Source of the DNA: a virus | Virus record (IMG/VR): IMGVR_UViG_3300042549_001343 | Location: 1-53,280 of that record | Length of the DNA stretch: 53,280 nt | Reading direction: 5' to 3' (one strand) | Shown here: positions 1 through 53,280 of the stretch, piece by piece | Position numbering within the stretch: position 1 is the stretch's first letter | How the letters are laid out: each line of letters starts with the position of its first letter | Program-made: the position numbers and the translations under genes | The notes under the pieces: model-generated | Told to the model about the DNA's origin: nothing | Seen by the model: the letters and a program-made list of their open reading frames with translations, nothing else | Database searches by the model: none

Positions 1-238
1 TATTTGAGTACAAGTTCCAGCATACCCAGTTGTTTCTATTCCACCAGCGTCACCAAGTTGTAAGCGTATAGTGCTTGACCCATTTGTACTGACGCCATTA
101 AACATGACAGTAATGCGCTTCACCCACGACGGGATAGAAGTAAAGTCAATGCTTGTGCCGGATGTAGATGCCTGCACAGTGCCAGAGGTGAGAACACCTA
201 CACCTGTCGGCGTACCCGCTGTGACTGGGCTGGTCAAT
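1..238. repeat. Terminal redundancy, left copy
   Basis: This copy matches 53043-53280 base for base except at nine positions (127, 130, 136-139, 151, 157, 160). The fibre frame continues through the join, so the contig closes as a circle or has redundant ends. The mismatches are confined to 34 bases, which is unlike random sequencing error. Confidence 0.9.
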
Positions 239-792
239 GTCGGACTGGTCAACGCTACACCGGACACGATATTGGATGAAGACACGCTCCCAGCGGTATT
301 TGGAATTGCATTCAGTACACTGGAGACATAGAAGCTCACTGTGGTGACTGTGTCACCTACCGTACATGCGTTAGCCAAGACAATTGTTGTTCCTGTGGTG
401 GCTGTAAAGTCTGCGGCTGCAAGCCGTGCGCCGTTCCTAAAGACATCTACGTACCCAACGGTGTAGCTTGGTATGGTAAAGCTGGTCTGGCTTGCGGTAG
501 CTGTGGTGTCTGTCACTGTCCTGTACGCAGTTGTGGTCACGCCAGATGCTGGGATGCCAAGGTAACGAACAGAGATGTTGCTTGTCCCGCTAGGCGGAGC
601 GCCCGAGAATGTCAGCGTTGTCCCAGCTACAGAATATGTTGACGGGTCTTGCACCACACCAGTCACAGCCACAAGAATAGATGACGTGTTTGCCGGAGCC
701 ACCGTCATTGTGAAAGCTGTGGCCGAGCCATTCCCGCTGAACGTGTCAGTCAGGAAGGCTACTGAGATTGGTGTGTTGCCGATATAACTCAT
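1..792 (-). CDS. Fibre/appendage protein, N-terminal part (gene split by the contig join)
   Basis: The minus-strand frame starts at ATG 792 (MSYIGNTP...) and is open to base 1, giving 264 codons with no stop. Across the redundant ends it continues in frame at 53042 and stops at 52773, giving a joined protein of about 353 residues. The first ~100 residues (MSYIGN, then FSGNGSATAF) match the N-terminus of the fibre protein at 1996-3147 and are probably the virion-anchoring adaptor. The second half is the IPSWVKRIT-type domain shared with three neighbouring proteins. Its start overlaps the preceding stop (ATGA). The fibre role is inferred from composition, position and paralogy. Confidence 0.8.
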   Translation of the reverse strand, partial: MSYIGNTPISVAFLTDTFSGNGSATAFTMTVAPANTSSILVAVTGVVQDPSTYSVAGTTLTFSGAPPSGTSNISVRYLGIPASGVTTTAYRTVTDTTATASQTSFTIPSYTVGYVDVFRNGARLAAADFTATTGTTIVLANACTVGDTVTTVSFYVSSVLNAIPNTAGSVSSSNIVSGVALTSPTLTSPVTAGTPTGVGVLTSGTVQASTSGTSIDFTSIPSWVKRITVMFNGVSTNGSSTIRLQLGDAGGIETTGYAGTCTQI

Positions 793-1016
793 GGCATGGC
801 TGCTTTGATTTCGTCTACGGTTGAGGCTGCATCAATGGCGGTTTGCATGGCGGCGTACTTGGTTCTGATCGTTGCTCTTGCCGCTTCTGCGCCTTCCGCC
901 TGCCCGGGAATCTGTTTGGCAATGGCCTCGTCGTAGGGTTGGAACTCTACTGATCGCGCTGCGCGGCGCAGATTGTGGGCTACTGCTTTGGCTTTGGTGA
1001 TGTTGATGGTAATCAT
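789..1016 (-). CDS. Small fibre-associated protein, unknown function
   Basis: This is a 75-residue, alanine-rich, probably helical protein (start MITINITKAK). I chose ATG 1016 because it overlaps the upstream stop as ATGA and sits behind a GGGAG ribosome site; an in-frame ATG at 1028 is the alternative. Small helical proteins between fibre genes are often chaperones or fibre-assembly factors, but no family is recognised here. Both ends are translationally coupled to neighbours. Confidence 0.65.
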   Translation of the reverse strand: MITINITKAKAVAHNLRRAARSVEFQPYDEAIAKQIPGQAEGAEAARATIRTKYAAMQTAIDAASTVDEIKAAMP

Positions 1017-1255
1017 GTGTACTCCCATGCTGATCTAAATGTGCGGTCGTGCTTAACAACGCCAAACTCATCAAGCACTGGATTTCCCTGTGTATCAAGC
1101 TCAAGCGGAAAATCAGTAATGTCCACAATCTTGAATGGCTTGCCAGCAGGCACGTCCTTGGCTGCGATCTCTTCAATGGTAAAGCCGCAGTCAGGAGCGG
1201 GAATGAGGACTTTTACGCCGCCATCGTCTGTTGGGTAAATGATTCTTGAGTTCAT
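1013..1255 (-). CDS. Conserved-looking small protein in fibre cluster
   Basis: An 80-residue protein (MNSRIIYPTDDGGVKVLIPAP...) with AGGAG upstream of its ATG. The N-terminal IIYPTDDGGVKVLIPAP stretch suggests a small beta fold, followed by a helix (TIEEIAAKD). It is mildly acidic and has no signal peptide or membrane segment. It overlaps the next gene as ATGA. A tail-fibre accessory role is inferred only from location. Confidence 0.65.
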   Translation of the reverse strand: MNSRIIYPTDDGGVKVLIPAPDCGFTIEEIAAKDVPAGKPFKIVDITDFPLELDTQGNPVLDEFGVVKHDRTFRSAWEYT

Positions 1256-1267
1256 GGTTGCTCCTGA

Positions 1268-1696
1268 TTAGCGGAAGATGGAAGCGAATACATATACCGG
1301 GTCATACTGGTTAGTCGTACTAGTATCTTGCGTTGACATTCTAAAAGATGAAGTAGTTGGCGTATTTCCTGTTGGGATGGAAACTGTTACCCGAGAAGTT
1401 CCGGTAGACCCCATTACCGACATGGACACAGAATAGTTCGCATCAGACATTGCAGTCGTAAAATTAACTGTATACTCACCAACACCTACATCAGTAATAC
1501 TCGACACATTACCACTTCCACGAATAGCCACAGTACCTGTGCCGTTGAAGTTCACCCATGCTCTACACATATAAAGTGGCGCAGTACCAGACACAGTAGC
1601 AATTTGCGCTGAGTTGATGTTTGGTGTTGTCAGTGTTGGGCTGGTTAAGGATATGGGGGCGTCCAAACCTGCTTGACTGATTGTGCTTACTGGCAT
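1268..1696 (-). CDS. Fibre-like structural protein
   Basis: A 142-residue protein (MPVSTISQAGLDAPISLTSP...). It is rich in Ser, Thr, Gly and Asn, with a beta-type second half (RAWVNFNGTGTVAIRGSGNV), as in tail-fibre C-terminal domains. The N-terminal phrase SLTSPTLTTPNINSAQI is a common fibre spacer. ATG 1696 is preferred over an upstream alternative because AAGGAA precedes it and it overlaps the upstream stop as TAATG. It may be a short fibre tip or a detached domain. Confidence 0.7.
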   Translation of the reverse strand: MPVSTISQAGLDAPISLTSPTLTTPNINSAQIATVSGTAPLYMCRAWVNFNGTGTVAIRGSGNVSSITDVGVGEYTVNFTTAMSDANYSVSMSVMGSTGTSRVTVSIPTGNTPTTSSFRMSTQDTSTTNQYDPVYVFASIFR

Positions 1697-1986
1697 TATT
1701 GTTCCTTGGGATACTTTGCTTTGACTGCTTGACAATCAGCAATGTACTTATCAATCTGTGTTTGATCGCCTTTGACTACGCCATCAAGATAGTCTGTAAT
1801 TGGTGGGTATTCGGATGCTCTCTTTTGTGCGTAGGTCAAACTTGCCTCAAGTGCGGCTTGCTCTGCGGCACGAATTAAATTTGCTTCTTCCTCTGTGATT
1901 GCAGTGCATTGAGGCAACCAGACCGCAGGGTCATCATCATTGTCAAGCCAATACAGTTTGTTTTCTGAGTCTTTAAAGTGTGGCAT
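1696..1986 (-). CDS. Fibre assembly-type small protein
   Basis: A 96-residue acidic protein with an N-terminal aromatic segment (ENKLYWLDND), a proline turn, then a long Ala/Glu-rich helix with TDYLDGVVKGD and a helical tail. This layout resembles small phage proteins annotated as tail-fibre assembly or XkdW-like. It has an AAGGA ribosome site and is coupled to the following fibre gene through TAATG, as expected of a dedicated chaperone. Assignment is by resemblance only. Confidence 0.6.
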   Translation of the reverse strand: MPHFKDSENKLYWLDNDDDPAVWLPQCTAITEEEANLIRAAEQAALEASLTYAQKRASEYPPITDYLDGVVKGDQTQIDKYIADCQAVKAKYPKEQ

Positions 1987-1995
1987 TATGTATCC

Positions 1996-3147
1996 TTACC
2001 TAAGTTCTGCCCAATATTGAATCGTAGTACCACTATTGCTGTTTGTGATTGAATAAGTACCGCTTGGAGGAACAATTCCCATATTAGTAACATTATGAGG
2101 AGTAACGAGTGATGCAGTGTAGTAATCATTATCCTTAAATGAAGAAACAATAATGCCATTAATAGTAAGTATTGCTAGATTATTACCAACACCGGAATTT
2201 GAAGTTACTTGCACTTGAATAGGTCTACCAGTAGTATTTGTATAAGTTGTACCAACAGCCCTACTACCAGCTACATTTTGCCAAGTCTGCCCATACCCCA
2301 ATGAACTCATTGCATTTAAAGCCTGACCGCCGCATCCTTGGATCGTTGACGGCGCAGTTGCCCATGTGCCTGCGGTTGCTTGAGTAGATTGAATAAATCC
2401 AATAACACGGTATGCAAGAGATGTTCTAGCTGTGGTGGAATAAACTACGGTTGCGCTGTCCGCACCGCCAGAACCACCTTCAGCAGTGGTAGAAATCAAG
2501 TTAGTTTCATCAAGCTGTGTGCCGCCAGAAATGTTTACCGCCGCCAGTTCAATCGTTCCAGCGTTGTTGAGGGCAATGACCACAATCCGAGAAGCAACTG
2601 CATTTACCGTTCCAAGAGTTGACCCGCTTGAAATAACTAAATTGGCAGGTGTGCCAGAAACTGTAGTAACAGTACCGCTATCAAGAGTGGTGGAGCGGAA
2701 ATTCAACGTCAACGCAGAAGCAGAAATAGTCAACGCATTAGCCGCAACAGAAGCAGAAATTGGCTGTATTTGTGCTGGGATTGGAGGGGCAGACCACGCA
2801 TTGTCGCCACGCAAAAATGTAGAAGAGCTTGGTGTTCCTGTTGCTGACAATTGAGTTAACCCAACCGTACCCTGACCCGGTGCAATCACCTGCGTGATCG
2901 GGCTTGTGTAGTACACATAGATGTTGTTTGTACCACTGGACGGGGCCGAGGTAAACGTGATGGTGTTGCTACTAACCGTGAAGGCATCCGATGGGTTCTG
3001 GGCTACGTTGTTGACAACCGCCTGTACCTGAGCCACAGAAGCCACCGGGCGAGACAATGTAAACGCCGTGGTCGAGGCATTTCCACTGAAATAATCAATG
3101 GCTGGTGTAAACCCTTGCGTGGTGTTAGTGTTGCCTATGTAACTCAT
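1996..3147 (-). CDS. Tail fibre protein
   Basis: A 383-residue protein. Residues 1-95 form the same N-terminal module as the split fibre gene (MSYIGN, FSGNASTTAFTLSRP, an IYVYYTSP strand), probably the adaptor that docks on the virion. Then come LTQLSATGTPSSSTFLRGD, typical of phage fibres, and a Ser/Thr/Gly/Asn-rich beta C-terminus. Its start overlaps the stop of the 3144 gene (ATGA). Two proteins with one adaptor suggest two fibre types or alternative receptor binders. Confidence 0.8.
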   Translation of the reverse strand: MSYIGNTNTTQGFTPAIDYFSGNASTTAFTLSRPVASVAQVQAVVNNVAQNPSDAFTVSSNTITFTSAPSSGTNNIYVYYTSPITQVIAPGQGTVGLTQLSATGTPSSSTFLRGDNAWSAPPIPAQIQPISASVAANALTISASALTLNFRSTTLDSGTVTTVSGTPANLVISSGSTLGTVNAVASRIVVIALNNAGTIELAAVNISGGTQLDETNLISTTAEGGSGGADSATVVYSTTARTSLAYRVIGFIQSTQATAGTWATAPSTIQGCGGQALNAMSSLGYGQTWQNVAGSRAVGTTYTNTTGRPIQVQVTSNSGVGNNLAILTINGIIVSSFKDNDYYTASLVTPHNVTNMGIVPPSGTYSITNSNSGTTIQYWAELR

Positions 3148-3470
3148 GTGATGTTCAGTACAGAAGTGACAACGTCAATTGATGATGCGGTAGAGGAGAC
3201 AACCTTCAACGCATCTCCAGTAATCAGCACAACCTTTTGGTCTCCGCCGACAACAACCAATGCGCCGCCGACAGGAACCGTGGCTCCTTCAACCAAGTAG
3301 TAATCTACCGCAGACCTTGTGAAGTACACGTCGACAGTTACTGGGCTTGTGAGCGTGTTTGCACAGGACATGCCAATGATGGTTGTCTGTGTTGACGCTC
3401 CGATAGTCACGACAGTTGCCGCCGATGTCCCGACAGATTTGTTTGCGTAAGATGTGAATACATTTGCCAT
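3144..3470 (-). CDS. Small virion structural protein
   Basis: A 108-residue, Val/Thr/Ser-rich protein with alternating beta strands (TVDVYFTRSAVDYYLVEGA, then PVGGALVVVGGDQKVVLI). The composition resembles phage head decoration, neck or fibre-base proteins. No catalytic motif is visible. It sits between two fibre genes and is coupled to the downstream one by ATGA overlap. Confidence 0.65.
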   Translation of the reverse strand: MANVFTSYANKSVGTSAATVVTIGASTQTTIIGMSCANTLTSPVTVDVYFTRSAVDYYLVEGATVPVGGALVVVGGDQKVVLITGDALKVVSSTASSIDVVTSVLNIT

Positions 3471-3473
3471 GAT

Positions 3474-4226
3474 TTATCCTAGTGCGATTGCAAGAGCAAC
3501 GGCTGTACCTACTGGGTCGACTTGCAGATTTGCTTGTGCGGCGGCAATCACTGTTGAGCTTGAAGCAGACACCTTTTGCCACAAACTTGAACTCGTGTTG
3601 TATACAAGTATCTCTCCATTTGTTGGAGTTTGAGCAGACACATTGTGCAACTCGTCCATCTCATAGCCGTTTTGCACCTTAACAAGCAACTTACCTTGTG
3701 TTGGGTGAGCGTGGGCAACAACAGCTACATAAACCAAATGGTTAGGCGCATAAGGCTTAGTTGCAGTCAAAGTCCCTGCTGTGGTTGGGCTTAGATAAAG
3801 TTGCGCTCCATCTGTATATGCTGATGTATTGAGATTCTGAATCAAACCAATGATTGTCACATATCCATTGGAGTTATTAGATATGTCAGCAGTAATCAAA
3901 CCTAATGTTTGAGCTGAATTTGTGTCGTTATTTGCTTGTGCTTTGGTTACAGTTGGAAGTTGTCCTGTAGCACCAGAAATATAGACTGCTGTGCCTTTAG
4001 TAAGGGTTGCACCAGTAGAATTTCGCACTTGCTCAACAAGAACTGATGCTGGTGATGTTTGAGATACAGCAAGATCAACAGCCGCTCCAACTTGAGTAAC
4101 GACAATACTCCCATCTGCTGATGCAACAGATTCAATCTTGTCTGTATTTAGATTGCTGAAGTTGGTATCGACCTCCGTGTTGGTTAACGGCGATCCTTTA
4201 ACCGAGCGAAGGACGATTGTTGACAT
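3474..4226 (-). CDS. Virion structural protein with fibre-type N-terminus
   Basis: A 250-residue protein that begins with RSVKGSPLTNTEVDTNFSNL, a phrase common at the start of phage fibre and appendage proteins. A beta-rich central region (GATLTKGTAVYISGATG; LGLITADISNNSNGYVTIIG) follows, then a short C-terminal segment with LHNVSAQTPTNGEILVYN. A host-recognition or appendage role is inferred. Confidence 0.7.
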   Translation of the reverse strand: MSTIVLRSVKGSPLTNTEVDTNFSNLNTDKIESVASADGSIVVTQVGAAVDLAVSQTSPASVLVEQVRNSTGATLTKGTAVYISGATGQLPTVTKAQANNDTNSAQTLGLITADISNNSNGYVTIIGLIQNLNTSAYTDGAQLYLSPTTAGTLTATKPYAPNHLVYVAVVAHAHPTQGKLLVKVQNGYEMDELHNVSAQTPTNGEILVYNTSSSLWQKVSASSSTVIAAAQANLQVDPVGTAVALAIALG

Positions 4227-4238
4227 TTACGACCCCAA

Positions 4239-4685
4239 TCAAGATACGGTGATAGTCCAAGTGATGCTCATTGCATCATCAACACCCTTGTTGACCACAG
4301 AGAACACAGTACGACAGAGCATTGTTCCAGCAGAGGACGCATTGAATATGCCAGCCTCTGTCACTGCGCCTGTACCTGTGCCAGCAGGGAACGATGCTAC
4401 GTAAGTCGCCACGTTGGTAGAGCTTGTTCCGCTGGTCAACGCTGTGCGTGAGGCAGCAATGACAGTTTCAAGGGTTGTGTTACCGACCGCAGCAGCAGTA
4501 GTCCCTGTGCCAAGCTCCATGTGGCTCATCACGTTGCTGGCTGTTCCAACCATACGTGAGGCAATGAATGTCTTGCCAGAGGTGACAACCAAGTTCTTTA
4601 CTTCACGGCTGTCCTTGAGAGAGCCATCAGAACCGAAGACATCGATCTTCAAAGATCCGGTGATTTTTAATGATTCATCAAACAT
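4239..4685 (-). CDS. Virion structural protein
   Basis: A 148-residue protein starting MFDESLKITGSLKIDVFGSD, with strands, a KNLVVTSGKTFIASRM turn and an Ala/Thr/Gly-rich remainder. Such proteins are found among phage appendage genes with a jelly-roll-like composition. No cysteine cluster or enzyme motif is visible. It is one gene in the appendage block and spaced 12 bases from its downstream neighbour. Confidence 0.65.
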   Translation of the reverse strand: MFDESLKITGSLKIDVFGSDGSLKDSREVKNLVVTSGKTFIASRMVGTASNVMSHMELGTGTTAAAVGNTTLETVIAASRTALTSGTSSTNVATYVASFPAGTGTGAVTEAGIFNASSAGTMLCRTVFSVVNKGVDDAMSITWTITVS

Positions 4686-4697
4686 GTTTTTTCCTTG

Positions 4698-5456
4698 TTA
4701 AAAAGTTCTGTAGTCACCAACGTAATCTTCTGCAAAGTACGTCAGATCACAATATCCTTGAGAGAACAGATAGCCACTGTCAGATGACGTTGCGGAATCT
4801 TGGATTGCCTTGCCGCTCAACAACAACACCAAGTCAGAAGAAGACACGACGTTGTTTGTAAAGTCAGCGAATGAAATTGTTGTTCCATTCACATCAGACA
4901 GGTCGTTCAGTGCAAACGAATCAAACAAATACTTTTCAAAAGTAAATGCCGTGCTGTCGTTAATAGGCGCACTATCTGAGAATGACCTATTAAATGTTGT
5001 TACTATCGCTAGAGCATCAGATAAAGATACCGTCTCTTGAAACAGACGCACATATATTAGAAGCACACTGAGTACATCCGACAAAGATACAGACTCTGAC
5101 TTGCCAAGAGAAGTATCTCTAAACTGAAAGTCCGAAAAAGAAATCGATTCCGATGGTGACTTTGCAAAAGAGATAACGCTTCCATCTGTCAGCACAACAG
5201 ATTCTGTCGTGTACCGGAACAGGCCAGAGTTGTCTATCACTACATCCAAAAACAAATTGATGTATGCAATGTCAGCCGCAGGGATTGTGTAGGACACTGC
5301 CGCTGTCGGAATGACCTGCGACCGTGTGACTACCGGAGTGATCTTTGATATGTCTGCTTTTGCTAAGACGCGATCAGACTCAACGACCGCATCAACCAGA
5401 GTGACGCTTAATCTAGGCTTGGCATTCTGAGTAGATGCCGATACCTTCCCGACCAT
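4698..5456 (-). CDS. Repeat-containing appendage protein
   Basis: A 252-residue protein with at least five diverged copies of a short repeat, roughly [S/T]-[V/I]-S-[F/L]-S-D (SISFSDF, SVSLSDV, TVSLSDA, SAPINDS, SFALND) spaced about 25-35 residues apart, and a C-terminal aromatic cap LTYFAEDYVGDYRTF. Repeats followed by a cap suggest an extended fibrous shaft. It abuts the next gene with no gap. The repeats are the only strong clue. Confidence 0.7.
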   Translation of the reverse strand: MVGKVSASTQNAKPRLSVTLVDAVVESDRVLAKADISKITPVVTRSQVIPTAAVSYTIPAADIAYINLFLDVVIDNSGLFRYTTESVVLTDGSVISFAKSPSESISFSDFQFRDTSLGKSESVSLSDVLSVLLIYVRLFQETVSLSDALAIVTTFNRSFSDSAPINDSTAFTFEKYLFDSFALNDLSDVNGTTISFADFTNNVVSSSDLVLLLSGKAIQDSATSSDSGYLFSQGYCDLTYFAEDYVGDYRTF

Positions 5457-5789
5457 TTAGAAGTCCTCGCGGATCTTGAACTTCAACAAGTCATAGACAG
5501 TTTGAATCTGACCATCAGAGAATGTGATCTCGATCTCGCCTTCGTAATCTCCTGCGTCCCCGGTCAGCATGGCTGGGGTAGAAGCTGGATAGAAAGCAAC
5601 CTGCCCAGCAGCGCCAGATGTCACTGTTCCTGAAACTGTTGCTTGAAGAGTTGTGCTACCAGTGGGGCGGAACTTTAAGACAACGGCTGCGCCAGTGATG
5701 TTGACTGGATCACCTGTTGTCTCGTCAGTGATTGTGCAGACAATTGCTGGTCGAGTGTCGCCTTGGACGAGTTTGATTTTGTCTGTCAT
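5457..5789 (-). CDS. Baseplate/appendage protein with BppU-like Ig domain
   Basis: A 110-residue protein matching the pattern of the BppU N-terminal Ig-like domain: QGDTRP start, PVNITGAAVVLKFRP, SGAAGQVAFYP, then GDAGDYEGEIEITFSDG. In lactococcal phages this domain attaches receptor-binding proteins to the baseplate. Here it may be a linker between the short tail and the fibres. Overlaps the upstream adaptor gene as ATGA. Confidence 0.7.
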   Translation of the reverse strand: MTDKIKLVQGDTRPAIVCTITDETTGDPVNITGAAVVLKFRPTGSTTLQATVSGTVTSGAAGQVAFYPASTPAMLTGDAGDYEGEIEITFSDGQIQTVYDLLKFKIREDF

Positions 5790-6439
5790 GGGTTCCTCAT
5801 CAACTTTACTCGCAAACTTGATCTCACATTGCCACGAGCAGCACGTTGCCTTGCGTCATTCAATCCGGTTATGTAGCGAACCTGATTGAAGTTTGCGGAC
5901 TCAGCATTTGAGTACGGCTTGCCGGGAGTGAGCATGAGTCTCGCCTTTGTTCCGAATCCAAGCGTCTCTCCCCAGATTTCAAACAAGAAGTCTGCAACTT
6001 CTGTCATTGTTCTCAAGGGGACAAGCGCCGCTCTCATTGTAAGGGCGGAAGCATACTTCTGATCCGGTATTGGAAGGATTGTGAACGTGTCGACATCCTT
6101 TTGTGTGTATCCGGCAGGTGGGCCTTTGCTGGCCGTGTAGCCAGCGATACTGGTTCTATAGGCATCTGGTACGCCAATGTCGTCCGGAGCCAGCGGCTCA
6201 AGCTCCTGACCCAAGTACCAGACCTTCATAATCTTCTGGATGCGGTAGTTCTTTGGAGGCTCTAGATCGTAGTCTGTCACGTTCTCGTATACCGTAATCG
6301 GGTCGAGCGTTTCTTGATAGATCAGGCTCTTCTCGCAGAACTCGACAATTGTGTTTCTCAGGGCGCGGATCGCCATGTCTGATGGGCAGCCGGGTACATC
6401 TGGGAGGATCTCTGGCAGGAATGATTCAAGTGTCTTCAT
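5786..6439 (-). CDS. Head-tail adaptor (tail tubular A-like)
   Basis: A 217-residue protein beginning MKTLESFLPEILPDVPGCP, with DMAIRALRNTIVEFCEKSLIY in an N-terminal helix and LPIPDQ in the centre. This matches proteins of short-tailed phages called tail tubular protein A or adaptor. It would form the ring under the portal. It follows the 6436 gene with ATGA overlap and lies in the usual place downstream of the coat gene. Confidence 0.65.
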   Translation of the reverse strand: MKTLESFLPEILPDVPGCPSDMAIRALRNTIVEFCEKSLIYQETLDPITVYENVTDYDLEPPKNYRIQKIMKVWYLGQELEPLAPDDIGVPDAYRTSIAGYTASKGPPAGYTQKDVDTFTILPIPDQKYASALTMRAALVPLRTMTEVADFLFEIWGETLGFGTKARLMLTPGKPYSNAESANFNQVRYITGLNDARQRAARGNVRSSLRVKLMRNP

Positions 6440-6783
6440 GTGATCCCCAGCAAGCCAGCTTTAAATTTCTGATACAGGGAGGCAGACCGGCCATCCACTG
6501 CGAACTCATCATCTCTCAACTCTGCCCGATGAACAACGTAGTCCACCATTGAAAGCAGGTAGTCGTCAGAGATGGGGATCGTTGATGCCGCCGTGTATGA
6601 GGCGAAGGAGGTGGTCAGGTTAGAGAGGAACAGATCTGGCCTTACTCGTCGAGCCTCAATCAGCGCCGAGCGAGCGTAGCTCATCAACTGGGCCTCCGTA
6701 TATCGAGGAGTTGGATTCAGCGCAGTGATTTCATCATTGAGCAGTATCCGAGAATCGTCCATCACAGTTTGGAATGTTGCCAT
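6436..6783 (-). CDS. Head-tail connector-type protein (DUF6682-like)
   Basis: A 115-residue helical protein: MATFQTVMDDSRILLNDE, then YTEAQLMSYARSALIEARRV, RPDLF, and LLSMVDYVVHRAELRDDEF. The order and motifs resemble DUF6682 proteins found beside portal and coat genes. A connector role is inferred. It is coupled to the next adaptor gene by ATGA. Confidence 0.65.
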   Translation of the reverse strand: MATFQTVMDDSRILLNDEITALNPTPRYTEAQLMSYARSALIEARRVRPDLFLSNLTTSFASYTAASTIPISDDYLLSMVDYVVHRAELRDDEFAVDGRSASLYQKFKAGLLGIT

Positions 6784-6788
6784 TTATA

Positions 6789-7100
6789 CTACCAAAGTAC
6801 CTTTCTAGCCCAGTGATTCGCACTGAACACATCATCCTTGGTGGACTGACCGCTTTTGTTTTTGATACCTGCTGACCGAGCAAGGTAGTTTTTTCTTCGA
6901 TCTGCGTCCTTGTGTTGGGTAAAGTCTTCCATTCCCCGCAATCCAAAGCGCACGATCTTGACTTCGTCGCCCTTCTTTGCAAGGACAACCTTCTTTTGCT
7001 TTGCCCCTGCTGGCGCATTCTTTGGCTTGTTGAAGCCGTCAAACTCTTGTCCTCTATAGACGAGCTTGCCGCCCTCTCGTTTAACGTCCTTGGCTTTCAT
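6789..7100 (-). CDS. Small basic virion-associated protein (DUF6321-like)
   Basis: A 103-residue basic protein with FDGFNKPKNAPAG, KKVVLAKKGDEVKIVRFG and the C-terminal FSANHWARKVLW signature. I recall this pattern from DUF6321-type proteins, usually within virion gene blocks of phages. The Lys/Arg content suggests nucleic-acid contact. Its start overlaps the upstream stop (ATGA). Family name given with moderate confidence. Confidence 0.6.
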   Translation of the reverse strand: MKAKDVKREGGKLVYRGQEFDGFNKPKNAPAGAKQKKVVLAKKGDEVKIVRFGLRGMEDFTQHKDADRRKNYLARSAGIKNKSGQSTKDDVFSANHWARKVLW

Positions 7101-7264
7101 GCGGCCTCTTTGTGGAGTAGGACTGTGATGTCGTCTTGAATAGACACTTCATCATCCGTTGGTTTCTTGGGCTTTGTTTCTTCCAGAACGACCTCGTATC
7201 CCATTTCCAACAGGCTTTCGTCGTACACCACTATCCTGCCCGTGCGTTTGTTTCTCATAAACAT
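7097..7264 (-). CDS. 55-residue paralogue of the GT9 N-terminal domain
   Basis: ATG 7264 has GGGAG upstream and is preferred over a longer frame starting at 7330. Residues 3-32 (MRNKRTGRIVVYDESLLEMG) align with the N-terminus of the neighbouring glycosyltransferase (IRNTQTSKLHAYDRSLLELG), followed in both by a short acidic region. This stand-alone domain overlaps the glycosyltransferase 3' end out of frame by 113 bases. Function unknown. Confidence 0.65.
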   Translation of the reverse strand: MFMRNKRTGRIVVYDESLLEMGYEVVLEETKPKKPTDDEVSIQDDITVLLHKEAA

Positions 7265-8183
7265 GCGATTCTCCCAACTGGAATACGGTCGTTGGCTGAA
7301 TTGACTGCAACGACTCGCAGATTTTGACACATCGCTCGTCCCAGCCTTTATCTCTTTGCCAGTAGCACCCGCTACACGGCATGTCTGATCCTATCCCAAC
7401 AACAGACTCAGAGCAATCAAAGACAAAGTCTTTGGTGGTTGGGCCAAGGACAGCAACTGTCGGCGTGCCAAGCAATCCGCCAATGTGCGCCATGCCACTG
7501 TCGTTGCCGTACATGACGGTGGCGCTGCCGATCAGTTCAAGGATCTCTGAGGCTGGCCGGTTCCAGTAAAGCCGAGATGATGGGATCTTTTCAAGAGACT
7601 CTCGATCTCTACCGGAGCCTATGGCTACGACTACGTACCCTGCATCTGTTAACAGATTAGACAGATCTGTCCATCTGTCGGCGTTCCAAGAACGTACCGA
7701 CCAAACACTTGTAGGTACAAGAACCGCCAGCTTCTCAGCTTTGGTGTACTTGGTTACCTTCTCTGGCCTCTTGGCTACACAATCTGGGATCTCGTAGTAA
7801 CGGCGCAGGTTCTGGACGTACCAGTTTGGCCTTGATCCACCAGACCCTCCGGATCGGAGTTGGCCCTGATAGTCAAGGTTTGCATCTGCAGAGAAATCTG
7901 TCTCTGGGCAAATGCTGACATTGGGGTGCGAAACAACGGAGAGCCAATCAACATGCCTCGTATGAAGCGTGACGTTGAACCCTTGATCTGCTATTCCGCA
8001 AGCCGCATACATTCCACAGACAGCGTCCCCAATCCCCACCGCAGAGACATAGAACGTAACGTCCTTCGTCTGCTTCGGCGGATCTCGTGGATCATCCTCA
8101 TACTCTGCGTAGTATCCAAGCTCAAGCAAAGATCTATCGTAAGCATGAAGTTTGCTGGTTTGTGTGTTGCGTATATAGAGCAT
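7152..8183 (-). CDS. Glycosyltransferase family 9 (heptosyltransferase-like)
   Basis: A 343-residue protein from ATG 8183; a TTG 30 bases upstream lies in the terminator and is rejected. After a ~45-residue N-terminal extension, the GT9 fold shows VSAVGIGDAVCGMYAACG near the start and NDSGMAHIGGLLGTPTVAV, the nucleotide-sugar and acceptor signature of ADP-heptose LPS heptosyltransferases, followed by LGPT. The last ~38 residues are Arg/Gly/Gln-rich and overprint the next gene, so they are probably not part of the ancestral fold. A role in modifying virion or host surface glycans is inferred. Confidence 0.75.
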   Translation of the reverse strand: MLYIRNTQTSKLHAYDRSLLELGYYAEYEDDPRDPPKQTKDVTFYVSAVGIGDAVCGMYAACGIADQGFNVTLHTRHVDWLSVVSHPNVSICPETDFSADANLDYQGQLRSGGSGGSRPNWYVQNLRRYYEIPDCVAKRPEKVTKYTKAEKLAVLVPTSVWSVRSWNADRWTDLSNLLTDAGYVVVAIGSGRDRESLEKIPSSRLYWNRPASEILELIGSATVMYGNDSGMAHIGGLLGTPTVAVLGPTTKDFVFDCSESVVGIGSDMPCSGCYWQRDKGWDERCVKICESLQSIQPTTVFQLGESHVYEKQTHGQDSGVRRKPVGNGIRGRSGRNKAQETNG

Positions 8184-8208
8184 AAAAAGGGAGGAGGCCG
8201 AAGCCTCC
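8184..8208 (-). terminator. Rho-independent terminator after the coat gene
   Basis: On the minus strand GGAGGC-TTCG-GCCTCC forms a perfect 6-bp stem with a UUCG tetraloop, followed by a short spacer and TTTTT. It lies just after the coat stop (8229) and immediately before the glycosyltransferase ATG. It should reduce transcription beyond the coat gene. Confidence 0.8.
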
Positions 8209-8228
8209 CCCAATTCCTCGGCAACTGC

Positions 8229-9227
8229 TTAGGCTTTGGAAACCAGTGCATTGACCAGAGCTTCAGGCTTGGTCACTTTGTAGCCGTAGACATTCAAACC
8301 ACGAACGATGTTACCGAATGTGGATTGAGCGCGGATGGTCTCGACGTTAGCCATCTGTGAAGCGAAAGAGATCGCATCACGAGTGCCAGCCAAGATGTTC
8401 CAGCCACGAACGTCAGCAGCAGTACCTGTACCGCCAGTAGATGAGTCGGAACCCAAATCTGTTGCGTTAGGCAGGCTGTTGGAGACGAACAGGGTGAAGC
8501 GGTCGATCATACCCAACTTACCGTTACGCAAAGGAGACTGACTGTCACCAGTCAAGTACGCTTGCTTCAGGTCAGAGTTCTTAATCATGGCGGCCATCCA
8601 TGAAGGAATAACCAACCAACGACCAGTCTCAGGAACGTCTTGCTCGTCCAACACTTGGCCCATGTCCAAAATCAAGTCCAACACGTTGGTCTTGCTGATG
8701 GCGCGGGTAGCGTAGGTTGTACCCAAGTTGATGTTAGCGGAGAGAACGCCAGCGGTTGCGCCTTTGTTGGCGGTTGCTGCGGCTGTCTTCACACCATTCA
8801 ACACGTCAGTGTCGATAGTGATCTTCATTTGCTCGCTGGCATCGTTGGTGAACATGTCCATCAACTTAACGTCGGCTTGAACGGCATCAACGTCATCCAA
8901 CACCACAGAGAAGTATTGACCTTGGTCAATGTTCAACTCTAAAGGAGTAGATGTCGGGACTTCGTTTGTCAGATTCATACCCTTGGTGTATGAACGGATA
9001 GTGATGGTAGGGATTGAACGGATATAGACTTTGTCGCCTTGACCCTTGATCTCGCCTTCCCAGTCGTTGTTGGTGATCTCTGCAAGAACAGTGCTCTTGT
9101 AGAACTTGGCTTGCAACTTGCCAGACCAAACTTCAGGGATGAACTTGGTTGTACTGGCAGTTGAATACTGGGGATATGCTCCGCTGATAAGGGCTGCGGA
9201 ACCTGAGCCTGCTACTCCAATTGACAT
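8229..9227 (-). CDS. Major capsid (coat) protein
   Basis: A 332-residue protein following the scaffold gene. It starts GAYPQYSTASTTKFIPEVWS, has VYIRSIPTITIRSYTKGMNL and ELNIDQGQYFSVVLDDVDAV (typical of P22-like and related HK97-fold coat proteins), then ETGRWLVIPSWMAAMIK and a C-terminal NVYGYKVTKPEALV. It assembles the icosahedral shell with the scaffold. GGAAAAATC precedes its ATG and a strong terminator follows it, as expected for a highly expressed gene. Confidence 0.85.
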   Translation of the reverse strand: MSIGVAGSGSAALISGAYPQYSTASTTKFIPEVWSGKLQAKFYKSTVLAEITNNDWEGEIKGQGDKVYIRSIPTITIRSYTKGMNLTNEVPTSTPLELNIDQGQYFSVVLDDVDAVQADVKLMDMFTNDASEQMKITIDTDVLNGVKTAAATANKGATAGVLSANINLGTTYATRAISKTNVLDLILDMGQVLDEQDVPETGRWLVIPSWMAAMIKNSDLKQAYLTGDSQSPLRNGKLGMIDRFTLFVSNSLPNATDLGSDSSTGGTGTAADVRGWNILAGTRDAISFASQMANVETIRAQSTFGNIVRGLNVYGYKVTKPEALVNALVSKA

Positions 9228-9261
9228 GATTTTTCCTTAAAAGAAAGATTGATTGTTTGGG

Positions 9262-10146
9262 TCATCGAATACGACCCTCGACTGATGCTGATGCAATATC
9301 AGCTTCAATGGCAACTGCGTCTGCATCTGTGATAGTTCCTCGTCTCACCCTGTCGTAGAAAATTGTGATTTCTGCGCGAGTCCAAATCTTCTTCGATTGC
9401 GGTGTTGAAGGAGCTTGGTTTGTCGGTGGGACAATTTGCTGTTCCATTGATGCGGCGCTTTGTGCCGCCCACGATTGTGATGTCTTCTTAAACGTGTTGA
9501 AGAATTTCGCAGCACGAACTGGATCACGTTGCTGTTCTGCTTTGCCGAGAAGCGACTGTCTGGTTTCTCCTGTAAGGTCATCAACACCATCGAGCCAATT
9601 TAAAAAATTGGTGTCAGCGTTAAGGGCCTCCCAGTCGGGAACCATTTCGGTCAGTGATCTGAAGAAGCTGTCTTGAACAACGTGTGACTGAACAGATTTA
9701 ACTGAGTCAATTTCGGATTTGAGTTTTGCGATCATCGCATCCTTTGAGGCCAGTTCTTCTCTGGCAACTCGACGGGCTACGTCAATCAAACCCTCACCAT
9801 ATTGCTCAATCTCCTCTGGCTTCACCAGTAGTTCAGGAGGTTTGGCGTTCTTCATCTCTTCGAGTTGATCCTCTAGAGATTGAAGGCGGCCCTTCAAATC
9901 TTTATTCTCGTGTGCAAAGCGAGGAACTTCAGCGTTGTACTTCCCTTGTAAAACCTTGAATCGGTGTTCCCAGCTTTCCTCTTGAGGAGGAGGCGGAGAG
10001 TCAATAGTAGGTTGGGGAGTTGGAGGGTCTTGCGATTCAACCGGAGGTTGAGGCATTTGCTCCATCTGGCCTTGCTTCTCTATCTCTTGCAAAATTTCAT
10101 CTGCTCGCTTTTCAGCGGCGATTACTGCACGTGGTAATGTCGACAT
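9262..10146 (-). CDS. Capsid scaffolding protein
   Basis: A 294-residue acidic protein from ATG 10146, which has GGAGAAAAG in front; a longer frame from TTG 10215 is rejected. It has a proline-rich region (QPPVESQDPPTPQP), a predicted coiled coil (LKGRLQSLEDQLEEM), and a C-terminal IFYDRVRRGTITDADAV helix typical of short-tailed-phage scaffolds, which contact the coat protein. Scaffold is removed before DNA packaging. Confidence 0.75.
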   Translation of the reverse strand: MSTLPRAVIAAEKRADEILQEIEKQGQMEQMPQPPVESQDPPTPQPTIDSPPPPQEESWEHRFKVLQGKYNAEVPRFAHENKDLKGRLQSLEDQLEEMKNAKPPELLVKPEEIEQYGEGLIDVARRVAREELASKDAMIAKLKSEIDSVKSVQSHVVQDSFFRSLTEMVPDWEALNADTNFLNWLDGVDDLTGETRQSLLGKAEQQRDPVRAAKFFNTFKKTSQSWAAQSAASMEQQIVPPTNQAPSTPQSKKIWTRAEITIFYDRVRRGTITDADAVAIEADIASASVEGRIR

Positions 10147-10220
10147 CTTTTCTCCGTGAGCCGAGACAGTCACATTCGAGTCTTGCGGTATTCGAGTGAT
10201 TTGTTCGGTGTTCAACGGTT

Positions 10221-10274
10221 GCTGGGAAGGCCAGCACCTGTTGCAGCAAAATGCTGCTAGACAGTCTTTCGACT
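10221..10274. other. Three tandem short hairpins upstream of scaffold gene
   Basis: Perfect stems GCTGG/CCAGC (loop GAAGG, 10221-10235), GCAGCA/TGCTGC (loop AAA, 10243-10257) and AGTC/GACT (loop TTTC, 10263-10274) lie in the 130-base gap between the 10277 gene and scaffold ATG 10146. There is no T-run on the minus strand. Processing site, attenuator or mRNA-stability element are possible. Confidence 0.7.
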
Positions 10275-10276
10275 AT

Positions 10277-10510
10277 CTACCGCAACTTTCGGATAACCTC
10301 TTCGGCATCCTTTGATTTTTCTAAAAACTCACTCACAGCCTGCGCCGCTCCTTGCTGCCAACGACAGAGGACTTCGTCCTTTGTACTGGCGCTGTCACGA
10401 TACAGGTCTTGTAGTGAGGCCTCCATCCATTGAAGGATGGTCTCAAACTGGTTGTTGCCCTTGAGTGATGCAAGGGCGTTTAGAACTTGTACTGATGGCT
10501 TCTGAAGCAT
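10277..10510 (-). CDS. Small helical protein upstream of scaffold
   Basis: A 77-residue all-helical acidic protein (LNALASLKGNNQFETILQW..., then AAQAVSEFLEKSKDAEEVIRK). Proteins of this form occur beside portal/scaffold genes of short-tailed phages; function not known. Its ATG overlaps the stop of the Ala/Lys-rich gene as TAATG, with AAGAAG upstream. Confidence 0.6.
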   Translation of the reverse strand: MLQKPSVQVLNALASLKGNNQFETILQWMEASLQDLYRDSASTKDEVLCRWQQGAAQAVSEFLEKSKDAEEVIRKLR

Positions 10511-11502
10511 TACTTCTTTGCTTCTTTGCGTTCACGCTCTCGGCGCTGCATTGGTGTCTCGAAGTTACTAAAGTAATTCGACACAGCGTCCGCACCCTTT
10601 TGGAGAGTTGTCTTCATATCAGTTTTTGGTCTATTGTCTTTTGGGACAGGTGGTGATTTCATTGTGTCAGAGAACATGGCGGTCGAACTTGACAGAGGCT
10701 GCATGTTTCCTGCCCTGCGTTTTGCTACGTCTTCAGAGAATGATTTAGCCACATTCGAAGAAGACGGAGAAGCAGCGGCTGATGCAGAGTTGGCATTTGT
10801 ATTAGCCTGCTTCTTTTTATTTTCGGCGGCTTTCTTTTCGGCGGCTTTTTTGGCGGCGGCAGCTTTTCTGGCAGCGGCGGCAGCGGCGGCAGCGGCAGCG
10901 TCATTTGACGAAGCGGCATTTGACGAAGCAGCGGCGGCAGGAGCGGCAGGCAGGTCTTGCACGGCGGCTCTTGGTTTGGTGACCGCCTCAACGACAGCAG
11001 CTTTGTATGTTGGCTCTTCTGCTTTTACTTCTGCTTTTACTTCTGCTTTTGGCTCTGCCTTCTTCTCAAAATCCATTCCGCCCGACATAGCATTTTTCTT
11101 CGCAACATCAGAGTCTTTCATACCTGAATCGCCAGTGATGTTTGACGGAGAAGACTCAGCTTGCTTGTCACGAGTGAAGAATGAGCGAACAGATTCAACA
11201 GCAGATTTGAGGCGGTTCAAGTTTTCTTCTCCTGCCTTCATGCGGCGGTCGTAGCTGCCGGGATCAACCACACCAGAGCGAAGATTGGTATCTCCAATCT
11301 CGTCAGCAGAGCGAGTGCGAACAGAGCCGCCGTCAGCAAACTTGCGAACAACAGGCTTTGGTGCTTGAGGCATGTTGTTGTTTGCTTGAGAAATCTTTGA
11401 GTGAAGGGTGGACATGCCAACCTTCAGCTTCGGATTCATAGTTGAGGGAGAAGCGGGTGAGCTAGTCTTGGCGTAGCTCTTGTTTTGCCAATCTGGTTTC
11501 AT
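10510..11502 (-). CDS. Low-complexity Ala/Lys-rich virion protein
   Basis: A 330-residue protein of three parts. The N-terminus has VVRKFADGGSV, a tag also seen at the ends of the giant ejection protein (KKFADGGVV) and the internal protein at 42100 (SVKLADGGS). The centre is a poly-Ala/Lys tract (RKAAAAKKAAEKKAAENKKK). The C-terminus is basic (RERERKEAKK). The Ala/Lys tract resembles DNA-binding or coiled-coil tails. Probably an internal or head-associated protein. Its ATG overlaps the 27-codon gene at 11499. Confidence 0.65.
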   Translation of the reverse strand: MKPDWQNKSYAKTSSPASPSTMNPKLKVGMSTLHSKISQANNNMPQAPKPVVRKFADGGSVRTRSADEIGDTNLRSGVVDPGSYDRRMKAGEENLNRLKSAVESVRSFFTRDKQAESSPSNITGDSGMKDSDVAKKNAMSGGMDFEKKAEPKAEVKAEVKAEEPTYKAAVVEAVTKPRAAVQDLPAAPAAAASSNAASSNDAAAAAAAAAARKAAAAKKAAEKKAAENKKKQANTNANSASAAASPSSSNVAKSFSEDVAKRRAGNMQPLSSSTAMFSDTMKSPPVPKDNRPKTDMKTTLQKGADAVSNYFSNFETPMQRRERERKEAKK

Positions 11503-11582
11503 TTCTTTTCCTTCAACTTGTTGATCTGCTCCATGACCTTAGCGATCAAGGCCTTGGCTCGCTCAACGATCTGGGCAATCAT
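11499..11582 (-). CDS. 27-residue amphipathic helix peptide
   Basis: ATG 11582 overlaps the TGA of the previous gene as ATGA, and its TGA (11499-11501) overlaps the ATG of the Ala/Lys-rich gene as ATGA. GCCGGAAA precedes it. The peptide (MIAQIVERAKALIAKVMEQI, then NKLKEKK) reads as one amphipathic helix with a basic end. Exact coupling on both sides supports a real gene despite its size. Role unknown. Confidence 0.55.
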   Translation of the reverse strand: MIAQIVERAKALIAKVMEQINKLKEKK

Positions 11583-11800
11583 TTTCCGGCCTTCATGCAC
11601 TTGCCCATAGCAGCGCACTTCTTGGGGGCTGGGCAACCGGCGCATGGCTTGAATGCCTTGCCGCCATCCGCCATCTTCATGCTTTTGGCTGAAGCCATCA
11701 TCATTTTCTTGGGGGCTTTTTTGGCTGCGTCTTTCATAACTTTGCCGCCATCTTTGTAGCCTGCGGGGATCATTCCTTTTTTGGCAGTTTTGTTCATCAT
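11579..11800 (-). CDS. Basic Met/Lys-rich protein with cysteine cluster
   Basis: A 73-residue protein, strongly basic (KKGMIPAGYKDGGKV; AKKAPKKMMMASAKSMKMADG), ending in CAGCPAPKKCAAMGKC, four cysteines able to bind one metal ion. It lies between portal and head genes and overlaps the portal stop by 4 bases. The DGGK/ADGGK phrases recall the FADGG tags in other virion proteins here. DNA or metal binding inferred, not shown. Confidence 0.6.
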   Translation of the reverse strand: MMNKTAKKGMIPAGYKDGGKVMKDAAKKAPKKMMMASAKSMKMADGGKAFKPCAGCPAPKKCAAMGKCMKAGK

Positions 11801-13821
11801 GCTGATACTCCTTGTTGAGGTTGAACGGTATTCATAGCAGGAGGCGCTTGGTCTCCGGCTGGGTTTGTTGCTTCGGGTGCTGCAATCTGTTGTTGTGGCA
11901 TTGTGGCTTGTAGTTGCTGCATTGCCATTTCGATCTGTTCTTTTTTGAACTTCATCATCTCTGTCGACGGAACCAATCTGTCGGTGTCCATCTGGAGACC
12001 CATTGCAGTTTCCCGCAACAGATAAGCAGCACCTTCAGGCCCAACGATTTGCAGGGCGATCTGGTTGCTCAAGACCAAGTTCAAGAACTCGTTGCGACGG
12101 ACTTGGATCTGCTCTTTGGCGATCAAGCCCATTGCTCCCTTAGCTACAACCTTGAAGTCACCCTTGATGAAAGGGTCTGGGTTGTAGATCATGTTGTGAA
12201 CGTAGAAGCGGGTGACCACCATCGTGACCACGTCGTCAATGGTTCCGACAGATGTCTTGATTCCCTTGGCGGCATTGTCCATCAGCATGGATAAACCAGA
12301 AGCTGTTCGGCCAGCACCACTTGCACCAGAGCCAGAGCCGTAGATGTAGTTAGGGATACCCGTTACTTCGTCCGCTTGTTTGGCAAACTGGTTGTAGATG
12401 CCCATCAGTTCAGCGGCCTTCATGTCAGGCATGAAGAAGCGAACCCCGGGCTGACCACCACCTGTCTTGTCGGATGTGGTTTGCCAGATCTTCCAAGGAT
12501 ACATCTGGGTAACGTCTTCGCCGTCGGCCAATCTGTCCACGGCCACTTCAACCTGTGGGCCAGATCCGATGCCCATGTTGTTCGCCAAAGAACGTGCGGC
12601 CGCATTGCACATGATCTGCACATCGCGCATGTTCTCGGGGAGGGCTGTGCCCCAGAATGCACCGGGGATAGATCTCCATGAGGCGATCTCGTATGGACGC
12701 TCGCCCAGTGGATCTGGGTTGATGACGGCCTTGATGGTGAAGCTGGCAACTTGCCAAGCATTGATTTCGTAGACCTTGTTGGGATCTATGTCCTTCATTC
12801 CCCACTGGATCAGGAGATCTCCCATCACTGGCCCCCAGAACTCCAATGCTTCGATCAGGTGATCGTTGTGCATTTGAGAATTGGTCTTGCCTTCTAGGTC
12901 ATCTCTCTGTTGGTCGCCGTACTCGTTGTATCGGTAGCCAGCTTTTCCGTAGCGGATAAGGACTTGGTCGATCTCGTCGTCGGAGTATCCGGGTATACCC
13001 TTCATGGATTCCAAGGTAGAGGCCGACAGGCGGTGTCTCTGGATCAGGAAGCCGTCATCCACGCCCATTGAGTTGGCGCTTGGGAAGATGTCGTAAGGGG
13101 AAACCCGAGATACCTCACGAACCATGTCTGTTACGACGATGGGCGTGAAGTCTGGCCCCCACTGGAGATTCTTCTTGCGGCGAACGCTTGGCCCCTTGAG
13201 GATAGCGGTCGGGAAGGTGACGAAGTCGTCGATGAAGTCCTGCATGGCAGGTTTGAACTTACCCTTGTCCAGTTGGTCTTGGATGACCTTGGACATTCTT
13301 TCTGCTGTGGCCTTGGCTTCTTCCTTGACTCGCAAAGAAATCATGTCTTGCACTTCGGCCAGACGCTTGCGGAATGTCTCTGGGTGGAGTTGCTGACCGG
13401 CCATCACGTAGTCTTCAGCTTCTGTGCGGACTAGGTCGATGATGGACATGCGAACTTCTGGCGGGATCTGTGGTTCTTGTGAGGGAACGAGATCGAAAGG
13501 ACGGTCTGCTTGAAGCATCACGTCCTGAATCCAAGACTTGGCAGCGGCGCACTTCACGTCTGTCAGCATCATGTAGATGTCTGAGCCACCAGTGTTGGAG
13601 ATGTCGATGGCTTTATCAGGATCGTATTCACCACGGCGCTGGCGCTCACACTTGAGCAGTCGCTCAGTGATGTCCTGCTTTGCCATCTTTGCTTGAGTCC
13701 AGCAGGAATTGATGTGCCCAGAGATGCCCATTGCGATCAGGTCGGAGTTATCCACGCCTTGTGCTTGGACGGCGCTGATGTCTGCTTCGACTGGCGCTGC
13801 TGCCTGATACACCTGTGTCAT
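11797..13821 (-). CDS. Portal protein
   Basis: A 674-residue protein close to the size of P22-type portals. It has DKAIDISNTGGSDIYMMLTDV near the N-terminus, a helical stem region (RLAEVQDMISLRVKEEAKA), and IMCNAAARSLANNMGIGSGP with GIPNYIYGSGSGASGAGRTA, the signature of podoviral portals. Twelve copies form the DNA entry ring to which terminase docks. It follows terL by 10 bases and precedes head genes, the standard order. Confidence 0.85.
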   Translation of the reverse strand: MTQVYQAAAPVEADISAVQAQGVDNSDLIAMGISGHINSCWTQAKMAKQDITERLLKCERQRRGEYDPDKAIDISNTGGSDIYMMLTDVKCAAAKSWIQDVMLQADRPFDLVPSQEPQIPPEVRMSIIDLVRTEAEDYVMAGQQLHPETFRKRLAEVQDMISLRVKEEAKATAERMSKVIQDQLDKGKFKPAMQDFIDDFVTFPTAILKGPSVRRKKNLQWGPDFTPIVVTDMVREVSRVSPYDIFPSANSMGVDDGFLIQRHRLSASTLESMKGIPGYSDDEIDQVLIRYGKAGYRYNEYGDQQRDDLEGKTNSQMHNDHLIEALEFWGPVMGDLLIQWGMKDIDPNKVYEINAWQVASFTIKAVINPDPLGERPYEIASWRSIPGAFWGTALPENMRDVQIMCNAAARSLANNMGIGSGPQVEVAVDRLADGEDVTQMYPWKIWQTTSDKTGGGQPGVRFFMPDMKAAELMGIYNQFAKQADEVTGIPNYIYGSGSGASGAGRTASGLSMLMDNAAKGIKTSVGTIDDVVTMVVTRFYVHNMIYNPDPFIKGDFKVVAKGAMGLIAKEQIQVRRNEFLNLVLSNQIALQIVGPEGAAYLLRETAMGLQMDTDRLVPSTEMMKFKKEQIEMAMQQLQATMPQQQIAAPEATNPAGDQAPPAMNTVQPQQGVSA

Positions 13822-13831
13822 GGTTTATTCC

Positions 13832-15268
13832 TCATGTCCATGCTTTGCTGGACGCTTTTTTAACTGGTCGTGCCCTCACCTCTACTCTGCCGCTTCGTGC
13901 TGCTAAACAGAGGTACTGGAGTGCATCGTGGGGATGGCTGTATTTGTCTTTGACTGGTCTGTCGCGGTATCTTTCACCAGCAACCTTGAGTCGTTCGTAC
14001 CTGAACCCGCCGAGGAAACCTTTGCGTAGTTGTCGGCAGTTCGGTGAGAGAAGGAACCCCGCTTCTCCCCCAGCCAACTTGTTGAGGAAGTACGCAACAG
14101 ATTCTCTGCGTGGTATGAAATCATTTGTGCTTGCTGGCTCGCTTGCAATTCCGGCCTCTAGTAGTTCTTGGTAGCAGGTTCTCTCATCTGCTTGAGATCT
14201 GTGTGTACCGGCTGGGTCGCCAGCGGAGATGAACCTCATTCCTGAGTAGGTTGTCATCAGGGCTGGTTTCACAATCTCCTGAGCAAACTGTCTGATGCCC
14301 ATGTCTTCGGCCACGAATTCTTCAAGGATGACAAGCTGTCCTCTTGAAGTTATCTGTCCAACAATGCAAGCAGGTGTGAGTCCGAAGTCCCATCCGAGGT
14401 AGAGAGGCAGTCCTCTATTGACTTCAAGCTCTTCTTCGGCGGTGTGGATTCTGTCGTTGTATTCTGGGTAGACCGGCTTGCCATCGGCGGTTGTTCCGTA
14501 CTGGCCGAGGACGAAGACTTTGATCCAGTCGTCCGTCTTGCCTTTGACCATCTTCAGGTAATACTCATACCCTTGAGGAAGATTGAACACATTCTCCGCT
14601 TCTGAATTCGGCTCATACCGGACATCATCGCCCTCTTGGATACGAAGGAGACCACCCGGTTGGTTAAAGAATTCCCATCCTTCGGGGGTGTCTTCTTCTG
14701 CAATTTTGTAATACCAGTGATCGTCGTCAGGCGGGTTGGTATCAAGGATAACGCATGGATGTACGGGGCCGCCGCCGTGAGTCTTCGCGGGGTAACGACC
14801 GATACGCTGAGTGACCATGTTGAAGACTTCATGCGGAACCTCTGAGGCTTCATTGATCCAAGCTCCAGTAAGTTCGAGGGATCTCAGCTTTCCGGTTTCG
14901 GATGCCTTGTCCAGCGCGATGAAGATAACTTCCAAGTCCAGCCCGTTGCCGTCTCCACAATCTTTGATCTTCATGTGGGCGGTGATTGGGGCATCCCACT
15001 TGATCGGGGCAAGTTCATCATTGAACCATGTTTGCCAAGTCTTGATCGTGGTGGACTTGAGTTCGGGATAGGTATTCCGAATGACCGCCCATCTTGCTTT
15101 TCTCCAGCCATTGTGGGGAGTTTGCTTGAGGGAGTGCTTGACGATCTCCATACAACAGGTTGAGGATTTTCCAGAACCTACTGGCCCTTTGATTCCTCGG
15201 ACATCAGCCATTGAGTTGTGGAACTCAGCGGCCACTTGTCCCGGCGGGTTGTATTGGATGACGGTCAT
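13832..15268 (-). CDS. terL: Terminase large subunit
   Basis: A 478-residue packaging motor. The ATPase domain has Walker A GPVGSGKSS (residues 28-36), a Walker B-like LELTGAWINEASE, and a downstream IGRYPAK arginine region. The nuclease domain has YLGWDFGLTPACIVGQ (first acidic residue), SAGDPAG, and the late KYSHPHDALQYL. It cleaves concatemers and pumps DNA through the portal. Coupled by ATGA to the small subunit gene. Confidence 0.9.
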   Translation of the reverse strand: MTVIQYNPPGQVAAEFHNSMADVRGIKGPVGSGKSSTCCMEIVKHSLKQTPHNGWRKARWAVIRNTYPELKSTTIKTWQTWFNDELAPIKWDAPITAHMKIKDCGDGNGLDLEVIFIALDKASETGKLRSLELTGAWINEASEVPHEVFNMVTQRIGRYPAKTHGGGPVHPCVILDTNPPDDDHWYYKIAEEDTPEGWEFFNQPGGLLRIQEGDDVRYEPNSEAENVFNLPQGYEYYLKMVKGKTDDWIKVFVLGQYGTTADGKPVYPEYNDRIHTAEEELEVNRGLPLYLGWDFGLTPACIVGQITSRGQLVILEEFVAEDMGIRQFAQEIVKPALMTTYSGMRFISAGDPAGTHRSQADERTCYQELLEAGIASEPASTNDFIPRRESVAYFLNKLAGGEAGFLLSPNCRQLRKGFLGGFRYERLKVAGERYRDRPVKDKYSHPHDALQYLCLAARSGRVEVRARPVKKASSKAWT

Positions 15269-15546
15269 TCAGGCTTTACAAAATTTGAACCAATCAAGAA
15301 TGTAACATTCTTTGCATCCGTCTCATGCTTGACAGAAGCCAAGTTCGGCAGGGTTTTGTCCAGCAACATTTCAATTGCTTTGATCCGAGCCGCAGTCAAC
15401 TTGGCAGTCCCCTTGCCCAAAGCAAAGTTTTCCAATGTGGTAACCAAGCTCGACACTTGAATTTTTTCTCGGACAGCAACGGCGTGTTCTTCCCGAAGCT
15501 GCTCCCGACGGGCGCTTACTGCCTCAGTAGATTTCTTTGTTGCCAT
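15265..15546 (-). CDS. terS: Terminase small subunit (putative)
   Basis: A 93-residue basic protein directly upstream of and overlapping terL. The centre (TAARIKAIEMLLDKTLPNLASV) matches the helix found in many small phage terminase subunits, where it mediates oligomerisation and DNA recognition. AGAGGAAACA precedes its ATG. First gene of the left minus-strand operon. Confidence 0.7.
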   Translation of the reverse strand: MATKKSTEAVSARREQLREEHAVAVREKIQVSSLVTTLENFALGKGTAKLTAARIKAIEMLLDKTLPNLASVKHETDAKNVTFLIGSNFVKPE

Positions 15547-15561
15547 TGTTTCCTCTTGTAG

Positions 15562-15810
15562 TTGTTGGCTAATCGCTACGTCTATGGGTCATCCCCGCAG
15601 GTACGCCGACAGCATCCGCTTTCACCAACACGGCTGGAGACTGGTCGCTTCGATCTCAAGGCTTGTACTTCGCCCAGATACCAATCTCCATACGTCTTGA
15701 GATGGTTTGACCATCATTGGCAGGGAATATACCCAGTTGATCCGCAATATGCAACACCTTTTCTGGCAATTCCTGAATCCAGACCTGATCTCAGACACTC
15801 ATTCCAGTAG
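15562..15810 (+). CDS. Possible 82-codon gene without ATG (uncertain)
   Basis: An open frame from TTG 15562 to TAG 15810 in the divergent region. The protein is Arg/Pro/Tyr-rich (LETGRFDLKACTSPRYQSP; LAIPESRPDLRHSF) and reads more like a protein than random sequence. However there is no ATG, no ribosome site, and an in-frame stop six bases upstream. It could be a real TTG-started gene, a decayed one, or chance. Confidence 0.3.
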   Translation: MLANRYVYGSSPQVRRQHPLSPTRLETGRFDLKACTSPRYQSPYVLRWFDHHWQGIYPVDPQYATPFLAIPESRPDLRHSFQ

Positions 15811-15885
15811 AGTGGGTTATTGGGTTTATGGGTTATTGGGTTGCATCCTGTTTTCAGCTCTGATTTCAGAACTGATCTCAGAGAA
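15785..15885. repeat. Iteron-like element and CTGAnnTCAG palindromes
   Basis: From about 15812 the plus strand has TGGGTT four times (TGGGTTATTGGGTT, then ATGGGTTATTGGGTT), then TCCTG and a TCTGATTTCAGA palindrome. CTGAnnTCAG occurs at 15785, 15861 and 15872. The same order occurs inside the DUF1376 gene near 28429-28500. Likely a replication or regulatory protein binding site. Confidence 0.6.
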
Positions 15886-15993
15886 AATGAGTATTTTGTA
15901 GAAAAATTTAGTAGCGGTGTTTGTATAGACCCCGTGGTTTTGGAGACTGGTGTAAGAAAAATGAACTTGTTCTTGTGAGTTACCTATAGCTAG

Positions 15994-16078
15994 AGGCTCG
16001 GGACGCACGTCACGCACGCACGGGCCACGCCACCCCGTCACCCCTGTAGCACCCGCATCGCACGCCGTGCCCACACAG
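15994..16078. other. GC-rich, CACG-rich patch in control region
   Basis: About 85 bases much richer in GC than their surroundings, with CACG/CGTG at least seven times (for example GACGCACGTCACGCACGCAC). No good open frame crosses it. It may be a protein-binding cluster or a replication-related element. Confidence 0.4.
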
Positions 16079-16436
16079 TCCCTCTGGGACAGAGATCGAC
16101 AGATTTATAGGCTCAGAGACCAATTAAACGGTGATTTAGCCCTCTTTAGAGGGATAGGGGTGCATTGTGTGGTGGATTGATCGGGGTAAATGTACGTATT
16201 TCCTACGGAAACGTGCGTGATTTACTGAAACTTACTTTTTCCCTACCCAAAATCTCAATCATTTCAATGCCTTGCATAATGCACGTGTTGACTATCCCTG
16301 CCTATTTATCCCCTATATGAACTCCTATTGGAGTCGTGTATGGGACGCTGTGCCAAAGGCTTTTCCGGCTCAACCTTCGATTCAACCCCAAAACAACACC
16401 TATTTTCAACTTTTTTACGTAGTAATAGGGGTCGAA
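16079..16436. promoter_or_regulatory. Control region upstream of early operon
   Basis: No convincing gene. It contains hairpins CCCTC-TTTA-GAGGG (16140-16153), TTTCC-TAC-GGAAA (16199-16211) and ACTCC-TATT-GGAGT (16321-16334), plus a TGCATAATGCA palindrome at 16273. TTGACT at 16288 with TATATG at 16314 is a weak promoter candidate because the spacing (20) is too long. This is where plus-strand early transcription probably begins. Confidence 0.4.
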
Positions 16437-16538
16437 ATGAAAAAAAGACTTGACACAGCATCAACTTTCTGGTCAACTTCAAATCGTCAATTCGGCAACA
16501 AACCGAAAGCAGACTCAGTAAGTGCTAAAGCACCGTAG
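16437..16538 (+). CDS. 33-residue basic leader-type peptide
   Basis: ATG 16437 follows AGGGGTCGAA, a fair ribosome site. The peptide (MKKRLDTASTFWSTSNRQFG, then NKPKADSVSAKAP) is basic and soluble. The frame is open further upstream (another ATG at 16317) but without a ribosome site. It lies ahead of the hairpin-rich segment and AAA+ gene, where a leader peptide could serve regulation. Confidence 0.45.
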   Translation: MKKRLDTASTFWSTSNRQFGNKPKADSVSAKAP

Positions 16539-16917
16539 GACAGATAGGCTGTGACCCTTCGTAGAAGGGAGTAAGCAAAATCCTTCGGTGACGCTCCGAA
16601 CAAGTCTCTTGACCCCAACGGCGGGATGTAGCGTCGGACTCCGGAGGAGTTGTAACACGGTGGGAACCGTCAACAACACAGCACCGAAGGGTTGGACTAA
16701 GGCTTTGCCTTACTTCTAGAGGCCTCGACTTCATGCAGGTAGCTTCCCTTAAGGAAGAGGTTGCATCGAGCATCGAGATAAACACAGACTTTAGTCTGTC
16801 AACACTCACAGAGTTTCAACGGTATGGCAGTCTCTGACTGCTATGCACTGGACGCTCTGTCCTGTCTTTAGAGGCTCTGCCTCTATTTCGCAACTCACCG
16901 CATTCGAAAGGAATCCC
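16539..16917 (+). other. Hairpin-rich leader of the early operon (possible structured RNA)
   Basis: Seven perfect short hairpins in ~330 bases: CCCTTC/GAAGGG at 16555, ACTCC/GGAGT at 16638, ACGGT/ACCGT at 16657, TAAGGC/GCCTTA at 16698, ACAGAC/GTCTGT at 16784, GCAGTC/GACTGC at 16827, and AGAGGC/GCCTCT at 16870. Loops are 3 or 4 bases, mostly TCT, TTT or TTTA. None has a T-run. It looks like a folded 5' leader. Confidence 0.55.
16733..16837 (+). CDS. Possible 34-residue peptide in leader
   Basis: ATG 16733 to TGA 16837 encodes MQVASLKEEVASSIEINTDF followed by SLSTLTEFQRYGSL, protein-like and acidic. GAGG lies about ten bases upstream. It overlaps two hairpins of the leader. Size and weak ribosome site make it uncertain. 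Confidence 0.3.
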   Translation: MQVASLKEEVASSIEINTDFSLSTLTEFQRYGSL

Positions 16918-18069
16918 ATGCGTGACTCACTCGTTCCCCTCTCCAAGCCCGAAATCCTCTGGATTTTCCGCCACCTCAACGGTGGAACCGTAGGTTTCAA
17001 CTTCGAGACCGTCCAAAAATTGGACTTGATCGACAGATTACTACTGGCCTTCTCTGAAGGACAGATTACCGATGCCATGTCAAATGGTATCCCAACCGTT
17101 AACCCCAAAGGGGTTGCCATCGATGGAGAAAGTCGTCCAATGCCACCTGCCACCAAGCCTTCGGCTCCCAAGTCATCAGACACTGATGCACTGCAAGCCC
17201 TCCGCAACTTACTGTCTCCGACAGTCGACGAAGCAACTGTTCGACAGATTGTTCTCGCCGAAGTCAAGAAAGCAATGGACGATAGTCCAGTTGTCAAAAT
17301 CGAGGTCGTAAGACCTGACGGTTCAGCCCACAAAGTGGAAGGCCACACCAGACCAGAATTTAAGAAAATTCTGACCAGAGCAACTGTCGGTATCAACATT
17401 CTGTTGGTCGGCCCTGCCGGTTGTGGCAAGACGCACCTTGGTCACCAAGTGGCTGAAGCCCTTGGTAGACCCTTTGCCTCGGTCTCTTGCACTGCCGGAA
17501 TGTCAGAGTCAGCCCTTCAGGGCTGGTTGATTCCTTCAGACGGTGGTTCTTTCCAGTACCTTACCTCTGACTTCGTCAGAATGTATGAGGAAGGCGGTGT
17601 CTTTCTGTTCGACGAAGTCGACGGTGCAGACAGCAATACTTTGCTGTTCCTGAATCAGGCTCTCGCCAATGGATCGTTCTTTTTGCCGATCCGGAAAGGT
17701 GCTTCACTGGTCAAACGTCATCCAGACTTTGTCTGTATTGCCGCCGCCAATACCTTCGGTACTGGAGCAAATCAGACTTATGCCGGTCGTGAACGACTCG
17801 ATGAGTCGACACTGGACAGATTCCGTGCCGGCGTCATCTCACTGGACTATGACCAGACTTTCGAAAGAAAGACTGTGGCTCCTGACCTGTTGGCTTGGGG
17901 TTGGGCGATTCGTAAACGAATCAATGAAGCCCGACTCCGTCGAATCATGTCAACTCGATTCCTGCTCGATGCAACGAAGTTGCTCAAGGCCGGTGAGACT
18001 GTCGAGGAAATCAAGGCGACCTTCTTTGAAGGTTGGTCAGCAGACGAAATCAAGAAAGTAGAGGTCTGA
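16918..18069 (+). CDS. MoxR/CbbQ-like AAA+ ATPase
   Basis: A 383-residue protein from ATG 16918 (AAAGGA upstream). After a ~150-residue N-terminal region, residues 165-172 are Walker A GPAGCGKT. ESALQGWLIPSDGG follows, then Walker B VFLFDEVDGAD (D232/E233), sensor-1 CIAAANTFGTGANQTY and ERLDESTLDRFRAG, the arginine-finger region of MoxR-type AAA+ ATPases. Such ATPases remodel partner complexes together with a vWA protein; the next gene, one base downstream, looks like that partner. First large gene of the early operon. Target unknown. Confidence 0.8.
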   Translation: MRDSLVPLSKPEILWIFRHLNGGTVGFNFETVQKLDLIDRLLLAFSEGQITDAMSNGIPTVNPKGVAIDGESRPMPPATKPSAPKSSDTDALQALRNLLSPTVDEATVRQIVLAEVKKAMDDSPVVKIEVVRPDGSAHKVEGHTRPEFKKILTRATVGINILLVGPAGCGKTHLGHQVAEALGRPFASVSCTAGMSESALQGWLIPSDGGSFQYLTSDFVRMYEEGGVFLFDEVDGADSNTLLFLNQALANGSFFLPIRKGASLVKRHPDFVCIAAANTFGTGANQTYAGRERLDESTLDRFRAGVISLDYDQTFERKTVAPDLLAWGWAIRKRINEARLRRIMSTRFLLDATKLLKAGETVEEIKATFFEGWSADEIKKVEV

Positions 18070-18070
18070 A

Positions 18071-18946
18071 ATGCTCCGCATTTATTCTGAATCACAGAAT
18101 CTTACGACTGTCCTTTGGGACAGTGTCACCGAACCCGAGGCTCTGCTTAAAGCAGACGGATGGAAACTCGATGCGAATAAGTCCTCCGGACTGAATCACT
18201 TCAGCCGAAAGGCTGATACAGCATGGCTCGGTGTCCCGTCTGTCGATGCTCTCCGCAAGGTCTTAACCAAAGGTTGGAAGGCCGGAGTCGAGCGAATCGA
18301 ACAGATTCCCCTTGGGGAATTGCCCGAACCGACAAGCATTCGTCGTCGTCGAGTCCGTGCCGACCAAGGCGACGAGTTGGACATGCAGGCCGTGTACCGT
18401 GGCGACGTAAGCAGGGCTTGGTCTAGAACCAAGCGACAGAGCAGAACATCTGTCCGATCTGTCTCGATTGTGATTGACCTTGCCGGAAATGCAAACGTCA
18501 CTTCAGAACAACTGTTCTGGAGAGGTGCATCAGGTCTGCGACTGGCTGACGAGTTGACCAAGGCGGGCTACTCTGTAGCCATCTACGGTGCGGCCGGTGC
18601 AGCGAACGTATCCTCCGAAGGCCAAGAGGACTTGGTGCAGTTTGTCGAAATCAAGGCAGAGGATTCTCCTCTGGACATGGACAGATTGGCCGCTCTGACT
18701 GGACTGGCTGGGTTCTTTAGAACCTCCCTGTTTGCCGGTATCTACTGGTCTTGTGACCAACTGGGCAAGCACACCTCTAGTGGTCTCGGTCAATCGGACA
18801 ACAAGCTGATTGCCAAGGCAATCAAGCACATGCCGATTCCACAGAATGCAATCATCCAACCTCCGGTTAAGACTCAGGACAAGGCCGAGGAATGGTTGAA
18901 ATCTGTTCTCGAACAGATCGCCAAACCTGAACAGCAGGTAGCGTGA
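18071..18946 (+). CDS. vWA-like partner of the MoxR ATPase
   Basis: A 291-residue protein one base after the ATPase gene. The centre (VRSVSIVIDLAGNANVTSEQ) has the hydrophobic strand plus Asp start of a vWA/MIDAS fold, and LRLADELTKAGYSVAIYGA is the next helix-strand pair. The classical DxSxS is replaced by DLAGNAN, so metal binding may be altered. An Arg-rich stretch (TSIRRRRVRADQG) precedes it. Pairing with a MoxR ATPase strongly suggests a two-protein remodelling machine. Perfect hairpins are embedded in the coding sequence. Confidence 0.6.
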   Translation: MLRIYSESQNLTTVLWDSVTEPEALLKADGWKLDANKSSGLNHFSRKADTAWLGVPSVDALRKVLTKGWKAGVERIEQIPLGELPEPTSIRRRRVRADQGDELDMQAVYRGDVSRAWSRTKRQSRTSVRSVSIVIDLAGNANVTSEQLFWRGASGLRLADELTKAGYSVAIYGAAGAANVSSEGQEDLVQFVEIKAEDSPLDMDRLAALTGLAGFFRTSLFAGIYWSCDQLGKHTSSGLGQSDNKLIAKAIKHMPIPQNAIIQPPVKTQDKAEEWLKSVLEQIAKPEQQVA

Positions 18947-18953
18947 CGGAGTG

Positions 18954-18969
18954 GCAGGGGAAACCCTGC
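18954..18969 (+). other. GAAA-tetraloop hairpin after the vWA gene
   Basis: GCAGGG-GAAA-CCCTGC, a perfect 6-bp stem with a GNRA loop, eight bases after the vWA stop. No T-run follows, so it is more likely an RNA 3' stabiliser or processing element than a terminator. It lies in the 90-base gap before the next gene. Confidence 0.6.
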
Positions 18970-19036
18970 TCTTCTAAGTGTGCATTCAACCGAGTGCATA
19001 CCTAGAAGCATCCCGCTTCACATGAAAGGAACACAC

Positions 19037-19297
19037 ATGATTAGCGATCACGTATACATTGAAAAGGTTGTCACCCTGTCTCTGACAGCGGATGACTGGG
19101 CGCTTTATCACATCGATGGCAGACATGATGCTGCTCTCGGCTTGAATCAAGCCGTCTCTACTGCACTGAATAACTTCACCAAAGGTACGGCAATCGGAAA
19201 AATCGAGGAGGCTCTCGAAAAGTACAGCGACTGGGGTGCGAATGACACCGAAGGTCATGCCACAGTGCGACAGATTTTGGGTTTGTTCTACAAATAA
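19037..19297 (+). CDS. Small early protein, unknown
   Basis: An 86-residue acidic protein from ATG 19037, preceded by AAAGGA; a longer frame from 18980 is rejected because it lacks this site. It reads as strand (VYIEKVVTLSLTADDW) then helix (NQAVSTALNNF, IGKIEEALEKYSDWG). No known motif. A perfect hairpin GGCTTG/CAAGCC lies inside it (19139). Confidence 0.6.
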   Translation: MISDHVYIEKVVTLSLTADDWALYHIDGRHDAALGLNQAVSTALNNFTKGTAIGKIEEALEKYSDWGANDTEGHATVRQILGLFYK

Positions 19298-19306
19298 GGA
19301 GCGAAT

Positions 19307-19600
19307 ATGAAAACCTACAAAGGGACGGTGGTCTTTCGGTACTACCAAGAGGTGACCGTCGATGCTGAAAGCATAGAACAGGCAGAGCGAATGATGTTCG
19401 ATGCCTTTGACATGCACAGATCAAATGCCGAGTCAGAGGTAACCGATCTCACTTTAGTGAGTGACAACGCAAAGGCCGAGTGCCCATGCTGTGACCCATG
19501 CAATCCGGAATTGGATGAGCAAGGCCGCCCGTATACATGCTTTGCTTGTGGCGACACTGGCTGGGTTAACGTCGAACCAACAGAAAAGGAACAGATATGA
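19307..19600 (+). CDS. Small zinc-finger-like early protein
   Basis: A 97-residue protein: a strand-helix N-terminus (TVVFRYYQEVTVDAESIEQA) followed by a cysteine cluster CPCCDPC...CFACGDTGW, a likely zinc-binding knuckle with the CxxCGDTGW form seen in DnaJ-type fingers. It may bind a host protein or nucleic acid. A TTTA-loop hairpin lies inside (19448-19461). Overlaps the next gene as ATGA. Confidence 0.6.
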   Translation: MKTYKGTVVFRYYQEVTVDAESIEQAERMMFDAFDMHRSNAESEVTDLTLVSDNAKAECPCCDPCNPELDEQGRPYTCFACGDTGWVNVEPTEKEQI

Positions 19601-19794
19601 GAGTGAACATCATGTTTGGCTTAGGCCATGTCGCTGAGAACGAAACAGACTGGGAGACTATTCGTCTCTTGCAGTCTCTCATTGAGCAACTGACCAACAA
19701 GCCCGAGCCTATGAAGGCCGGTGACGTAGTCATCATCCGTGACATCAACGGCAACCGTATCGGTGTGGCTGACTTTCTGGAGGACAGATTATGA
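19597..19794 (+). CDS. Small early protein, unknown
   Basis: A 65-residue acidic protein. A helical N-terminal half (NETDWETIRLLQSLIEQL) is followed by a small beta end (GDVVIIRDINGNRIGVADF). It overlaps both neighbours by four bases (ATGA), typical of translationally coupled early phage genes. No family recognised. Confidence 0.55.
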   Translation: MRVNIMFGLGHVAENETDWETIRLLQSLIEQLTNKPEPMKAGDVVIIRDINGNRIGVADFLEDRL

Positions 19795-20027
19795 AAACAT
19801 CAGAGCGATTCGCTTTGTCACAGTGGCTGACAGACTATCCGGAGGATGCCTCATTCGATGAGGTACTGGACATTATGCGAGACCCCGAGAACACATGGTG
19901 CGTGGAGTGCATCACTGTATGGGAGGCAGTCGAGACTTTCCCACTGGCTGATGTGGCAGGGTTCATCGAGGACACAAAGCATAGCTTTGAACGGTTCACT
20001 TATGACTTTGAAAGGATTGAGGAATGA
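19791..20027 (+). CDS. Small acidic early protein, unknown
   Basis: A 78-residue, strongly acidic, Trp/Phe-rich helical protein (SQWLTDYPEDASFDEVLDIM, later WEAVETFPLADVAGFIED). Acidic small early proteins often inhibit host nucleic-acid-binding proteins, but nothing here shows this. Overlaps both neighbours as ATGA. A CCTCAT/ATGAGG hairpin lies inside (19849). Confidence 0.55.
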   Translation: MKTSERFALSQWLTDYPEDASFDEVLDIMRDPENTWCVECITVWEAVETFPLADVAGFIEDTKHSFERFTYDFERIEE

Positions 20028-20284
20028 AGTATTTCACTCAAGCGCAACTCATTGTTGCGTCCCTTCTTGCGGAGAAGAGGGGTTACAACCGACAGATCGA
20101 AACAGATTTGATCTGGAAGAACACGAAGGCCTCGGATAAATTCCCTGTGCTTTTCTCGATGCCACATGAGCATGCCGGTGGTGTGCCTTGTGATCTCCAT
20201 ATGCGATGCGTCGTCGAGATCGATGGTCAATCTGTTCAGATCGACACCGACATGGAAATTTTCGAAACACTGGAGGATCTATGA
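20024..20284 (+). CDS. Small early protein, unknown
   Basis: An 86-residue protein: helix (TQAQLIVASLLAEKRGY), then strands (LPVLFSMPHEHAG; HMRCVVEIDGQSVQIDTDM). It is coupled at both ends. No metal site is evident beyond HEH. Function unknown. Confidence 0.55.
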   Translation: MKYFTQAQLIVASLLAEKRGYNRQIETDLIWKNTKASDKFPVLFSMPHEHAGGVPCDLHMRCVVEIDGQSVQIDTDMEIFETLEDL

Positions 20285-20718
20285 TTAAGCTGAGCGAAGT
20301 CCCGACAGATAAACCCATCAACCTTTTGTTCCACGAAGGGACGGAGGTTATCGAGAACGACAGAGAGGACACTGTCAACATCGACCCGATGAAAACACTG
20401 GAGATAGCTGACGCTGTCAGCGATGAACACTGGCGAGAACTCAAGCACAACACTGCATTCATGCACAAATTCCGCATGGTGTTCGGTGACTTGGGCTTAG
20501 CTGACACTCCACTGCAAATGCACGGCAGGGGTGTTCAGCATGTGGTCGGCCTGATTCTGTTGACAGATACCGCCATCGGCCTTGGCCTCAATCCATTCTG
20601 GAGACTTCCAGAATCCTACCTGCACCCGAAGCATCAGCTTGGGTTGGGTGATCTGCTCATCCACTACATGAACATCATCGACCGAATGGGTGAAAAGAAT
20701 GTGGCTGAACCCACATGA
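20281..20718 (+). CDS. Early protein, unknown
   Basis: A 145-residue protein from ATG 20281 with GGAGGATCT upstream; an extension to 20206 is rejected. It has two helical regions: AVSDEHWRELKHNTAFMHKF and GLILLTDTAIGLGLNPFWRL. It contains an 8-bp perfect hairpin (ATTCTGGA/TCCAGAAT, 20595-20614). No enzyme motif. Function not recognised. Confidence 0.55.
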   Translation: MIKLSEVPTDKPINLLFHEGTEVIENDREDTVNIDPMKTLEIADAVSDEHWRELKHNTAFMHKFRMVFGDLGLADTPLQMHGRGVQHVVGLILLTDTAIGLGLNPFWRLPESYLHPKHQLGLGDLLIHYMNIIDRMGEKNVAEPT

Positions 20719-20947
20719 GGTAGCGAGTAGGTTGGTGCTGACACTGGCAATGATCGGTGTCGGTGCGAGCCTACTCCTCCCTGATACACAACTCACGGGA
20801 CAGCAACTACAACAGATTTCAAAGCAGCGTTCGAAAGACAAAGCGAACGAGAGACTCGAAAGAAAAAAACAACTCACTCAAAGGAAAAGAAATGACAATG
20901 CAAAGCATTCAGTTGGCGACTGTAAGCGGTGTGGTATCTATGATTGA
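20699..20947 (+). CDS. Small membrane protein with basic tail
   Basis: An 82-residue protein from ATG 20699 (GTG 20690 is an alternative). A single membrane segment (SRLVLTLAMIGVGASLLL) is followed by a very basic, Gln-rich tail ending in a CKRCG pair. It overlaps the previous gene by 20 bases and the next by 56, the largest overlap in this operon, so it might be partly incidental. If real, it is a one-pass inner-membrane protein. Confidence 0.45.
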   Translation: MWLNPHEVASRLVLTLAMIGVGASLLLPDTQLTGQQLQQISKQRSKDKANERLERKKQLTQRKRNDNAKHSVGDCKRCGIYD

Positions 20948-21134
20948 AAAGGTCGCTGATCTCGCCATCAAAGATGGCAAGCAAGCACCCGAAGGAATGA
21001 TGTCTGCGATGGATGCAGTGTGCAATCTACTCGAGGCCAAAGGCAAGGGGGACAAACAGATACTCGCAGTGGTTGCCAAGGTAAGACAAGCATGCAATCT
21101 CAAGAAAGGAAAACCCAATGACTCACTCGTCTGA
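20892..21134 (+). CDS. Small helical early protein
   Basis: An 80-residue protein from ATG 20892 (AAAGGAAAAGAA upstream), all helical: ATVSGVVSMIEKVADLAIKD, then MMSAMDAVCNLLEAKGKG. No motif recognised. It overlaps the preceding membrane-protein frame; the strong ribosome site favours this one as the main product. Confidence 0.6.
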   Translation: MTMQSIQLATVSGVVSMIEKVADLAIKDGKQAPEGMMSAMDAVCNLLEAKGKGDKQILAVVAKVRQACNLKKGKPNDSLV

Positions 21135-21339
21135 AAGAAACATCACCATCGATGCTGACTATCAGCCTCCGTCTGTCAACAGATGGACTCCCGAAGATGA
21201 TCTCGTGCAGAAACTTTATGCTCCTCATCCTATCGATGAACAGCATGAAGCGAATGCGCTTTGGTCTGATGATCTGTTCCTTGGTGTGCTACTGATCGTA
21301 GTCATGCCGGTTGCAGTATTTGTTCTCCTCGCTTACTGA
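21118..21339 (+). CDS. Small C-terminally anchored membrane protein
   Basis: A 73-residue protein with an acidic, soluble N-terminal 50 residues and a C-terminal membrane segment (FLGVLLIVVMPVAVFVLLAY) running to the last residue, so the N-terminus would face the cytoplasm. GAAAGGAAAACCC precedes its ATG. Tail-anchored small phage proteins can act on host membrane functions; nothing more is shown. Confidence 0.55.
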   Translation: MTHSSERNITIDADYQPPSVNRWTPEDDLVQKLYAPHPIDEQHEANALWSDDLFLGVLLIVVMPVAVFVLLAY

Positions 21340-21350
21340 AAGGAAATCAC

Positions 21351-21704
21351 ATGCGAGCTTTTTTAATTGACCCATTCAAGCAAGAAGTCACCGAAGTTAA
21401 TTACTCCGGAGACTACAAACAGATTTGCAAACTGATCGACGCAGATCTGTTCGATGTGGCTCGACTCAACGCAAAGGGCGACGGCATATTTGTGGATGAC
21501 GAAGGTCTATACGCTGAAGATCAGCGGTTCTTTCAGCATAAGTTCTACCCCAACCCACTGGCCGGTAAGGGGCTTGTGCTTGGCTGTGACATGGACACTG
21601 GTGAATCTGCCAGTGCATCCATGACACTGGAACAGTTGGTAGATGACATTGAATGGGTGATGCCCATTCGAGTAAACGGGGAGGTCGTATGGATAAATGC
21701 TTGA
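21351..21704 (+). CDS. DUF3846-family protein
   Basis: A 117-residue protein beginning MRAFLIDPFKQEVTEVNYSG, with YKQICKLIDADLFDVARL and GKGLVLGCD, the hallmarks of DUF3846, a small phage and plasmid family of unknown role. A ribosome site (AAAGGAAATC) precedes it. Confidence 0.75.
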   Translation: MRAFLIDPFKQEVTEVNYSGDYKQICKLIDADLFDVARLNAKGDGIFVDDEGLYAEDQRFFQHKFYPNPLAGKGLVLGCDMDTGESASASMTLEQLVDDIEWVMPIRVNGEVVWINA

Positions 21705-21727
21705 ACAAATTCACAGGAGAAAACACA

Positions 21728-22420
21728 ATGCAATTCATTACACACAACGAGAGGGAGTCCCTCATCGATGAGACCAATGGCTCATCACATGTTGGTGACA
21801 TCGAGGCAACCTACAAGGAGATCTGTTCTCTGTTCGGCAAGCCATTGTCTTATGACAAGGGGAAGGTCGACGCACACTGGGTCGTCAAGTTCAACGACGG
21901 AACAGTTGCGTCTATCTATAACTGGAAGAATGGCAAGGCATACATGGGAGACGAAGGTCTTGCGATTCAGTCGATCAGGACATGGAGTGTCGGTGGACTT
22001 GGTCAAGTCTCTAACACACTGGTGCAGATCACACTCGACCTACACAGGGAGTCGAAGGAGCCGACGAAGAGAGACCCATTCGAGGGGGCATTCTCCATGA
22101 TGGAGAACATAACCAAGACGAAGGGCGAATCCTATGCCGCACTGGTAGAGGTGACTATGCTCACCATGAAGCGCAAGCAATTGCTAGAGATGGTGATTGA
22201 TTTTCTGGAAAAGAAAACAGATATGCCGAAGAGGGTGAGGAGAATCCTCGAAGAGATGGACACAGAGATTTGTGTCCGCACAATCTCAAGAGCATGCCAT
22301 GCGTCAGGCCTTGACTTTGACAACGAAGATAAGGCCAATGAGTTAATGGAGTGGGCGGCAAAGATTGTGTCTCAAGAGGTCGAAGCTATGTCCGACATGC
22401 TCAAGAAAGAAGGCAAGTGA
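21728..22420 (+). CDS. Conserved phage protein with nucleotide/nucleic-acid-type domain
   Basis: A 230-residue protein from ATG 21728 (AGGAGAAAACACA upstream). Residues ~25-90 (ATYKEICSLFGKPL; WVVKFNDGTVASIYNWKNGK; IRTWSVGG) match a small beta domain I recognise from actinophage and cyanophage early proteins, for which I know no function. The C-terminal half is helical with charged patches (EKKTDMPKRVRRILEEM). It contains hairpins GAGGA/TCCTC (22237) and GGACACA/TGTGTCC (22258). Confidence 0.55.
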   Translation: MQFITHNERESLIDETNGSSHVGDIEATYKEICSLFGKPLSYDKGKVDAHWVVKFNDGTVASIYNWKNGKAYMGDEGLAIQSIRTWSVGGLGQVSNTLVQITLDLHRESKEPTKRDPFEGAFSMMENITKTKGESYAALVEVTMLTMKRKQLLEMVIDFLEKKTDMPKRVRRILEEMDTEICVRTISRACHASGLDFDNEDKANELMEWAAKIVSQEVEAMSDMLKKEGK

Positions 22421-22421
22421 C

Positions 22422-22634
22422 ATGATAGATCTCCGCCTAGAGCGGGGTCATGTCTCTATGACTGTCGCATCACAACTCATGGGTGTGTCTCGCCAACGTG
22501 TGCATCAGCTACTCAAGTCTGGTCGCATCGTTGGTGCATTCCTCATGGACTGTGGCGACGGTCGAGAGATATGGTGCATCCCTCGCAACTCACTCAAGCA
22601 CAAGGAGAAGCCATGCTCGATCTCATTGGCGTGA
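22422..22634 (+). CDS. Helix-turn-helix DNA-binding protein
   Basis: A 70-residue protein. MTVASQLMGVSRQRVHQLLK is a clear helix-turn-helix (recognition helix SRQRVHQLLKSG), followed by a short beta wing (RIVGAFLMDCGDGREIWCIP), as in excisionase/MerR-like regulators. Probably a small transcriptional regulator of this phage. It overlaps the next gene by 22 bases. Confidence 0.7.
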   Translation: MIDLRLERGHVSMTVASQLMGVSRQRVHQLLKSGRIVGAFLMDCGDGREIWCIPRNSLKHKEKPCSISLA

Positions 22635-22744
22635 TATTCATGCTGTTCATGGGCGCATCCATAGTCATTGTCGTTGGGGCATTGGCTATTTGGATAGGCG
22701 AAACAACATACAAGCGCAAGAAAAGAAAGGGGAAGGTCTGGTGA
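22613..22744 (+). CDS. 43-residue single-pass membrane protein
   Basis: ATG 22613 has a strong site (AAGGAGAAGCC). The peptide has one long hydrophobic segment (LIGVIFMLFMGASIVIVVGA) and a basic cytoplasmic tail (YKRKKRKGKVW). Stop TGA 22742-22744 overlaps the next gene's GTG (GTGA). The overlaps on both sides and the strong site support it. Function unknown. Confidence 0.6.
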   Translation: MLDLIGVIFMLFMGASIVIVVGALAIWIGETTYKRKKRKGKVW

Positions 22745-22917
22745 TTGAAAAGATTCAAACATTCTTCGGGAGGATTTGTGGTCAACACGGAAACAAACGG
22801 ACAGTGATAGTCGAATCTGTCGCTTGGTACTGTGCCAAGTGCAAGCAAGTCTGGCTCGAAAGAGACGAGGCTTATTTTCATACATGCAAAGGAATTAAAA
22901 ATGGAACCAGAAATTAG
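22741..22917 (+). CDS. 58-residue zinc-ribbon-like protein
   Basis: GTG start at 22741, overlapping the stop of the membrane peptide (GTGA) behind AAAGGGGAAGGTCTG. The protein has CGQH near residue 13, a CxxC at WYCAKCKQVW, and a C-terminal HTC, consistent with one zinc ribbon. Probably a small nucleic-acid or protein binder. Overlaps the next gene by 17 bases. Confidence 0.55.
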   Translation: MIEKIQTFFGRICGQHGNKRTVIVESVAWYCAKCKQVWLERDEAYFHTCKGIKNGTRN

Positions 22918-23323
22918 GGTTGGTGGTACTGCTCACCGTGTGCTGTCCATACTGGCGAGCAAAGGAAACATGAGTCCGGCTATGATTAAGAAGACAGGCA
23001 TCATTGCCGGTAAGTCTATTGTTGATATAGACAATGCCATTGTCTATGAGTTAGTGCCGAAGGGCATGGTGATAATGGTGAGCGGATTGTTCTACAGCCT
23101 CACGCAAAAAGGTCTCGACACAAAGATCGAGCTTGGCAGTTTAGATAAACTGTTCAAAGCACCACGCAAGACAGTGATGTCGCAACAAGATGATCTGTTC
23201 GCAAGAGGTACTTACGATGGGGCGGAACTGCGTAGTACCTGCATGAGGAGAGGAGCGTATGACGCATACAACCTGCCATCTCTTAGCTTTGCTGGCCTCA
23301 CATACAGAAAGGTTCCACTATGA
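22901..23323 (+). CDS. Winged-helix-like protein
   Basis: A 140-residue protein from ATG 22901. The first 75 residues (AHRVLSILASKGNMSPAMIK, later ELVPKGMVIMVSGLFYSLTQ) look like a winged-helix domain with a beta wing; the rest is basic and disordered-looking with PRKTVMSQQDDLFARGTY. A 9-bp inverted repeat (ATAGACAAT/ATTGTCTAT, loop GCC) lies inside the gene at 23027-23047. Possible regulator. Confidence 0.5.
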   Translation: MEPEIRVGGTAHRVLSILASKGNMSPAMIKKTGIIAGKSIVDIDNAIVYELVPKGMVIMVSGLFYSLTQKGLDTKIELGSLDKLFKAPRKTVMSQQDDLFARGTYDGAELRSTCMRRGAYDAYNLPSLSFAGLTYRKVPL

Positions 23324-23511
23324 CTACAGACAGAGAAGTCTACATAGAAAAGGTGTTGGAAGAGTTTAGGCCGAAGACCGGAACACTCATGCTCATGCTC
23401 TCTCTGAAAGAGTACGAGGATTTGGTCAGGCTCATCGGTGAGCGAGCATACGAGTACGGTTGGATTGAGGGAATGGCTGACGCAAGTTACGCCAAGAAGT
23501 TAAAGGCTTAA
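23320..23511 (+). CDS. Small acidic protein, last of early operon
   Basis: A 63-residue acidic helical protein (REVYIEKVLEEFRPKTGTL; EYEDLVRLIGERAYEYGW). It is coupled to the preceding gene (ATGA) and its 3' end overlaps the convergent gene's 3' end by 12 bases, with no terminator seen between them. Confidence 0.55.
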   Translation: MTTDREVYIEKVLEEFRPKTGTLMLMLSLKEYEDLVRLIGERAYEYGWIEGMADASYAKKLKA

Positions 23512-23994
23512 CTCGAACCCACCTTCAACAAACATCTGTCCATGTAATCTTTCAATGGCTCTGATCTGCACTGGCATCCAAGCACGAAGGACAGCGTTGC
23601 GCCAGTTGCAGACTTGCCTATAACTCACACCCCTCTCCTCCGCAATCTTCCTGATACTGGGTCGCTTAGTCGCCCAGTGCATGAGAATGATCTGCAACTC
23701 ACGGACACTAGGCACAGTACCACTCACATGATGGTGCAAGTAATCAGCGAAACCTCTTATCGCATCTGACCTAGACCGACCCCTCCCGTACATTGAAAGT
23801 ATCGAGTCCCTCTCTACCTGATGCAATCTGTTCAGCATCGAATGGATCATCGCAGCCTGAGCATGCAAGTCCATAGGCGACAGATCATCTTGACTTGTGC
23901 CGCGAGTACCAAGCAAGTCCGTGCGGCTGAACTCTTCCCGCTCGCTCACGTTGAACGAGAACTTGATTGCCTGTTCGACGCTATGAAACTTCAT
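23500..23994 (-). CDS. HTH protein next to RusA (possible antiterminator)
   Basis: A 164-residue protein from ATG 23994 (AGGACTGGGC upstream; overlaps the rusA stop as ATGA). Its C-terminal half has a helix-turn-helix (SIRKIAEERGVSYRQVCNWR) and basic helices. In lambdoid phages the gene following rusA is often the late antiterminator Q or an analogue, so this is a candidate late regulator. Sequence match to Q is not established. Confidence 0.5.
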   Translation of the reverse strand: MKFHSVEQAIKFSFNVSEREEFSRTDLLGTRGTSQDDLSPMDLHAQAAMIHSMLNRLHQVERDSILSMYGRGRSRSDAIRGFADYLHHHVSGTVPSVRELQIILMHWATKRPSIRKIAEERGVSYRQVCNWRNAVLRAWMPVQIRAIERLHGQMFVEGGFELSL

Positions 23995-24386
23995 GCCCAG
24001 TCCTTGTCCTCTGCAATAGTTACGTGAAGCCCGCCCCATGAAGTGGGTTGCCCAAGTTTAATGGACAGATAAGTTATCTGCCTGTCATTCTCATAGGCTA
24101 TGCCTTGTAGCGCATCTAGTGCTACCTTCTGTGCGTTATCAATATCAATCCGCCGCACACCCAATCCCCACAATCTGTCCTTCTTCTCTCGCTTCTTTGC
24201 ATCTGCTGGCCTCACTGGATGGAGAACAAGCATCACCATCACCGGAACAGTGAACAACTCCAGCTTGTTGGATCGGGCGATCCATTCCACCTCATCCTTG
24301 TACGCAGTGGCGGCACTGCTCCTGACCATGCGCCCACGAAAGTTGCGCCAGTACACATTGGTGCTGATGGGATATGGAAGCATCAT
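23991..24386 (-). CDS. rusA: RusA Holliday-junction resolvase
   Basis: A 131-residue protein with LPYPISTNVYWRN and the RusA signature RRIDIDNAQKVALDALQG, including the paired acidic residues that bind Mg2+, then ENDRQI. It resolves branched DNA, probably during recombination and packaging. Starts at ATG 24386, ATGA-coupled to the upstream gene. Confidence 0.85.
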   Translation of the reverse strand: MMLPYPISTNVYWRNFRGRMVRSSAATAYKDEVEWIARSNKLELFTVPVMVMLVLHPVRPADAKKREKKDRLWGLGVRRIDIDNAQKVALDALQGIAYENDRQITYLSIKLGQPTSWGGLHVTIAEDKDWA

Positions 24387-24910
24387 TCGGAGTGTTCTTT
24401 CTTTGGCCGACCTGACTTGCGCTTGGATGCCTCGTACTTAGTCATCACATCCTCCATTGCCTGTGTGCTTGGCAACGAAACTACTGTGCCGAGCATGCCC
24501 ATCATGGCCTGTTCCCATCTCCTTGGGTCTTTCTTATTGTTGTTTGGTACACCAACCACGCCACCATTACTGGTGTCTGGTTTGATAAACACCGTCTCTG
24601 GATGCTCGCATCTACCGAGCACATACTGTTCATCCCTGTACGCAGGGGTGCAATCACGACAGTGTTCGACACGAACCCCAGATCTCCTGTCTCCCGCACT
24701 GCTCCACACAAACGCAACCACGTACTCTTTCCACTTGCGATCACTCTCGTAGCACGGTGGCCGGGAGGGATTTGCCACCCCGGAAACTACCAATCTGTCG
24801 AATTCTGTCCGAACAAACTCCGGTTCATGTCCGAGGCAGTAGCCATAGAACCCAGACGGATGTTCGCAATGAAGAAAACTACATCGACGTACTGGCTTAT
24901 TGTTTTCCAA
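24383..24910 (-). CDS. Cys/His-rich protein with AT-hook-like tail
   Basis: A 175-residue protein from TTG 24910; no upstream ATG is in frame and GGGAG precedes it at about ten bases. The N-terminus (RRCSFLHCEHPSGFYGYCLGH) and centre (HCRDC, RCEHP) hold seven Cys and several His that could bind zinc. It ends KRKSGRPKKE, an AT-hook-like element. Possible DNA-binding regulator. Confidence 0.5.
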   Translation of the reverse strand: MENNKPVRRCSFLHCEHPSGFYGYCLGHEPEFVRTEFDRLVVSGVANPSRPPCYESDRKWKEYVVAFVWSSAGDRRSGVRVEHCRDCTPAYRDEQYVLGRCEHPETVFIKPDTSNGGVVGVPNNNKKDPRRWEQAMMGMLGTVVSLPSTQAMEDVMTKYEASKRKSGRPKKEHSE

Positions 24911-25241
24911 GATGAAGCACTCCCTCTCTTATTGCCTGTAACAGTGTCAGGGCTGTGTGTTCAAGCTGTGATCCATGCTCCTCCTCCCACGCATGCACGT
25001 CGTGGTGAAGTACGTCATGGCAAGTGCGACAGATGGGTATCACCCACCAGTCCGGAACCTTCGTACCCATACCCTTGAAGCCTGATCCATGTGGATGGTG
25101 CGGGTCATCTGCCGGTACGTTGCAACTCACGCACCTCAAGGTCTTCACCCATCGGGTGTACATGGGCGACTCCATGCGCTCCACGTAGCCATTAGTCAGC
25201 GCCTGTTTAAATGTTAGGTATGGCGGAATGACCTTCGTCAT
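24897..25241 (-). CDS. Ref/DUF968-like HNH protein
   Basis: A 114-residue protein with CVSC, then DDPHHPHG, GMGTKVPDWWVIPICRTCHD and VLHHD. CxxC ... HH ... CxxCH is the DUF968/Ref arrangement, an HNH-type fold. P1 Ref is a RecA-dependent nuclease; a recombination-associated role fits the neighbourhood (RusA next door). Activity of this copy is not shown. Confidence 0.7.
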   Translation of the reverse strand: MTKVIPPYLTFKQALTNGYVERMESPMYTRWVKTLRCVSCNVPADDPHHPHGSGFKGMGTKVPDWWVIPICRTCHDVLHHDVHAWEEEHGSQLEHTALTLLQAIREGVLHLGKQ

Positions 25242-25576
25242 GCCCCGTAACCTTTTCTTTCAGTGCGCTCGTTTGCTTGTGTGGTTTGCCAGACAGCTAC
25301 GCCCAGCTTGAGTATCTCCAGTTCCCAGCGAAGTTTTTCTGAGATCTCTGTCGCTGTCCGCAGGCTCTCCAGAACCAAGATGTATTTGGGATCGGCGCGA
25401 GCTTCTCTCTCCTGCGCTGCCGCCGTCTTGTGTCCAAGGGCTTCATACTCTTTCATCAAGATCGCAAGCTGAGACTCACGAAACTTTTCGAGATAGTTCT
25501 TTTCTGCGACCGCCTCTGAATAGATAGCGGACTTCTCTCGCATCTCAGCGAGTCTTGCCTCTGCCTTTTCGTACAT
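25238..25576 (-). CDS. Coiled-coil protein
   Basis: A 112-residue, highly charged helical protein (AEARLAEMREKSAIYSEAVA; ISEKLRWELEILKLGVAVW), a continuous coiled coil with a short basic end. GGAGG precedes ATG 25576. It overlaps the upstream gene by 32 bases. Function unknown. Confidence 0.55.
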   Translation of the reverse strand: MYEKAEARLAEMREKSAIYSEAVAEKNYLEKFRESQLAILMKEYEALGHKTAAAQEREARADPKYILVLESLRTATEISEKLRWELEILKLGVAVWQTTQANERTERKGYGA

Positions 25577-25805
25577 TGATTGCCTCCGTTTGACGATAGT
25601 TATCTGGAATTACAAACACATTCTTTTCTACTGGCCTCTTACCGATCTCCTTGCCGGTCAACAGATCATGCGCCCAGATTAACTTAGAGTCGGGATACTT
25701 TTCGTTGACCTCGTCCATAAGTTTTGCAACCCACGGCATCTCTTCTCTGTTCTTTTTGCGCTGCTCTTCACGCAACTGATCTTTGATGTCTGCTATATCT
25801 TTCAT
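25545..25805 (-). CDS. Small protein upstream of coiled-coil gene
   Basis: An 86-residue protein with a charged helix (LREEQRKKNREEMPWVAKLM) then a mixed C-terminus (LIWAHDLLTGKEIGKRPVEK). No motif recognised. ATG 25805 is ATGA-coupled to the upstream gene and it overlaps the downstream gene. Confidence 0.5.
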   Translation of the reverse strand: MKDIADIKDQLREEQRKKNREEMPWVAKLMDEVNEKYPDSKLIWAHDLLTGKEIGKRPVEKNVFVIPDNYRQTEAINVRKGRGKTR

Positions 25806-26146
25806 AGTTTTTTTACTCCGCTGGTGTGTTCGGTCGCAAAAAATTCGTATGCAACCTCAGACCCTCTGGCAATAGCGTCGGCTTTCTTTTCATTTAGCTT
25901 CTTAATTTGGTCGCACATATTGACAAGCTCCTCACCAGACTTTGGAATACCCCAGTCCATCACAAACTCTGAGGCCTGATTCAGGGCATGCTCTCTGATG
26001 AGCATGATTTCTTTGTGGGTGATTGATCTATTCGACCTGTCTTTGACCATCTCCAGCTCAAACGACAGAGAATGGACAGCCGCCTTGTATGCTTCAAGCT
26101 CAGCGGCAAGTTGTTTTGCACGCAATTCAAACTTCGTTGGAGTCAT
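25802..26146 (-). CDS. Helical protein downstream of helicase
   Basis: A 114-residue helical protein (FELRAKQLAAELEAYKAAV; SITHKEIMLIREHALNQA) with coiled-coil character. It overlaps the helicase gene stop as ATGA, so it may be made in proportion to it; a helicase accessory role is speculative. Confidence 0.5.
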   Translation of the reverse strand: MTPTKFELRAKQLAAELEAYKAAVHSLSFELEMVKDRSNRSITHKEIMLIREHALNQASEFVMDWGIPKSGEELVNMCDQIKKLNEKKADAIARGSEVAYEFFATEHTSGVKKL

Positions 26147-27090
26147 ATCTCAACTCCTTCACTAGACATGTATCTGTCGTAGTTGTAGTAGGTCTTGTTT
26201 GTCGGAGACTGTGAGTACGAGCATGCTCCAGACTGATAGAACAAGCCTACCCGACCCTCCCAATCTCCGTGCCTGTTCTTGTCGCAAACCAAAAGCGCAT
26301 CAGGTAAACCCTCATCAACCTCTTTGCCAGCCTGAATCTGTTGCTCTTTGCGTTTGTTTCTCCAAACAGTAAAGCACTGATCCACCTGATCGACAATGGC
26401 TCCGCTGCCTTTGGCATCCATCTTTCCGGGGACTTGCATTTCGTCTCCAAGTTTTCTACTGTGATGGATTACATGTACATGTATGTTGAAGTCCAAGGCA
26501 AACGAACAGACATTGTCAATGAAGTTCTTTTGTCCGTTGTAGTCGTCCTCACCCTTAACAACCTTCATCAGTGAGTCAATGACGAAATGCTGCACACCAA
26601 GTTTCTTTGCGGCGTAACGCATGATTGCCAACAGATGGTTCGGATCTGTCTGTCCCATCTTGTCGTACAACCACAGCCGGTTAGTCGCATGGGACAGAAC
26701 GCCATCGACAAACCTTGATGTTGGGAGCGCACTACCAGCAGCTTGCTTACACATGCGAGCAAGCGTTGCTCGTGGCTTCATCTCAAAGCTGGCGACGCAG
26801 ACCTTCTGGTTCTGATGTAAGAAGTCAAGCATGACGTGGCTGGTCAACAGACTCTTTCCATGTCCGTTGATACCCATCCACAGGCTCACCTCGCCCGGAC
26901 GAAATCTAATGTGGTCATGGGTCTTGGGCCAAGGAAGTCTTGCGCCATCGACCATCTCTCCGCCATTCAACAGAGCAATGGTCTCGTCTCTGTATGCCTT
27001 GGGCGCAACGATCTTGTCCTTGTCGTGCGGCTCACTCGCATACTCGGCAAAGTCTATGCTGTCTGCTGTGAAGATCATTTCATTTGACAC
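26143..27090 (-). CDS. DnaB-like replicative helicase (RecA fold, no primase)
   Basis: A 315-residue protein from GTG 27090 behind AGGAGTAGACA. Walker A GINGHGKS, VCVASFEMKPRATLARM, and the Walker B-type LGVQHFVIDSLMKV match the RecA-fold helicase core (T7 gp4/DnaB family). FNIHVHVIHHSRK (motif H4-like) follows. There is no zinc-binding primase domain, so priming is likely by the host. It should unwind DNA at the origin discussed at 28.43 kb. Confidence 0.75.
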   Translation of the reverse strand: MSNEMIFTADSIDFAEYASEPHDKDKIVAPKAYRDETIALLNGGEMVDGARLPWPKTHDHIRFRPGEVSLWMGINGHGKSLLTSHVMLDFLHQNQKVCVASFEMKPRATLARMCKQAAGSALPTSRFVDGVLSHATNRLWLYDKMGQTDPNHLLAIMRYAAKKLGVQHFVIDSLMKVVKGEDDYNGQKNFIDNVCSFALDFNIHVHVIHHSRKLGDEMQVPGKMDAKGSGAIVDQVDQCFTVWRNKRKEQQIQAGKEVDEGLPDALLVCDKNRHGDWEGRVGLFYQSGACSYSQSPTNKTYYNYDRYMSSEGVEI

Positions 27091-27550
27091 TGTCTACTCC
27101 TAATAAAAATTCCAACTCGTAGTCATAGACTCTTCTATAAACAGCCTCTGCTGGATGTGTAATTAATCCGAGTTCAATATCTCCATTGATCTCAGGCCTG
27201 TAGGTTAAGTGCGCTCCGGCTTGCTTGTCGATATTCCATAGGTACAGGTAGCCATGAAAGTTATCGGTAGCAATGTAACCACCGTTAGGCTTTGCCTTCG
27301 CAATTGTTTCTGCGTAGTGCTTAACCAAATCACGGTGAACAGATGCGTCATAGACCAAACAGATTTGCAAGTCTCTCGCCCAGATCCATTCATAGCTCTC
27401 TGGGCTTTTGTTTGTGTCAACATAAACAACCCAGTTGCCGTCGGTCAAGTCTCCAACCATAGACACAAAAACAATCTCGTTCGGAACCATCTTCTTGTTC
27501 ATACGCAAGTCAAAGATTTCTCCGGCTCCATCTGGTAGTGGCTTCTTCAT
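27080..27550 (-). CDS. Protein upstream of helicase, unknown
   Basis: A 156-residue protein with beta-rich stretches (NEIVFVSMVGDLTDGNWVVY; RDLQICLVYDASVHRDLV) and WNIDKQAGAHLTYRPE. It overlaps the helicase by 11 bases. Co-transcribed with replication genes; function not recognised. Confidence 0.55.
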   Translation of the reverse strand: MKKPLPDGAGEIFDLRMNKKMVPNEIVFVSMVGDLTDGNWVVYVDTNKSPESYEWIWARDLQICLVYDASVHRDLVKHYAETIAKAKPNGGYIATDNFHGYLYLWNIDKQAGAHLTYRPEINGDIELGLITHPAEAVYRRVYDYELEFLLGVDSVK

Positions 27551-27696
27551 GTGTTCTTCTCCTTAGCAGTCCACTTGATTGAAGAAAGATTAAGCAAAAT
27601 TAAAAAGCACCAAGGGCTTATGAAGTATGCCGATACACAAGCGCAAATTAATGTCACTATGTTCTCTGCGTAAACCCATCTAACAAGGTTATCCAT
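27547..27696 (-). CDS. 49-residue small membrane protein
   Basis: ATG 27696 has AAGGAGAAGAACA upstream. The peptide has an N-terminal region (MDNLVRWVYAENIVTLICAC) then a second hydrophobic stretch (VSAYFISPWCFLILLNL), so one or two membrane passes, with a Lys-rich tail. Its TGA overlaps the next ATG (ATGA). Function unknown. Confidence 0.5.
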   Translation of the reverse strand: MDNLVRWVYAENIVTLICACVSAYFISPWCFLILLNLSSIKWTAKEKNT

Positions 27697-27946
27697 TGTT
27701 CTTCTCCTTGAGTTTGGCTTCAATAGCGTTGTAAAAACTAAGTTGTGTTGTTGTGGACTCCATGCAACAAGCCGCTATTTCTTCAACCGTCAGCCCTACC
27801 CATGTGCGCTGTAATGGGTGCGTGTAAAAAGCCGTACCAACACCTTTTTCACATTCCCACCAAATTTTGCGTGGTCTTCCGTCAATGTATTGACCTTCGC
27901 AAACATCTTCTGCAACCCACGCTACAGGCTCTTGCTCTTGTGTCAT
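27689..27946 (-). CDS. Small conserved phage protein (YTHP family type)
   Basis: An 85-residue protein with EPVAWVAEDV, GTAFYTHPLQRTWVGLT and a helical C-terminus (EEIAACCMESTTTQLSFYN). The pattern of an AWV start and a YTHP box is common in many phages and prophages; its role is unknown. ATGA-coupled to the upstream gene. Confidence 0.6.
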   Translation of the reverse strand: MTQEQEPVAWVAEDVCEGQYIDGRPRKIWWECEKGVGTAFYTHPLQRTWVGLTVEEIAACCMESTTTQLSFYNAIEAKLKEKNNG

Positions 27947-28161
27947 TTCTTCATCTCCCTGATGTAGGTTGCAATACTGGACAAGGTGTCCTTACCAAAT
28001 GCTTTGGCAAATCCATGCTCGATATTGAAGGCCGCCATCTCCAGTGCGGCATTCCATCCAGCCTCGTAATGTCTTTCAAGTCTTTCCTGTACAGTGCTGA
28101 GCTTTTGCTCAAGGCCGCTGAGCTTCTCGTCAATATCTGTCTGTCTGTTGAAGTCGGTCAT
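27943..28161 (-). CDS. Small coiled-coil protein
   Basis: A 72-residue protein from ATG 28161: coiled coil (DEKLSGLEQKLSTVQERLER) then EAGWNAALEMAAFNIEHGF. Overlaps the replication gene stop as ATGA. Possibly an accessory of the replication protein; no direct evidence. Confidence 0.55.
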   Translation of the reverse strand: MTDFNRQTDIDEKLSGLEQKLSTVQERLERHYEAGWNAALEMAAFNIEHGFAKAFGKDTLSSIATYIREMKK

Positions 28162-28817
28162 AGCATTCCTTCGAATTGAATTGATTGGTCGGAGGTTTCG
28201 TCTTCCCACCTACGTTGATTCAGCCACGTACTTGGGAATGGAATGAATTGGCCGTTGTCTTTCAGCCAGTCTGTGGATTGGCGTGACTTCGCAAGGGACG
28301 CAAGCATCTGAGCAAGCACCTCGGCATCCGGATTTATTTTGTTGAAGGACTTCTGTGCCTCTGCCTTGGCTACCTTGCGGGGGTATGCTGACCAGAAGGA
28401 ATCAAACCCCTCGACAATAGGTGCGGGTTTGTGGGTTCTTGGGTTCTTGGGTTTCTGGGTTACGTCCTGAAACGGTTCTGGTTTCAGTTCTGATTTCAGA
28501 GTTTTCTTTTCTATCTTGGCCTTGTTCGCACGTCTGGCCGACTCTGCTTTGCCGTGGTACTTCTCGATCTCGTAGTCACAACGGTCATTCTTCCACCCAT
28601 CATCTGACTGGATGAAGAACTCATGTAGCACACGAGCAACATCATCCGAATGCTCACGCATCGAGATCAGTCGAGCGCAGTCATCTGGCTGGAACGGCAG
28701 TGGCTTTTCTTCTGTGTAGTACACGTCCATCAAACGACGGTACGCCAAATCTTCGGTCAGGCTGAGATGCCTTGTCTTCGTCAGGTAGTCCCTGATATGA
28801 AATTGATAGCTAAACAT
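28158..28817 (-). CDS. DUF1376 replication protein (origin-binding candidate)
   Basis: A 219-residue protein from ATG 28817 (AAAGGACTCA upstream). The N-terminal DUF1376 domain reads FHIRDYLTKTRHLSLTEDLA, YRRLMDVYYTEEKPLPF and later DYEIEKYHGKAESARRANK. A basic/proline linker (about residues 107-130, KPKNPRTHKP) is followed by a second domain with FDSFWSAYPRKVAKAEAQKS and FIPFPSTWLNQRRWED. YPRK...WL is seen in phage primosome-type proteins. The linker DNA contains G-rich iterons, as in the lambda O gene. Probably the replication initiator that loads the helicase. Confidence 0.75.
   Translation of the reverse strand: MFSYQFHIRDYLTKTRHLSLTEDLAYRRLMDVYYTEEKPLPFQPDDCARLISMREHSDDVARVLHEFFIQSDDGWKNDRCDYEIEKYHGKAESARRANKAKIEKKTLKSELKPEPFQDVTQKPKNPRTHKPAPIVEGFDSFWSAYPRKVAKAEAQKSFNKINPDAEVLAQMLASLAKSRQSTDWLKDNGQFIPFPSTWLNQRRWEDETSDQSIQFEGML
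28429..28500 (-). repeat. G-rich iterons inside the replication gene (candidate origin)
   Basis: Within the linker of the DUF1376 gene, the plus strand reads TGGGTTC, TTGGGTTC, TTGGGTTT, CTGGGTTA in tandem, then GTCCTG and a TCTGATTTCAGA palindrome. The same order occurs at 15.81-15.88 kb. Iterons in the middle of an initiator gene are the lambda O/ori arrangement, so this is a candidate origin. Confidence 0.5.
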
Positions 28818-29105
28818 TGAGTCCTTTCCCACCTTTCTTTTGATACCCCGAAGGGACAGGGAACACTGGTCGAAAGGAACAAACTACCAGTGCTTTCAGT
28901 TCTTAGAGCGACCAAGAACCTACCCTGCGGAAGAGAGTGTCGTTGATTGCAAAACAAATTGCAAGCGGGTAAACCATTACCCATTTGGTTTAGTTGGTCT
29001 TTGCTTACAAATTCGTCAACTCACTGTACAATTGTCGGAGAATCATGTATAGTTTGCCTACCTTAAAAGGTAAATGCTTTACACATTGTCAACGAAAGGA
29101 ACCAG
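28818..29105. promoter_or_regulatory. Divergent control region with promoter and operators
   Basis: Between the replication and recombination operons. TGTACA (29025-29030), 17 bases, TATAGT (29048-29053) is a fair sigma-70 promoter for the plus-strand genes. A TACCTT-AA-AAGGTA palindrome (29059-29072) overlaps its predicted start, consistent with an operator. Further symmetric elements: GGGTAA/TTACCC (28967-28982), TTGCAA twice near 28947 and 28959, GTTCTT/AAGAAC near 28900, and CACTGG/CCAGTG near 28865. The minus-strand promoter is not evident. Confidence 0.5.
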
Positions 29106-29882
29106 ATGTCAGATTCAAACAATAACTTCTTGAACGTGTGGAACGCCACATGTACGACCGACCCACGGCACGTCAAATCCTTCAGCCGAGGCGGTGGATT
29201 CTCGGGCACGGCCATCAATCACACGTACCAAATCCGCAAGGCGACCGAACTCTGGGGGCCGATGGGTCACCTCTGGTCTGTCAAGATTGTTGAGCAAGGG
29301 CTGATGCAAGGTACGCCCATCATTGCCGAGGAGATCACCGAGGAGTGGACGCTCGACAGCAAAGGTGAGCGTGTGCTAACAAGACAGGAGATCCGCAAGG
29401 TTGCGGTTGCCAACGAGACCATTCACTTTGTCCGCATCCATCTGACCTACCCAATCTTTATAGAGAACGGGGAGGGAGTGCCGATCCATTCCGGAAACGG
29501 GACGGTCGAACACTTCGGCCAGACCACCTTTGTCGGCAAGAACAAGAACGGCTACTTCACGGACGAGGAGGCCCCGAAGAAATCCTTAACAGATGCTATC
29601 GGCAAGGCTCTGTCAATGCTGGGATTCTCTGCGGACATCTACCTCGGACTGTTCGACGACAACAAGTACGTCAATGATCGCAAGGCTGAAGCAGCCAAAG
29701 CTGGCGCAGCCAAGCCAGAGATCAAGGCCAAGATGACTGCCGAACAGGTGGATGATTTGAAGCGGAGGCTGTCTGAGTGCAAGAGCAAAGAGTCCTTGCG
29801 TGCCCATTTTGCTTTGTTGACCAACGACGAGAGGGCTGTGACAGAGGAGTTCTGCAAGGCGCTGGCAGCGGGGTTGGAATGA
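29106..29882 (+). CDS. Single-strand annealing protein (Rad52/Redbeta-like, putative)
   Basis: A 258-residue protein (AAGGAACCAG upstream). TEEWTLDSKGERVLTRQEIR leads into a KKSLTDAIGKALSMLGFSAD region and YLGLFDDNKYVNDRK, the conserved box of phage ssDNA-annealing proteins. The C-terminal ~70 residues are charged and helical. Together with the downstream nuclease and SSB it forms a recombination module resembling lambda Bet/Exo. Annealing activity inferred. Confidence 0.65.
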   Translation: MSDSNNNFLNVWNATCTTDPRHVKSFSRGGGFSGTAINHTYQIRKATELWGPMGHLWSVKIVEQGLMQGTPIIAEEITEEWTLDSKGERVLTRQEIRKVAVANETIHFVRIHLTYPIFIENGEGVPIHSGNGTVEHFGQTTFVGKNKNGYFTDEEAPKKSLTDAIGKALSMLGFSADIYLGLFDDNKYVNDRKAEAAKAGAAKPEIKAKMTAEQVDDLKRRLSECKSKESLRAHFALLTNDERAVTEEFCKALAAGLE

Positions 29883-30115
29883 CAGATTCTGCCTTAGATT
29901 CACTAAAAATGCAGCTAGACGCTGCAAAAATACAACTGGCCAACGCAACAGTGGACGCTGTAATCGTGGAGGTTGTCTTGCCTATGGCCTACAACATCAT
30001 TGACCAACTCATCGATCTGGACGGCAAGCCAATACCAAAGAAACTTTTGGCCGATGCAAAGAAACTTCTGCCAAGCAACTACAAGAATTCATTTCAGTTC
30101 AAGGGCGAGGCATGA
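29879..30115 (+). CDS. Small helical protein in recombination operon
   Basis: A 78-residue helical protein from ATG 29879, ATGA-coupled to the annealing gene (KMQLDAAKIQLANATVDAVI; LPMAYNIIDQLIDLDGKPIP). No motif recognised. Its position suggests an accessory to annealing or nuclease. Confidence 0.55.
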   Translation: MTDSALDSLKMQLDAAKIQLANATVDAVIVEVVLPMAYNIIDQLIDLDGKPIPKKLLADAKKLLPSNYKNSFQFKGEA

Positions 30116-30732
30116 ACCCACATCAGAGAACAGATCAATGGTTCAAAGACAGAGAGGGGAAGCTGACGGCATCCTCTTTCGGACAGGCCGCTGGCCTCGG
30201 CCCGGGTTCTCGTCAGCAACTCTGGCGAAGAATGATGGGATTAGAAGAACCGTTTGAAGGAAACCCTGCATCACAATGGGGAGAGGAGCATGAGACTGAA
30301 GCAGTTGCTGAGTACAGCAAAAAATGTGTTGATGACCCTGCGTCTGTCAGTTTGGTGGGGTTCGTACCGCATCCGGAGATGGCTTGGATTGGCGGTTCAC
30401 CCGATTTTTTTGTTGGGGATAAGGGGATGGGTGAGGTCAAGTGCCCGTATTCGCAAGTTGTCTACCCAGAAGTCCCGCCCTATTACATGGCGCAAATGCA
30501 GGGGCTTATGGAAATCACGCAAAGGGACTACTGCGAGTTCGTAGTCTGGACACCCGACGTTATGGCTGTCACAAGGATTGACAGATCGAAGGAGTATTGG
30601 GACTGGCTGCATCTGCGGCTGGCTGACTTTTGGTGTTGGGTGGTAGCCCAAGTAGAGCCACCAAGAGAAAAGAAATCCCAACCACCAAAGCTCGAATTAA
30701 CCGCAACAACTCTTTTCAAATTGAAGGATTAA
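30112..30732 (+). CDS. YqaJ-family viral exonuclease
   Basis: A 206-residue protein with WFKDREGKLTASSFGQAAG, SQWGEEHETEAVAEY, GGSPDFFVGDKGMGEVKCP (the D...E-x-K nuclease core) and YYMAQMQGLMEI, all diagnostic of YqaJ/lambda-Exo-type nucleases. It should resect double-stranded ends to give 3' tails for the annealing protein. ATGA-coupled to the preceding gene. Confidence 0.85.
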   Translation: MNPHQRTDQWFKDREGKLTASSFGQAAGLGPGSRQQLWRRMMGLEEPFEGNPASQWGEEHETEAVAEYSKKCVDDPASVSLVGFVPHPEMAWIGGSPDFFVGDKGMGEVKCPYSQVVYPEVPPYYMAQMQGLMEITQRDYCEFVVWTPDVMAVTRIDRSKEYWDWLHLRLADFWCWVVAQVEPPREKKSQPPKLELTATTLFKLKD

Positions 30733-30734
30733 CA

Positions 30735-31127
30735 ATGGCAAATTTATCAGGTGTGTTTCGTATTGGTCGTGACGCAGAAGTCCGTACCGCCGGAACTGGC
30801 GACGCTGTGTGTAACCTGTCCTTGGCTTACAACCACGGGCGCAAAGGTGAAGACGGTAACCGTCCGTCGCAATGGGTCGATGCCAGCTTGTGGGGTAAGC
30901 GAGCAACATCACTAGCTGAATACTTGGTCAAAGGACAGATGGTCTACGCCGTTATCAATGACCCACACATTGAAGAGTTCAAGAAGGCGGATGGATCTAA
31001 AGGTATAAAGATGTCTGGATCTGTCGGAGAGATTGAGCTTATTGGTGGAGGTCAGCGCAAGCCGGTCGAAAAGAAAGAGCCGCCCAAGCCAGACTTAGGC
31101 GACCTTGGCGACGACATCCCCTTCTGA
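30735..31127 (+). CDS. ssb: Single-stranded DNA-binding protein
   Basis: A 130-residue protein from ATG 30735: OB-fold motifs GVFRIGRDAEVRTAGTGDAV, WVDASLWGKRATSLAEYLVKG, then a linker and the acidic C-terminal tip DLGDDIPF that binds partner proteins. It supports replication and annealing. Confidence 0.9.
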   Translation: MANLSGVFRIGRDAEVRTAGTGDAVCNLSLAYNHGRKGEDGNRPSQWVDASLWGKRATSLAEYLVKGQMVYAVINDPHIEEFKKADGSKGIKMSGSVGEIELIGGGQRKPVEKKEPPKPDLGDLGDDIPF

Positions 31128-31129
31128 CC

Positions 31130-31450
31130 ATGCATCCAATTGTTGAGGTTATGACAAGGAACGAGGAGTTGTTCTGTGATGAGTTCACAGGATGGCTCCC
31201 CAACAACCTCCACGTATGGGACGCATTCGTTGGGGAGGCGATGAAGGTTCGGCACAAAGGGTTCAAGCACTACTCTGCACGGACAATCATCCACGTATTG
31301 AGACACCACTCAGCCATTCAAGAGAATGGTGGCGAGTGGAAGATCAATGACCATCACAGTCCGTATCTTGCGAGACTGTTCGACCTTATGTTCCCAGCAT
31401 TCGCGGGGATGTTTGAATACAGAGAAACAAAGAAAGCAAACCGAAAATGA
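31130..31450 (+). CDS. Conserved phage protein (DNA-binding type), unknown
   Basis: A 106-residue protein with HKGFKHYSARTIIHVLRHHS and WKINDHHSPYLARLFDLMFP, a pattern seen in small phage proteins of the recombination region. Basic helices suggest nucleic-acid contact. It overlaps the next gene as ATGA. Confidence 0.55.
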   Translation: MHPIVEVMTRNEELFCDEFTGWLPNNLHVWDAFVGEAMKVRHKGFKHYSARTIIHVLRHHSAIQENGGEWKINDHHSPYLARLFDLMFPAFAGMFEYRETKKANRK

Positions 31451-31653
31451 AACAACAACGCATCTACATCGTAGGACACGGCCAGACTATTCGTTTGATT
31501 CGTGCATCACACAGATCACAGGCATTGGGGCACGTCGCCCGATCAATCATCAACGTCAAGGTCGCAAGCCAAGATGAATTGGTTGAAGCACTGGGCCGAC
31601 AGATTGCTGTGGAGAACGCAACAGAAGGCGAGCAAGGAGAGTTAGACGTATGA
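31447..31653 (+). CDS. Small phage protein, unknown
   Basis: A 68-residue basic-then-acidic protein (RIYIVGHGQTIRLIRASHR; GHVARSIINVKVASQDELVE). No motif recognised. It overlaps both neighbours by four bases, as expected of coupled early genes. Confidence 0.55.
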   Translation: MKQQRIYIVGHGQTIRLIRASHRSQALGHVARSIINVKVASQDELVEALGRQIAVENATEGEQGELDV

Positions 31654-31868
31654 AAGAAATCATTGGCGCTGGTGAGATTGCCAAGATGCTTGGAGTCACG
31701 GCAGAGACAGCCAGACAATGGTGTGTATCAGGGAAGATACCCGCATTCCGGTTTGATGAGAACGGAAGATGGAAGTCTTACCGCGAGGACATAACGGAGT
31801 GGATTGACCGCCACCGGAATGTTCCTGTCAGCGGCGAAAATCCTTCGTCTTCTGAGCAATCTTCTTAG
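31650..31868 (+). CDS. Excisionase/MerR-like HTH protein
   Basis: A 72-residue protein: AGEIAKMLGVTAETARQWCV is a clear helix-turn-helix, then GKIPAFRFDENGRWKSYRED is the wing. Such proteins act as small DNA-bending regulators. No integrase is present here, so an excisionase role is unlikely. Its 3' end overlaps the converging gene by 41 bases. Confidence 0.75.
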   Translation: MKEIIGAGEIAKMLGVTAETARQWCVSGKIPAFRFDENGRWKSYREDITEWIDRHRNVPVSGENPSSSEQSS

Positions 31869-32214
31869 GCTGAGGTACGAACTGCTTCCCCTGCTTGTCG
31901 CCCTGTGACTTGGCCTTGTTTGTTGCGGTTTTCTCACTGGGTGACAGGCTATCCCACGCCTTTGACGGAAGGTATCTCTTCTTGCCTTCTGATGGTTTGC
32001 CGTCGGATGTCTTCCAGTCTTCCTTCGTCCACTTAGACAGAGACTTCTGTTCTCCTGTCTTCCCGCCAGAGTATCCTCCGCCGGCAGCCTTGTACTTCTG
32101 TGCCACCAACTGAGCCTTGCGAGCAGACCACTCGCCCGGGTCGCCTCCGCTGCTACCGGCCATCACCTGTTTCTTAATGCGCTCACGCAGGGTAGGTTTT
32201 GTGTATGTGGTCAT
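31828..32214 (-). CDS. DUF5872-like basic protein
   Basis: A 128-residue basic protein from ATG 32214 (ATGA-coupled). It has GDPGEWSARKAQLVAQKYKA, GGGYSGGKTG and SKWTKEDWKTSDGKPSEG, the DUF5872 signature seen in phages and giant viruses; function unknown. The strongly basic C-terminus suggests nucleic-acid or virion binding. It is the last gene of the right late operon. Confidence 0.7.
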   Translation of the reverse strand: MTTYTKPTLRERIKKQVMAGSSGGDPGEWSARKAQLVAQKYKAAGGGYSGGKTGEQKSLSKWTKEDWKTSDGKPSEGKKRYLPSKAWDSLSPSEKTATNKAKSQGDKQGKQFVPQPKKIAQKTKDFRR

Positions 32215-32837
32215 ATCGATCTTCTCCATCTTCCTCTGTCGGCAAGTTCCTGAACTGTTCTCTTCCGCAAAATGAACTCAATTGCACATTCTGTTCCGGG
32301 GAACAGCGTCTGATCTATCCTATTCGCACCGTACTGGTAGTTCTCGGTAATCAGTTCTATCTTAATCATCTCCGACAACTCACCCAGTCCGATAACTAAA
32401 TCTGTCACGTTGATGCACTGGTCTGACCAAGAGTATCTCTTGTACGTAGTGAATGTCCATTTGTGATCTGAGTTGTATGTGCTTGGGAATACACCCTGCT
32501 CATATAAGTCCTCGTCAGGCACGGTCACAATCAGATAGCCGTTGGGCTTTAACAGATTGAACCAAGCCTTCAGACCCTGACGTGGGTTGACCAGATGTTC
32601 AAGGCAGTGGCTGCTGTGGACAAAGTCCAATGACTCCGCCGCAAGTCCGGACATGTGTTGGGCATCGCCATCCTCTAAGTCCCACACCCTCACATTACCC
32701 ATGCCGCTGAACATATCTCTGTGTGCTGTAATGGGGTCAGGCTTTCCCCCAATGTCTATGCCGTCGCCAACAAAGTAGCGTCTTGCAAAGTTCGGATCAC
32801 GAACCCTACGTAGCATAGACTTACTGCACTCTTTCAT
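32211..32837 (-). CDS. Class I SAM-dependent methyltransferase
   Basis: A 208-residue protein: FVGDGIDIGGKPDPI (motif I, SAM-binding), RVWDLEDGDAQHMSG (motif II), LDFVHSSHCLEHLVNP (motif IV-like) and LKPNGYLIVTVPDEDLYEQG. A Methyltransf_11-type fold. In phages this type often sits next to glycan or surface-modification genes; substrate unknown. ATGA-coupled to the giant gene upstream. Confidence 0.75.
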   Translation of the reverse strand: MKECSKSMLRRVRDPNFARRYFVGDGIDIGGKPDPITAHRDMFSGMGNVRVWDLEDGDAQHMSGLAAESLDFVHSSHCLEHLVNPRQGLKAWFNLLKPNGYLIVTVPDEDLYEQGVFPSTYNSDHKWTFTTYKRYSWSDQCINVTDLVIGLGELSEMIKIELITENYQYGANRIDQTLFPGTECAIEFILRKRTVQELADRGRWRRSI

Positions 32838-35800
32838 TTTTTAGGAACAGAGTAGTAGCGATCACCCATCTTGACAATCTCTGACCCGCGCTCTCGCTCT
32901 GCTTCCTCGGCCTTGTCCCACGTTTCGTGTTTCCTGCCTTTTAAAACAACATAGCTTCCATCAGGCAGCCCATACTTTTTCTTGTCTTCGGCACTCGCTT
33001 TAGTCACAGACCCCCAGTGACCAGCATTCTCATCTTTACCGTCAGGGCCAAGGCCAGCGGAAACAGCAGTATCGTAGTCATAGTCTTCCGACTCTGGGTC
33101 AAACTTTACTACCCCGCCATCAGCAAACTTCTTCTTGCTACCAACACGCATGTCCTCTACGCTCTTGGCGATTTGGATCCGGACTTGCTGGAGCCTTTCG
33201 ATCTCAAGGCGCTTCTCTGCACCACTCATAGTCTTGTCATCCTCAACCATCTTGATCTGATTGCTGATAGACGACATCATGTTCGTGCCTTTGGTGTACA
33301 GCTTTGCAAGCGCCAGCTTGTCTGATTTCTCTATGTAGATTTCATTGGCCTTGTCGAACTGTCCGGCATTCAGGAAGTGGCTGACATCTGCTGATGCTGT
33401 TGCTACGTCCTTAGAGTTCTCGTAGAACGATGTGACGTAACGAGACTGAGCTTGTGGAACGGTCTTCACAAAGTTTCCTACAACCAAGAAGTCATCGATG
33501 CGCTCGTATCTGGATGACGCTCCATCTTTGAATGGGGCAGCCATCATGTTCGATGAAGTCTGAATCACAGAACCCACCCAGCCAAGGTATCCTTTAATCA
33601 TGTAGTCGTACTGGATCGCAGATAGCTGAGAAGACTGTGTGCTGATTGCCCCACCTGTAGCCTTCGATGCGAACTCAGCAAACATGCCGTTGACCGTGCT
33701 GATTGCCACGGCAGCAGCAGATGTTCCGGGGCTAACCCTGTTCTCAACAGAGATCCGCTCCATACCCATAGATTCGATTGGCCGATCAGTGAAGCCATCC
33801 TTGTTGCGAGCAATGTCGTAGAGAGGACGAATGGCCTGCGGGATTGGGTTGACGGCGAAGGTGTCGTGCAATACAGCCAGCAGGCGTTTACCAAAAACCT
33901 TACCCTCAACCTGAGAATCGACCATCTGTTCTGTCACACGCTCAACCAGAGTTGCTATCGCACCCATCTCGAATGGCTTCGGAATGCGTACAGCCTTATC
34001 TGTTCCGGGGAGCTTGAACCAGAAGAAGGCATCACGATCCCAGTCTTCGCGCTTCTTCCAATCCTCATCGTCCTTCTGCGACAGATACAAAATCATGGCC
34101 GCAGCCACGACTGCTCCAGTGACGGTGGCAAACTTTGCCGCCTTCTGTCTCTCAGTGTCTGAAGCCTTGCCAGTCAGAACCTGCATGGTTGGGTCGAGAC
34201 CATCTCTTCCCAACTTGTACATACCCTGTAAGCGAGCATTAAAGTAAGGGAGAACCTGAGCCGCATACCGAATAGCCGAATAGCTTCCTTGCAAGCTGAA
34301 GTCCTGCAAATCTCTGGCGGCATAGGATGCCTCAAGGTGGGAAGCACCCTTTGCCCTGAGTTGTTGGTACAGCGCAAGACGGTTGGCGTTTTCAGAGGCA
34401 TCGCTTATCTCGTCGTACTTGTCTTGTATCTTTCCAAAGAAAGATGCCACCTTCTCTGGAGTATCCAGAATGTCTGCTTTGTTCACCCCTGTTTTGAGGA
34501 GACGCTTAACCGATGCGGACTGATCTCCATCGAAAGCGTTACCCATAGCGAACAAGCCACCACCAGCAAGAGCTTCTGCACGTTCATTCTTGTAGGCTCT
34601 CCAACCCTGCAACACGTTACCTATTGGGCTTCTGCTGAGTTCAGATAGGCCGATAGACTGGATGGAGTCTCGGATCAAGTTGTTGATCTTGAAGGTTGGA
34701 GACAAGGAGATGAAGCGAGTCAGTGTGGTTTTGAATCCACGCATGATGTCCATGCCCCAGCCGTAGCTAGGCATCTGTGCGACAGCAGACAGAGAGGTCA
34801 GCAGGAATTCATCGTCGATACGGTAGAAGGTTTCTACGCCCTTCTCCATAACTTTGACAGCGCCCTTCTCTTGTCTCTCCAGCTTGGTGACTACATCACC
34901 CATCTGAGTTGCAGAAGTCAATGTCTCGACTGCCGCCTGATTCTTCATCGAGGCTGACAGGATGTGCGTCCAGTTCATCAAGACGTTTTCCATCAGGTCA
35001 TTCAATGGGCGCTCGCTGCCCTTCAGTTTCTTGGACAGGTACTGACCAACAGCGCCAGAGCTAGTCTGTGCTGCTGACAAGCTGCCATCATCTTCCATCT
35101 GTCGGTAGAACGGGATGTACCAGATGTCTGCTGCAAAGCGTTTGTATCCTTCGGCATCGATCAGCCCGGTGTCTCTGGCGACATCGAGGACAGATCTGTT
35201 CAACTCGTTCATGTTCTTCAGGGTCTCGGCGTAGATGGCAAGACGAGACTTACCATTCTTCATCGTACCCATGTTGAGGCCACGCAAGGACTTAATGTCT
35301 TCAGGGCTGAAGAAACGCTCACGCTCATCCTTGGACAAGGCTGCTGCGCGATTGGCTGCAATCCAAAGAAGGAAGCGATCAACCTCACCGCCAACAGGAT
35401 CAAGAATCTCCAGTAACCCTTGGGTTCCCTTCTTCACATTCAGTGCGCCATCATCATTGAAGACTTGGCCGTAGTGGAGCAGGGTGGAGACAGCGCCATC
35501 CTGAGAGCCAGTTGACATACGCAACATCATGTATGCCTTCTGGCTGATGTCTCTGACAGAGCGGAACTTATCGAACGTACCTTGAACAATACGTAAAGCA
35601 AAGTTTGGACGAAGATGATCCAGCCTCTCCTTGATTGTCGGGGGAGAGTAGAAGCCTTTCTTCAGCGCACGATCACGGGTATCAGGGCTGACATCAGAGA
35701 ACTGTTCCTCGTATCTCTTGCGGCTGAACATAGGAAAGCCATCATTGGCGACCTGTTCTTGCAGGGATTCAGGAATCACAAAGCCAAGCTGTTGCCCAGT

Positions 35801-38800
35801 TCCATCAATCTCCATGACTTTGACTGAGTCTTTTCCAGCAATAGTCTTGGCAACAGACGGAACGATGGTGTTGTAGAACTCACGCATACCAGCGCCGCCA
35901 ATATCAAGTTGCTCGCCGCGAATAACTCTTGCTCCGCCGCCAATTTCTCCAACATCATCGGCAATCATCTTGGCTATATCCTTTCCGTATGTTCTACGGA
36001 TGGTGTCCAAGTCCATCTTGCCGCTTCCCTGCATTATCTCCATGTCATCTTTTACAGCCGTGATCTCGTATGTTTTTCCATCCTCGTATGCGTCATAGTA
36101 AATCTCATCTACAGCTTTAGATAGCCTGTACCTTTGGTTCTGTTGATCTCCAGTAGTCCACGCAACCCGGTCAATGCCCTTGGTTTGAGCGTAAGCAATA
36201 GCCCTTTTGAGGAGTAAAGATGCCCATGACTTTGTGTCTTTAATGAATGGGGCTTCAGGAACGCCGACACCCAAGGCTGACTTTATTGCCTCTTCTTTGG
36301 TGTTGCCATAAAGCCCAACCTGCCGCCTTGCGGATTCATCGAATACATACCAACCGTTTTTTTCATCTTTATAAACCTCAAACCCTGCTGGTAACTCTGT
36401 TCTTTTAGAGTCGGCAAAACCTTGTTCTCGCCCCTCTTGCGCTCTTTGGCTTTGGATTTCCTCCAAGAACAAAACATCATTACCCTCAGCATCCTTACGA
36501 ACATTGGTTCTCAACCATCCAATATGCTTGCCATATGCAAGATCACCAAAATGAATGGTGTCTTCTTCTTTGTACGGCTGGATACTTGGGTCTGTCAATA
36601 TTATTTCTGCATAGTCTCTTCCTCCGGGAAGAACGGTTGGCATGCTGCCGGTCGGCCTGTTGTACTTTGCTGTCAGCCTATCTTTTGCCCTAGCAAGAGA
36701 TCGCTCATAACCTCTAATATGCTCACGGTTAAACCTCACCAAAGAGGCATTGTCCTTTATCCATTGCTTGGCCTCTTCGCCAGTTAAGCTATCTGGATCT
36801 ATAAACCACTGTGGGTTTTCATCTTCGTATTGAGCGTCAACTATGCCAATGTAGTCATAGTGTTTTTCCATTTCGTCCCTGACGAACTCACGGTAGTCCT
36901 CCTCCGTGGGATCTTTGTATTCAGGAAGCGCAACAGATGGGTTGTCTGTCAATATGATGTCGTTGAGCTTGACCTTATTGCCAGCAATCCAATTCAGGAT
37001 AGTCTGCTTTTCGACCTTGCTTTCTTGTAGATCAAGCCACTCCTCAATACCAGTCCACTCGATCTCAGCATTCTTGATGCCGAGCTTAGACTTGTTTGAA
37101 TTGAGCCATGCCTTCCACTGCTGGGCAGGCATAGATGTCTGTTTGACAGATTCAAAGCCACGCTCCATTGCAGAGTAGAAGGTCTCAGTACCCTCTTTCT
37201 TTGTGCTGAACTGGATGCCTGCCTCTGGCTGGGCCGCCGCTTCTTGCGCTGCTGGCTGGATGTTTCCAAGAACATCAGCAACTGCACGACGCACAGCATT
37301 CAAATCTGTCACCAGATTCTTTGAGCCAAGGCTCTGGTCTCCACGAAGTTTTGCAATGACGTTGTCAATGAAGTCCATGACAATACGAGCAACCTGCTCG
37401 AACATGGTTGGGTTGTCATCAGCAAGCATCTGCCAGAAAGCGGACTCACCAAATCTGTCGCCAACAATATCTCCAATGGCTTCTTCCAAAATCAACGCAG
37501 GGTCTTTCACGCCCTCTTTGCCCATGACCATTGCATAGTCCAGCATTCCCGCCTGATCTAACAATGGAGTCAGCGAGTTAACCAACCTTCTGTAGGTGGC
37601 GTTATTGGATGCACGGAGCGAATGCACAAGCTCATGGCCGAATATGCGAATGTGTGGACGGCTACTGTTTATGTTGATGAAGATGGTGTCCGACCCCGAG
37701 AGGACTGCCCCGTCGAAGTCATTGACACTTCCCTCCTCCACTGCAAAATAGATAGGCTTTTTTCCGAACAGAGCGGCAACTCGTTGGACGGCAGAGATGC
37801 CGGGAACCTTTCCAACAATATCGCCCAGAGGAACTCTTTTCGCTGAGAAGGTTGCTGTGCTTCCTTGTCTTTTGAGGTAGGCTCTGACTTCGCTGTTGAG
37901 ATCGTCAACCGTTTTGAGCTTGGCATAACTAAAGTCCCTTCCAGTGGTGGTCGTTTGTTGCTCTCTACCCATGCTGAACTTAGCGCCAGCACCAGCGCCG
38001 AGATTGTCTTCAGCAGTCTTCTTCATCTGGGAGACTGCTCCAGCCAAGTCGCCGTCATCAACCATTTTGCTCAGCTTGACCACATCTTCTAAGTCAAGGC
38101 CGCTCTCTTCATACGCTTTGTTAATGCGCTCCTTAACACGAGCTTGTAGTGCAGGGTCAACTGCTGGCTTTGCTGGTGTTACTTCTTGCGGCTTCGCCCC
38201 GCCTTCGACAGGCTGATCGCCACGGCCTGTTTCACCGCCGCCTGTTTGTTCTTTGGCTGTGACGACCCGATCTTCCCTGACTTCTGGAAGTCCCCCACCA
38301 ACGTCTTCACGTTTTGGCTGACCACCTTTTGTGACTTGCCTTTTTTGAGTGGCATCTGTTTCTCCTTGTTTTGATTTGTAGTCACTGACCAATCTATCGA
38401 ACGCATCCCCGGCCTGCTGAAGAACAGCCTGATCTGTCTCTCCGTTGTCAGTGAGGGTGTCAATCGTGTTTTGTCGATATGCGCCCAGAGCCTCATCTAA
38501 TGAAGCGTACTCCCCAACTTGGTCAATTGCCGTATCAAAATTTGTTTTGACGACACCAGTAAATTCGGCTCTTTGTGGTTGAGCCTGTGCACCCGCCGTG
38601 ACGGCTGGCGCTGCAACAACAGGAGCGGCGGCCTTGCCCTTCTTTGGTTTTGTTGGCTTGGCTGTAGTGGCGGCTGGCGTTTCGACTGGTGCGGCTGGCG
38701 CAGCAGCAGTGACTTCTGGAGCAACGGTAGGAACAACCTCTGCTGGTTTCTTGCGTGACTCTACAAAGAAGAACGTGCCACCGCCTTCAGCTTTAGAGCG

Positions 38801-40786
38801 TTTGCCCTGACGGATGCGAGCCTCAAGACCCTGTCCGGCAAGGGTAGTCTGTGCGTAACCACCACTGCGCTTGCTTGTCTCTTTGTCCACAGGGCCAAGC
38901 AGAAAAGTCTCGGCGGCCTGCAATGATGGGAATCTGTTCCCGACCGGGCCTTTGTCTGTCGTGATACCAACCAAAGGCTCGAAGCCCTCTTGTCTGGCGA
39001 CCAAGTCTTCAGGAGACAGGGCGACCGTACCAGCCTGACCGCCGGTTGTTTCTGGAAGGATGACCGGCTGAGCTTCACCTTCAAGGGTGCGTGTCTCCAA
39101 GTTGGGTGTGACGCTGGCTCGCTGGATGACAGGCTCAATTGCGCCAGTGCTTCCACCCACTGCGGTAGAGGCCGTCTCGTCAAATGCAGCGAGGATGTCT
39201 GCCTCACGTTGCTTTCTGGTTTCAGCTCTGACTTCAGGAGTTGGGGCTTCCAATTCAACCAGCATGCGCTGTGTTGCCAAAGCCTTAACGATGACATCTT
39301 GGAACCTTGGGTCATCACCAGACTCAATGTTGTTGGCCTGAAGGATCGGGCCAATTCTTTCGTCGTCGAACATTGCATCGAACAATTCCTGACGGCCATC
39401 GTCAGAAGTCATGTCAGCTTTGGCTTGATCCAGAATCTGTCGGACTCTGTCGGGGGATGTCTTGCCATCTCGGAATGCACCGACCACAGCACCGACCGTA
39501 CCACCGCCCAAGCCACCCAATGCAAACGCATTGATGTACTCGTTCATAGCATCCTCGCCGGTCAGGGTTTTGCCTGCACCGAAACGCTCGATGGCTGTCT
39601 GGAATAATTCTTGGCCGCCTTCGATGCCAACACCAGCCGCGCCACCAATCAGCGCACGACCGGGACGGCCAGCGCCGGGGATATTGATCTTGCCAGCCGC
39701 AACGCCCAAGCCAAGGCGATCAACCGCCGCCTCAGACAGACCGGCAATAACGCCAGAGCCAAAGATGCGAGCCAAGTCGCCGCCATCTAACTCACGGCCT
39801 TCTTTGCCAGCTTGCTCTTCTGCTTCGCCGTAGATACCGCCAGTTGACTTGATGATCCCAGAGCCAGCCAAAGCAGTAGTAGAACCAATGTTCTTTGCCA
39901 CATTCTTTGTGGCTTCCTTCAGCATCACATCTGTCGCCGTATCAACTCCAGCCTTCTCTGCCAGACGAGCAGCTTCCTTGGCAACCATGCCCTCGATGAG
40001 ATTCTTGGCTACGGTTTTGGTTGCTTCTTTTCCAACAGCACCAGCAACAGCACCGCCTACAGCGCCAACAGGCGCGGCAGGGCCAGAGACAGCAGCACCA
40101 GCAAAAGCACCGAGAGCAGACGTAGCTACAGTCTCAACGATGTTTCCACCAAGGTAGCCAACGCCATACTGCGCCCAGTCAACCAGCGCACCAAGGTCTC
40201 CCTGCTTTGCTTTGGCCCAAGCCTTGGTTACATCATCTGTCTCTTTGGCTGTTGCGCCGATCTCTTTCATTCTGGTCTGGTACTCGCTGAGACCAAACTT
40301 CTTGAGGGAGGACATTGAGCCGCCCTCTCCAAAGAGCTTCTCTCCAGCGGCTCCGGCAAATCCAAGTGCGCCGTATGCCAGTGCTGGTGTTTGCTCTAGC
40401 GCTACAGCACCACCTCGCAAAAAGTCGCCGGTATCTTCGGCAGGCTTTGCGGCAACAGGCTCTGTAGATGGAACAGTCATCCCAAACTTAGAGTCAAGGA
40501 TGTTGGAAAGGCTCTGTCTTTTTTCCTGCGGTTGTCCAACATCAGCAGTAGTCTGAGGTGCAGGCGCACTTAACTTTGCGTCAAGGATACTAGCTAATGA
40601 CATCTTCCCATCTGCCGCAGGGACTGGGGCGGCGGATGTAGATGGAGCAGTCAGGGCTGTTCTTGGTGCAGGCTCGAACCCCTTCGACCTTGGAAGAACC
40701 TCGGTGGACAGCGCCTCCTCTTTAGATAAATAAAGAGGGTTTTCTTCTGTTTCATCTAGCCCAAGTAAAGACAGACCTGTTCCCAT
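32834..40786 (-). CDS. Giant polyvalent ejection-type protein with HELVH metalloprotease
   Basis: 2650 residues. Disordered N-terminal ~150; Gly/Ala membrane-like segments near 230-260 and 435; a Pro/Ala-rich linker around 690-720. A metalloprotease-like domain carries HELVH at 1051-1055 with EEAIGDIVGD (~1101-1110) as the likely third ligand region. A polyvalent domain of the HFGDLAYGKHIGW ... EEIQSQRAQEGRE type starts at ~1412. An LPD38-like region (~1825-2230) with a membrane segment follows, then a FADGG tag and an aromatic C-terminal domain. Such proteins are packaged and injected with the DNA, protecting it or acting on the host. AGAGGCAACA precedes ATG 40786. Confidence 0.75.
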   Translation of the reverse strand: MGTGLSLLGLDETEENPLYLSKEEALSTEVLPRSKGFEPAPRTALTAPSTSAAPVPAADGKMSLASILDAKLSAPAPQTTADVGQPQEKRQSLSNILDSKFGMTVPSTEPVAAKPAEDTGDFLRGGAVALEQTPALAYGALGFAGAAGEKLFGEGGSMSSLKKFGLSEYQTRMKEIGATAKETDDVTKAWAKAKQGDLGALVDWAQYGVGYLGGNIVETVATSALGAFAGAAVSGPAAPVGAVGGAVAGAVGKEATKTVAKNLIEGMVAKEAARLAEKAGVDTATDVMLKEATKNVAKNIGSTTALAGSGIIKSTGGIYGEAEEQAGKEGRELDGGDLARIFGSGVIAGLSEAAVDRLGLGVAAGKINIPGAGRPGRALIGGAAGVGIEGGQELFQTAIERFGAGKTLTGEDAMNEYINAFALGGLGGGTVGAVVGAFRDGKTSPDRVRQILDQAKADMTSDDGRQELFDAMFDDERIGPILQANNIESGDDPRFQDVIVKALATQRMLVELEAPTPEVRAETRKQREADILAAFDETASTAVGGSTGAIEPVIQRASVTPNLETRTLEGEAQPVILPETTGGQAGTVALSPEDLVARQEGFEPLVGITTDKGPVGNRFPSLQAAETFLLGPVDKETSKRSGGYAQTTLAGQGLEARIRQGKRSKAEGGGTFFFVESRKKPAEVVPTVAPEVTAAAPAAPVETPAATTAKPTKPKKGKAAAPVVAAPAVTAGAQAQPQRAEFTGVVKTNFDTAIDQVGEYASLDEALGAYRQNTIDTLTDNGETDQAVLQQAGDAFDRLVSDYKSKQGETDATQKRQVTKGGQPKREDVGGGLPEVREDRVVTAKEQTGGGETGRGDQPVEGGAKPQEVTPAKPAVDPALQARVKERINKAYEESGLDLEDVVKLSKMVDDGDLAGAVSQMKKTAEDNLGAGAGAKFSMGREQQTTTTGRDFSYAKLKTVDDLNSEVRAYLKRQGSTATFSAKRVPLGDIVGKVPGISAVQRVAALFGKKPIYFAVEEGSVNDFDGAVLSGSDTIFININSSRPHIRIFGHELVHSLRASNNATYRRLVNSLTPLLDQAGMLDYAMVMGKEGVKDPALILEEAIGDIVGDRFGESAFWQMLADDNPTMFEQVARIVMDFIDNVIAKLRGDQSLGSKNLVTDLNAVRRAVADVLGNIQPAAQEAAAQPEAGIQFSTKKEGTETFYSAMERGFESVKQTSMPAQQWKAWLNSNKSKLGIKNAEIEWTGIEEWLDLQESKVEKQTILNWIAGNKVKLNDIILTDNPSVALPEYKDPTEEDYREFVRDEMEKHYDYIGIVDAQYEDENPQWFIDPDSLTGEEAKQWIKDNASLVRFNREHIRGYERSLARAKDRLTAKYNRPTGSMPTVLPGGRDYAEIILTDPSIQPYKEEDTIHFGDLAYGKHIGWLRTNVRKDAEGNDVLFLEEIQSQRAQEGREQGFADSKRTELPAGFEVYKDEKNGWYVFDESARRQVGLYGNTKEEAIKSALGVGVPEAPFIKDTKSWASLLLKRAIAYAQTKGIDRVAWTTGDQQNQRYRLSKAVDEIYYDAYEDGKTYEITAVKDDMEIMQGSGKMDLDTIRRTYGKDIAKMIADDVGEIGGGARVIRGEQLDIGGAGMREFYNTIVPSVAKTIAGKDSVKVMEIDGTGQQLGFVIPESLQEQVANDGFPMFSRKRYEEQFSDVSPDTRDRALKKGFYSPPTIKERLDHLRPNFALRIVQGTFDKFRSVRDISQKAYMMLRMSTGSQDGAVSTLLHYGQVFNDDGALNVKKGTQGLLEILDPVGGEVDRFLLWIAANRAAALSKDERERFFSPEDIKSLRGLNMGTMKNGKSRLAIYAETLKNMNELNRSVLDVARDTGLIDAEGYKRFAADIWYIPFYRQMEDDGSLSAAQTSSGAVGQYLSKKLKGSERPLNDLMENVLMNWTHILSASMKNQAAVETLTSATQMGDVVTKLERQEKGAVKVMEKGVETFYRIDDEFLLTSLSAVAQMPSYGWGMDIMRGFKTTLTRFISLSPTFKINNLIRDSIQSIGLSELSRSPIGNVLQGWRAYKNERAEALAGGGLFAMGNAFDGDQSASVKRLLKTGVNKADILDTPEKVASFFGKIQDKYDEISDASENANRLALYQQLRAKGASHLEASYAARDLQDFSLQGSYSAIRYAAQVLPYFNARLQGMYKLGRDGLDPTMQVLTGKASDTERQKAAKFATVTGAVVAAAMILYLSQKDDEDWKKREDWDRDAFFWFKLPGTDKAVRIPKPFEMGAIATLVERVTEQMVDSQVEGKVFGKRLLAVLHDTFAVNPIPQAIRPLYDIARNKDGFTDRPIESMGMERISVENRVSPGTSAAAVAISTVNGMFAEFASKATGGAISTQSSQLSAIQYDYMIKGYLGWVGSVIQTSSNMMAAPFKDGASSRYERIDDFLVVGNFVKTVPQAQSRYVTSFYENSKDVATASADVSHFLNAGQFDKANEIYIEKSDKLALAKLYTKGTNMMSSISNQIKMVEDDKTMSGAEKRLEIERLQQVRIQIAKSVEDMRVGSKKKFADGGVVKFDPESEDYDYDTAVSAGLGPDGKDENAGHWGSVTKASAEDKKKYGLPDGSYVVLKGRKHETWDKAEEAERERGSEIVKMGDRYYSVPKK

Positions 40787-40795
40787 TGTTGCCTC

Positions 40796-42103
40796 TTAAT
40801 CTATGTAGATTTGACTTCCGCCGTAGCTGAAGTAGCTGCGACCGGACTTATCTTTCAAAACACTCGGGTATGTCGTTGACGCAGATTTCGCCGCCCCAAT
40901 GATAATCCTTGGATCAATCTTTGGATTTAAAGAGGCCAAACCAACAGCGTAGTTTCTTGATCTTGTGTCTGCTGCAACCAACGCTTCCAAGGACTTTTTC
41001 TCAGCATCTGTCTTGCCAAGCAAATCCTCCGGCTTAAACATTTTGTCAGCGTACGGGAAGCTCTTATCAATCGTCTCGGCTTTAGCTTTTGCATCTGCCC
41101 CTTTGACCTGATCGCCAAGAGCAATCCTCTGGGCGTTTCTAAATGCCAGCGTAGCCCCGGCCTCTTTATCTTTAATGTCAAGCTCACGTTTTTTAAGTTT
41201 GACATCTTCCTTACGATTGGCTTCGGCAATCGATAAGTCTTCAGCACGTTTTTGTGAATTAATGTTCAACTCAAGAACTTGCGCTGGGGTTAGTTGATTC
41301 AACGCAGATAGCATTGACTGCTGATTCATGGGGCGCATCGAAACTTCGCCTGTCTTGTCGTCAACAACAGCTAGGTTGTATGTGTTGGTCTTTGCATCAA
41401 ATGTGGTTTTCTTTGGATCAATGGATTTTCCATCATCAACAAATCCATAGACCTTTTTGAGTGCAGGCACTACCTGATCGGGAGAAGCGCCAGCCATAAC
41501 AAGAGCCGCAGTTTTCTTGCGCTGAAGCTCGTATCCTTCTTCTTCCATCTTCTTAATGTCTCGATCAACCAGCATAGCTGCGCCAAAATCTCCCTTGTTA
41601 ATGAGCGACTTCTTCATTGCCTCACCAATTAATTGGTACTTCAAGTTGTCAGCAGCACGTTGATCTGCGTACAAACCTTCACCGCCCTGCTTGAAGATGT
41701 TCTCTTCTTGCGGGGTGACCGAGGCCGTCTGGGTCTCATCAACTGTTCGCCCAAGTCTTCGAGCCTCCGCTCGGTCGTAACTCATGTCTGATTTCTGTTC
41801 GACAGATTGAGTGGCCTGCTGCACTTCCTGAACCTTTGTTGGGTCTGCAAGTTTTGCAAACGCACCACGTCCAAACCTTGCATCCTCCATTACGGTGAGA
41901 GCTTCTTTCTTGGCTTCGTCAGCAACCCGCTGTTGCTCCATCTCACGCTCAGCCCTTGTCTTCTCCATAGCGTAACGCTCTTGCTCCATAGCAAAGCGTT
42001 CGTCATCTCGTTTTTGAAGAGCCTCTCTGCGCTCCATCTCTTTGACTGTCGAGTAGCCCTTGACAGCGCCTTCAACAAAACTTCCTAATCCTGTTGCCAT
42101 CAT
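40796..42103 (-). CDS. Internal virion protein, coiled-coil
   Basis: A 435-residue, highly charged helical protein (MERREALQKRDDERFAMEQE; VADEAKKEALTVMEDARFGR) ending in RSYFSYGGSQIYID. Its position between the giant ejection protein and the 42100 internal protein, and its composition, suggest an internal core protein (as T7 gp14-gp16 region). Start is ATG 42103, or ATG 42100 in frame. Confidence 0.6.
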   Translation of the reverse strand: MMATGLGSFVEGAVKGYSTVKEMERREALQKRDDERFAMEQERYAMEKTRAEREMEQQRVADEAKKEALTVMEDARFGRGAFAKLADPTKVQEVQQATQSVEQKSDMSYDRAEARRLGRTVDETQTASVTPQEENIFKQGGEGLYADQRAADNLKYQLIGEAMKKSLINKGDFGAAMLVDRDIKKMEEEGYELQRKKTAALVMAGASPDQVVPALKKVYGFVDDGKSIDPKKTTFDAKTNTYNLAVVDDKTGEVSMRPMNQQSMLSALNQLTPAQVLELNINSQKRAEDLSIAEANRKEDVKLKKRELDIKDKEAGATLAFRNAQRIALGDQVKGADAKAKAETIDKSFPYADKMFKPEDLLGKTDAEKKSLEALVAADTRSRNYAVGLASLNPKIDPRIIIGAAKSASTTYPSVLKDKSGRSYFSYGGSQIYID

Positions 42104-43275
42104 GCGCTCCTTTTGTTAAGTGCCCGGCGGCGCTGAGTTGCGGCAGGCGTGTGTGTTTTCTTAACCAGCTTGTCGAGCTTCTTCACCCCGATAGCTTTAA
42201 CTGTGTCGGCTGGTAAGACGTACTCACCATCAGACAGCATGGCTGGTATCTTGTCATCAACAGGCCCGCCGGGGCCAGACACCTTCCCACGTCGGCCAAG
42301 GCGTTTTGTGCTGCCGCCATCTGCCAGTTTGACAGAACTTCCGAGTTTTCCGCCAAATGCTCCACCCATAGGGCCAGCAAAGTACATACCAGCGGCTTGA
42401 CCAACAGCACCCAACATCGCGCCTTTGCTTGCTTGCTGTGACTCGTATGCACCCATCCGAGCATTGAACTCTTGGCCGTAGATGTTTCCTGCTGTTCCAA
42501 AAGACGAGGAGGCTCCGCCCAACATCTGTCCTGCCTGTCCATAAGATTTACCCATGTACTCAGCCGGTGCTTGGAAAGATCCGCCTGCCGATGTGCCTGC
42601 GGCTGCTGCTGTGCCTGCGGCAGCAGTTGCGTTTGAAGCCAAGCCACGACCAAGGGCGGCGGCATCATACAAACGGGCACGACCCATCTCCTCTGCGGCA
42701 ATCCTTGACTTTGTGGCTACGCCTGCACGGGCGGCTGCCTCGCCTTGACCAAGCTGAGCATTGATGGCTGCAAACCTTGCTGAGTTCGGATTGATGCCGT
42801 ACTTCGCCATTGTGTCCAAGGCCTGTTGGCGTTGCATCTGGTAAGCCTGAGCCACGTCAGCCATACCCTGAGATGCCAACTCTTCTTGTTTAGCGGGAGT
42901 TGCATATGCCTCGGCTTCAGAAACAAGGCGCTTCTCCAATGGGCGGAATGTCTCCCGCTCGTAGGCAGCATACTCTTCGCCACGAGCAGCAGTGTCCGAC
43001 ATGATTTTCTTCTGGGCCTGAGCAATCTCTTTCAGGTCGTCTTTAAAATCTGCATACTGCTCTTTGGAGAAGTTCAAATACTCCATCGCAGTATCTCTTT
43101 GCATACGCCCAACTTCAGCCGAGGCTTCTGCGGCAGCAATCTGTCCGGGATTGGGATCTGGAGCATCGTCGCCGCCAAGATCAAAATGGCAAGCTAGTGC
43201 CGCACATGCCCCGCCTTGCTCTATAAGGAAGTCAAGTTTTGCTTGAGCAAGTTGTTTCTTGGTTTTGACTTTCAT
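42100..43275 (-). CDS. Internal virion protein with DGEYVLPAD C-terminal motif
   Basis: A 391-residue, Ala/Gln/Gly-rich protein: an N-terminal helical half, then GLASNATAAAGTAAAAGTSA, a FADGG-like tag (SVKLADGGS), and a C-terminal phage box GPVDDKIPAMLSDGEYVLPA then DTVKAIG. This box ends many phage internal proteins (T7 gp14-like). Probably ejected with the DNA to help it cross the envelope. Confidence 0.65.
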   Translation of the reverse strand: MKVKTKKQLAQAKLDFLIEQGGACAALACHFDLGGDDAPDPNPGQIAAAEASAEVGRMQRDTAMEYLNFSKEQYADFKDDLKEIAQAQKKIMSDTAARGEEYAAYERETFRPLEKRLVSEAEAYATPAKQEELASQGMADVAQAYQMQRQQALDTMAKYGINPNSARFAAINAQLGQGEAAARAGVATKSRIAAEEMGRARLYDAAALGRGLASNATAAAGTAAAAGTSAGGSFQAPAEYMGKSYGQAGQMLGGASSSFGTAGNIYGQEFNARMGAYESQQASKGAMLGAVGQAAGMYFAGPMGGAFGGKLGSSVKLADGGSTKRLGRRGKVSGPGGPVDDKIPAMLSDGEYVLPADTVKAIGVKKLDKLVKKTHTPAATQRRRALNKRSA

Positions 43276-43712
43276 TTCATTTCCTTCATAAAGTTTTCTA
43301 ACTTATCTTTCTGTGAGCGTAGTCGAAGCTCTGGGCCGACCTCTGCCGCCCACTCAGCGCCACCAATTGCTGATGCCAAATACAAAGCGATGTCTGATAT
43401 TGAATAGCGAATGACGTGGGCAATTTGTTTTGCGTGATCGTCGCCAGTCTGTAGTTTGTTGGCAACGTGCCAGTTGATTATTCCGGTACTCATTACAGCA
43501 GTGATGTCCAACTGATACCTGCGGTATGCTGGGTTTCTTGGCATCTCAACAAGCATCATCCAAAAGACTTGGTTGATTTCCTCGTCTGTTACCGGCTTGT
43601 CTTTGTCAATCAGGTTGTCCCATACGTCAGTGATCTTTACAACAGAAAGCACAAGACCTACAGCATCCATGTCTCCACGCATTGCAAATTTCAAAAACTC
43701 TATGTCATTCAT
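43272..43712 (-). CDS. Structural-region protein, unknown
   Basis: A 146-residue helical protein (MNDIEFLKFAMRGDMDAVGL; GIINWHVANKLQTGDDHAKQ). No motif recognised. It sits between the nozzle-like gene and the internal protein genes and overlaps both neighbours. Confidence 0.55.
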   Translation of the reverse strand: MNDIEFLKFAMRGDMDAVGLVLSVVKITDVWDNLIDKDKPVTDEEINQVFWMMLVEMPRNPAYRRYQLDITAVMSTGIINWHVANKLQTGDDHAKQIAHVIRYSISDIALYLASAIGGAEWAAEVGPELRLRSQKDKLENFMKEMK

Positions 43713-43905
43713 GGAAGTTCAACCTGAGGATAATTTCGTTTATCTTTGCAACTGCCTGAGTAAGAGTTGCATCTGTCGGTAATGTAGTCAACAACCCTTG
43801 ACGAGTGCCATTGATGATCTCGATGTTCTCTTTCATCGGAGCCAGTACCGCCGCAAGAGACGCATCCTTGATCGGCAGTAAGCTGGGGATAGCTGGCTTT
43901 CTCAT
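43705..43905 (-). CDS. Small structural-region protein, unknown
   Basis: A 66-residue protein (PAIPSLLPIKDASLAAVLAP; TDATLTQAVAKINEIILRLN), helical in its second half. ATGA-coupled to the nozzle-like gene. Small proteins of this kind are common next to adaptor genes; function unknown. Confidence 0.5.
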   Translation of the reverse strand: MRKPAIPSLLPIKDASLAAVLAPMKENIEIINGTRQGLLTTLPTDATLTQAVAKINEIILRLNFHE

Positions 43906-45713
43906 AACTCAGCAAGCTCTTTTGCAGTCTCTGCAAACTTAATTGCTTTGATTGGGACATTGCCAGTTACTTTGAATTGCCAACGATCACCCTTAAATCC
44001 AGAGGGAAGCCTGTACGTTAGCCTGTTTGTTATTTGTCTTGTTGTTACCAGCACTCCGTTGCAGTAAACAGATATTTGAATAAACCGACTGGACACCTCA
44101 TCAGGTTGCTCAGTCATCAAAGATCCATTGACGTACATACCATTAACTACATGAGCATTTAGCGCCGCCATTAAATTAACACCAGATGCAAACAGCGCCT
44201 GATTTGCCGCAGCTAATGCTGCGTTTTCTGCAATCAAGGCGGCGGCAAGATCAACGTCTTCAAAGTTTGCTTCAACCTGAAGCGCGGAAAAATTTACCGG
44301 CCTCGGGAGAATAAATAACTTTGACAGCCACTCGTATAACAAGAAGCTGTTTGCATTTCCTTCCCACTCGTGAATCTTGTCATCTAGAGAAAAATACAAC
44401 TGAGCAGAAGTGGGATCAACAAACGTCGCTTTTGTATAAACAGATGTTTCTGTCAGTGCAGAGGCCACTTCATTTCTGTCTAAGATAAGACAGCGCTCAA
44501 TATCATTTGTAACATCTTCCCAGAACAAATAGTACGCACCGTCAAGAATTGCCCCAAGCATGGTCGCTGGTTTTTTGCGTTGCCATTCGTCACGAGTAAA
44601 TAATCCGCTCGTAGCTAAGCCAGCAAAGCCTTGAGCAATCTTTACGATACCGTTTGGCGATGCATACATAACGCCAGTGTCATCAGAGACAATTGATCTC
44701 TTGGAGACACAAGGCTCAAACAAAGGAATCTTTGCTTGAGACATTGACTGCGGAGTTGAGCCGCTGATTACGAATGGATTTCCTCGTGTTGCAACAACAA
44801 CAGATTCTCCAAAGCAGCCAATGCCAACGATAGGGTATTCAACGGTAAGAGAGTATTCGGCAGGCCAAGCGTGCGGCACGTATGGCTCCGAGAAATAGAT
44901 TTCGTTTTCTCTGAACCCAACCAAGATGCCGTTTGCCATCGAGGAAATGCCCTGCATGTCAGATGGTGGTGGGTTATAGTTAGATGACTCTAGCGCCCCG
45001 CCAAGCTGAACAGCAGTCTTGGTATCTGAATAAGATGCTGTTCCAATGGCAACATCGGCTACTTTTAAATAGATGGTGCTGGTTGTTCCAGACACGGCAC
45101 GGTAGATTCTTTTTGTTGTTATGTTGTAGTCACCGGCAGGTGCTGCTGTTCCTAGCCCAGACACAGTGACAGTGCCGCCCGGAAGAACAGATAGGACAGA
45201 TGAGGCAGGAGATGGGGCTGACTCCTCTTCAATTGTTCCGAAGAGAGAGATGTAGGTAAATAGATAAACACGACTCTCTGCCGTGCCAGATCCACCGGCA
45301 GCAGATACAGTTGGCGCTGCCGTTGGTGCAGGCACACCCATCTCATAGTAGTCGCCGGGGAATGGAGCAGACCCAGTTTGTGAGAGAGTTGAGTTTGTTT
45401 TCTTTGGTGTACCTGATCCTGTGTAGTAGATTGGATCTTCGCCAGTATCAAAGATTGGACTCGGGACAACATTTACATCTGTTATCCACGAAAGCCACAA
45501 ATCATTTCCTGATGAATCTCTGTGCTTGTAAATGGACAAAGCGCTTGCAACGATGTTGTTTGCCCCAGTAACATCGTTCTGCTTATTCCATGCCCGAAGC
45601 TCTCCGCTATATAACTTGGTGTTGATTGCTGTCTCAGCCTCATTGTCTTTCAACAAAGCTACGCCAACCCTCGGGGCAATACCAGCAAAAGCAGATAACT
45701 TCAGTCCAGCCAT
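43902..45713 (-). CDS. Tail nozzle-like protein
   Basis: A 603-residue protein beginning MAGLKLSAFAGIAPRV, with DNEAETAINTKLYSGELRAW, then long beta-rich repeats (GFRENEIYFSEPYVPHAWPA; RCLILDRNEVASAL). This N-terminus occurs in proteins replacing T7 gp12 or P22 gp10, which form the end of the short tail. A beta-propeller body is likely. Receptor binding and DNA retention are inferred functions. Confidence 0.65.
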   Translation of the reverse strand: MAGLKLSAFAGIAPRVGVALLKDNEAETAINTKLYSGELRAWNKQNDVTGANNIVASALSIYKHRDSSGNDLWLSWITDVNVVPSPIFDTGEDPIYYTGSGTPKKTNSTLSQTGSAPFPGDYYEMGVPAPTAAPTVSAAGGSGTAESRVYLFTYISLFGTIEEESAPSPASSVLSVLPGGTVTVSGLGTAAPAGDYNITTKRIYRAVSGTTSTIYLKVADVAIGTASYSDTKTAVQLGGALESSNYNPPPSDMQGISSMANGILVGFRENEIYFSEPYVPHAWPAEYSLTVEYPIVGIGCFGESVVVATRGNPFVISGSTPQSMSQAKIPLFEPCVSKRSIVSDDTGVMYASPNGIVKIAQGFAGLATSGLFTRDEWQRKKPATMLGAILDGAYYLFWEDVTNDIERCLILDRNEVASALTETSVYTKATFVDPTSAQLYFSLDDKIHEWEGNANSFLLYEWLSKLFILPRPVNFSALQVEANFEDVDLAAALIAENAALAAANQALFASGVNLMAALNAHVVNGMYVNGSLMTEQPDEVSSRFIQISVYCNGVLVTTRQITNRLTYRLPSGFKGDRWQFKVTGNVPIKAIKFAETAKELAEL

Positions 45714-46178
45714 TTAAGCAACCAATCCATTCAAGTAGGTCGTCTTCCCAGCAACTTTGGTGGCAGTCAATTCCTGCTTCTTCAAGTTGTTCGGATCGTA
45801 ACTGACATGTACCCAGCCGCTGTCTGGAATTCCCGGTGTGTAGAACTCAAGAATCAACTGTGTATATTCCAGATTATCCATGATCCACTGCGCTAAGTCA
45901 GCATTTGCTACACCCGGAATCTCAATATCGGCTGCCATCCCCTTGCAATGGTCTGAGGTCTTCGATCCTCCGACTGCTGCATTTGACTCGGGAGAGCGGA
46001 ACGCAGAATTCACCTTGACACCTTTACTGTAGTGGTCACGGACAGGTTGTAATACTTTCTCGCACAAAAGACGAAGGTTCTCTGTCGTTTCGTCGTCGGG
46101 CGTGTTGTCGAAGCCCATGCGTAGGGCTGTCTCTGACTTGGTCAGTTCGTGCAGGCTGAAGTTTGCTGAGAGGTTCAT
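45714..46178 (-). CDS. M15 peptidase endolysin
   Basis: A 154-residue protein with VNSAFRSPESNAAVGG, SDHCKGMAADIEI (SxHxxGxAxD zinc site) and SGWVHVSYD (third ligand), the complete M15 D-Ala-D-Ala carboxypeptidase/L,D-peptidase core. No signal peptide, so it likely needs a holin or pinholin to cross the membrane. It is the muralytic enzyme of the lysis cassette, next to the spanins. Confidence 0.85.
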   Translation of the reverse strand: MNLSANFSLHELTKSETALRMGFDNTPDDETTENLRLLCEKVLQPVRDHYSKGVKVNSAFRSPESNAAVGGSKTSDHCKGMAADIEIPGVANADLAQWIMDNLEYTQLILEFYTPGIPDSGWVHVSYDPNNLKKQELTATKVAGKTTYLNGLVA

Positions 46179-46657
46179 TGTTTACTCCTTAGGGTTTGAT
46201 AGATGGTGTTGTATGCGTCGATGCAGGCGTTGAGTTGTCGGGTGTTGGCATCTCCTTGGTCGGTGATGGCGACAAGAGATTGAGCAGTCGTTGCGTCAAG
46301 TTCGGCTCCTGCTTGAACGCTATCTCCGGAGGGAGGGGTGGAATCTCCGGAGGTTTGTATGGGGCAGATGGGGGTTTTGACAGGAAGGCGCAGCTTGAGA
46401 GCGCCAGAGGCAAGAGCAGCGTCACGCTCCTTTGAAGCAAGTTTTGCGTCATAGTTGGCTTTCTGAAGTTTGGTGGATTGGGTTTGAATTGCTGAGACTA
46501 GGATTTTCTCCTTCTCTCTGGCCTCAGCATTGAGTGCGGCAATCTCAAGTTGCTGACGAGTTACCTCATCCTTTGAGCCTTTCCAATACCCACTGCCAAA
46601 CGAACTCAGCACCGCCAAGACGATGCCAAGAATCACGTATGGGTTAAATATGCTCAT
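46175..46657 (-). CDS. Rz: Inner-membrane spanin Rz
   Basis: A 160-residue protein: N-terminal membrane anchor (PYVILGIVLAVLSSFGSGYW), then a long periplasmic coiled-coil-like stretch (RQQLEIAALNAEAREKEKIL; TKLQKANYDAKLASKERDAA). It has the i-spanin architecture, and Rz1 is embedded in it in another frame. With Rz1 it fuses the inner and outer membranes at lysis. ATGA-coupled to the endolysin. Confidence 0.85.
   Translation of the reverse strand: MSIFNPYVILGIVLAVLSSFGSGYWKGSKDEVTRQQLEIAALNAEAREKEKILVSAIQTQSTKLQKANYDAKLASKERDAALASGALKLRLPVKTPICPIQTSGDSTPPSGDSVQAGAELDATTAQSLVAITDQGDANTRQLNACIDAYNTIYQTLRSKQ
46189..46452 (-). CDS. Rz1: Outer-membrane spanin Rz1 (embedded)
   Basis: An 87-residue protein in a different frame inside Rz: MTQNLLQRSVTLLLPLALSS then Cys, a lipoprotein signal with lipobox LSSC, followed by a proline-rich mature part (KPPSAPYKPPEIPPLPPE). 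That is exactly the form of Rz1. It anchors in the outer membrane and pairs with Rz. Confidence 0.85.
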   Translation of the reverse strand: MTQNLLQRSVTLLLPLALSSCAFLSKPPSAPYKPPEIPPLPPEIAFKQEPNLTQRLLNLLSPSPTKEMPTPDNSTPASTHTTPSIKP

Positions 46658-46977
46658 GGCTTTGGTGGCTCATCAGAGTCAGAGTCAGCGTCTGCTTTGG
46701 CATAAGCCTTGGCGCTGGCCGACACAGCAGAGCGCCCCGCTACACCACCCAGCACACCAGTGATGAATACCATAATGGTGTTGATCTGTTGGGTGTAGAC
46801 CTTGTCGATTGCTGCCATGCCTGACATTGGTTGAGTCACGAATGACACGCTGTAAAGGAACATGGCGACAGATCCAAGAAGAATCATGGTCAGGGAAAAG
46901 ATTACGACCGCCCAAATGCGGACTTCAATTTCTTCAGCAGTCATGCGGTTGTTAGGTTTGTATCCAATGGTAGGCAT
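46654..46977 (-). CDS. Holin candidate
   Basis: A 107-residue protein from ATG 46977 behind AGGAGAAAAAGTG. Two membrane segments (IWAVVIFSLTMILLGSVAMF; INTIMVFITGVLGGVAG) and a highly charged C-terminus (KADADSDSDEPPKP), the layout of class II holins. It lies directly upstream of Rz. The alternative is an unrelated small membrane protein. Confidence 0.65.
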   Translation of the reverse strand: MPTIGYKPNNRMTAEEIEVRIWAVVIFSLTMILLGSVAMFLYSVSFVTQPMSGMAAIDKVYTQQINTIMVFITGVLGGVAGRSAVSASAKAYAKADADSDSDEPPKP

Positions 46978-47150
46978 CACTTTTTCTCCTGTGGTGGTTT
47001 AGTTAATTGCTCTGGGCAAGTCTCTGTGGCTGAACATATTGGCGGCTTACATTCAGTGTTCTGCCAATTCTGCGGGTCTTGGCACGGGTATCTGAATCTG
47101 TCCTCACAGGCAGACAGTAGAACCAGCGCCATTAAACAAACTATTTTCAT
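46977..47150 (-). CDS. 57-residue Cys-rich lipoprotein
   Basis: ATG 47150 overlaps the upstream stop (ATGA) and its TGA (46977-46979) overlaps the holin ATG. The peptide starts MKIVCLMALVLLSACEDRF, a short lipoprotein signal with lipobox LSAC. The mature part has four further Cys (YPCQDP, ECKPP, ICSA, TCPEQ). It could be a second spanin partner or an exclusion lipoprotein; it is not proline-rich like Rz1. Confidence 0.6.
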   Translation of the reverse strand: MKIVCLMALVLLSACEDRFRYPCQDPQNWQNTECKPPICSATETCPEQLTKPPQEKK

Positions 47151-47311
47151 TTATCCTTCTCCCTTTCTTTCTGTTCAATCTGTCTTCTGAGTTTCTCTAC
47201 CTTCTCAACCTGATCCTTGGTCTCATTCTTTGCTTCGAGTATGTCAAGATAAAGAAACCCCATCAATGGCAGCAGCAAAGCGACCAGCACACAAGCAGCA
47301 ATCCATCCCAT
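47147..47311 (-). CDS. 54-residue small membrane protein of lysis region
   Basis: From ATG 47311 (GGGGAAG upstream), overlapping the upstream TAA as TAATG. It has one membrane segment (IAACVLVALLLPLMGFLYLD) and a charged coiled-coil tail (ETKDQVEKVEKLRRQIEQKE). A longer frame starting at 47434 lies inside the previous gene and is rejected. Possible antiholin or pinholin; not known. Confidence 0.55.
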   Translation of the reverse strand: MGWIAACVLVALLLPLMGFLYLDILEAKNETKDQVEKVEKLRRQIEQKEREKDK

Positions 47312-48006
47312 TATTTCTTCCCCAATTGACCTACGAACAGGAGCCACATCCAAACGTACAGGAGGAATATAGAAGTCACTACTAGGAACCCTAGTTTTAG
47401 CTGGAAGTTTCTTTCCTCTTCCTTGCGTTGCCATGCTTCTTGCCTTTTAATTGCTTCTTGTTTTAGCCTTGCTTGTGTCTGCTCTTCTTGAATAGTCTCC
47501 CTCATGTTGAACACTTCAGAGTACAAAGCCCCCATTTCAGGAGGAGACTGGTACACCATGCATTCACGAATTTGAACTACCAACTCAGCCATCTGTTGCT
47601 GAGCCATCACACGTTTTAGCGCCGCCTCCATGTGATTCTGTTCTGGGTCATAGACGTTCTTTGACTTTTCTTCTTCTTCTCTTATGTGAGCCTCAAGCTG
47701 TTCTTGGATTTTAAAGAAGTCAGTAAGCTGTTTGACAATGTTGACTTTTACTTGGGTCTCGTCGACGGCAACGAACTTCTCCTTCTTTTTTGCCACAGGC
47801 TTGCTTTGGGTCGGCTTTGGCGCACCGCCAAACATATTTGCCAGCTTCCCCCAAAAGCCATATACCTCCTGTGCAATTCCAACAGCCTCGTCAACCGTTG
47901 CCTTAACCTCCATGAAAGATGTCTTAACTTGCTTGTATAACTCGCAACCCTCTTTGATGGCGGCAACGCAAGCATTTGCAGCAAAGAGGAGGGAGATCGG
48001 ATCAAT
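47311..48006 (-). CDS. Membrane-anchored coiled-coil protein, probable AUU start
   Basis: The ATG at 47913 has no ribosome site, while the in-frame upstream codons (IDPISLLFAANACVAAIKEG) read as natural protein and resemble the DPI...-type N-termini of related phage proteins. AGGA stands seven bases before ATT 48006, and a stop lies just beyond. So ATT 48006 is the likely start, giving 231 residues. The C-terminus is a membrane anchor (LGFLVVTSIFLLYVWMWLL). Confidence 0.6.
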   Translation of the reverse strand: MDPISLLFAANACVAAIKEGCELYKQVKTSFMEVKATVDEAVGIAQEVYGFWGKLANMFGGAPKPTQSKPVAKKKEKFVAVDETQVKVNIVKQLTDFFKIQEQLEAHIREEEEKSKNVYDPEQNHMEAALKRVMAQQQMAELVVQIRECMVYQSPPEMGALYSEVFNMRETIQEEQTQARLKQEAIKRQEAWQRKEEERNFQLKLGFLVVTSIFLLYVWMWLLFVGQLGKK

Positions 48007-48015
48007 TTTATTTTC

Positions 48016-48567
48016 CTATACAAACCATGTCACCATAGAATACCGCGTACCTGACAGAACCGGCAAAATTTCATGCGGGAACATAAAATTAGAAGGAAAC
48101 AAAATAGCCGCCCCTTTTGGTAATCTTATGGTCGTGTTGCGGTCAAAAAAAGCAAACTCCCCGCCTTCGTATCCGTCGTTAAGAGCGAATGAACAAGAAA
48201 TACAACGAGCGTGTTTTTCGTAAGAATCTGTGTGCTGGGCGTAAAACTGCCCTGTTTCGTAACGAAGTAGTTGATACCCGGTATCTCCTCTAATTTGAGC
48301 TTTGGGGTAAATCTCTAAATATTTTTGTAGCGCAGACCCCGCCGCTCTAAATAGCATTGCATCAAGCTGCGCTCTGATTTCTGTATTTTTGTTTATTATT
48401 TCTTTGGACAAAAAAATAGCCGAAGCAGATCGAATATTTTTGTTGACCACATCGTTATCGACAACTGTGTCTACCCATTCACCTGAGCCACTGAACTCAT
48501 TGAGCAAAGCATCGCACAAATCCAATGGGACAGTGTTTTCAAAAACTTTAATGTAGTCTTGAATCAT
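48016..48567 (-). CDS. 2-oxoglutarate/Fe(II) oxygenase (P4H-type) 1
   Basis: A 183-residue protein with GYQLLRYETGQFYAQHTDSY (HxD) and later SNFMFPHEILPV (distal His), then GTRYSMVTWF (2OG-binding Arg), the complete prolyl-4-hydroxylase-like site. Phage members usually hydroxylate proteins or modify nucleobases or glycans; substrate unknown. It is followed by the AUU-start gene. Confidence 0.8.
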   Translation of the reverse strand: MIQDYIKVFENTVPLDLCDALLNEFSGSGEWVDTVVDNDVVNKNIRSASAIFLSKEIINKNTEIRAQLDAMLFRAAGSALQKYLEIYPKAQIRGDTGYQLLRYETGQFYAQHTDSYEKHARCISCSFALNDGYEGGEFAFFDRNTTIRLPKGAAILFPSNFMFPHEILPVLSGTRYSMVTWFV

Positions 48568-48576
48568 CTGCTACCC

Positions 48577-49179
48577 CTACGGACGTTCTTTGTAGTTGAG
48601 AAACTGTGTCAAGGTCTTGCGATATTTGCCCTCTTGTGATTGGACAGGCTCCACCTCATGCAGGACGCATCCGGGGAAAATAACTGTTTTATTTCTGACT
48701 GGCAATATGCGCACGCCAAATTCCGGAAATACAAGGTCGCCCCCAGTAAACTCATCTTCGCCAATAAACGTAACAATCGTAAAAGGCGTGCCATCATAGT
48801 GGCCCAAATAGCCTTCATTGTTTGCATACACATTCAGCAATGTTGTACGCCTATTTGTGTTTTTAAGGTGCATGTAGTTTGCTGAAGTCTTTTTGAGTTC
48901 ATCGACAATTTCTGGGATGGACGTCTTTGTGACCAGACGAAGTATCCCGGCGTTTTGCCACTCTGGGCTGTAATAATTATTTAAAAGCAGCCCCCGCCCT
49001 GTCTTCAAGATTCTTTCATCCTGTGTTTTTGCACTGAATGTTTCCTCAGGGTATTGCAACACACCCAAGTTGATTATGTGATTTACCTCATTTTCAATTT
49101 CTTCCAGTTCCTCAGGAAGAAATAAATCGTCAACGATGGCGTAATCAAGCGCCTCAACTCTGTGGGCAGTTACTTGCAT
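48577..49179 (-). CDS. 2-oxoglutarate/Fe(II) oxygenase (P4H-type) 2
   Basis: A 200-residue protein from ATG 49179 (AAAGGACTGC upstream). NNEGYLGHYDGTPFTIVTFI carries HxD, CVLHEVEP the distal His, and GKYRKTLTQF the Arg. It is not a close copy of the neighbouring oxygenase. Two different oxygenases beside fibre genes suggest modification of virion or host-surface components. Confidence 0.8.
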   Translation of the reverse strand: MQVTAHRVEALDYAIVDDLFLPEELEEIENEVNHIINLGVLQYPEETFSAKTQDERILKTGRGLLLNNYYSPEWQNAGILRLVTKTSIPEIVDELKKTSANYMHLKNTNRRTTLLNVYANNEGYLGHYDGTPFTIVTFIGEDEFTGGDLVFPEFGVRILPVRNKTVIFPGCVLHEVEPVQSQEGKYRKTLTQFLNYKERP

Positions 49180-49180
49180 G

Positions 49181-50098
49181 TTAAGCAGTCCTTTTCCACA
49201 TATACACAGTGATATATGGCTGGTAGTTAGCATTTGTGCCACTTGAACCAGCAGAGTCAATTATTGTTGTAATATTTGCTGTTGATGTGCCTACATTTAC
49301 ATTTGTTTGAGACGGTATTCCAATACCGGGTTGGCCTCCTCCCGCGCTATATTGAAAAAATCCGCCAATATTTCCGTCTTGTACGTGGGTATGCCCTGAA
49401 TCCGTAGAAGTTGCTGTGTGAGTGTGGCTAACAGTAATTGCATCTGCACTACCGCCTTCTTCTCCAACAGTGTCAAACAGTGCATTGCTTGAGTCAAAGC
49501 CAACCATGACCTTACCAGCCGCAAATGCAGTCCATGTGCCAAAACCAAGCAATGTTGCAGGGTTAGTACTAACAGAAGCATTTGTGTAGATAGATCCAAC
49601 TGGATACGAGGCTGCTAATGCCGCTTGTACAAATGCAGTAGATGCGGCAGATGTATCACTGTCACCAAATGTTTGAGTTGGAACAGCTAGAGTCCCAGAG
49701 ACTGTTGCCGCTCCAGAAATTGTGACAGTACTGCTAAATGTATTTGCCCCAGAGAACGTATTTGCTCCGGAGAACGTATTGTCCTTGTCTTGACCAGCAA
49801 AGTTATTCAACCCAGCCGCAGTAACTCGCAAAGAAATATTATCCCCGCCGGTAAAAGATCTACCTGTCGTACCCTCTTGTGCGCGAACAACTGTTAAAGA
49901 ATCTGTCGATCTAGCAGTTACTTTAATAATCTCAATGTTGTTGCTGGAGTCAATGATGGTGGCGTAAAAGTAGTCACCTGATGACAGAGTGGGGAACAGA
50001 GCGCCCTGACCAGAAGCAACAGTTACGGTTGTGGCCGTACTGTTGATTGAGGCAGATAGCGCGGCTACGGCGTTGTTGGTAAATTTCTGTTGAGCCAT
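49181..50098 (-). CDS. Tail fibre protein with collar-like C-terminus
   Basis: A 305-residue protein. It has a repeated FSGANTFSGANTF spacer and SDTSAASTAFVQAALAASYP, then PVGSIYTNASVSTNPATLLG and a His-rich HTHTATSTDSGHTH, ending in YQPYITVYMWKRTA. That ending is seen in phage collar-type fibre tips whose HxH sites bind metal ions (as in T4 gp12/gp10). Likely receptor binding. Confidence 0.75.
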   Translation of the reverse strand: MAQQKFTNNAVAALSASINSTATTVTVASGQGALFPTLSSGDYFYATIIDSSNNIEIIKVTARSTDSLTVVRAQEGTTGRSFTGGDNISLRVTAAGLNNFAGQDKDNTFSGANTFSGANTFSSTVTISGAATVSGTLAVPTQTFGDSDTSAASTAFVQAALAASYPVGSIYTNASVSTNPATLLGFGTWTAFAAGKVMVGFDSSNALFDTVGEEGGSADAITVSHTHTATSTDSGHTHVQDGNIGGFFQYSAGGGQPGIGIPSQTNVNVGTSTANITTIIDSAGSSGTNANYQPYITVYMWKRTA

Positions 50099-50100
50099 TA

Positions 50101-50277
50101 TTACTCTCCTTGTGGGGGATTATCTGCGGGTTCAGGGGTTTGTGCCGCTTCTGCCAAGGCCTGAGCCTCGGCCGCCTGAGCCGCTACTGCCGCATCATGG
50201 GCCGCCTGTTCTTCAGGTGTGTATTCAACAATTGAGGTCACGCCTGTCTCTACATTAACTACGATTCTGTGTGTCAT
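50101..50277 (-). CDS. 58-residue Ala/Glu/Pro-rich fibre-associated protein
   Basis: ATG 50277 to TAA 50101. The protein (RIVVNVETGVTSIVEYTPEE then an Ala/Gln helix and a Pro-rich end) resembles small fibre-assembly proteins. It is followed by the fibre gene within a few bases. Its first ribosome site is not obvious, so coupling to the upstream gene is likely. Confidence 0.55.
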   Translation of the reverse strand: MTHRIVVNVETGVTSIVEYTPEEQAAHDAAVAAQAAEAQALAEAAQTPEPADNPPQGE

Positions 50278-50280
50278 GGT

Positions 50281-50805
50281 TTAGCCTTCATAAAGAATGT
50301 TGATTGAGCCAGCGTCAAAGGTGTCTGTGCCGTTGACTGTAGTGATGCGTACCATATTTAAAACACCAGCTAAAGTAACAGAGCTACCTACAACACCTAT
50401 GTAGTTGTTGCCAGAATAGCCTAGTGAACCAGAAAGAGCCCACACATTTGACCCAAGATGAACGCAAGTAACCACTCCGTTCATGGTTGCGCCTGGTTGA
50501 GTTAAAAGTGCTGCTCCGGTTGTATATTGAGTGACACTTGTGCTACTTACTGAATCAGCAACGCCACCACTACCAAGATAGCCTGATGTTGTAGGGCTAC
50601 CACCAGTACCAAGTCTAAATTGTATTGCCGATCCTGTCGTGCTAACACGGTTTAGTGCAATCGTTATACGCTTAACCCAAGACGGTATCCCAGTAAAGTC
50701 AATGCTTGTACCTGATGTAGAGGCAACAGCAGTGCCAGAGGTAATCCCCAGTACCGCACCTGAGTTGATCGTGACGCTTGCTGATCCATCAATAATTACG
50801 CTCAT
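50281..50805 (-). CDS. Fibre paralogue A
   Basis: A 174-residue protein from ATG 50805, overlapping the upstream stop as ATGA (ATG 50811 is an alternative). After a short N-terminus (MSVIIDGSASVTINSGAVLG) comes the array's shared domain: TSIDFTGIPSWVKRI at one end and VRITTVNGTDTFDAGSINIL at the other. Probably a trimeric beta-rich receptor-binding domain. Confidence 0.7.
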   Translation of the reverse strand: MSVIIDGSASVTINSGAVLGITSGTAVASTSGTSIDFTGIPSWVKRITIALNRVSTTGSAIQFRLGTGGSPTTSGYLGSGGVADSVSSTSVTQYTTGAALLTQPGATMNGVVTCVHLGSNVWALSGSLGYSGNNYIGVVGSSVTLAGVLNMVRITTVNGTDTFDAGSINILYEG

Positions 50806-51428
50806 GCCCATGCCCCTACTGAAGTGTTAGAACCAGATGCGCTAACTGGTGCAATGCGGATGTAGCTACCAATGGCAGTGGAGTAAGCCCCTCCGGGGGC
50901 GGCTGACAGCGCGTACTGCGGAATGAATGTACCGCCAGCGTTGATTGATACTGTTCCTTTAATAACAAATGAAATAAATAAGTTTGCAGAAGTTTGTGCA
51001 CCAGTTATCACAGTGTTACTTGCAGTTTGAATAAACATCTGGTAGTCTGCTGTTGCTACAACAGTAAAGCTAGTGCCGCTGGGATTTTGAACATTCAACC
51101 TGTACCCAATATTATCTACTGATGCCGTGCCCCCAAACCCCACCCCAAAAGTGTGCGATGTTGTTCCAGTAGATTTGCTTACAGCAACAATCATTTCAAA
51201 CTCATACACAGTGCTTGCTGACAGTGTGACACCAACACCAAATATGCTTTGTGCTGTGTTTACATTTGATCCAACAAGCGCAGAATTCAGTCTGTAATAC
51301 TGTTGAGTCGGCACAATGCCTCGCTGTGTGCCGATAGGTGTGCCGGTAAAGATCGGGCTGGAATACTCAATGTTACCAGCGGCTGCTGTGCCAATCAACG
51401 TTTCAGAGGTTAAAACAATTGCTGACAT
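50802..51428 (-). CDS. Fibre protein within the array
   Basis: A 208-residue beta-rich Ser/Thr/Gly protein (SAIVLTSETLIGTAAAGNIE; TPIGTQRGIVPTQQYYRLNS). It lacks the IPSWVKRI box of its neighbours, so it represents a different fold in the array. The composition is typical of phage fibres. ATGA-coupled to paralogue A. Confidence 0.65.
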   Translation of the reverse strand: MSAIVLTSETLIGTAAAGNIEYSSPIFTGTPIGTQRGIVPTQQYYRLNSALVGSNVNTAQSIFGVGVTLSASTVYEFEMIVAVSKSTGTTSHTFGVGFGGTASVDNIGYRLNVQNPSGTSFTVVATADYQMFIQTASNTVITGAQTSANLFISFVIKGTVSINAGGTFIPQYALSAAPGGAYSTAIGSYIRIAPVSASGSNTSVGAWA

Positions 51429-51430
51429 GA

Positions 51431-52018
51431 TTATCCTTCGAGTAAGAGGTTTATAGTGCCAGCAGATGGAGTAGTGTCAAAGGTGTCAGTGCCGTTGACT
51501 GTAGTGATGCGGACTCGGTCAAGAACACCACCAAGCGTTATATCTCCAGCACCAATGCAAGATATATTTGTCGTATTTCTAAAAGAACTACTAGAAACCC
51601 ATGTATTTCCAGAAATTAATGTCAAAACCATATGCCCACTAGTTGCAGATGCCGCTTGATTTGAATTTAAGAAAAATCCAGATGTTGCGCTGGATGTCGA
51701 TAAAGTTGAAGCACCCAATGAGGTGGAATTGGAGGCGTACCCAGAATTAGATACAGAACCAGAGCCTATTTGCACTTGAGGCAAAGAAGTCCCGCTTGTA
51801 CTCACCCCACTAAACATGACCGTCACACGTTTCACCCATGAGGGGATGGAATTGAAATCAATAGAAGTTTGCCCCGCACAAGTTACCGCTGTTGCCAATG
51901 TATTGACAGAATTTGTTGCAGTAGCAGCAAGCAAAGTCAGCGTGTTTGTACCCGCAACAGCAGGGGCATTGACCACAAGCTGCCCTGATGTATCTCCTGC
52001 TAAAGCAAATCCAGCCAT
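51431..52018 (-). CDS. Fibre paralogue B
   Basis: A 195-residue protein. An extra N-terminal ~45 residues (AGDTSGQLVVNAPAVAGTN) give a fibre-type linker; then the shared domain with FNSIPSWVKRVTVMF and VRITTVNGTDTFD. More diverged from paralogue A than C and D are from each other. Confidence 0.7.
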   Translation of the reverse strand: MAGFALAGDTSGQLVVNAPAVAGTNTLTLLAATATNSVNTLATAVTCAGQTSIDFNSIPSWVKRVTVMFSGVSTSGTSLPQVQIGSGSVSNSGYASNSTSLGASTLSTSSATSGFFLNSNQAASATSGHMVLTLISGNTWVSSSSFRNTTNISCIGAGDITLGGVLDRVRITTVNGTDTFDTTPSAGTINLLLEG

Positions 52019-52027
52019 CTTGATTCC

Positions 52028-52237
52028 TTAAAGAACAACCCAGCGTGATCCCGCTGGAATGGTTACTGTGACACCGGCATTCAATGTGATCGGCCCGACA
52101 GACATGGCACATGCCCCTGATGTGATGGTATAGCTGACAGTCACCACCTTGGTGTTTTCGTAGATCGGCACTGACGGGTTGAACGCTTGTCCACTGCCGT
52201 CACCCACCATTGAAGAAGCTACTTTAGTTAATGCCAT
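52028..52237 (-). CDS. Small fibre-array protein
   Basis: A 69-residue protein with beta-rich composition (VVTVSYTITSGACAMSVGPI; AGVTVTIPAGSRWVVL). It may be a cap or trimerisation unit for a neighbour. It lies between paralogues B and C with short gaps, and has no recognised motif. Confidence 0.5.
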   Translation of the reverse strand: MALTKVASSMVGDGSGQAFNPSVPIYENTKVVTVSYTITSGACAMSVGPITLNAGVTVTIPAGSRWVVL

Positions 52238-52242
52238 AATGT

Positions 52243-52767
52243 TTACTCATAGAGAATGTTGATTGAACCAGCGTCAAAGGTGTCAGTTCCATTTACGGTG
52301 GTGATGCGGAGTTGAGTAAGGGTGTCGGAGAGGGTTTTTGTGCCAGAGCCAAAACCACCTCTTGCAGTTGTATCGTTAATATTACCCGCACCAACCCAAA
52401 TATTACTACCTAGTGTTGTGAATACATACATACCGCTAGAACTCTGAGTGGCTATAGCTACAGTGGAAACTAAAAATCCCGCAGTTCCATTTGATGTTAC
52501 TGGGGTAGCATTTGTTATATAAGACATTAAAGAGTTATAGCCAGTTGTTTCTATACCCCCAGAATCCCCTAATTGAACTTGTAAAAAAGATGTGCCGCTT
52601 GTACTTACCCCATTAAACATGACAGTAATGCGCTTCACCCAAGATGGGATGCCTGTAAAGTCAATACTTGTTCCAGATGTAGACGCTTGTACAGTACCAC
52701 TAGTAATTAACGATCCACCTGAGTTTGCATTTGAGCCTATTGCGGCTAGATTAACTGCTTTTGTCAT
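52243..52767 (-). CDS. Fibre paralogue C
   Basis: A 174-residue protein of the array's domain (SIDFTGIPSWVKRITVMFNG; LRITTVNGTDTFDAGSINIL). It is the closest paralogue to the split fibre gene: 74 bases (52610-52683) are identical to 53137-53210. This is the likely donor of the patch that separates the two contig-end copies. Confidence 0.7.
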   Translation of the reverse strand: MTKAVNLAAIGSNANSGGSLITSGTVQASTSGTSIDFTGIPSWVKRITVMFNGVSTSGTSFLQVQLGDSGGIETTGYNSLMSYITNATPVTSNGTAGFLVSTVAIATQSSSGMYVFTTLGSNIWVGAGNINDTTARGGFGSGTKTLSDTLTQLRITTVNGTDTFDAGSINILYE

Positions 52768-52772
52768 GTTGT

Positions 52773-53280
52773 TTACTCATATAAAATGTTAATTGAACCA
52801 GCATCGAATGTGTCAGTGCCGTTTACTGTGGTAATGCGGACTTGGGTAAGCGTGTCGGATAGAGTTTTTGTACCGCAAAACAAATACTGAAAAGCAGAGC
52901 CAATGTTATACGCACCTAACAAAGCCCATGTATTTGACCCCAATAAAGAAAATACAACCTGACCATTTCTTGTTTGGGTTGAAGAAGTGTCGCCTGTACT
53001 GTCAAAACCAGAAGTTGAATAAAGGGTAGAAACTGTCGAGCCTATTTGAGTACAAGTTCCAGCATACCCAGTTGTTTCTATTCCACCAGCGTCACCAAGT
53101 TGTAAGCGTATAGTGCTTGACCCATTTGTACTGACGCCATTAAACATGACAGTAATGCGCTTCACCCAAGATGGGATGCCTGTAAAGTCAATACTTGTTC
53201 CAGATGTAGATGCCTGCACAGTGCCAGAGGTGAGAACACCTACACCTGTCGGCGTACCCGCTGTGACTGGGCTGGTCAAT
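52773..53280 (-). CDS. Fibre paralogue D, C-terminal part of the split fibre gene
   Basis: The frame enters at the right end of the contig and stops at 52773. It is the continuation of the gene at 1-792 and holds the shared domain (GIPSWVKRITVMFNG; IGSTVSTLYSTSGFDSTGD; VRITTVNGTDTFDAGSINIL). The last ~90 codons (52773-53042) lie beyond the redundant 238 bases. The in-window GTG near 53279 is not a true start. Confidence 0.75.
   Translation of the reverse strand, partial: LTSPVTAGTPTGVGVLTSGTVQASTSGTSIDFTGIPSWVKRITVMFNGVSTNGSSTIRLQLGDAGGIETTGYAGTCTQIGSTVSTLYSTSGFDSTGDTSSTQTRNGQVVFSLLGSNTWALLGAYNIGSAFQYLFCGTKTLSDTLTQVRITTVNGTDTFDAGSINILYE
53043..53280. repeat. Terminal redundancy, right copy
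   Basis: Matches bases 1-238 with nine mismatches clustered at 127-160 of the left copy. At all nine positions this right copy agrees with the paralogue at 52610-52683, so it looks like either recombination between paralogues or a mixed assembly. Confidence 0.9.

Follow-up and report, generated by a model that had tools for sequence, protein, structure and literature searches.

RACAGAT, a dense DNA-level heptamer with clade-specific dialects in the genomes of a tailed phage and its relatives

The genome of an uncultivated tailed phage from an IMG/VR record was found to carry the heptamer RACAGAT far more often than expected by chance, on both strands, inside and outside genes. In the window (the whole stretch of 53,280 nt that was analysed, record IMGVR_UViG_3300042549_001343) there were 111 copies, 58 on the + strand and 53 on the − strand, or ∼2.1 per kb. 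We read these copies, tentatively and with slightly less than even confidence, as genome-wide sites for a sequence-specific factor that would recognize RACAGAT as double-stranded DNA. Such a factor, most likely phage-encoded, would occupy many dispersed 7-bp sites, would bind cooperatively where two sites lie roughly one turn of the helix from each other, and might in this way organise, silence or protect the whole phage genome.

The first-pass annotation had drawn attention to GACAGAT/ATCTGTC, for which it reported about 57 copies where 6–7 were expected by chance. The exact count was 60 (28 on + and 32 on −), the expectation from base composition was 6.6, and each of the positions given as examples lay 0–9 bases from a real copy. 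Dinucleotide shuffles raised the expectation to 9.0, with a maximum of 16 copies and none of the 100 shuffles reaching 60. The third-order Markov background that had been suggested as a check gave 17.9, and a second-order model 12.8. ATCTGTC was the most frequent heptamer in the window, and ACAGAT (121 copies, compared to 82 under a fourth-order model) and GACAGA (115 copies) were its two most frequent hexamers. The base 5′ of ACAGAT was G in 60 copies, A in 51, C in 9 and T in 1; the reported enrichment stood, and the exact word had to be widened, the true word being RACAGAT. Its 111 copies corresponded to an 8.3-fold enrichment over base composition (13 expected) and a ∼6-fold enrichment over dinucleotide shuffles (17.9 expected). 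The word was followed by a mild preference for T on its 3′ side, and the flanks further out carried no signal.

To separate the word from the proteins that it runs through, synonymous codons were shuffled genome-wide, which preserved every protein and the codon usage. Within genes, 98 copies of RACAGAT were observed and 22 expected under this null (61 versus 14.5 in the sense and 37 versus 7.3 in the antisense orientation), and YACAGAT was not enriched, being at or below expectation. For GACAGAT, 38 sense and 13 antisense copies were found, with 7.5 and 3.3 expected, and 9 lay beyond called genes. The earlier statement that the copies fall in all reading frames, on both strands and in noncoding DNA, and that codon choice is insufficient to explain them, was thus borne out, and codon usage was ruled out as the cause of the RACAGAT excess. 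The 13 RACAGAT copies beyond called genes occurred at a density similar to that within genes. All reading frames were used by RACAGAT, with low use of antisense frame 0, which would require the rare Ile-Cys. Sense and antisense strands were alike enriched in all relatives tested. When the genomes of the window's clade were pooled, GACAGAT reached 5.0× and AACAGAT 4.4× the codon-shuffle expectation; nearly all one-base variants stayed at 0.5–1.6×, and those above background were AACAGAA and AACAGAG at ∼2.0×.

The excess on both strands under the codon-shuffle null implies a function at the DNA level that is independent of the direction of transcription. Such a function, which the first-pass annotation had also suspected, is strongly supported by the codon null, the use of both strands, the noncoding copies and, as described below, the dialects and the purifying selection. 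The view that the word is a compositional or coding artefact without function finds a point in its favour in a fifth-order Markov model, which predicted 52.7 (about 53) copies of GACAGAT. This model is circular as a null, because it was trained on the word itself and had already seen ACAGAT and GACAGA, and high-order Markov models were rejected as nulls on this ground. The artefact reading is already refuted by the codon shuffles, the presence on both strands, the background level of the one-base variants and the conservation of sites, and we give it next to no probability. Since the strands were balanced (58 and 53), a packaging or orientation signal, another earlier suggestion, was disfavoured as well.

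Conservation of individual sites was investigated by aligning the window with two genomes of its clade, G001 and G002 (79% identical DNA), using letter-permuted words as controls. Sites of the window were intact in G001 or G002 in 61–62% of cases, compared to 31–33% for the controls, and loss of exactly one position was three-fold rarer (9–11% of the window's sites versus ∼30% of controls). Between G001 and G002, 91% of sites and 66% of controls were intact. Because the intact fraction exceeded that of the controls and one-base losses were too rare, individual sites are under purifying selection in the short term. Within the sister clade, site positions were conserved no better than controls, yet the density persisted, and across clades the positions turned over at constant density. 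Over the long term it is density, and not position, that is maintained.

The spacing of the sites was analysed by counting each homologous pair once, with spacings of 26–64 bp as background. Independent pairs 8–12 bp apart numbered 31 against an expected 7.3 (for the window's clade 10 versus 2.8, for the sister clade 21 versus 4.5), and a second rise was present at 18–22 bp. Copies with one mismatch in the same orientation followed the same course in both clades, being 1.9- to 2.1-fold over background at 8–12 bp and 1.7-fold at 18–22 bp, with a dip at 13–17 bp. This spacing of about one helical turn fits proteins placed on one face of the helix. Close pairs in opposite orientation were also present, so that pairs occurred in all orientations. 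Short tandem duplications could partly produce the pairs in the same orientation.

Related phages were collected by a portal scan of IMG/VR, which gave 79 loci, and enrichment was compared on loci of at least 7 kb. A comparison with relatives had been proposed in the first-pass annotation, and the relatives did share the enrichment: loci with a portal at least 71% identical were 4- to 13-fold enriched in RACAGAT at GC contents of 48–61%, with L032 (1.8-fold, two copies in 7.9 kb) as the sole exception. At lower portal identity the enrichment was 3.5-fold at 67% (one locus), 1.0- to 2.4-fold at 64% and near 1 at 54% or less, and most viruses with a portal less than 65% identical had no RACAGAT enrichment. 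Whole contigs of G001, G002 and G014 carried 125, 128 and 10 copies, respectively, and no comparable enrichment was found in HMO-2011, CRP-3, HTVC104P, PBC5, Itty13 or phiM6. In an unbiased codon-shuffle scan over all 6- and 7-mers, the RACAGAT/AACAGAY word ranked first in each clade. The top words were GACAGAT and AACAGAT in the window, G001 and G002, and CAACAGA, AACAGAT and AACAGAC in the sister clade (G008, G009, G010, G012 and G013). The word thus has two dialects, between which the counts per genome step sharply: RACAGAT in the window's clade, with A or G as the first base and preferably T as the last, and AACAGAY in the sister clade, with preferably A as the first base and T or C, more weakly A or G, as the last. 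The locus L070, with a portal 64% identical, had 13 copies of AACAGAC where 1.3 were expected. G014 showed RACAAAC, many copies of which belong to a leader, GGAGACAAAC-ATG, that is repeated ahead of early genes; this repeat partly explains the copies, and RACAAAC was not counted as a proven third dialect.

Along the window, which encodes an SU10/HMO-2011-type portal (11797–13821), a terminase (13832–15268) and a 2650-aa LPD38 protein (32834–40786), the copies were unevenly distributed. The densest cluster, five copies in 36 bp (7644..7679), lies inside a Glyco_transf_9 open reading frame (7152–8183) and is identical in G001. The densest region (16098..22222) covers an early rightward operon with a cobS-like gene and small genes; its homolog is the densest region in most relatives, and in most genomes the densest stretch lies in the early operon, 3–9 kb past the terminase start. 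The two ends are deserts: a single copy, at 910, was found in 1..3431 and none in 49908..53280, so that both together (1–3400 and after 49,907) held one RACAGAT where about 14 were expected. The deserts are probably continuous if the genome is circularly permuted. The first-pass annotation had described near-absence from fibre genes at the ends, which it took as likely newly acquired. The desert itself was confirmed, and recent acquisition is likely because nearly all of the desert genes have no homologs in ten relatives; the annotation of the end genes as fibre genes was weak (Gp10_C at 49181–50098 and a Gp80-like match at 4239–4685). The Gp80-like gene falls outside the desert.

Genes for replication and recombination are located between the early operon and the LPD38 gene. 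They include a DnaB-like helicase without a primase part (26143..27090, − strand), a DUF1376 primosomal or replication initiation protein (28158..28832, −), a member of a PHROG 'exonuclease' family whose product, judged from its sequence, may resemble a Rad52-like annealing protein (29106..29882, +), a YqaJ-like recombination exonuclease (30112..30732, +) and a single-strand DNA-binding protein (30735..31127, +). The relatives in the sister clade are temperate, with a tyrosine integrase directly downstream of an HTH_17 gene and, in two temperate loci, a tRNA-Ser(TGA) adjoining the integrase. A CI-type repressor was found in G008, G009, G010 and G012, and G013 had a weak partial match only. Integrase and CI were undetected in the window's clade, with no homolog of the G009 CI in the window, G001 or G002, and the window phage looks virulent. 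Integrase, CI, CHC2 primase finger, type of single-strand annealing protein (SSAP) gene, which varies among motif-bearing genomes (Sak in G013), and helicase lineage were considered as correlates of the word, and each of them dissociated from it.

The best candidate for a reader is a 72-aa HTH_17/MerR-type, excisionase-like protein (31650..31868, + strand; Pfam E-value 2e-10), a tentative assignment that follows from its conservation and from the DNA-binding style of its family. It is the sole recognised helix-turn-helix protein common to all eight motif-bearing genomes, and its gene is retained in the window's clade despite the missing integrase and CI. All loci of at least 8 kb with a homolog at an E-value of 7e-9 or better carry the word, and more distant homologs occur in other phages in which the word is absent. 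This association is not independent evidence, because every motif-bearing locus with a homolog also shares other genes of the phage group. In the recognition-helix region, members of the window's clade have ETARQW, and those of the sister clade ETARRW or ETVRRW. Related excisionases such as Apl bind 6-bp operators, arranged as direct repeats 10–11 bp apart, in a cooperative manner (PMC7498355), and on repeats of 9 bp BldC assembles head to tail into multimers (PMC5859096). One specific prediction for the protein failed: a reader in an excisionase role should have a motif array in the att region on the integrase side of the temperate relatives, but no array was seen in G010, G012 or G013, and only single sites were present in G008 and G009.

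The main rival to a genome-organising factor, unlikely in our estimate, is that the word is a Chi-like sequence: it would attenuate the host's RecBCD/AddAB, and the phage would have gathered it against this nuclease and to recruit recombination, the dialects reflecting different hosts. A recombination signal had been among the earlier suggestions and is possible. An asymmetric 7-mer on both strands is what such a signal would look like, and the phage has the YqaJ exonuclease and a single-strand DNA-binding protein, with no Gam or Abc2 noticed among the subset of proteins scanned. In lambdoid phages with a recombinase and without a RecBCD inhibitor, Chi is over-represented with a median observed/expected ratio of 2.5 (PMC3784561). 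Chi, however, reaches a density of 0.2 per kb in E. coli and in the phages that infect it (PMC3784561), a tenth of that of the phage word, and a Chi-like role gives no reason for the pairing at one helical turn. Furthermore, among the 150 Burkholderiales and 249 Pseudomonadota genomes sampled, the word reached at most ∼0.54 per kb compared to 2.1 per kb in the phage, and a host-wide signature as the source of the word was not found. This comparison was made on densities, as the built-in control pattern contains TAG and is unfair; for two bacterial genomes with high counts, the codon null showed no clear enrichment. A portal scan of genome contigs for the host returned only relatives that were 39–44% identical, and the integrase-side tRNA-Ser of the two temperate relatives matched its best Pseudomonadota tRNA gene at 86%. 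A host-encoded reader is a possible alternative to a phage-encoded factor.

Sites for lagging-strand priming, also raised earlier as primase recognition, are improbable. The template strand ATCTGTY includes GTY, which resembles T7 and T4 primase sites, and CTG, which resembles the DnaG site; each strand carries roughly one site per kb, which is near typical Okazaki spacing, and the two strands are balanced. Known primase sites are, however, 3–5 nt long, and no primase was recognised in the window. The CHC2 primase-type zinc finger was found in G009, G010 and G013 only and was undetected in the window, G001, G002, G008 and G012, which are equally motif-bearing, and the G008 helicase is 76% identical to that of the window, yet G008 has the other dialect. 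Operators of a lysogeny repressor, similar to the stoperators of Cluster A mycobacteriophages, are more improbable still: the temperate relatives with integrase and CI, and the precedent of dispersed asymmetric sites with dialects, speak for them, and against them stand the undetected CI in the window, G001 and G002, the genomes richest in sites, the lack of orientation with transcription and the number of sites, 111 compared to up to 30 (PMC6550527). We consider it very improbable that the adenine-rich word is a modification mark, methylated or hypermodified by a phage or host enzyme and gathered for protection. Some modification systems typically use asymmetric 7-mers in which a single adenine is modified; restriction-linked sites are usually lost and not gained by phages, and no DNA methyltransferase or modifier was recognised among the window proteins scanned (a subset of the open reading frames). 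The one methyltransferase, at 32211–32837, is confined to the window's clade and resembles small-molecule enzymes; a methylation site had been among the earlier proposals.

Returning to the reading as binding sites of a genome-wide factor, its furthest-reaching form, possible and rather doubtful, is that about a hundred copies of a 7-bp word label the genome of this phage lineage as its own, and that a small DNA-binding protein of the phage reads them so as to organise, silence or protect that genome: a self-address code whose dialects differ by sister clade. RACAGAT offers direct access to the question of how phages may distinguish or organise their own DNA, and the word is a ready experimental target for a short DNA bait with a dialect swap. 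Dense, dialect-bearing words that span a genome are already known from bacterial recombination (Chi) and from DNA uptake, and the repressors of mycobacteriophages provide sparse examples; a limited literature search gave no precedent for an enriched phage heptamer or for a density near two sites per kb in a virulent-looking phage.

Several known systems share part of these properties. Chi in lambdoid phages is likewise a short asymmetric DNA-level word that is over-represented in phages with recombination genes (PMC3784561), whereas the phage word is about ten times denser, has two dialects within one phage clade, forms one-helical-turn pairs and is enriched in no sampled bacterium. The Cluster A stoperators, too, are asymmetric, numerous and scattered across the phage genome, with dialects between related phages, but are 13 bp long, number up to 30 per genome and are oriented with transcription (PMC6550527); the phage word has 7 bp and 111 unoriented, mostly intragenic sites, present without CI, and it fails to join this class on the two defining features tested, orientation and a cognate repressor. 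Arrays bound by excisionase- and BldC-type winged helix-turn-helix proteins (PMC7498355, PMC5859096) have short asymmetric operators in direct repeats of one turn, as seen here at 8–12 and 18–22 bp, and the cooperative binding known there may apply here; those sites form few local arrays, in contrast to about a hundred copies genome-wide and no att array in the relatives. The DNA uptake sequences of Neisseriaceae are, similarly, short genome-wide words with clade-specific dialects, but are bacterial and linked to transformation, a route that a virulent phage does not have. RACAGAT would thus work as a dialect-bearing address word like Chi and the uptake sequences, and is best described as a dense genome-wide recognition word with a candidate reader.

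A cluster of five RACAGAT motif copies, 36 bp long and partly palindromic, was located inside a glycosyltransferase-9-like ORF (window 7644-7679). An identical cluster was present in G001, a near relative of the same clade, and G002, another clade member, also contained a cluster of five copies, in a different arrangement. Two 2OG-Fe(II) oxygenase-like ORFs were found side by side at window 48016-49260, bordering the motif desert.

The clade has retained an excisionase-like gene (window 31650-31868), and neither an integrase nor a CI repressor was detected in it. In two temperate relatives, the integrase is adjoined by a tRNA-Ser(TGA) gene (L163:11304-11393 and L159:11299-11388). The two tRNA sequences are identical to each other and are a likely attachment site, which could identify the host; the top bacterial match found was 86%.

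In the more distant relative G014 (L093-L095), the leader GGAGACAAAC(C)ATG recurs ahead of many early genes (contig about 15600-21330) and constitutes a repeated ribosome-binding context. ACAGCTG/CAGCTGT was enriched in G017 (L105-L107), a relative whose portal is 51% identical (40 observed, 10.2 expected). In Rhizobium phage RHph_TM3_14A (L112), an isolate with a known host, the heptamer AGGTAAC/GTTACCT was strongly enriched, with 28 copies observed versus 4.6 expected under the codon-shuffle null, and it is perhaps a further phage-wide word.

Follow-up and report, generated by a model that had tools for sequence, protein, structure and literature searches.

Why does a bacterial virus carry what looks like one repeat element in two places, once within the gene of a DUF1376 protein and once in noncoding DNA ahead of its terminase genes? 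We analysed this question in IMG/VR record IMGVR_UViG_3300042549_001343, the whole 53,280 nt of which are called the window here. The original prediction held that the gene is a replication gene with its origin inside it, as lambda O has, and that the second copy could be a second origin, a regulatory site for the initiator or a decoy. We examined the anatomy of the two copies, their fate in relatives and the DUF1376 genes of other phages and prophages, and weighed the possible roles of the second site.

Two copies of one element in the window

Re-reading and alignment confirmed both elements at the positions given for them, with the same order recurring in noncoding DNA upstream of the terminase genes. 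About 72 bp could be aligned between the gene copy (28431-28501) and the terminase-side copy (15812-15883), which are 12.6 kb apart. Both copies lie on the + strand and have identical order and orientation, with four 8-bp TGGGTTNN iterons (A-block) followed by a short CCTG link and about three 12-bp CTGATTTCAG-type palindromes (B-block). The A-units of the gene copy were TGGGTTCT, TGGGTTCT, TGGGTTTC and TGGGTTAC and its B-units GTCCTGAAACGG, TTCTGGTTTCAG and TTCTGATTTCAGAG, while the terminase-side copy had A-units TGGGTTAT, TGGGTTTA, TGGGTTAT and TGGGTTGC and B-units ATCCTGTTTTCAGC, TCTGATTTCAGA and ACTGATCTCAGAG. The four TGGGTT units predicted were present in each copy, but the base that follows is not always the Y of the predicted TGGGTTY (it is A in unit 4 of the gene copy, and A, T, A and G in the noncoding copy). 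The palindrome predicted behind the repeats was also present, but as a single unit of a 12-bp tandem array detected by Tandem Repeats Finder. The terminase-side copy is noncoding; it sits between divergent genes, 267-339 bp ahead of the small terminase start, and an isolated extra CTGATTTCAG-type unit is found near its B-block at 15784-15795. All features are listed in Table 1.

The two elements aligned as the prediction required, with a local alignment score of 57 compared with a maximum of 27 among 300 random pairs of places in the window. When all 300-bp windows on both strands were ranked, the best match of the terminase-upstream noncoding region was the DUF1376 gene, and the next best place scored 40. 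These two arrays were the only fourfold TGGGTTNN arrays in the contig, where about 5e-10 per window are expected by chance from the shuffled hexamer frequency. Chance likeness of the two copies was rejected on these alignment scores, the genome-wide rank and this expectation. Since the NN spacer bases differ between the copies, they are unlike a recent DNA duplication, and the part in common is the motif content. A candidate third copy at 39215-39238 (TCTGGTTTCAGCTCTGACTTCAGG, in a 2650-aa gene) was B-like only, had no iterons and was treated as chance. The contig scan of GC skew showed no extreme at either element, and the skew mostly tracked gene direction.

Table 1. Features of the window discussed in the text
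Feature	Coordinates	Strand	Basis
Gene copy, A-block: four 8-bp TGGGTTNN iterons	28432..28463	+	Repeat reading, Tandem Repeats Finder, synonymous constraint
Gene copy, B-block: 12-bp CTGATTTCAG-type palindromic units	28464..28501	+	Repeat reading, Tandem Repeats Finder; low duplex stability
Terminase-side copy, A-block: four 8-bp TGGGTTNN iterons, noncoding	15813..15844	+	Tandem Repeats Finder; kept in relatives
Terminase-side copy, B-block: three 12-bp CTGATTTCAG-type units	15848..15883	+	Tandem Repeats Finder
A+T-rich least stable stretch adjoining the terminase-side B-block, possible unwinding element	15863..15930	.	Duplex stability scan
DUF1376 protein gene, 219 aa from the conserved ATG, proposed replication initiator	28158..28817	-	PF07120; PHROG; conserved start MFSYQFHIRDYL
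DnaB-like helicase / RecA-like ATPase, downstream of the initiator gene	26143..27090	-	PF13481, PF03796; PHROG DnaB-like helicase, primase/helicase
Exonuclease-like protein, early region	29106..29882	+	PHROG exonuclease
YqaJ-type recombination nuclease	30112..30732	+	PF09588
Large terminase subunit (TerL)	13832..15268	-	PF03237, PF04466
Presumed small terminase subunit, 93 aa, directly upstream of TerL	15265..15546	-	Position and conservation in relatives

The DUF1376 protein and its gene neighbourhood

The assignment of the protein to DUF1376 was correct (PF07120, E 7e-23, 81.3 bits against a curated cut-off of 30.1). The Pfam search of the window protein returned DUF1376 only and no homology to the lambda O DNA-binding N-domain. 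PHROG matches placed the N-part in 'primosomal protein' families and the C-part (about residues 85-211) in 'replication initiation protein' families. In the structure model, a compact N-domain of helices and one small beta-hairpin is followed by a long helix, then by a disordered linker and a small C-domain. The element encodes this linker, as had been proposed, and its DNA falls in the segment modelled as disordered, 111-137 (residues 111-130 mostly with pLDDT <50). Comparison with PDB chains by sequence and by fold gave no significant match to a known initiator, with winged-helix proteins among the weak matches. The C-domain of the window initiator is common to phage proteins that have unrelated N-domains (L032, L034, L036, L039, L046 and L072), so these initiators look modular.

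The presumed small terminase subunit had no family match in Pfam or PHROG. A hairpin-rich conserved leader was seen at 16512-16608, upstream of a MoxR-like AAA gene (16843-18069, + strand), and was also present in G009, G010, G023, G051, G052 and G060. It had no Rfam match and is possibly an undescribed cis-acting RNA.

Conservation of both copies in relatives

A blastn search gave no DNA relatives of either element among named phages, and relatives from IMG/VR were used for this reason. The exact fourfold TGGGTTNN pattern matched 46 stretches in the viral collection, most of which fell within DUF1376 homologues or ahead of TerL homologues and had the same tail; the reversed pattern is no valid control for a periodic array. 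Both sites were found in direct orientation on the whole contigs G006, G009 and G010. The contigs G009 and G056 have identical ends of 123 bp and 127 bp, respectively, and therefore look like circular, complete maps. The spacing of the copies was 12.4 kb in G006, 13.9 kb in G010, 14.4 kb in G009 (around the circle), 11.3 kb in G052, 15.6 kb in G056 and 15.0 kb in G082. At least five lineages had both copies as direct repeats 11-16 kb apart that shared the lineage's own motif, and the terminase-side position was kept in distant relatives. Both copies of the element are conserved in relatives rather than absent from them.

Joint change of the two sites

Depending on the lineage, the A-motif at both places was TGGGTTNN, YTGGTTNN or a 7-bp TGGTTNN, and the B-palindromes were of the CTGATTTCAG or the GCCCCCC type. 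The best own-genome match of the terminase-upstream region was the DUF1376 gene in the window, G009 (overlapping contig ends left out as a self-match), G010, G052, G056 and G060, with a small margin in G060 (46 vs 42). In G082, which was searched the opposite way, the own-genome match of the DUF1376 gene and the terminase-upstream region was also the best. The DUF1376 gene of G023 is cut at the contig end, which makes the rank test unusable for this contig, and its terminase-side array was found directly.

Relatives with a DUF1376 protein 66-71% identical to that of the window had a gene array of the CTGGTTCTTTGGTTCTTTGGTTTACTGGTT form, and G023, the sole contig of this group with a terminase region, had ATTGGTTTATTGGTTTACTGGTTTATAGGTT upstream of the terminase. 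The unit in this group has changed from TGGGTTNN to YTGGTTNN at both places, and four contigs (L157-L160) had a terminase-side array of the same kind as G023. Six more distant contigs carried TerL and DUF1376 together. In G056, G060 and G082, both places had TGGTTNN units of 7 bp. The DUF1376 protein of G082 is 43% identical; its gene had TTGGTTC units followed by GCCCCCC-type palindromes, and the pair of TTGGTTC and GCCCCCC-type motifs was found directly upstream of its terminase genes. A GGGTACC-type B-block occurred on separate contigs, in the gene elements L326 and L333 and in the terminase elements L187 and L210, and these aligned to each other with scores of 66-95 compared with 22-23 for an unrelated terminase region.

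A permutation over five lineages ranked the own-genome pairing of A-blocks best (1 of 120 arrangements), and the own-genome pairing of B-blocks was reached by 5 of 120. Three contigs (G051, G057 and G061) kept the terminase (69-85% identical), had initiators of other subfamilies and were without a terminase-side copy. Since G051 and G061 have gene arrays and no terminase copy, not every DUF1376 phage can depend on the second site. The joint change of both sites suggests one binder.

Repeats of further types were observed in this survey. Upstream of TerL, L197 and L200 had ATGGGTA units followed by up to seven 11-bp CGTTGAACGTC repeats; the CGTTGAACGTC B-type was also found inside the DUF1376 genes of L295, L297, L303 and L304, and the partner initiator gene was absent from the L197 and L200 loci. 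The other-subfamily DUF1376 gene of G057 (L247-L249, near 38176-38910) had many AGCTGAGCTA-type repeats, possibly another intragenic iteron type, and no terminase-side copy. Six TGGGTTTA units were found at 7005-7050 of L091 (G038), a 7.5-kb contig that has no DUF1376 gene; they lie some 640 bp ahead of a TerL that is very distant, at 29% identity.

DNA-level constraint and duplex stability

We compared 15 DUF1376 genes of the three nearest groups in 12-codon windows. Synonymous-codon identity was 0.81-0.94 over the element and about 0.52-0.80 elsewhere in the gene, while amino-acid identity over the element was just 0.73-0.88. A unit of 7 or 8 bp passes through all three reading frames, so that its DNA sequence cannot be preserved by a protein repeat alone.

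DNA of low stability was found beside the B-block of both copies in most genomes. Counted from the least stable DNA of each genome upwards, the B side of the gene copy ranked within 2.5% in the window, 0.35-3.4% in five relatives and 11% in G082. The B side of the terminase-side copy was in the lowest 0.01-2.7% of duplex stability in each genome; in the window this flank was in the lowest 0.07% and among the five least stable places of the contig. The gene copy was less A+T-rich than the terminase copy, and the gene copy of G082 was not unstable. Noncoding DNA is often A+T-rich, so that low stability at the terminase-side copy is weak evidence when taken alone.

TGGTT arrays as a mark of DUF1376 genes

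TGGTT-type arrays in the same linker and on the antisense strand were present in DUF1376 genes of Pseudomonas, Vibrio, Methylophilaceae and Chlorobiaceae phages. Cultured DUF1376 phages include Vibrio phage 1.183.O and Methylophilaceae phage P19250A, but a cultured phage with both sites was not found. We then applied a strict array rule to another 50 DUF1376 loci, of which 18 were viral and 32 came from bacterial genomes spanning several phyla. An antisense array was found in 24 of these genes and a sense-strand array in none, with one array in 680 kb of flanks (Fisher p about 6e-37, with loci that are not fully independent). Across entire genomes of 1-7 Mb, the triple TGGTT pattern was found almost nowhere but in the DUF1376 gene. 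The strict rule detected no TGGTT array in about half of the DUF1376 genes sampled, and several of these bear other repeats (GTTGAACGTCC, TCGGTTC or ATGGGTA). None of six genes with the same C-domain and another N-domain had a TGGTT array, which indicates that the A-iteron goes with the DUF1376 domain. A 36.5-kb viral contig (L085, G036) had about ten clusters of TGNGTTCT arrays, all in one orientation, with 46 pattern matches.

No link between DUF1376 and an origin was found in the titles and abstracts of literature naming DUF1376, a coverage that excludes most subscription journals. Within the literature covered, neither the iteron rule for DUF1376 genes nor the terminase-side twin that changes jointly with the gene copy has been described.

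Discussion

Taken together, these results are probably best explained by a DUF1376 protein that acts as the initiator, a gene copy that is the origin, and a second site like SPP1 oriR. The parts of this explanation differ in strength. From the shared and jointly changing motifs, it is very likely that one protein recognises both sites, and the gene copy is very likely to be the origin. The second copy stands at an even chance or slightly better of being a second origin or fork barrier of the SPP1 oriR type. The best reading of DUF1376 proteins in general is that they are lambda-O-like initiators with an intragenic origin; PHROG initiator matches, the nearby DnaB-like helicase, the DNA-level constraint and the recurrent TGGTT arrays in DUF1376 genes all support the comparison with lambda O that had been drawn.

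In the mechanism we propose, the initiator would bind the A-iterons within the linker-coding DNA of its own gene, the palindromic B-repeats beside them would melt easily, and the DnaB-like helicase encoded nearby would then be loaded. The same initiator would bind the second site, 12.6 kb away and just upstream of the terminase genes. Like SPP1 oriR, this second site would most likely work as a second, late origin or as a fork barrier, and may aid the switch from circle replication to concatemers for packaging. We lean towards reading the second copy as an origin because of its full anatomy, its direct orientation, the 11-16 kb spacing as in SPP1 and the very low stability of its B side. The sequence evidence favours an origin-like initiator site there without deciding against a regulatory site.

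A regulatory role is the strongest of the alternatives, although we consider it unlikely. The gene copy would still be the origin and the terminase copy a transcriptional operator, through which the initiator or a shared regulator times the late or packaging genes. A place between divergent genes, 267-339 bp ahead of the TerS start, would suit an operator, as would the retention of this place in distant relatives. However, an operator needs less than the complete A and B anatomy seen here, with its fixed order, direct orientation and unusually unstable flank, and our promoter scan found no sigma-70 promoter-like site at the terminase copy, where a promoter of another kind may still act.

We regard a copy-control or decoy role of the terminase copy, on the model of iteron plasmids, as improbable; in such a role, handcuffing or titration of the initiator would damp replication. 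Two arrays of the same iteron in direct orientation fit such a role, and extra origin copies in the cell have been reported to block lambda replication. A decoy needs iterons only, yet the B-block is kept and changes jointly with that of the gene; moreover, there is little need for copy control in a lytic burst.

The chance is smaller still that the terminase copy is part of a pac or cos packaging signal, with the likeness arising from binding by terminase or by a shared bending protein. Pac or cos sites are common upstream of terminase genes, and the copy is directly upstream of these genes, but the motif tracks the initiator and not the terminase. G051, with a TerL 85% identical and another initiator, has no terminase-side element, while in G082, with a TerL 72% identical, the terminase-side element matches its own initiator gene. 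TGGTT arrays also occur in the DUF1376 genes of phages with no related terminase.

That the gene array is only the repetitive code of a disordered protein linker, with coincidental likeness in noncoding DNA, is hardly credible: linkers are often of low complexity and the encoded segment is modelled as disordered, but this explanation was rejected by the synonymous-codon constraint over the element and by the 7/8-bp period read in three frames, and antisense-only arrays, joint change of the two sites over many lineages and a chance expectation of about 5e-10 per window also stand against it.

The preferred reading, an initiator with an intragenic origin and a second, origin-like site, resembles what is known of SPP1. 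This phage has two similarly organised origins 12-13 kb apart, oriL in gene 38 and the noncoding oriR, and gp38 binds both (PMC6316719, PMC3485210). The phages studied here likewise have an intragenic direct-repeat element and a similar noncoding site, at 11-16 kb (12.6 kb in the window), and the helicase is encoded in the same region in both systems. The iterons and the annotated protein families are different, and SPP1 oriR is inside the late region beside moron genes whereas the second site of the window is just upstream of the terminase. Gp38 binding and origin activity are known in SPP1, while their counterparts here are inferred from sequence.

In lambda O, the iterons and the melting region lie between the N-terminal and the C-terminal domain. 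The lambda origin within gene O is built of four iterons, each an 18-bp inverted repeat, and an A+T-rich region of 39 bp (PMC6022878). The initiator gene of the window similarly carries iterons and a candidate melting region in its own coding sequence. In contrast to lambda, its repeats are direct and of 7/8 bp, the palindromic units are 11-12 bp long, the N-domain is of another kind, and there is a second site away from the gene. Iteron plasmids also have several clusters of short direct repeats, to which a single initiator presumably binds. Their clusters are usually beside the rep gene, and not inside rep and 12 kb away.

The Rac prophage of E. coli, which has a DUF1376 protein (ydaU), is reported to have an active origin, oriJ. 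The ydaU gene of E. coli K-12 (L283, 4120-4977) has GTTTGAACAYCTG repeats and differs from the window gene in that a TGGTT array is absent. Rac oriJ was not accepted as a mapped DUF1376 origin, since the literature searched gives no oriJ position and ydaU has no such array.

In its broadest form, which we put forward tentatively and hold at a little below an even chance, a large and unassigned DUF1376 initiator family would read a conserved TGGTT code in its own linker DNA in phages from several bacterial phyla, with a lineage-specific palindromic half-site beside the code, and one branch would have a co-varying second origin at the terminase that couples replication mode to packaging.

On the reading preferred here, a domain of unknown function gains a testable job, and a predicted origin position could be read off the sequence of many phages and prophages. 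The joint change of the second site would offer a ready-made set of proteins and matching DNA sites on which specificity could be studied. The results suggest that a phage group other than that of SPP1, with an initiator of another family, also has the SPP1-type two-site layout. Comparison and genetics could then be brought to bear on the role of the second site, be it that of a late origin, a fork barrier or a regulator.
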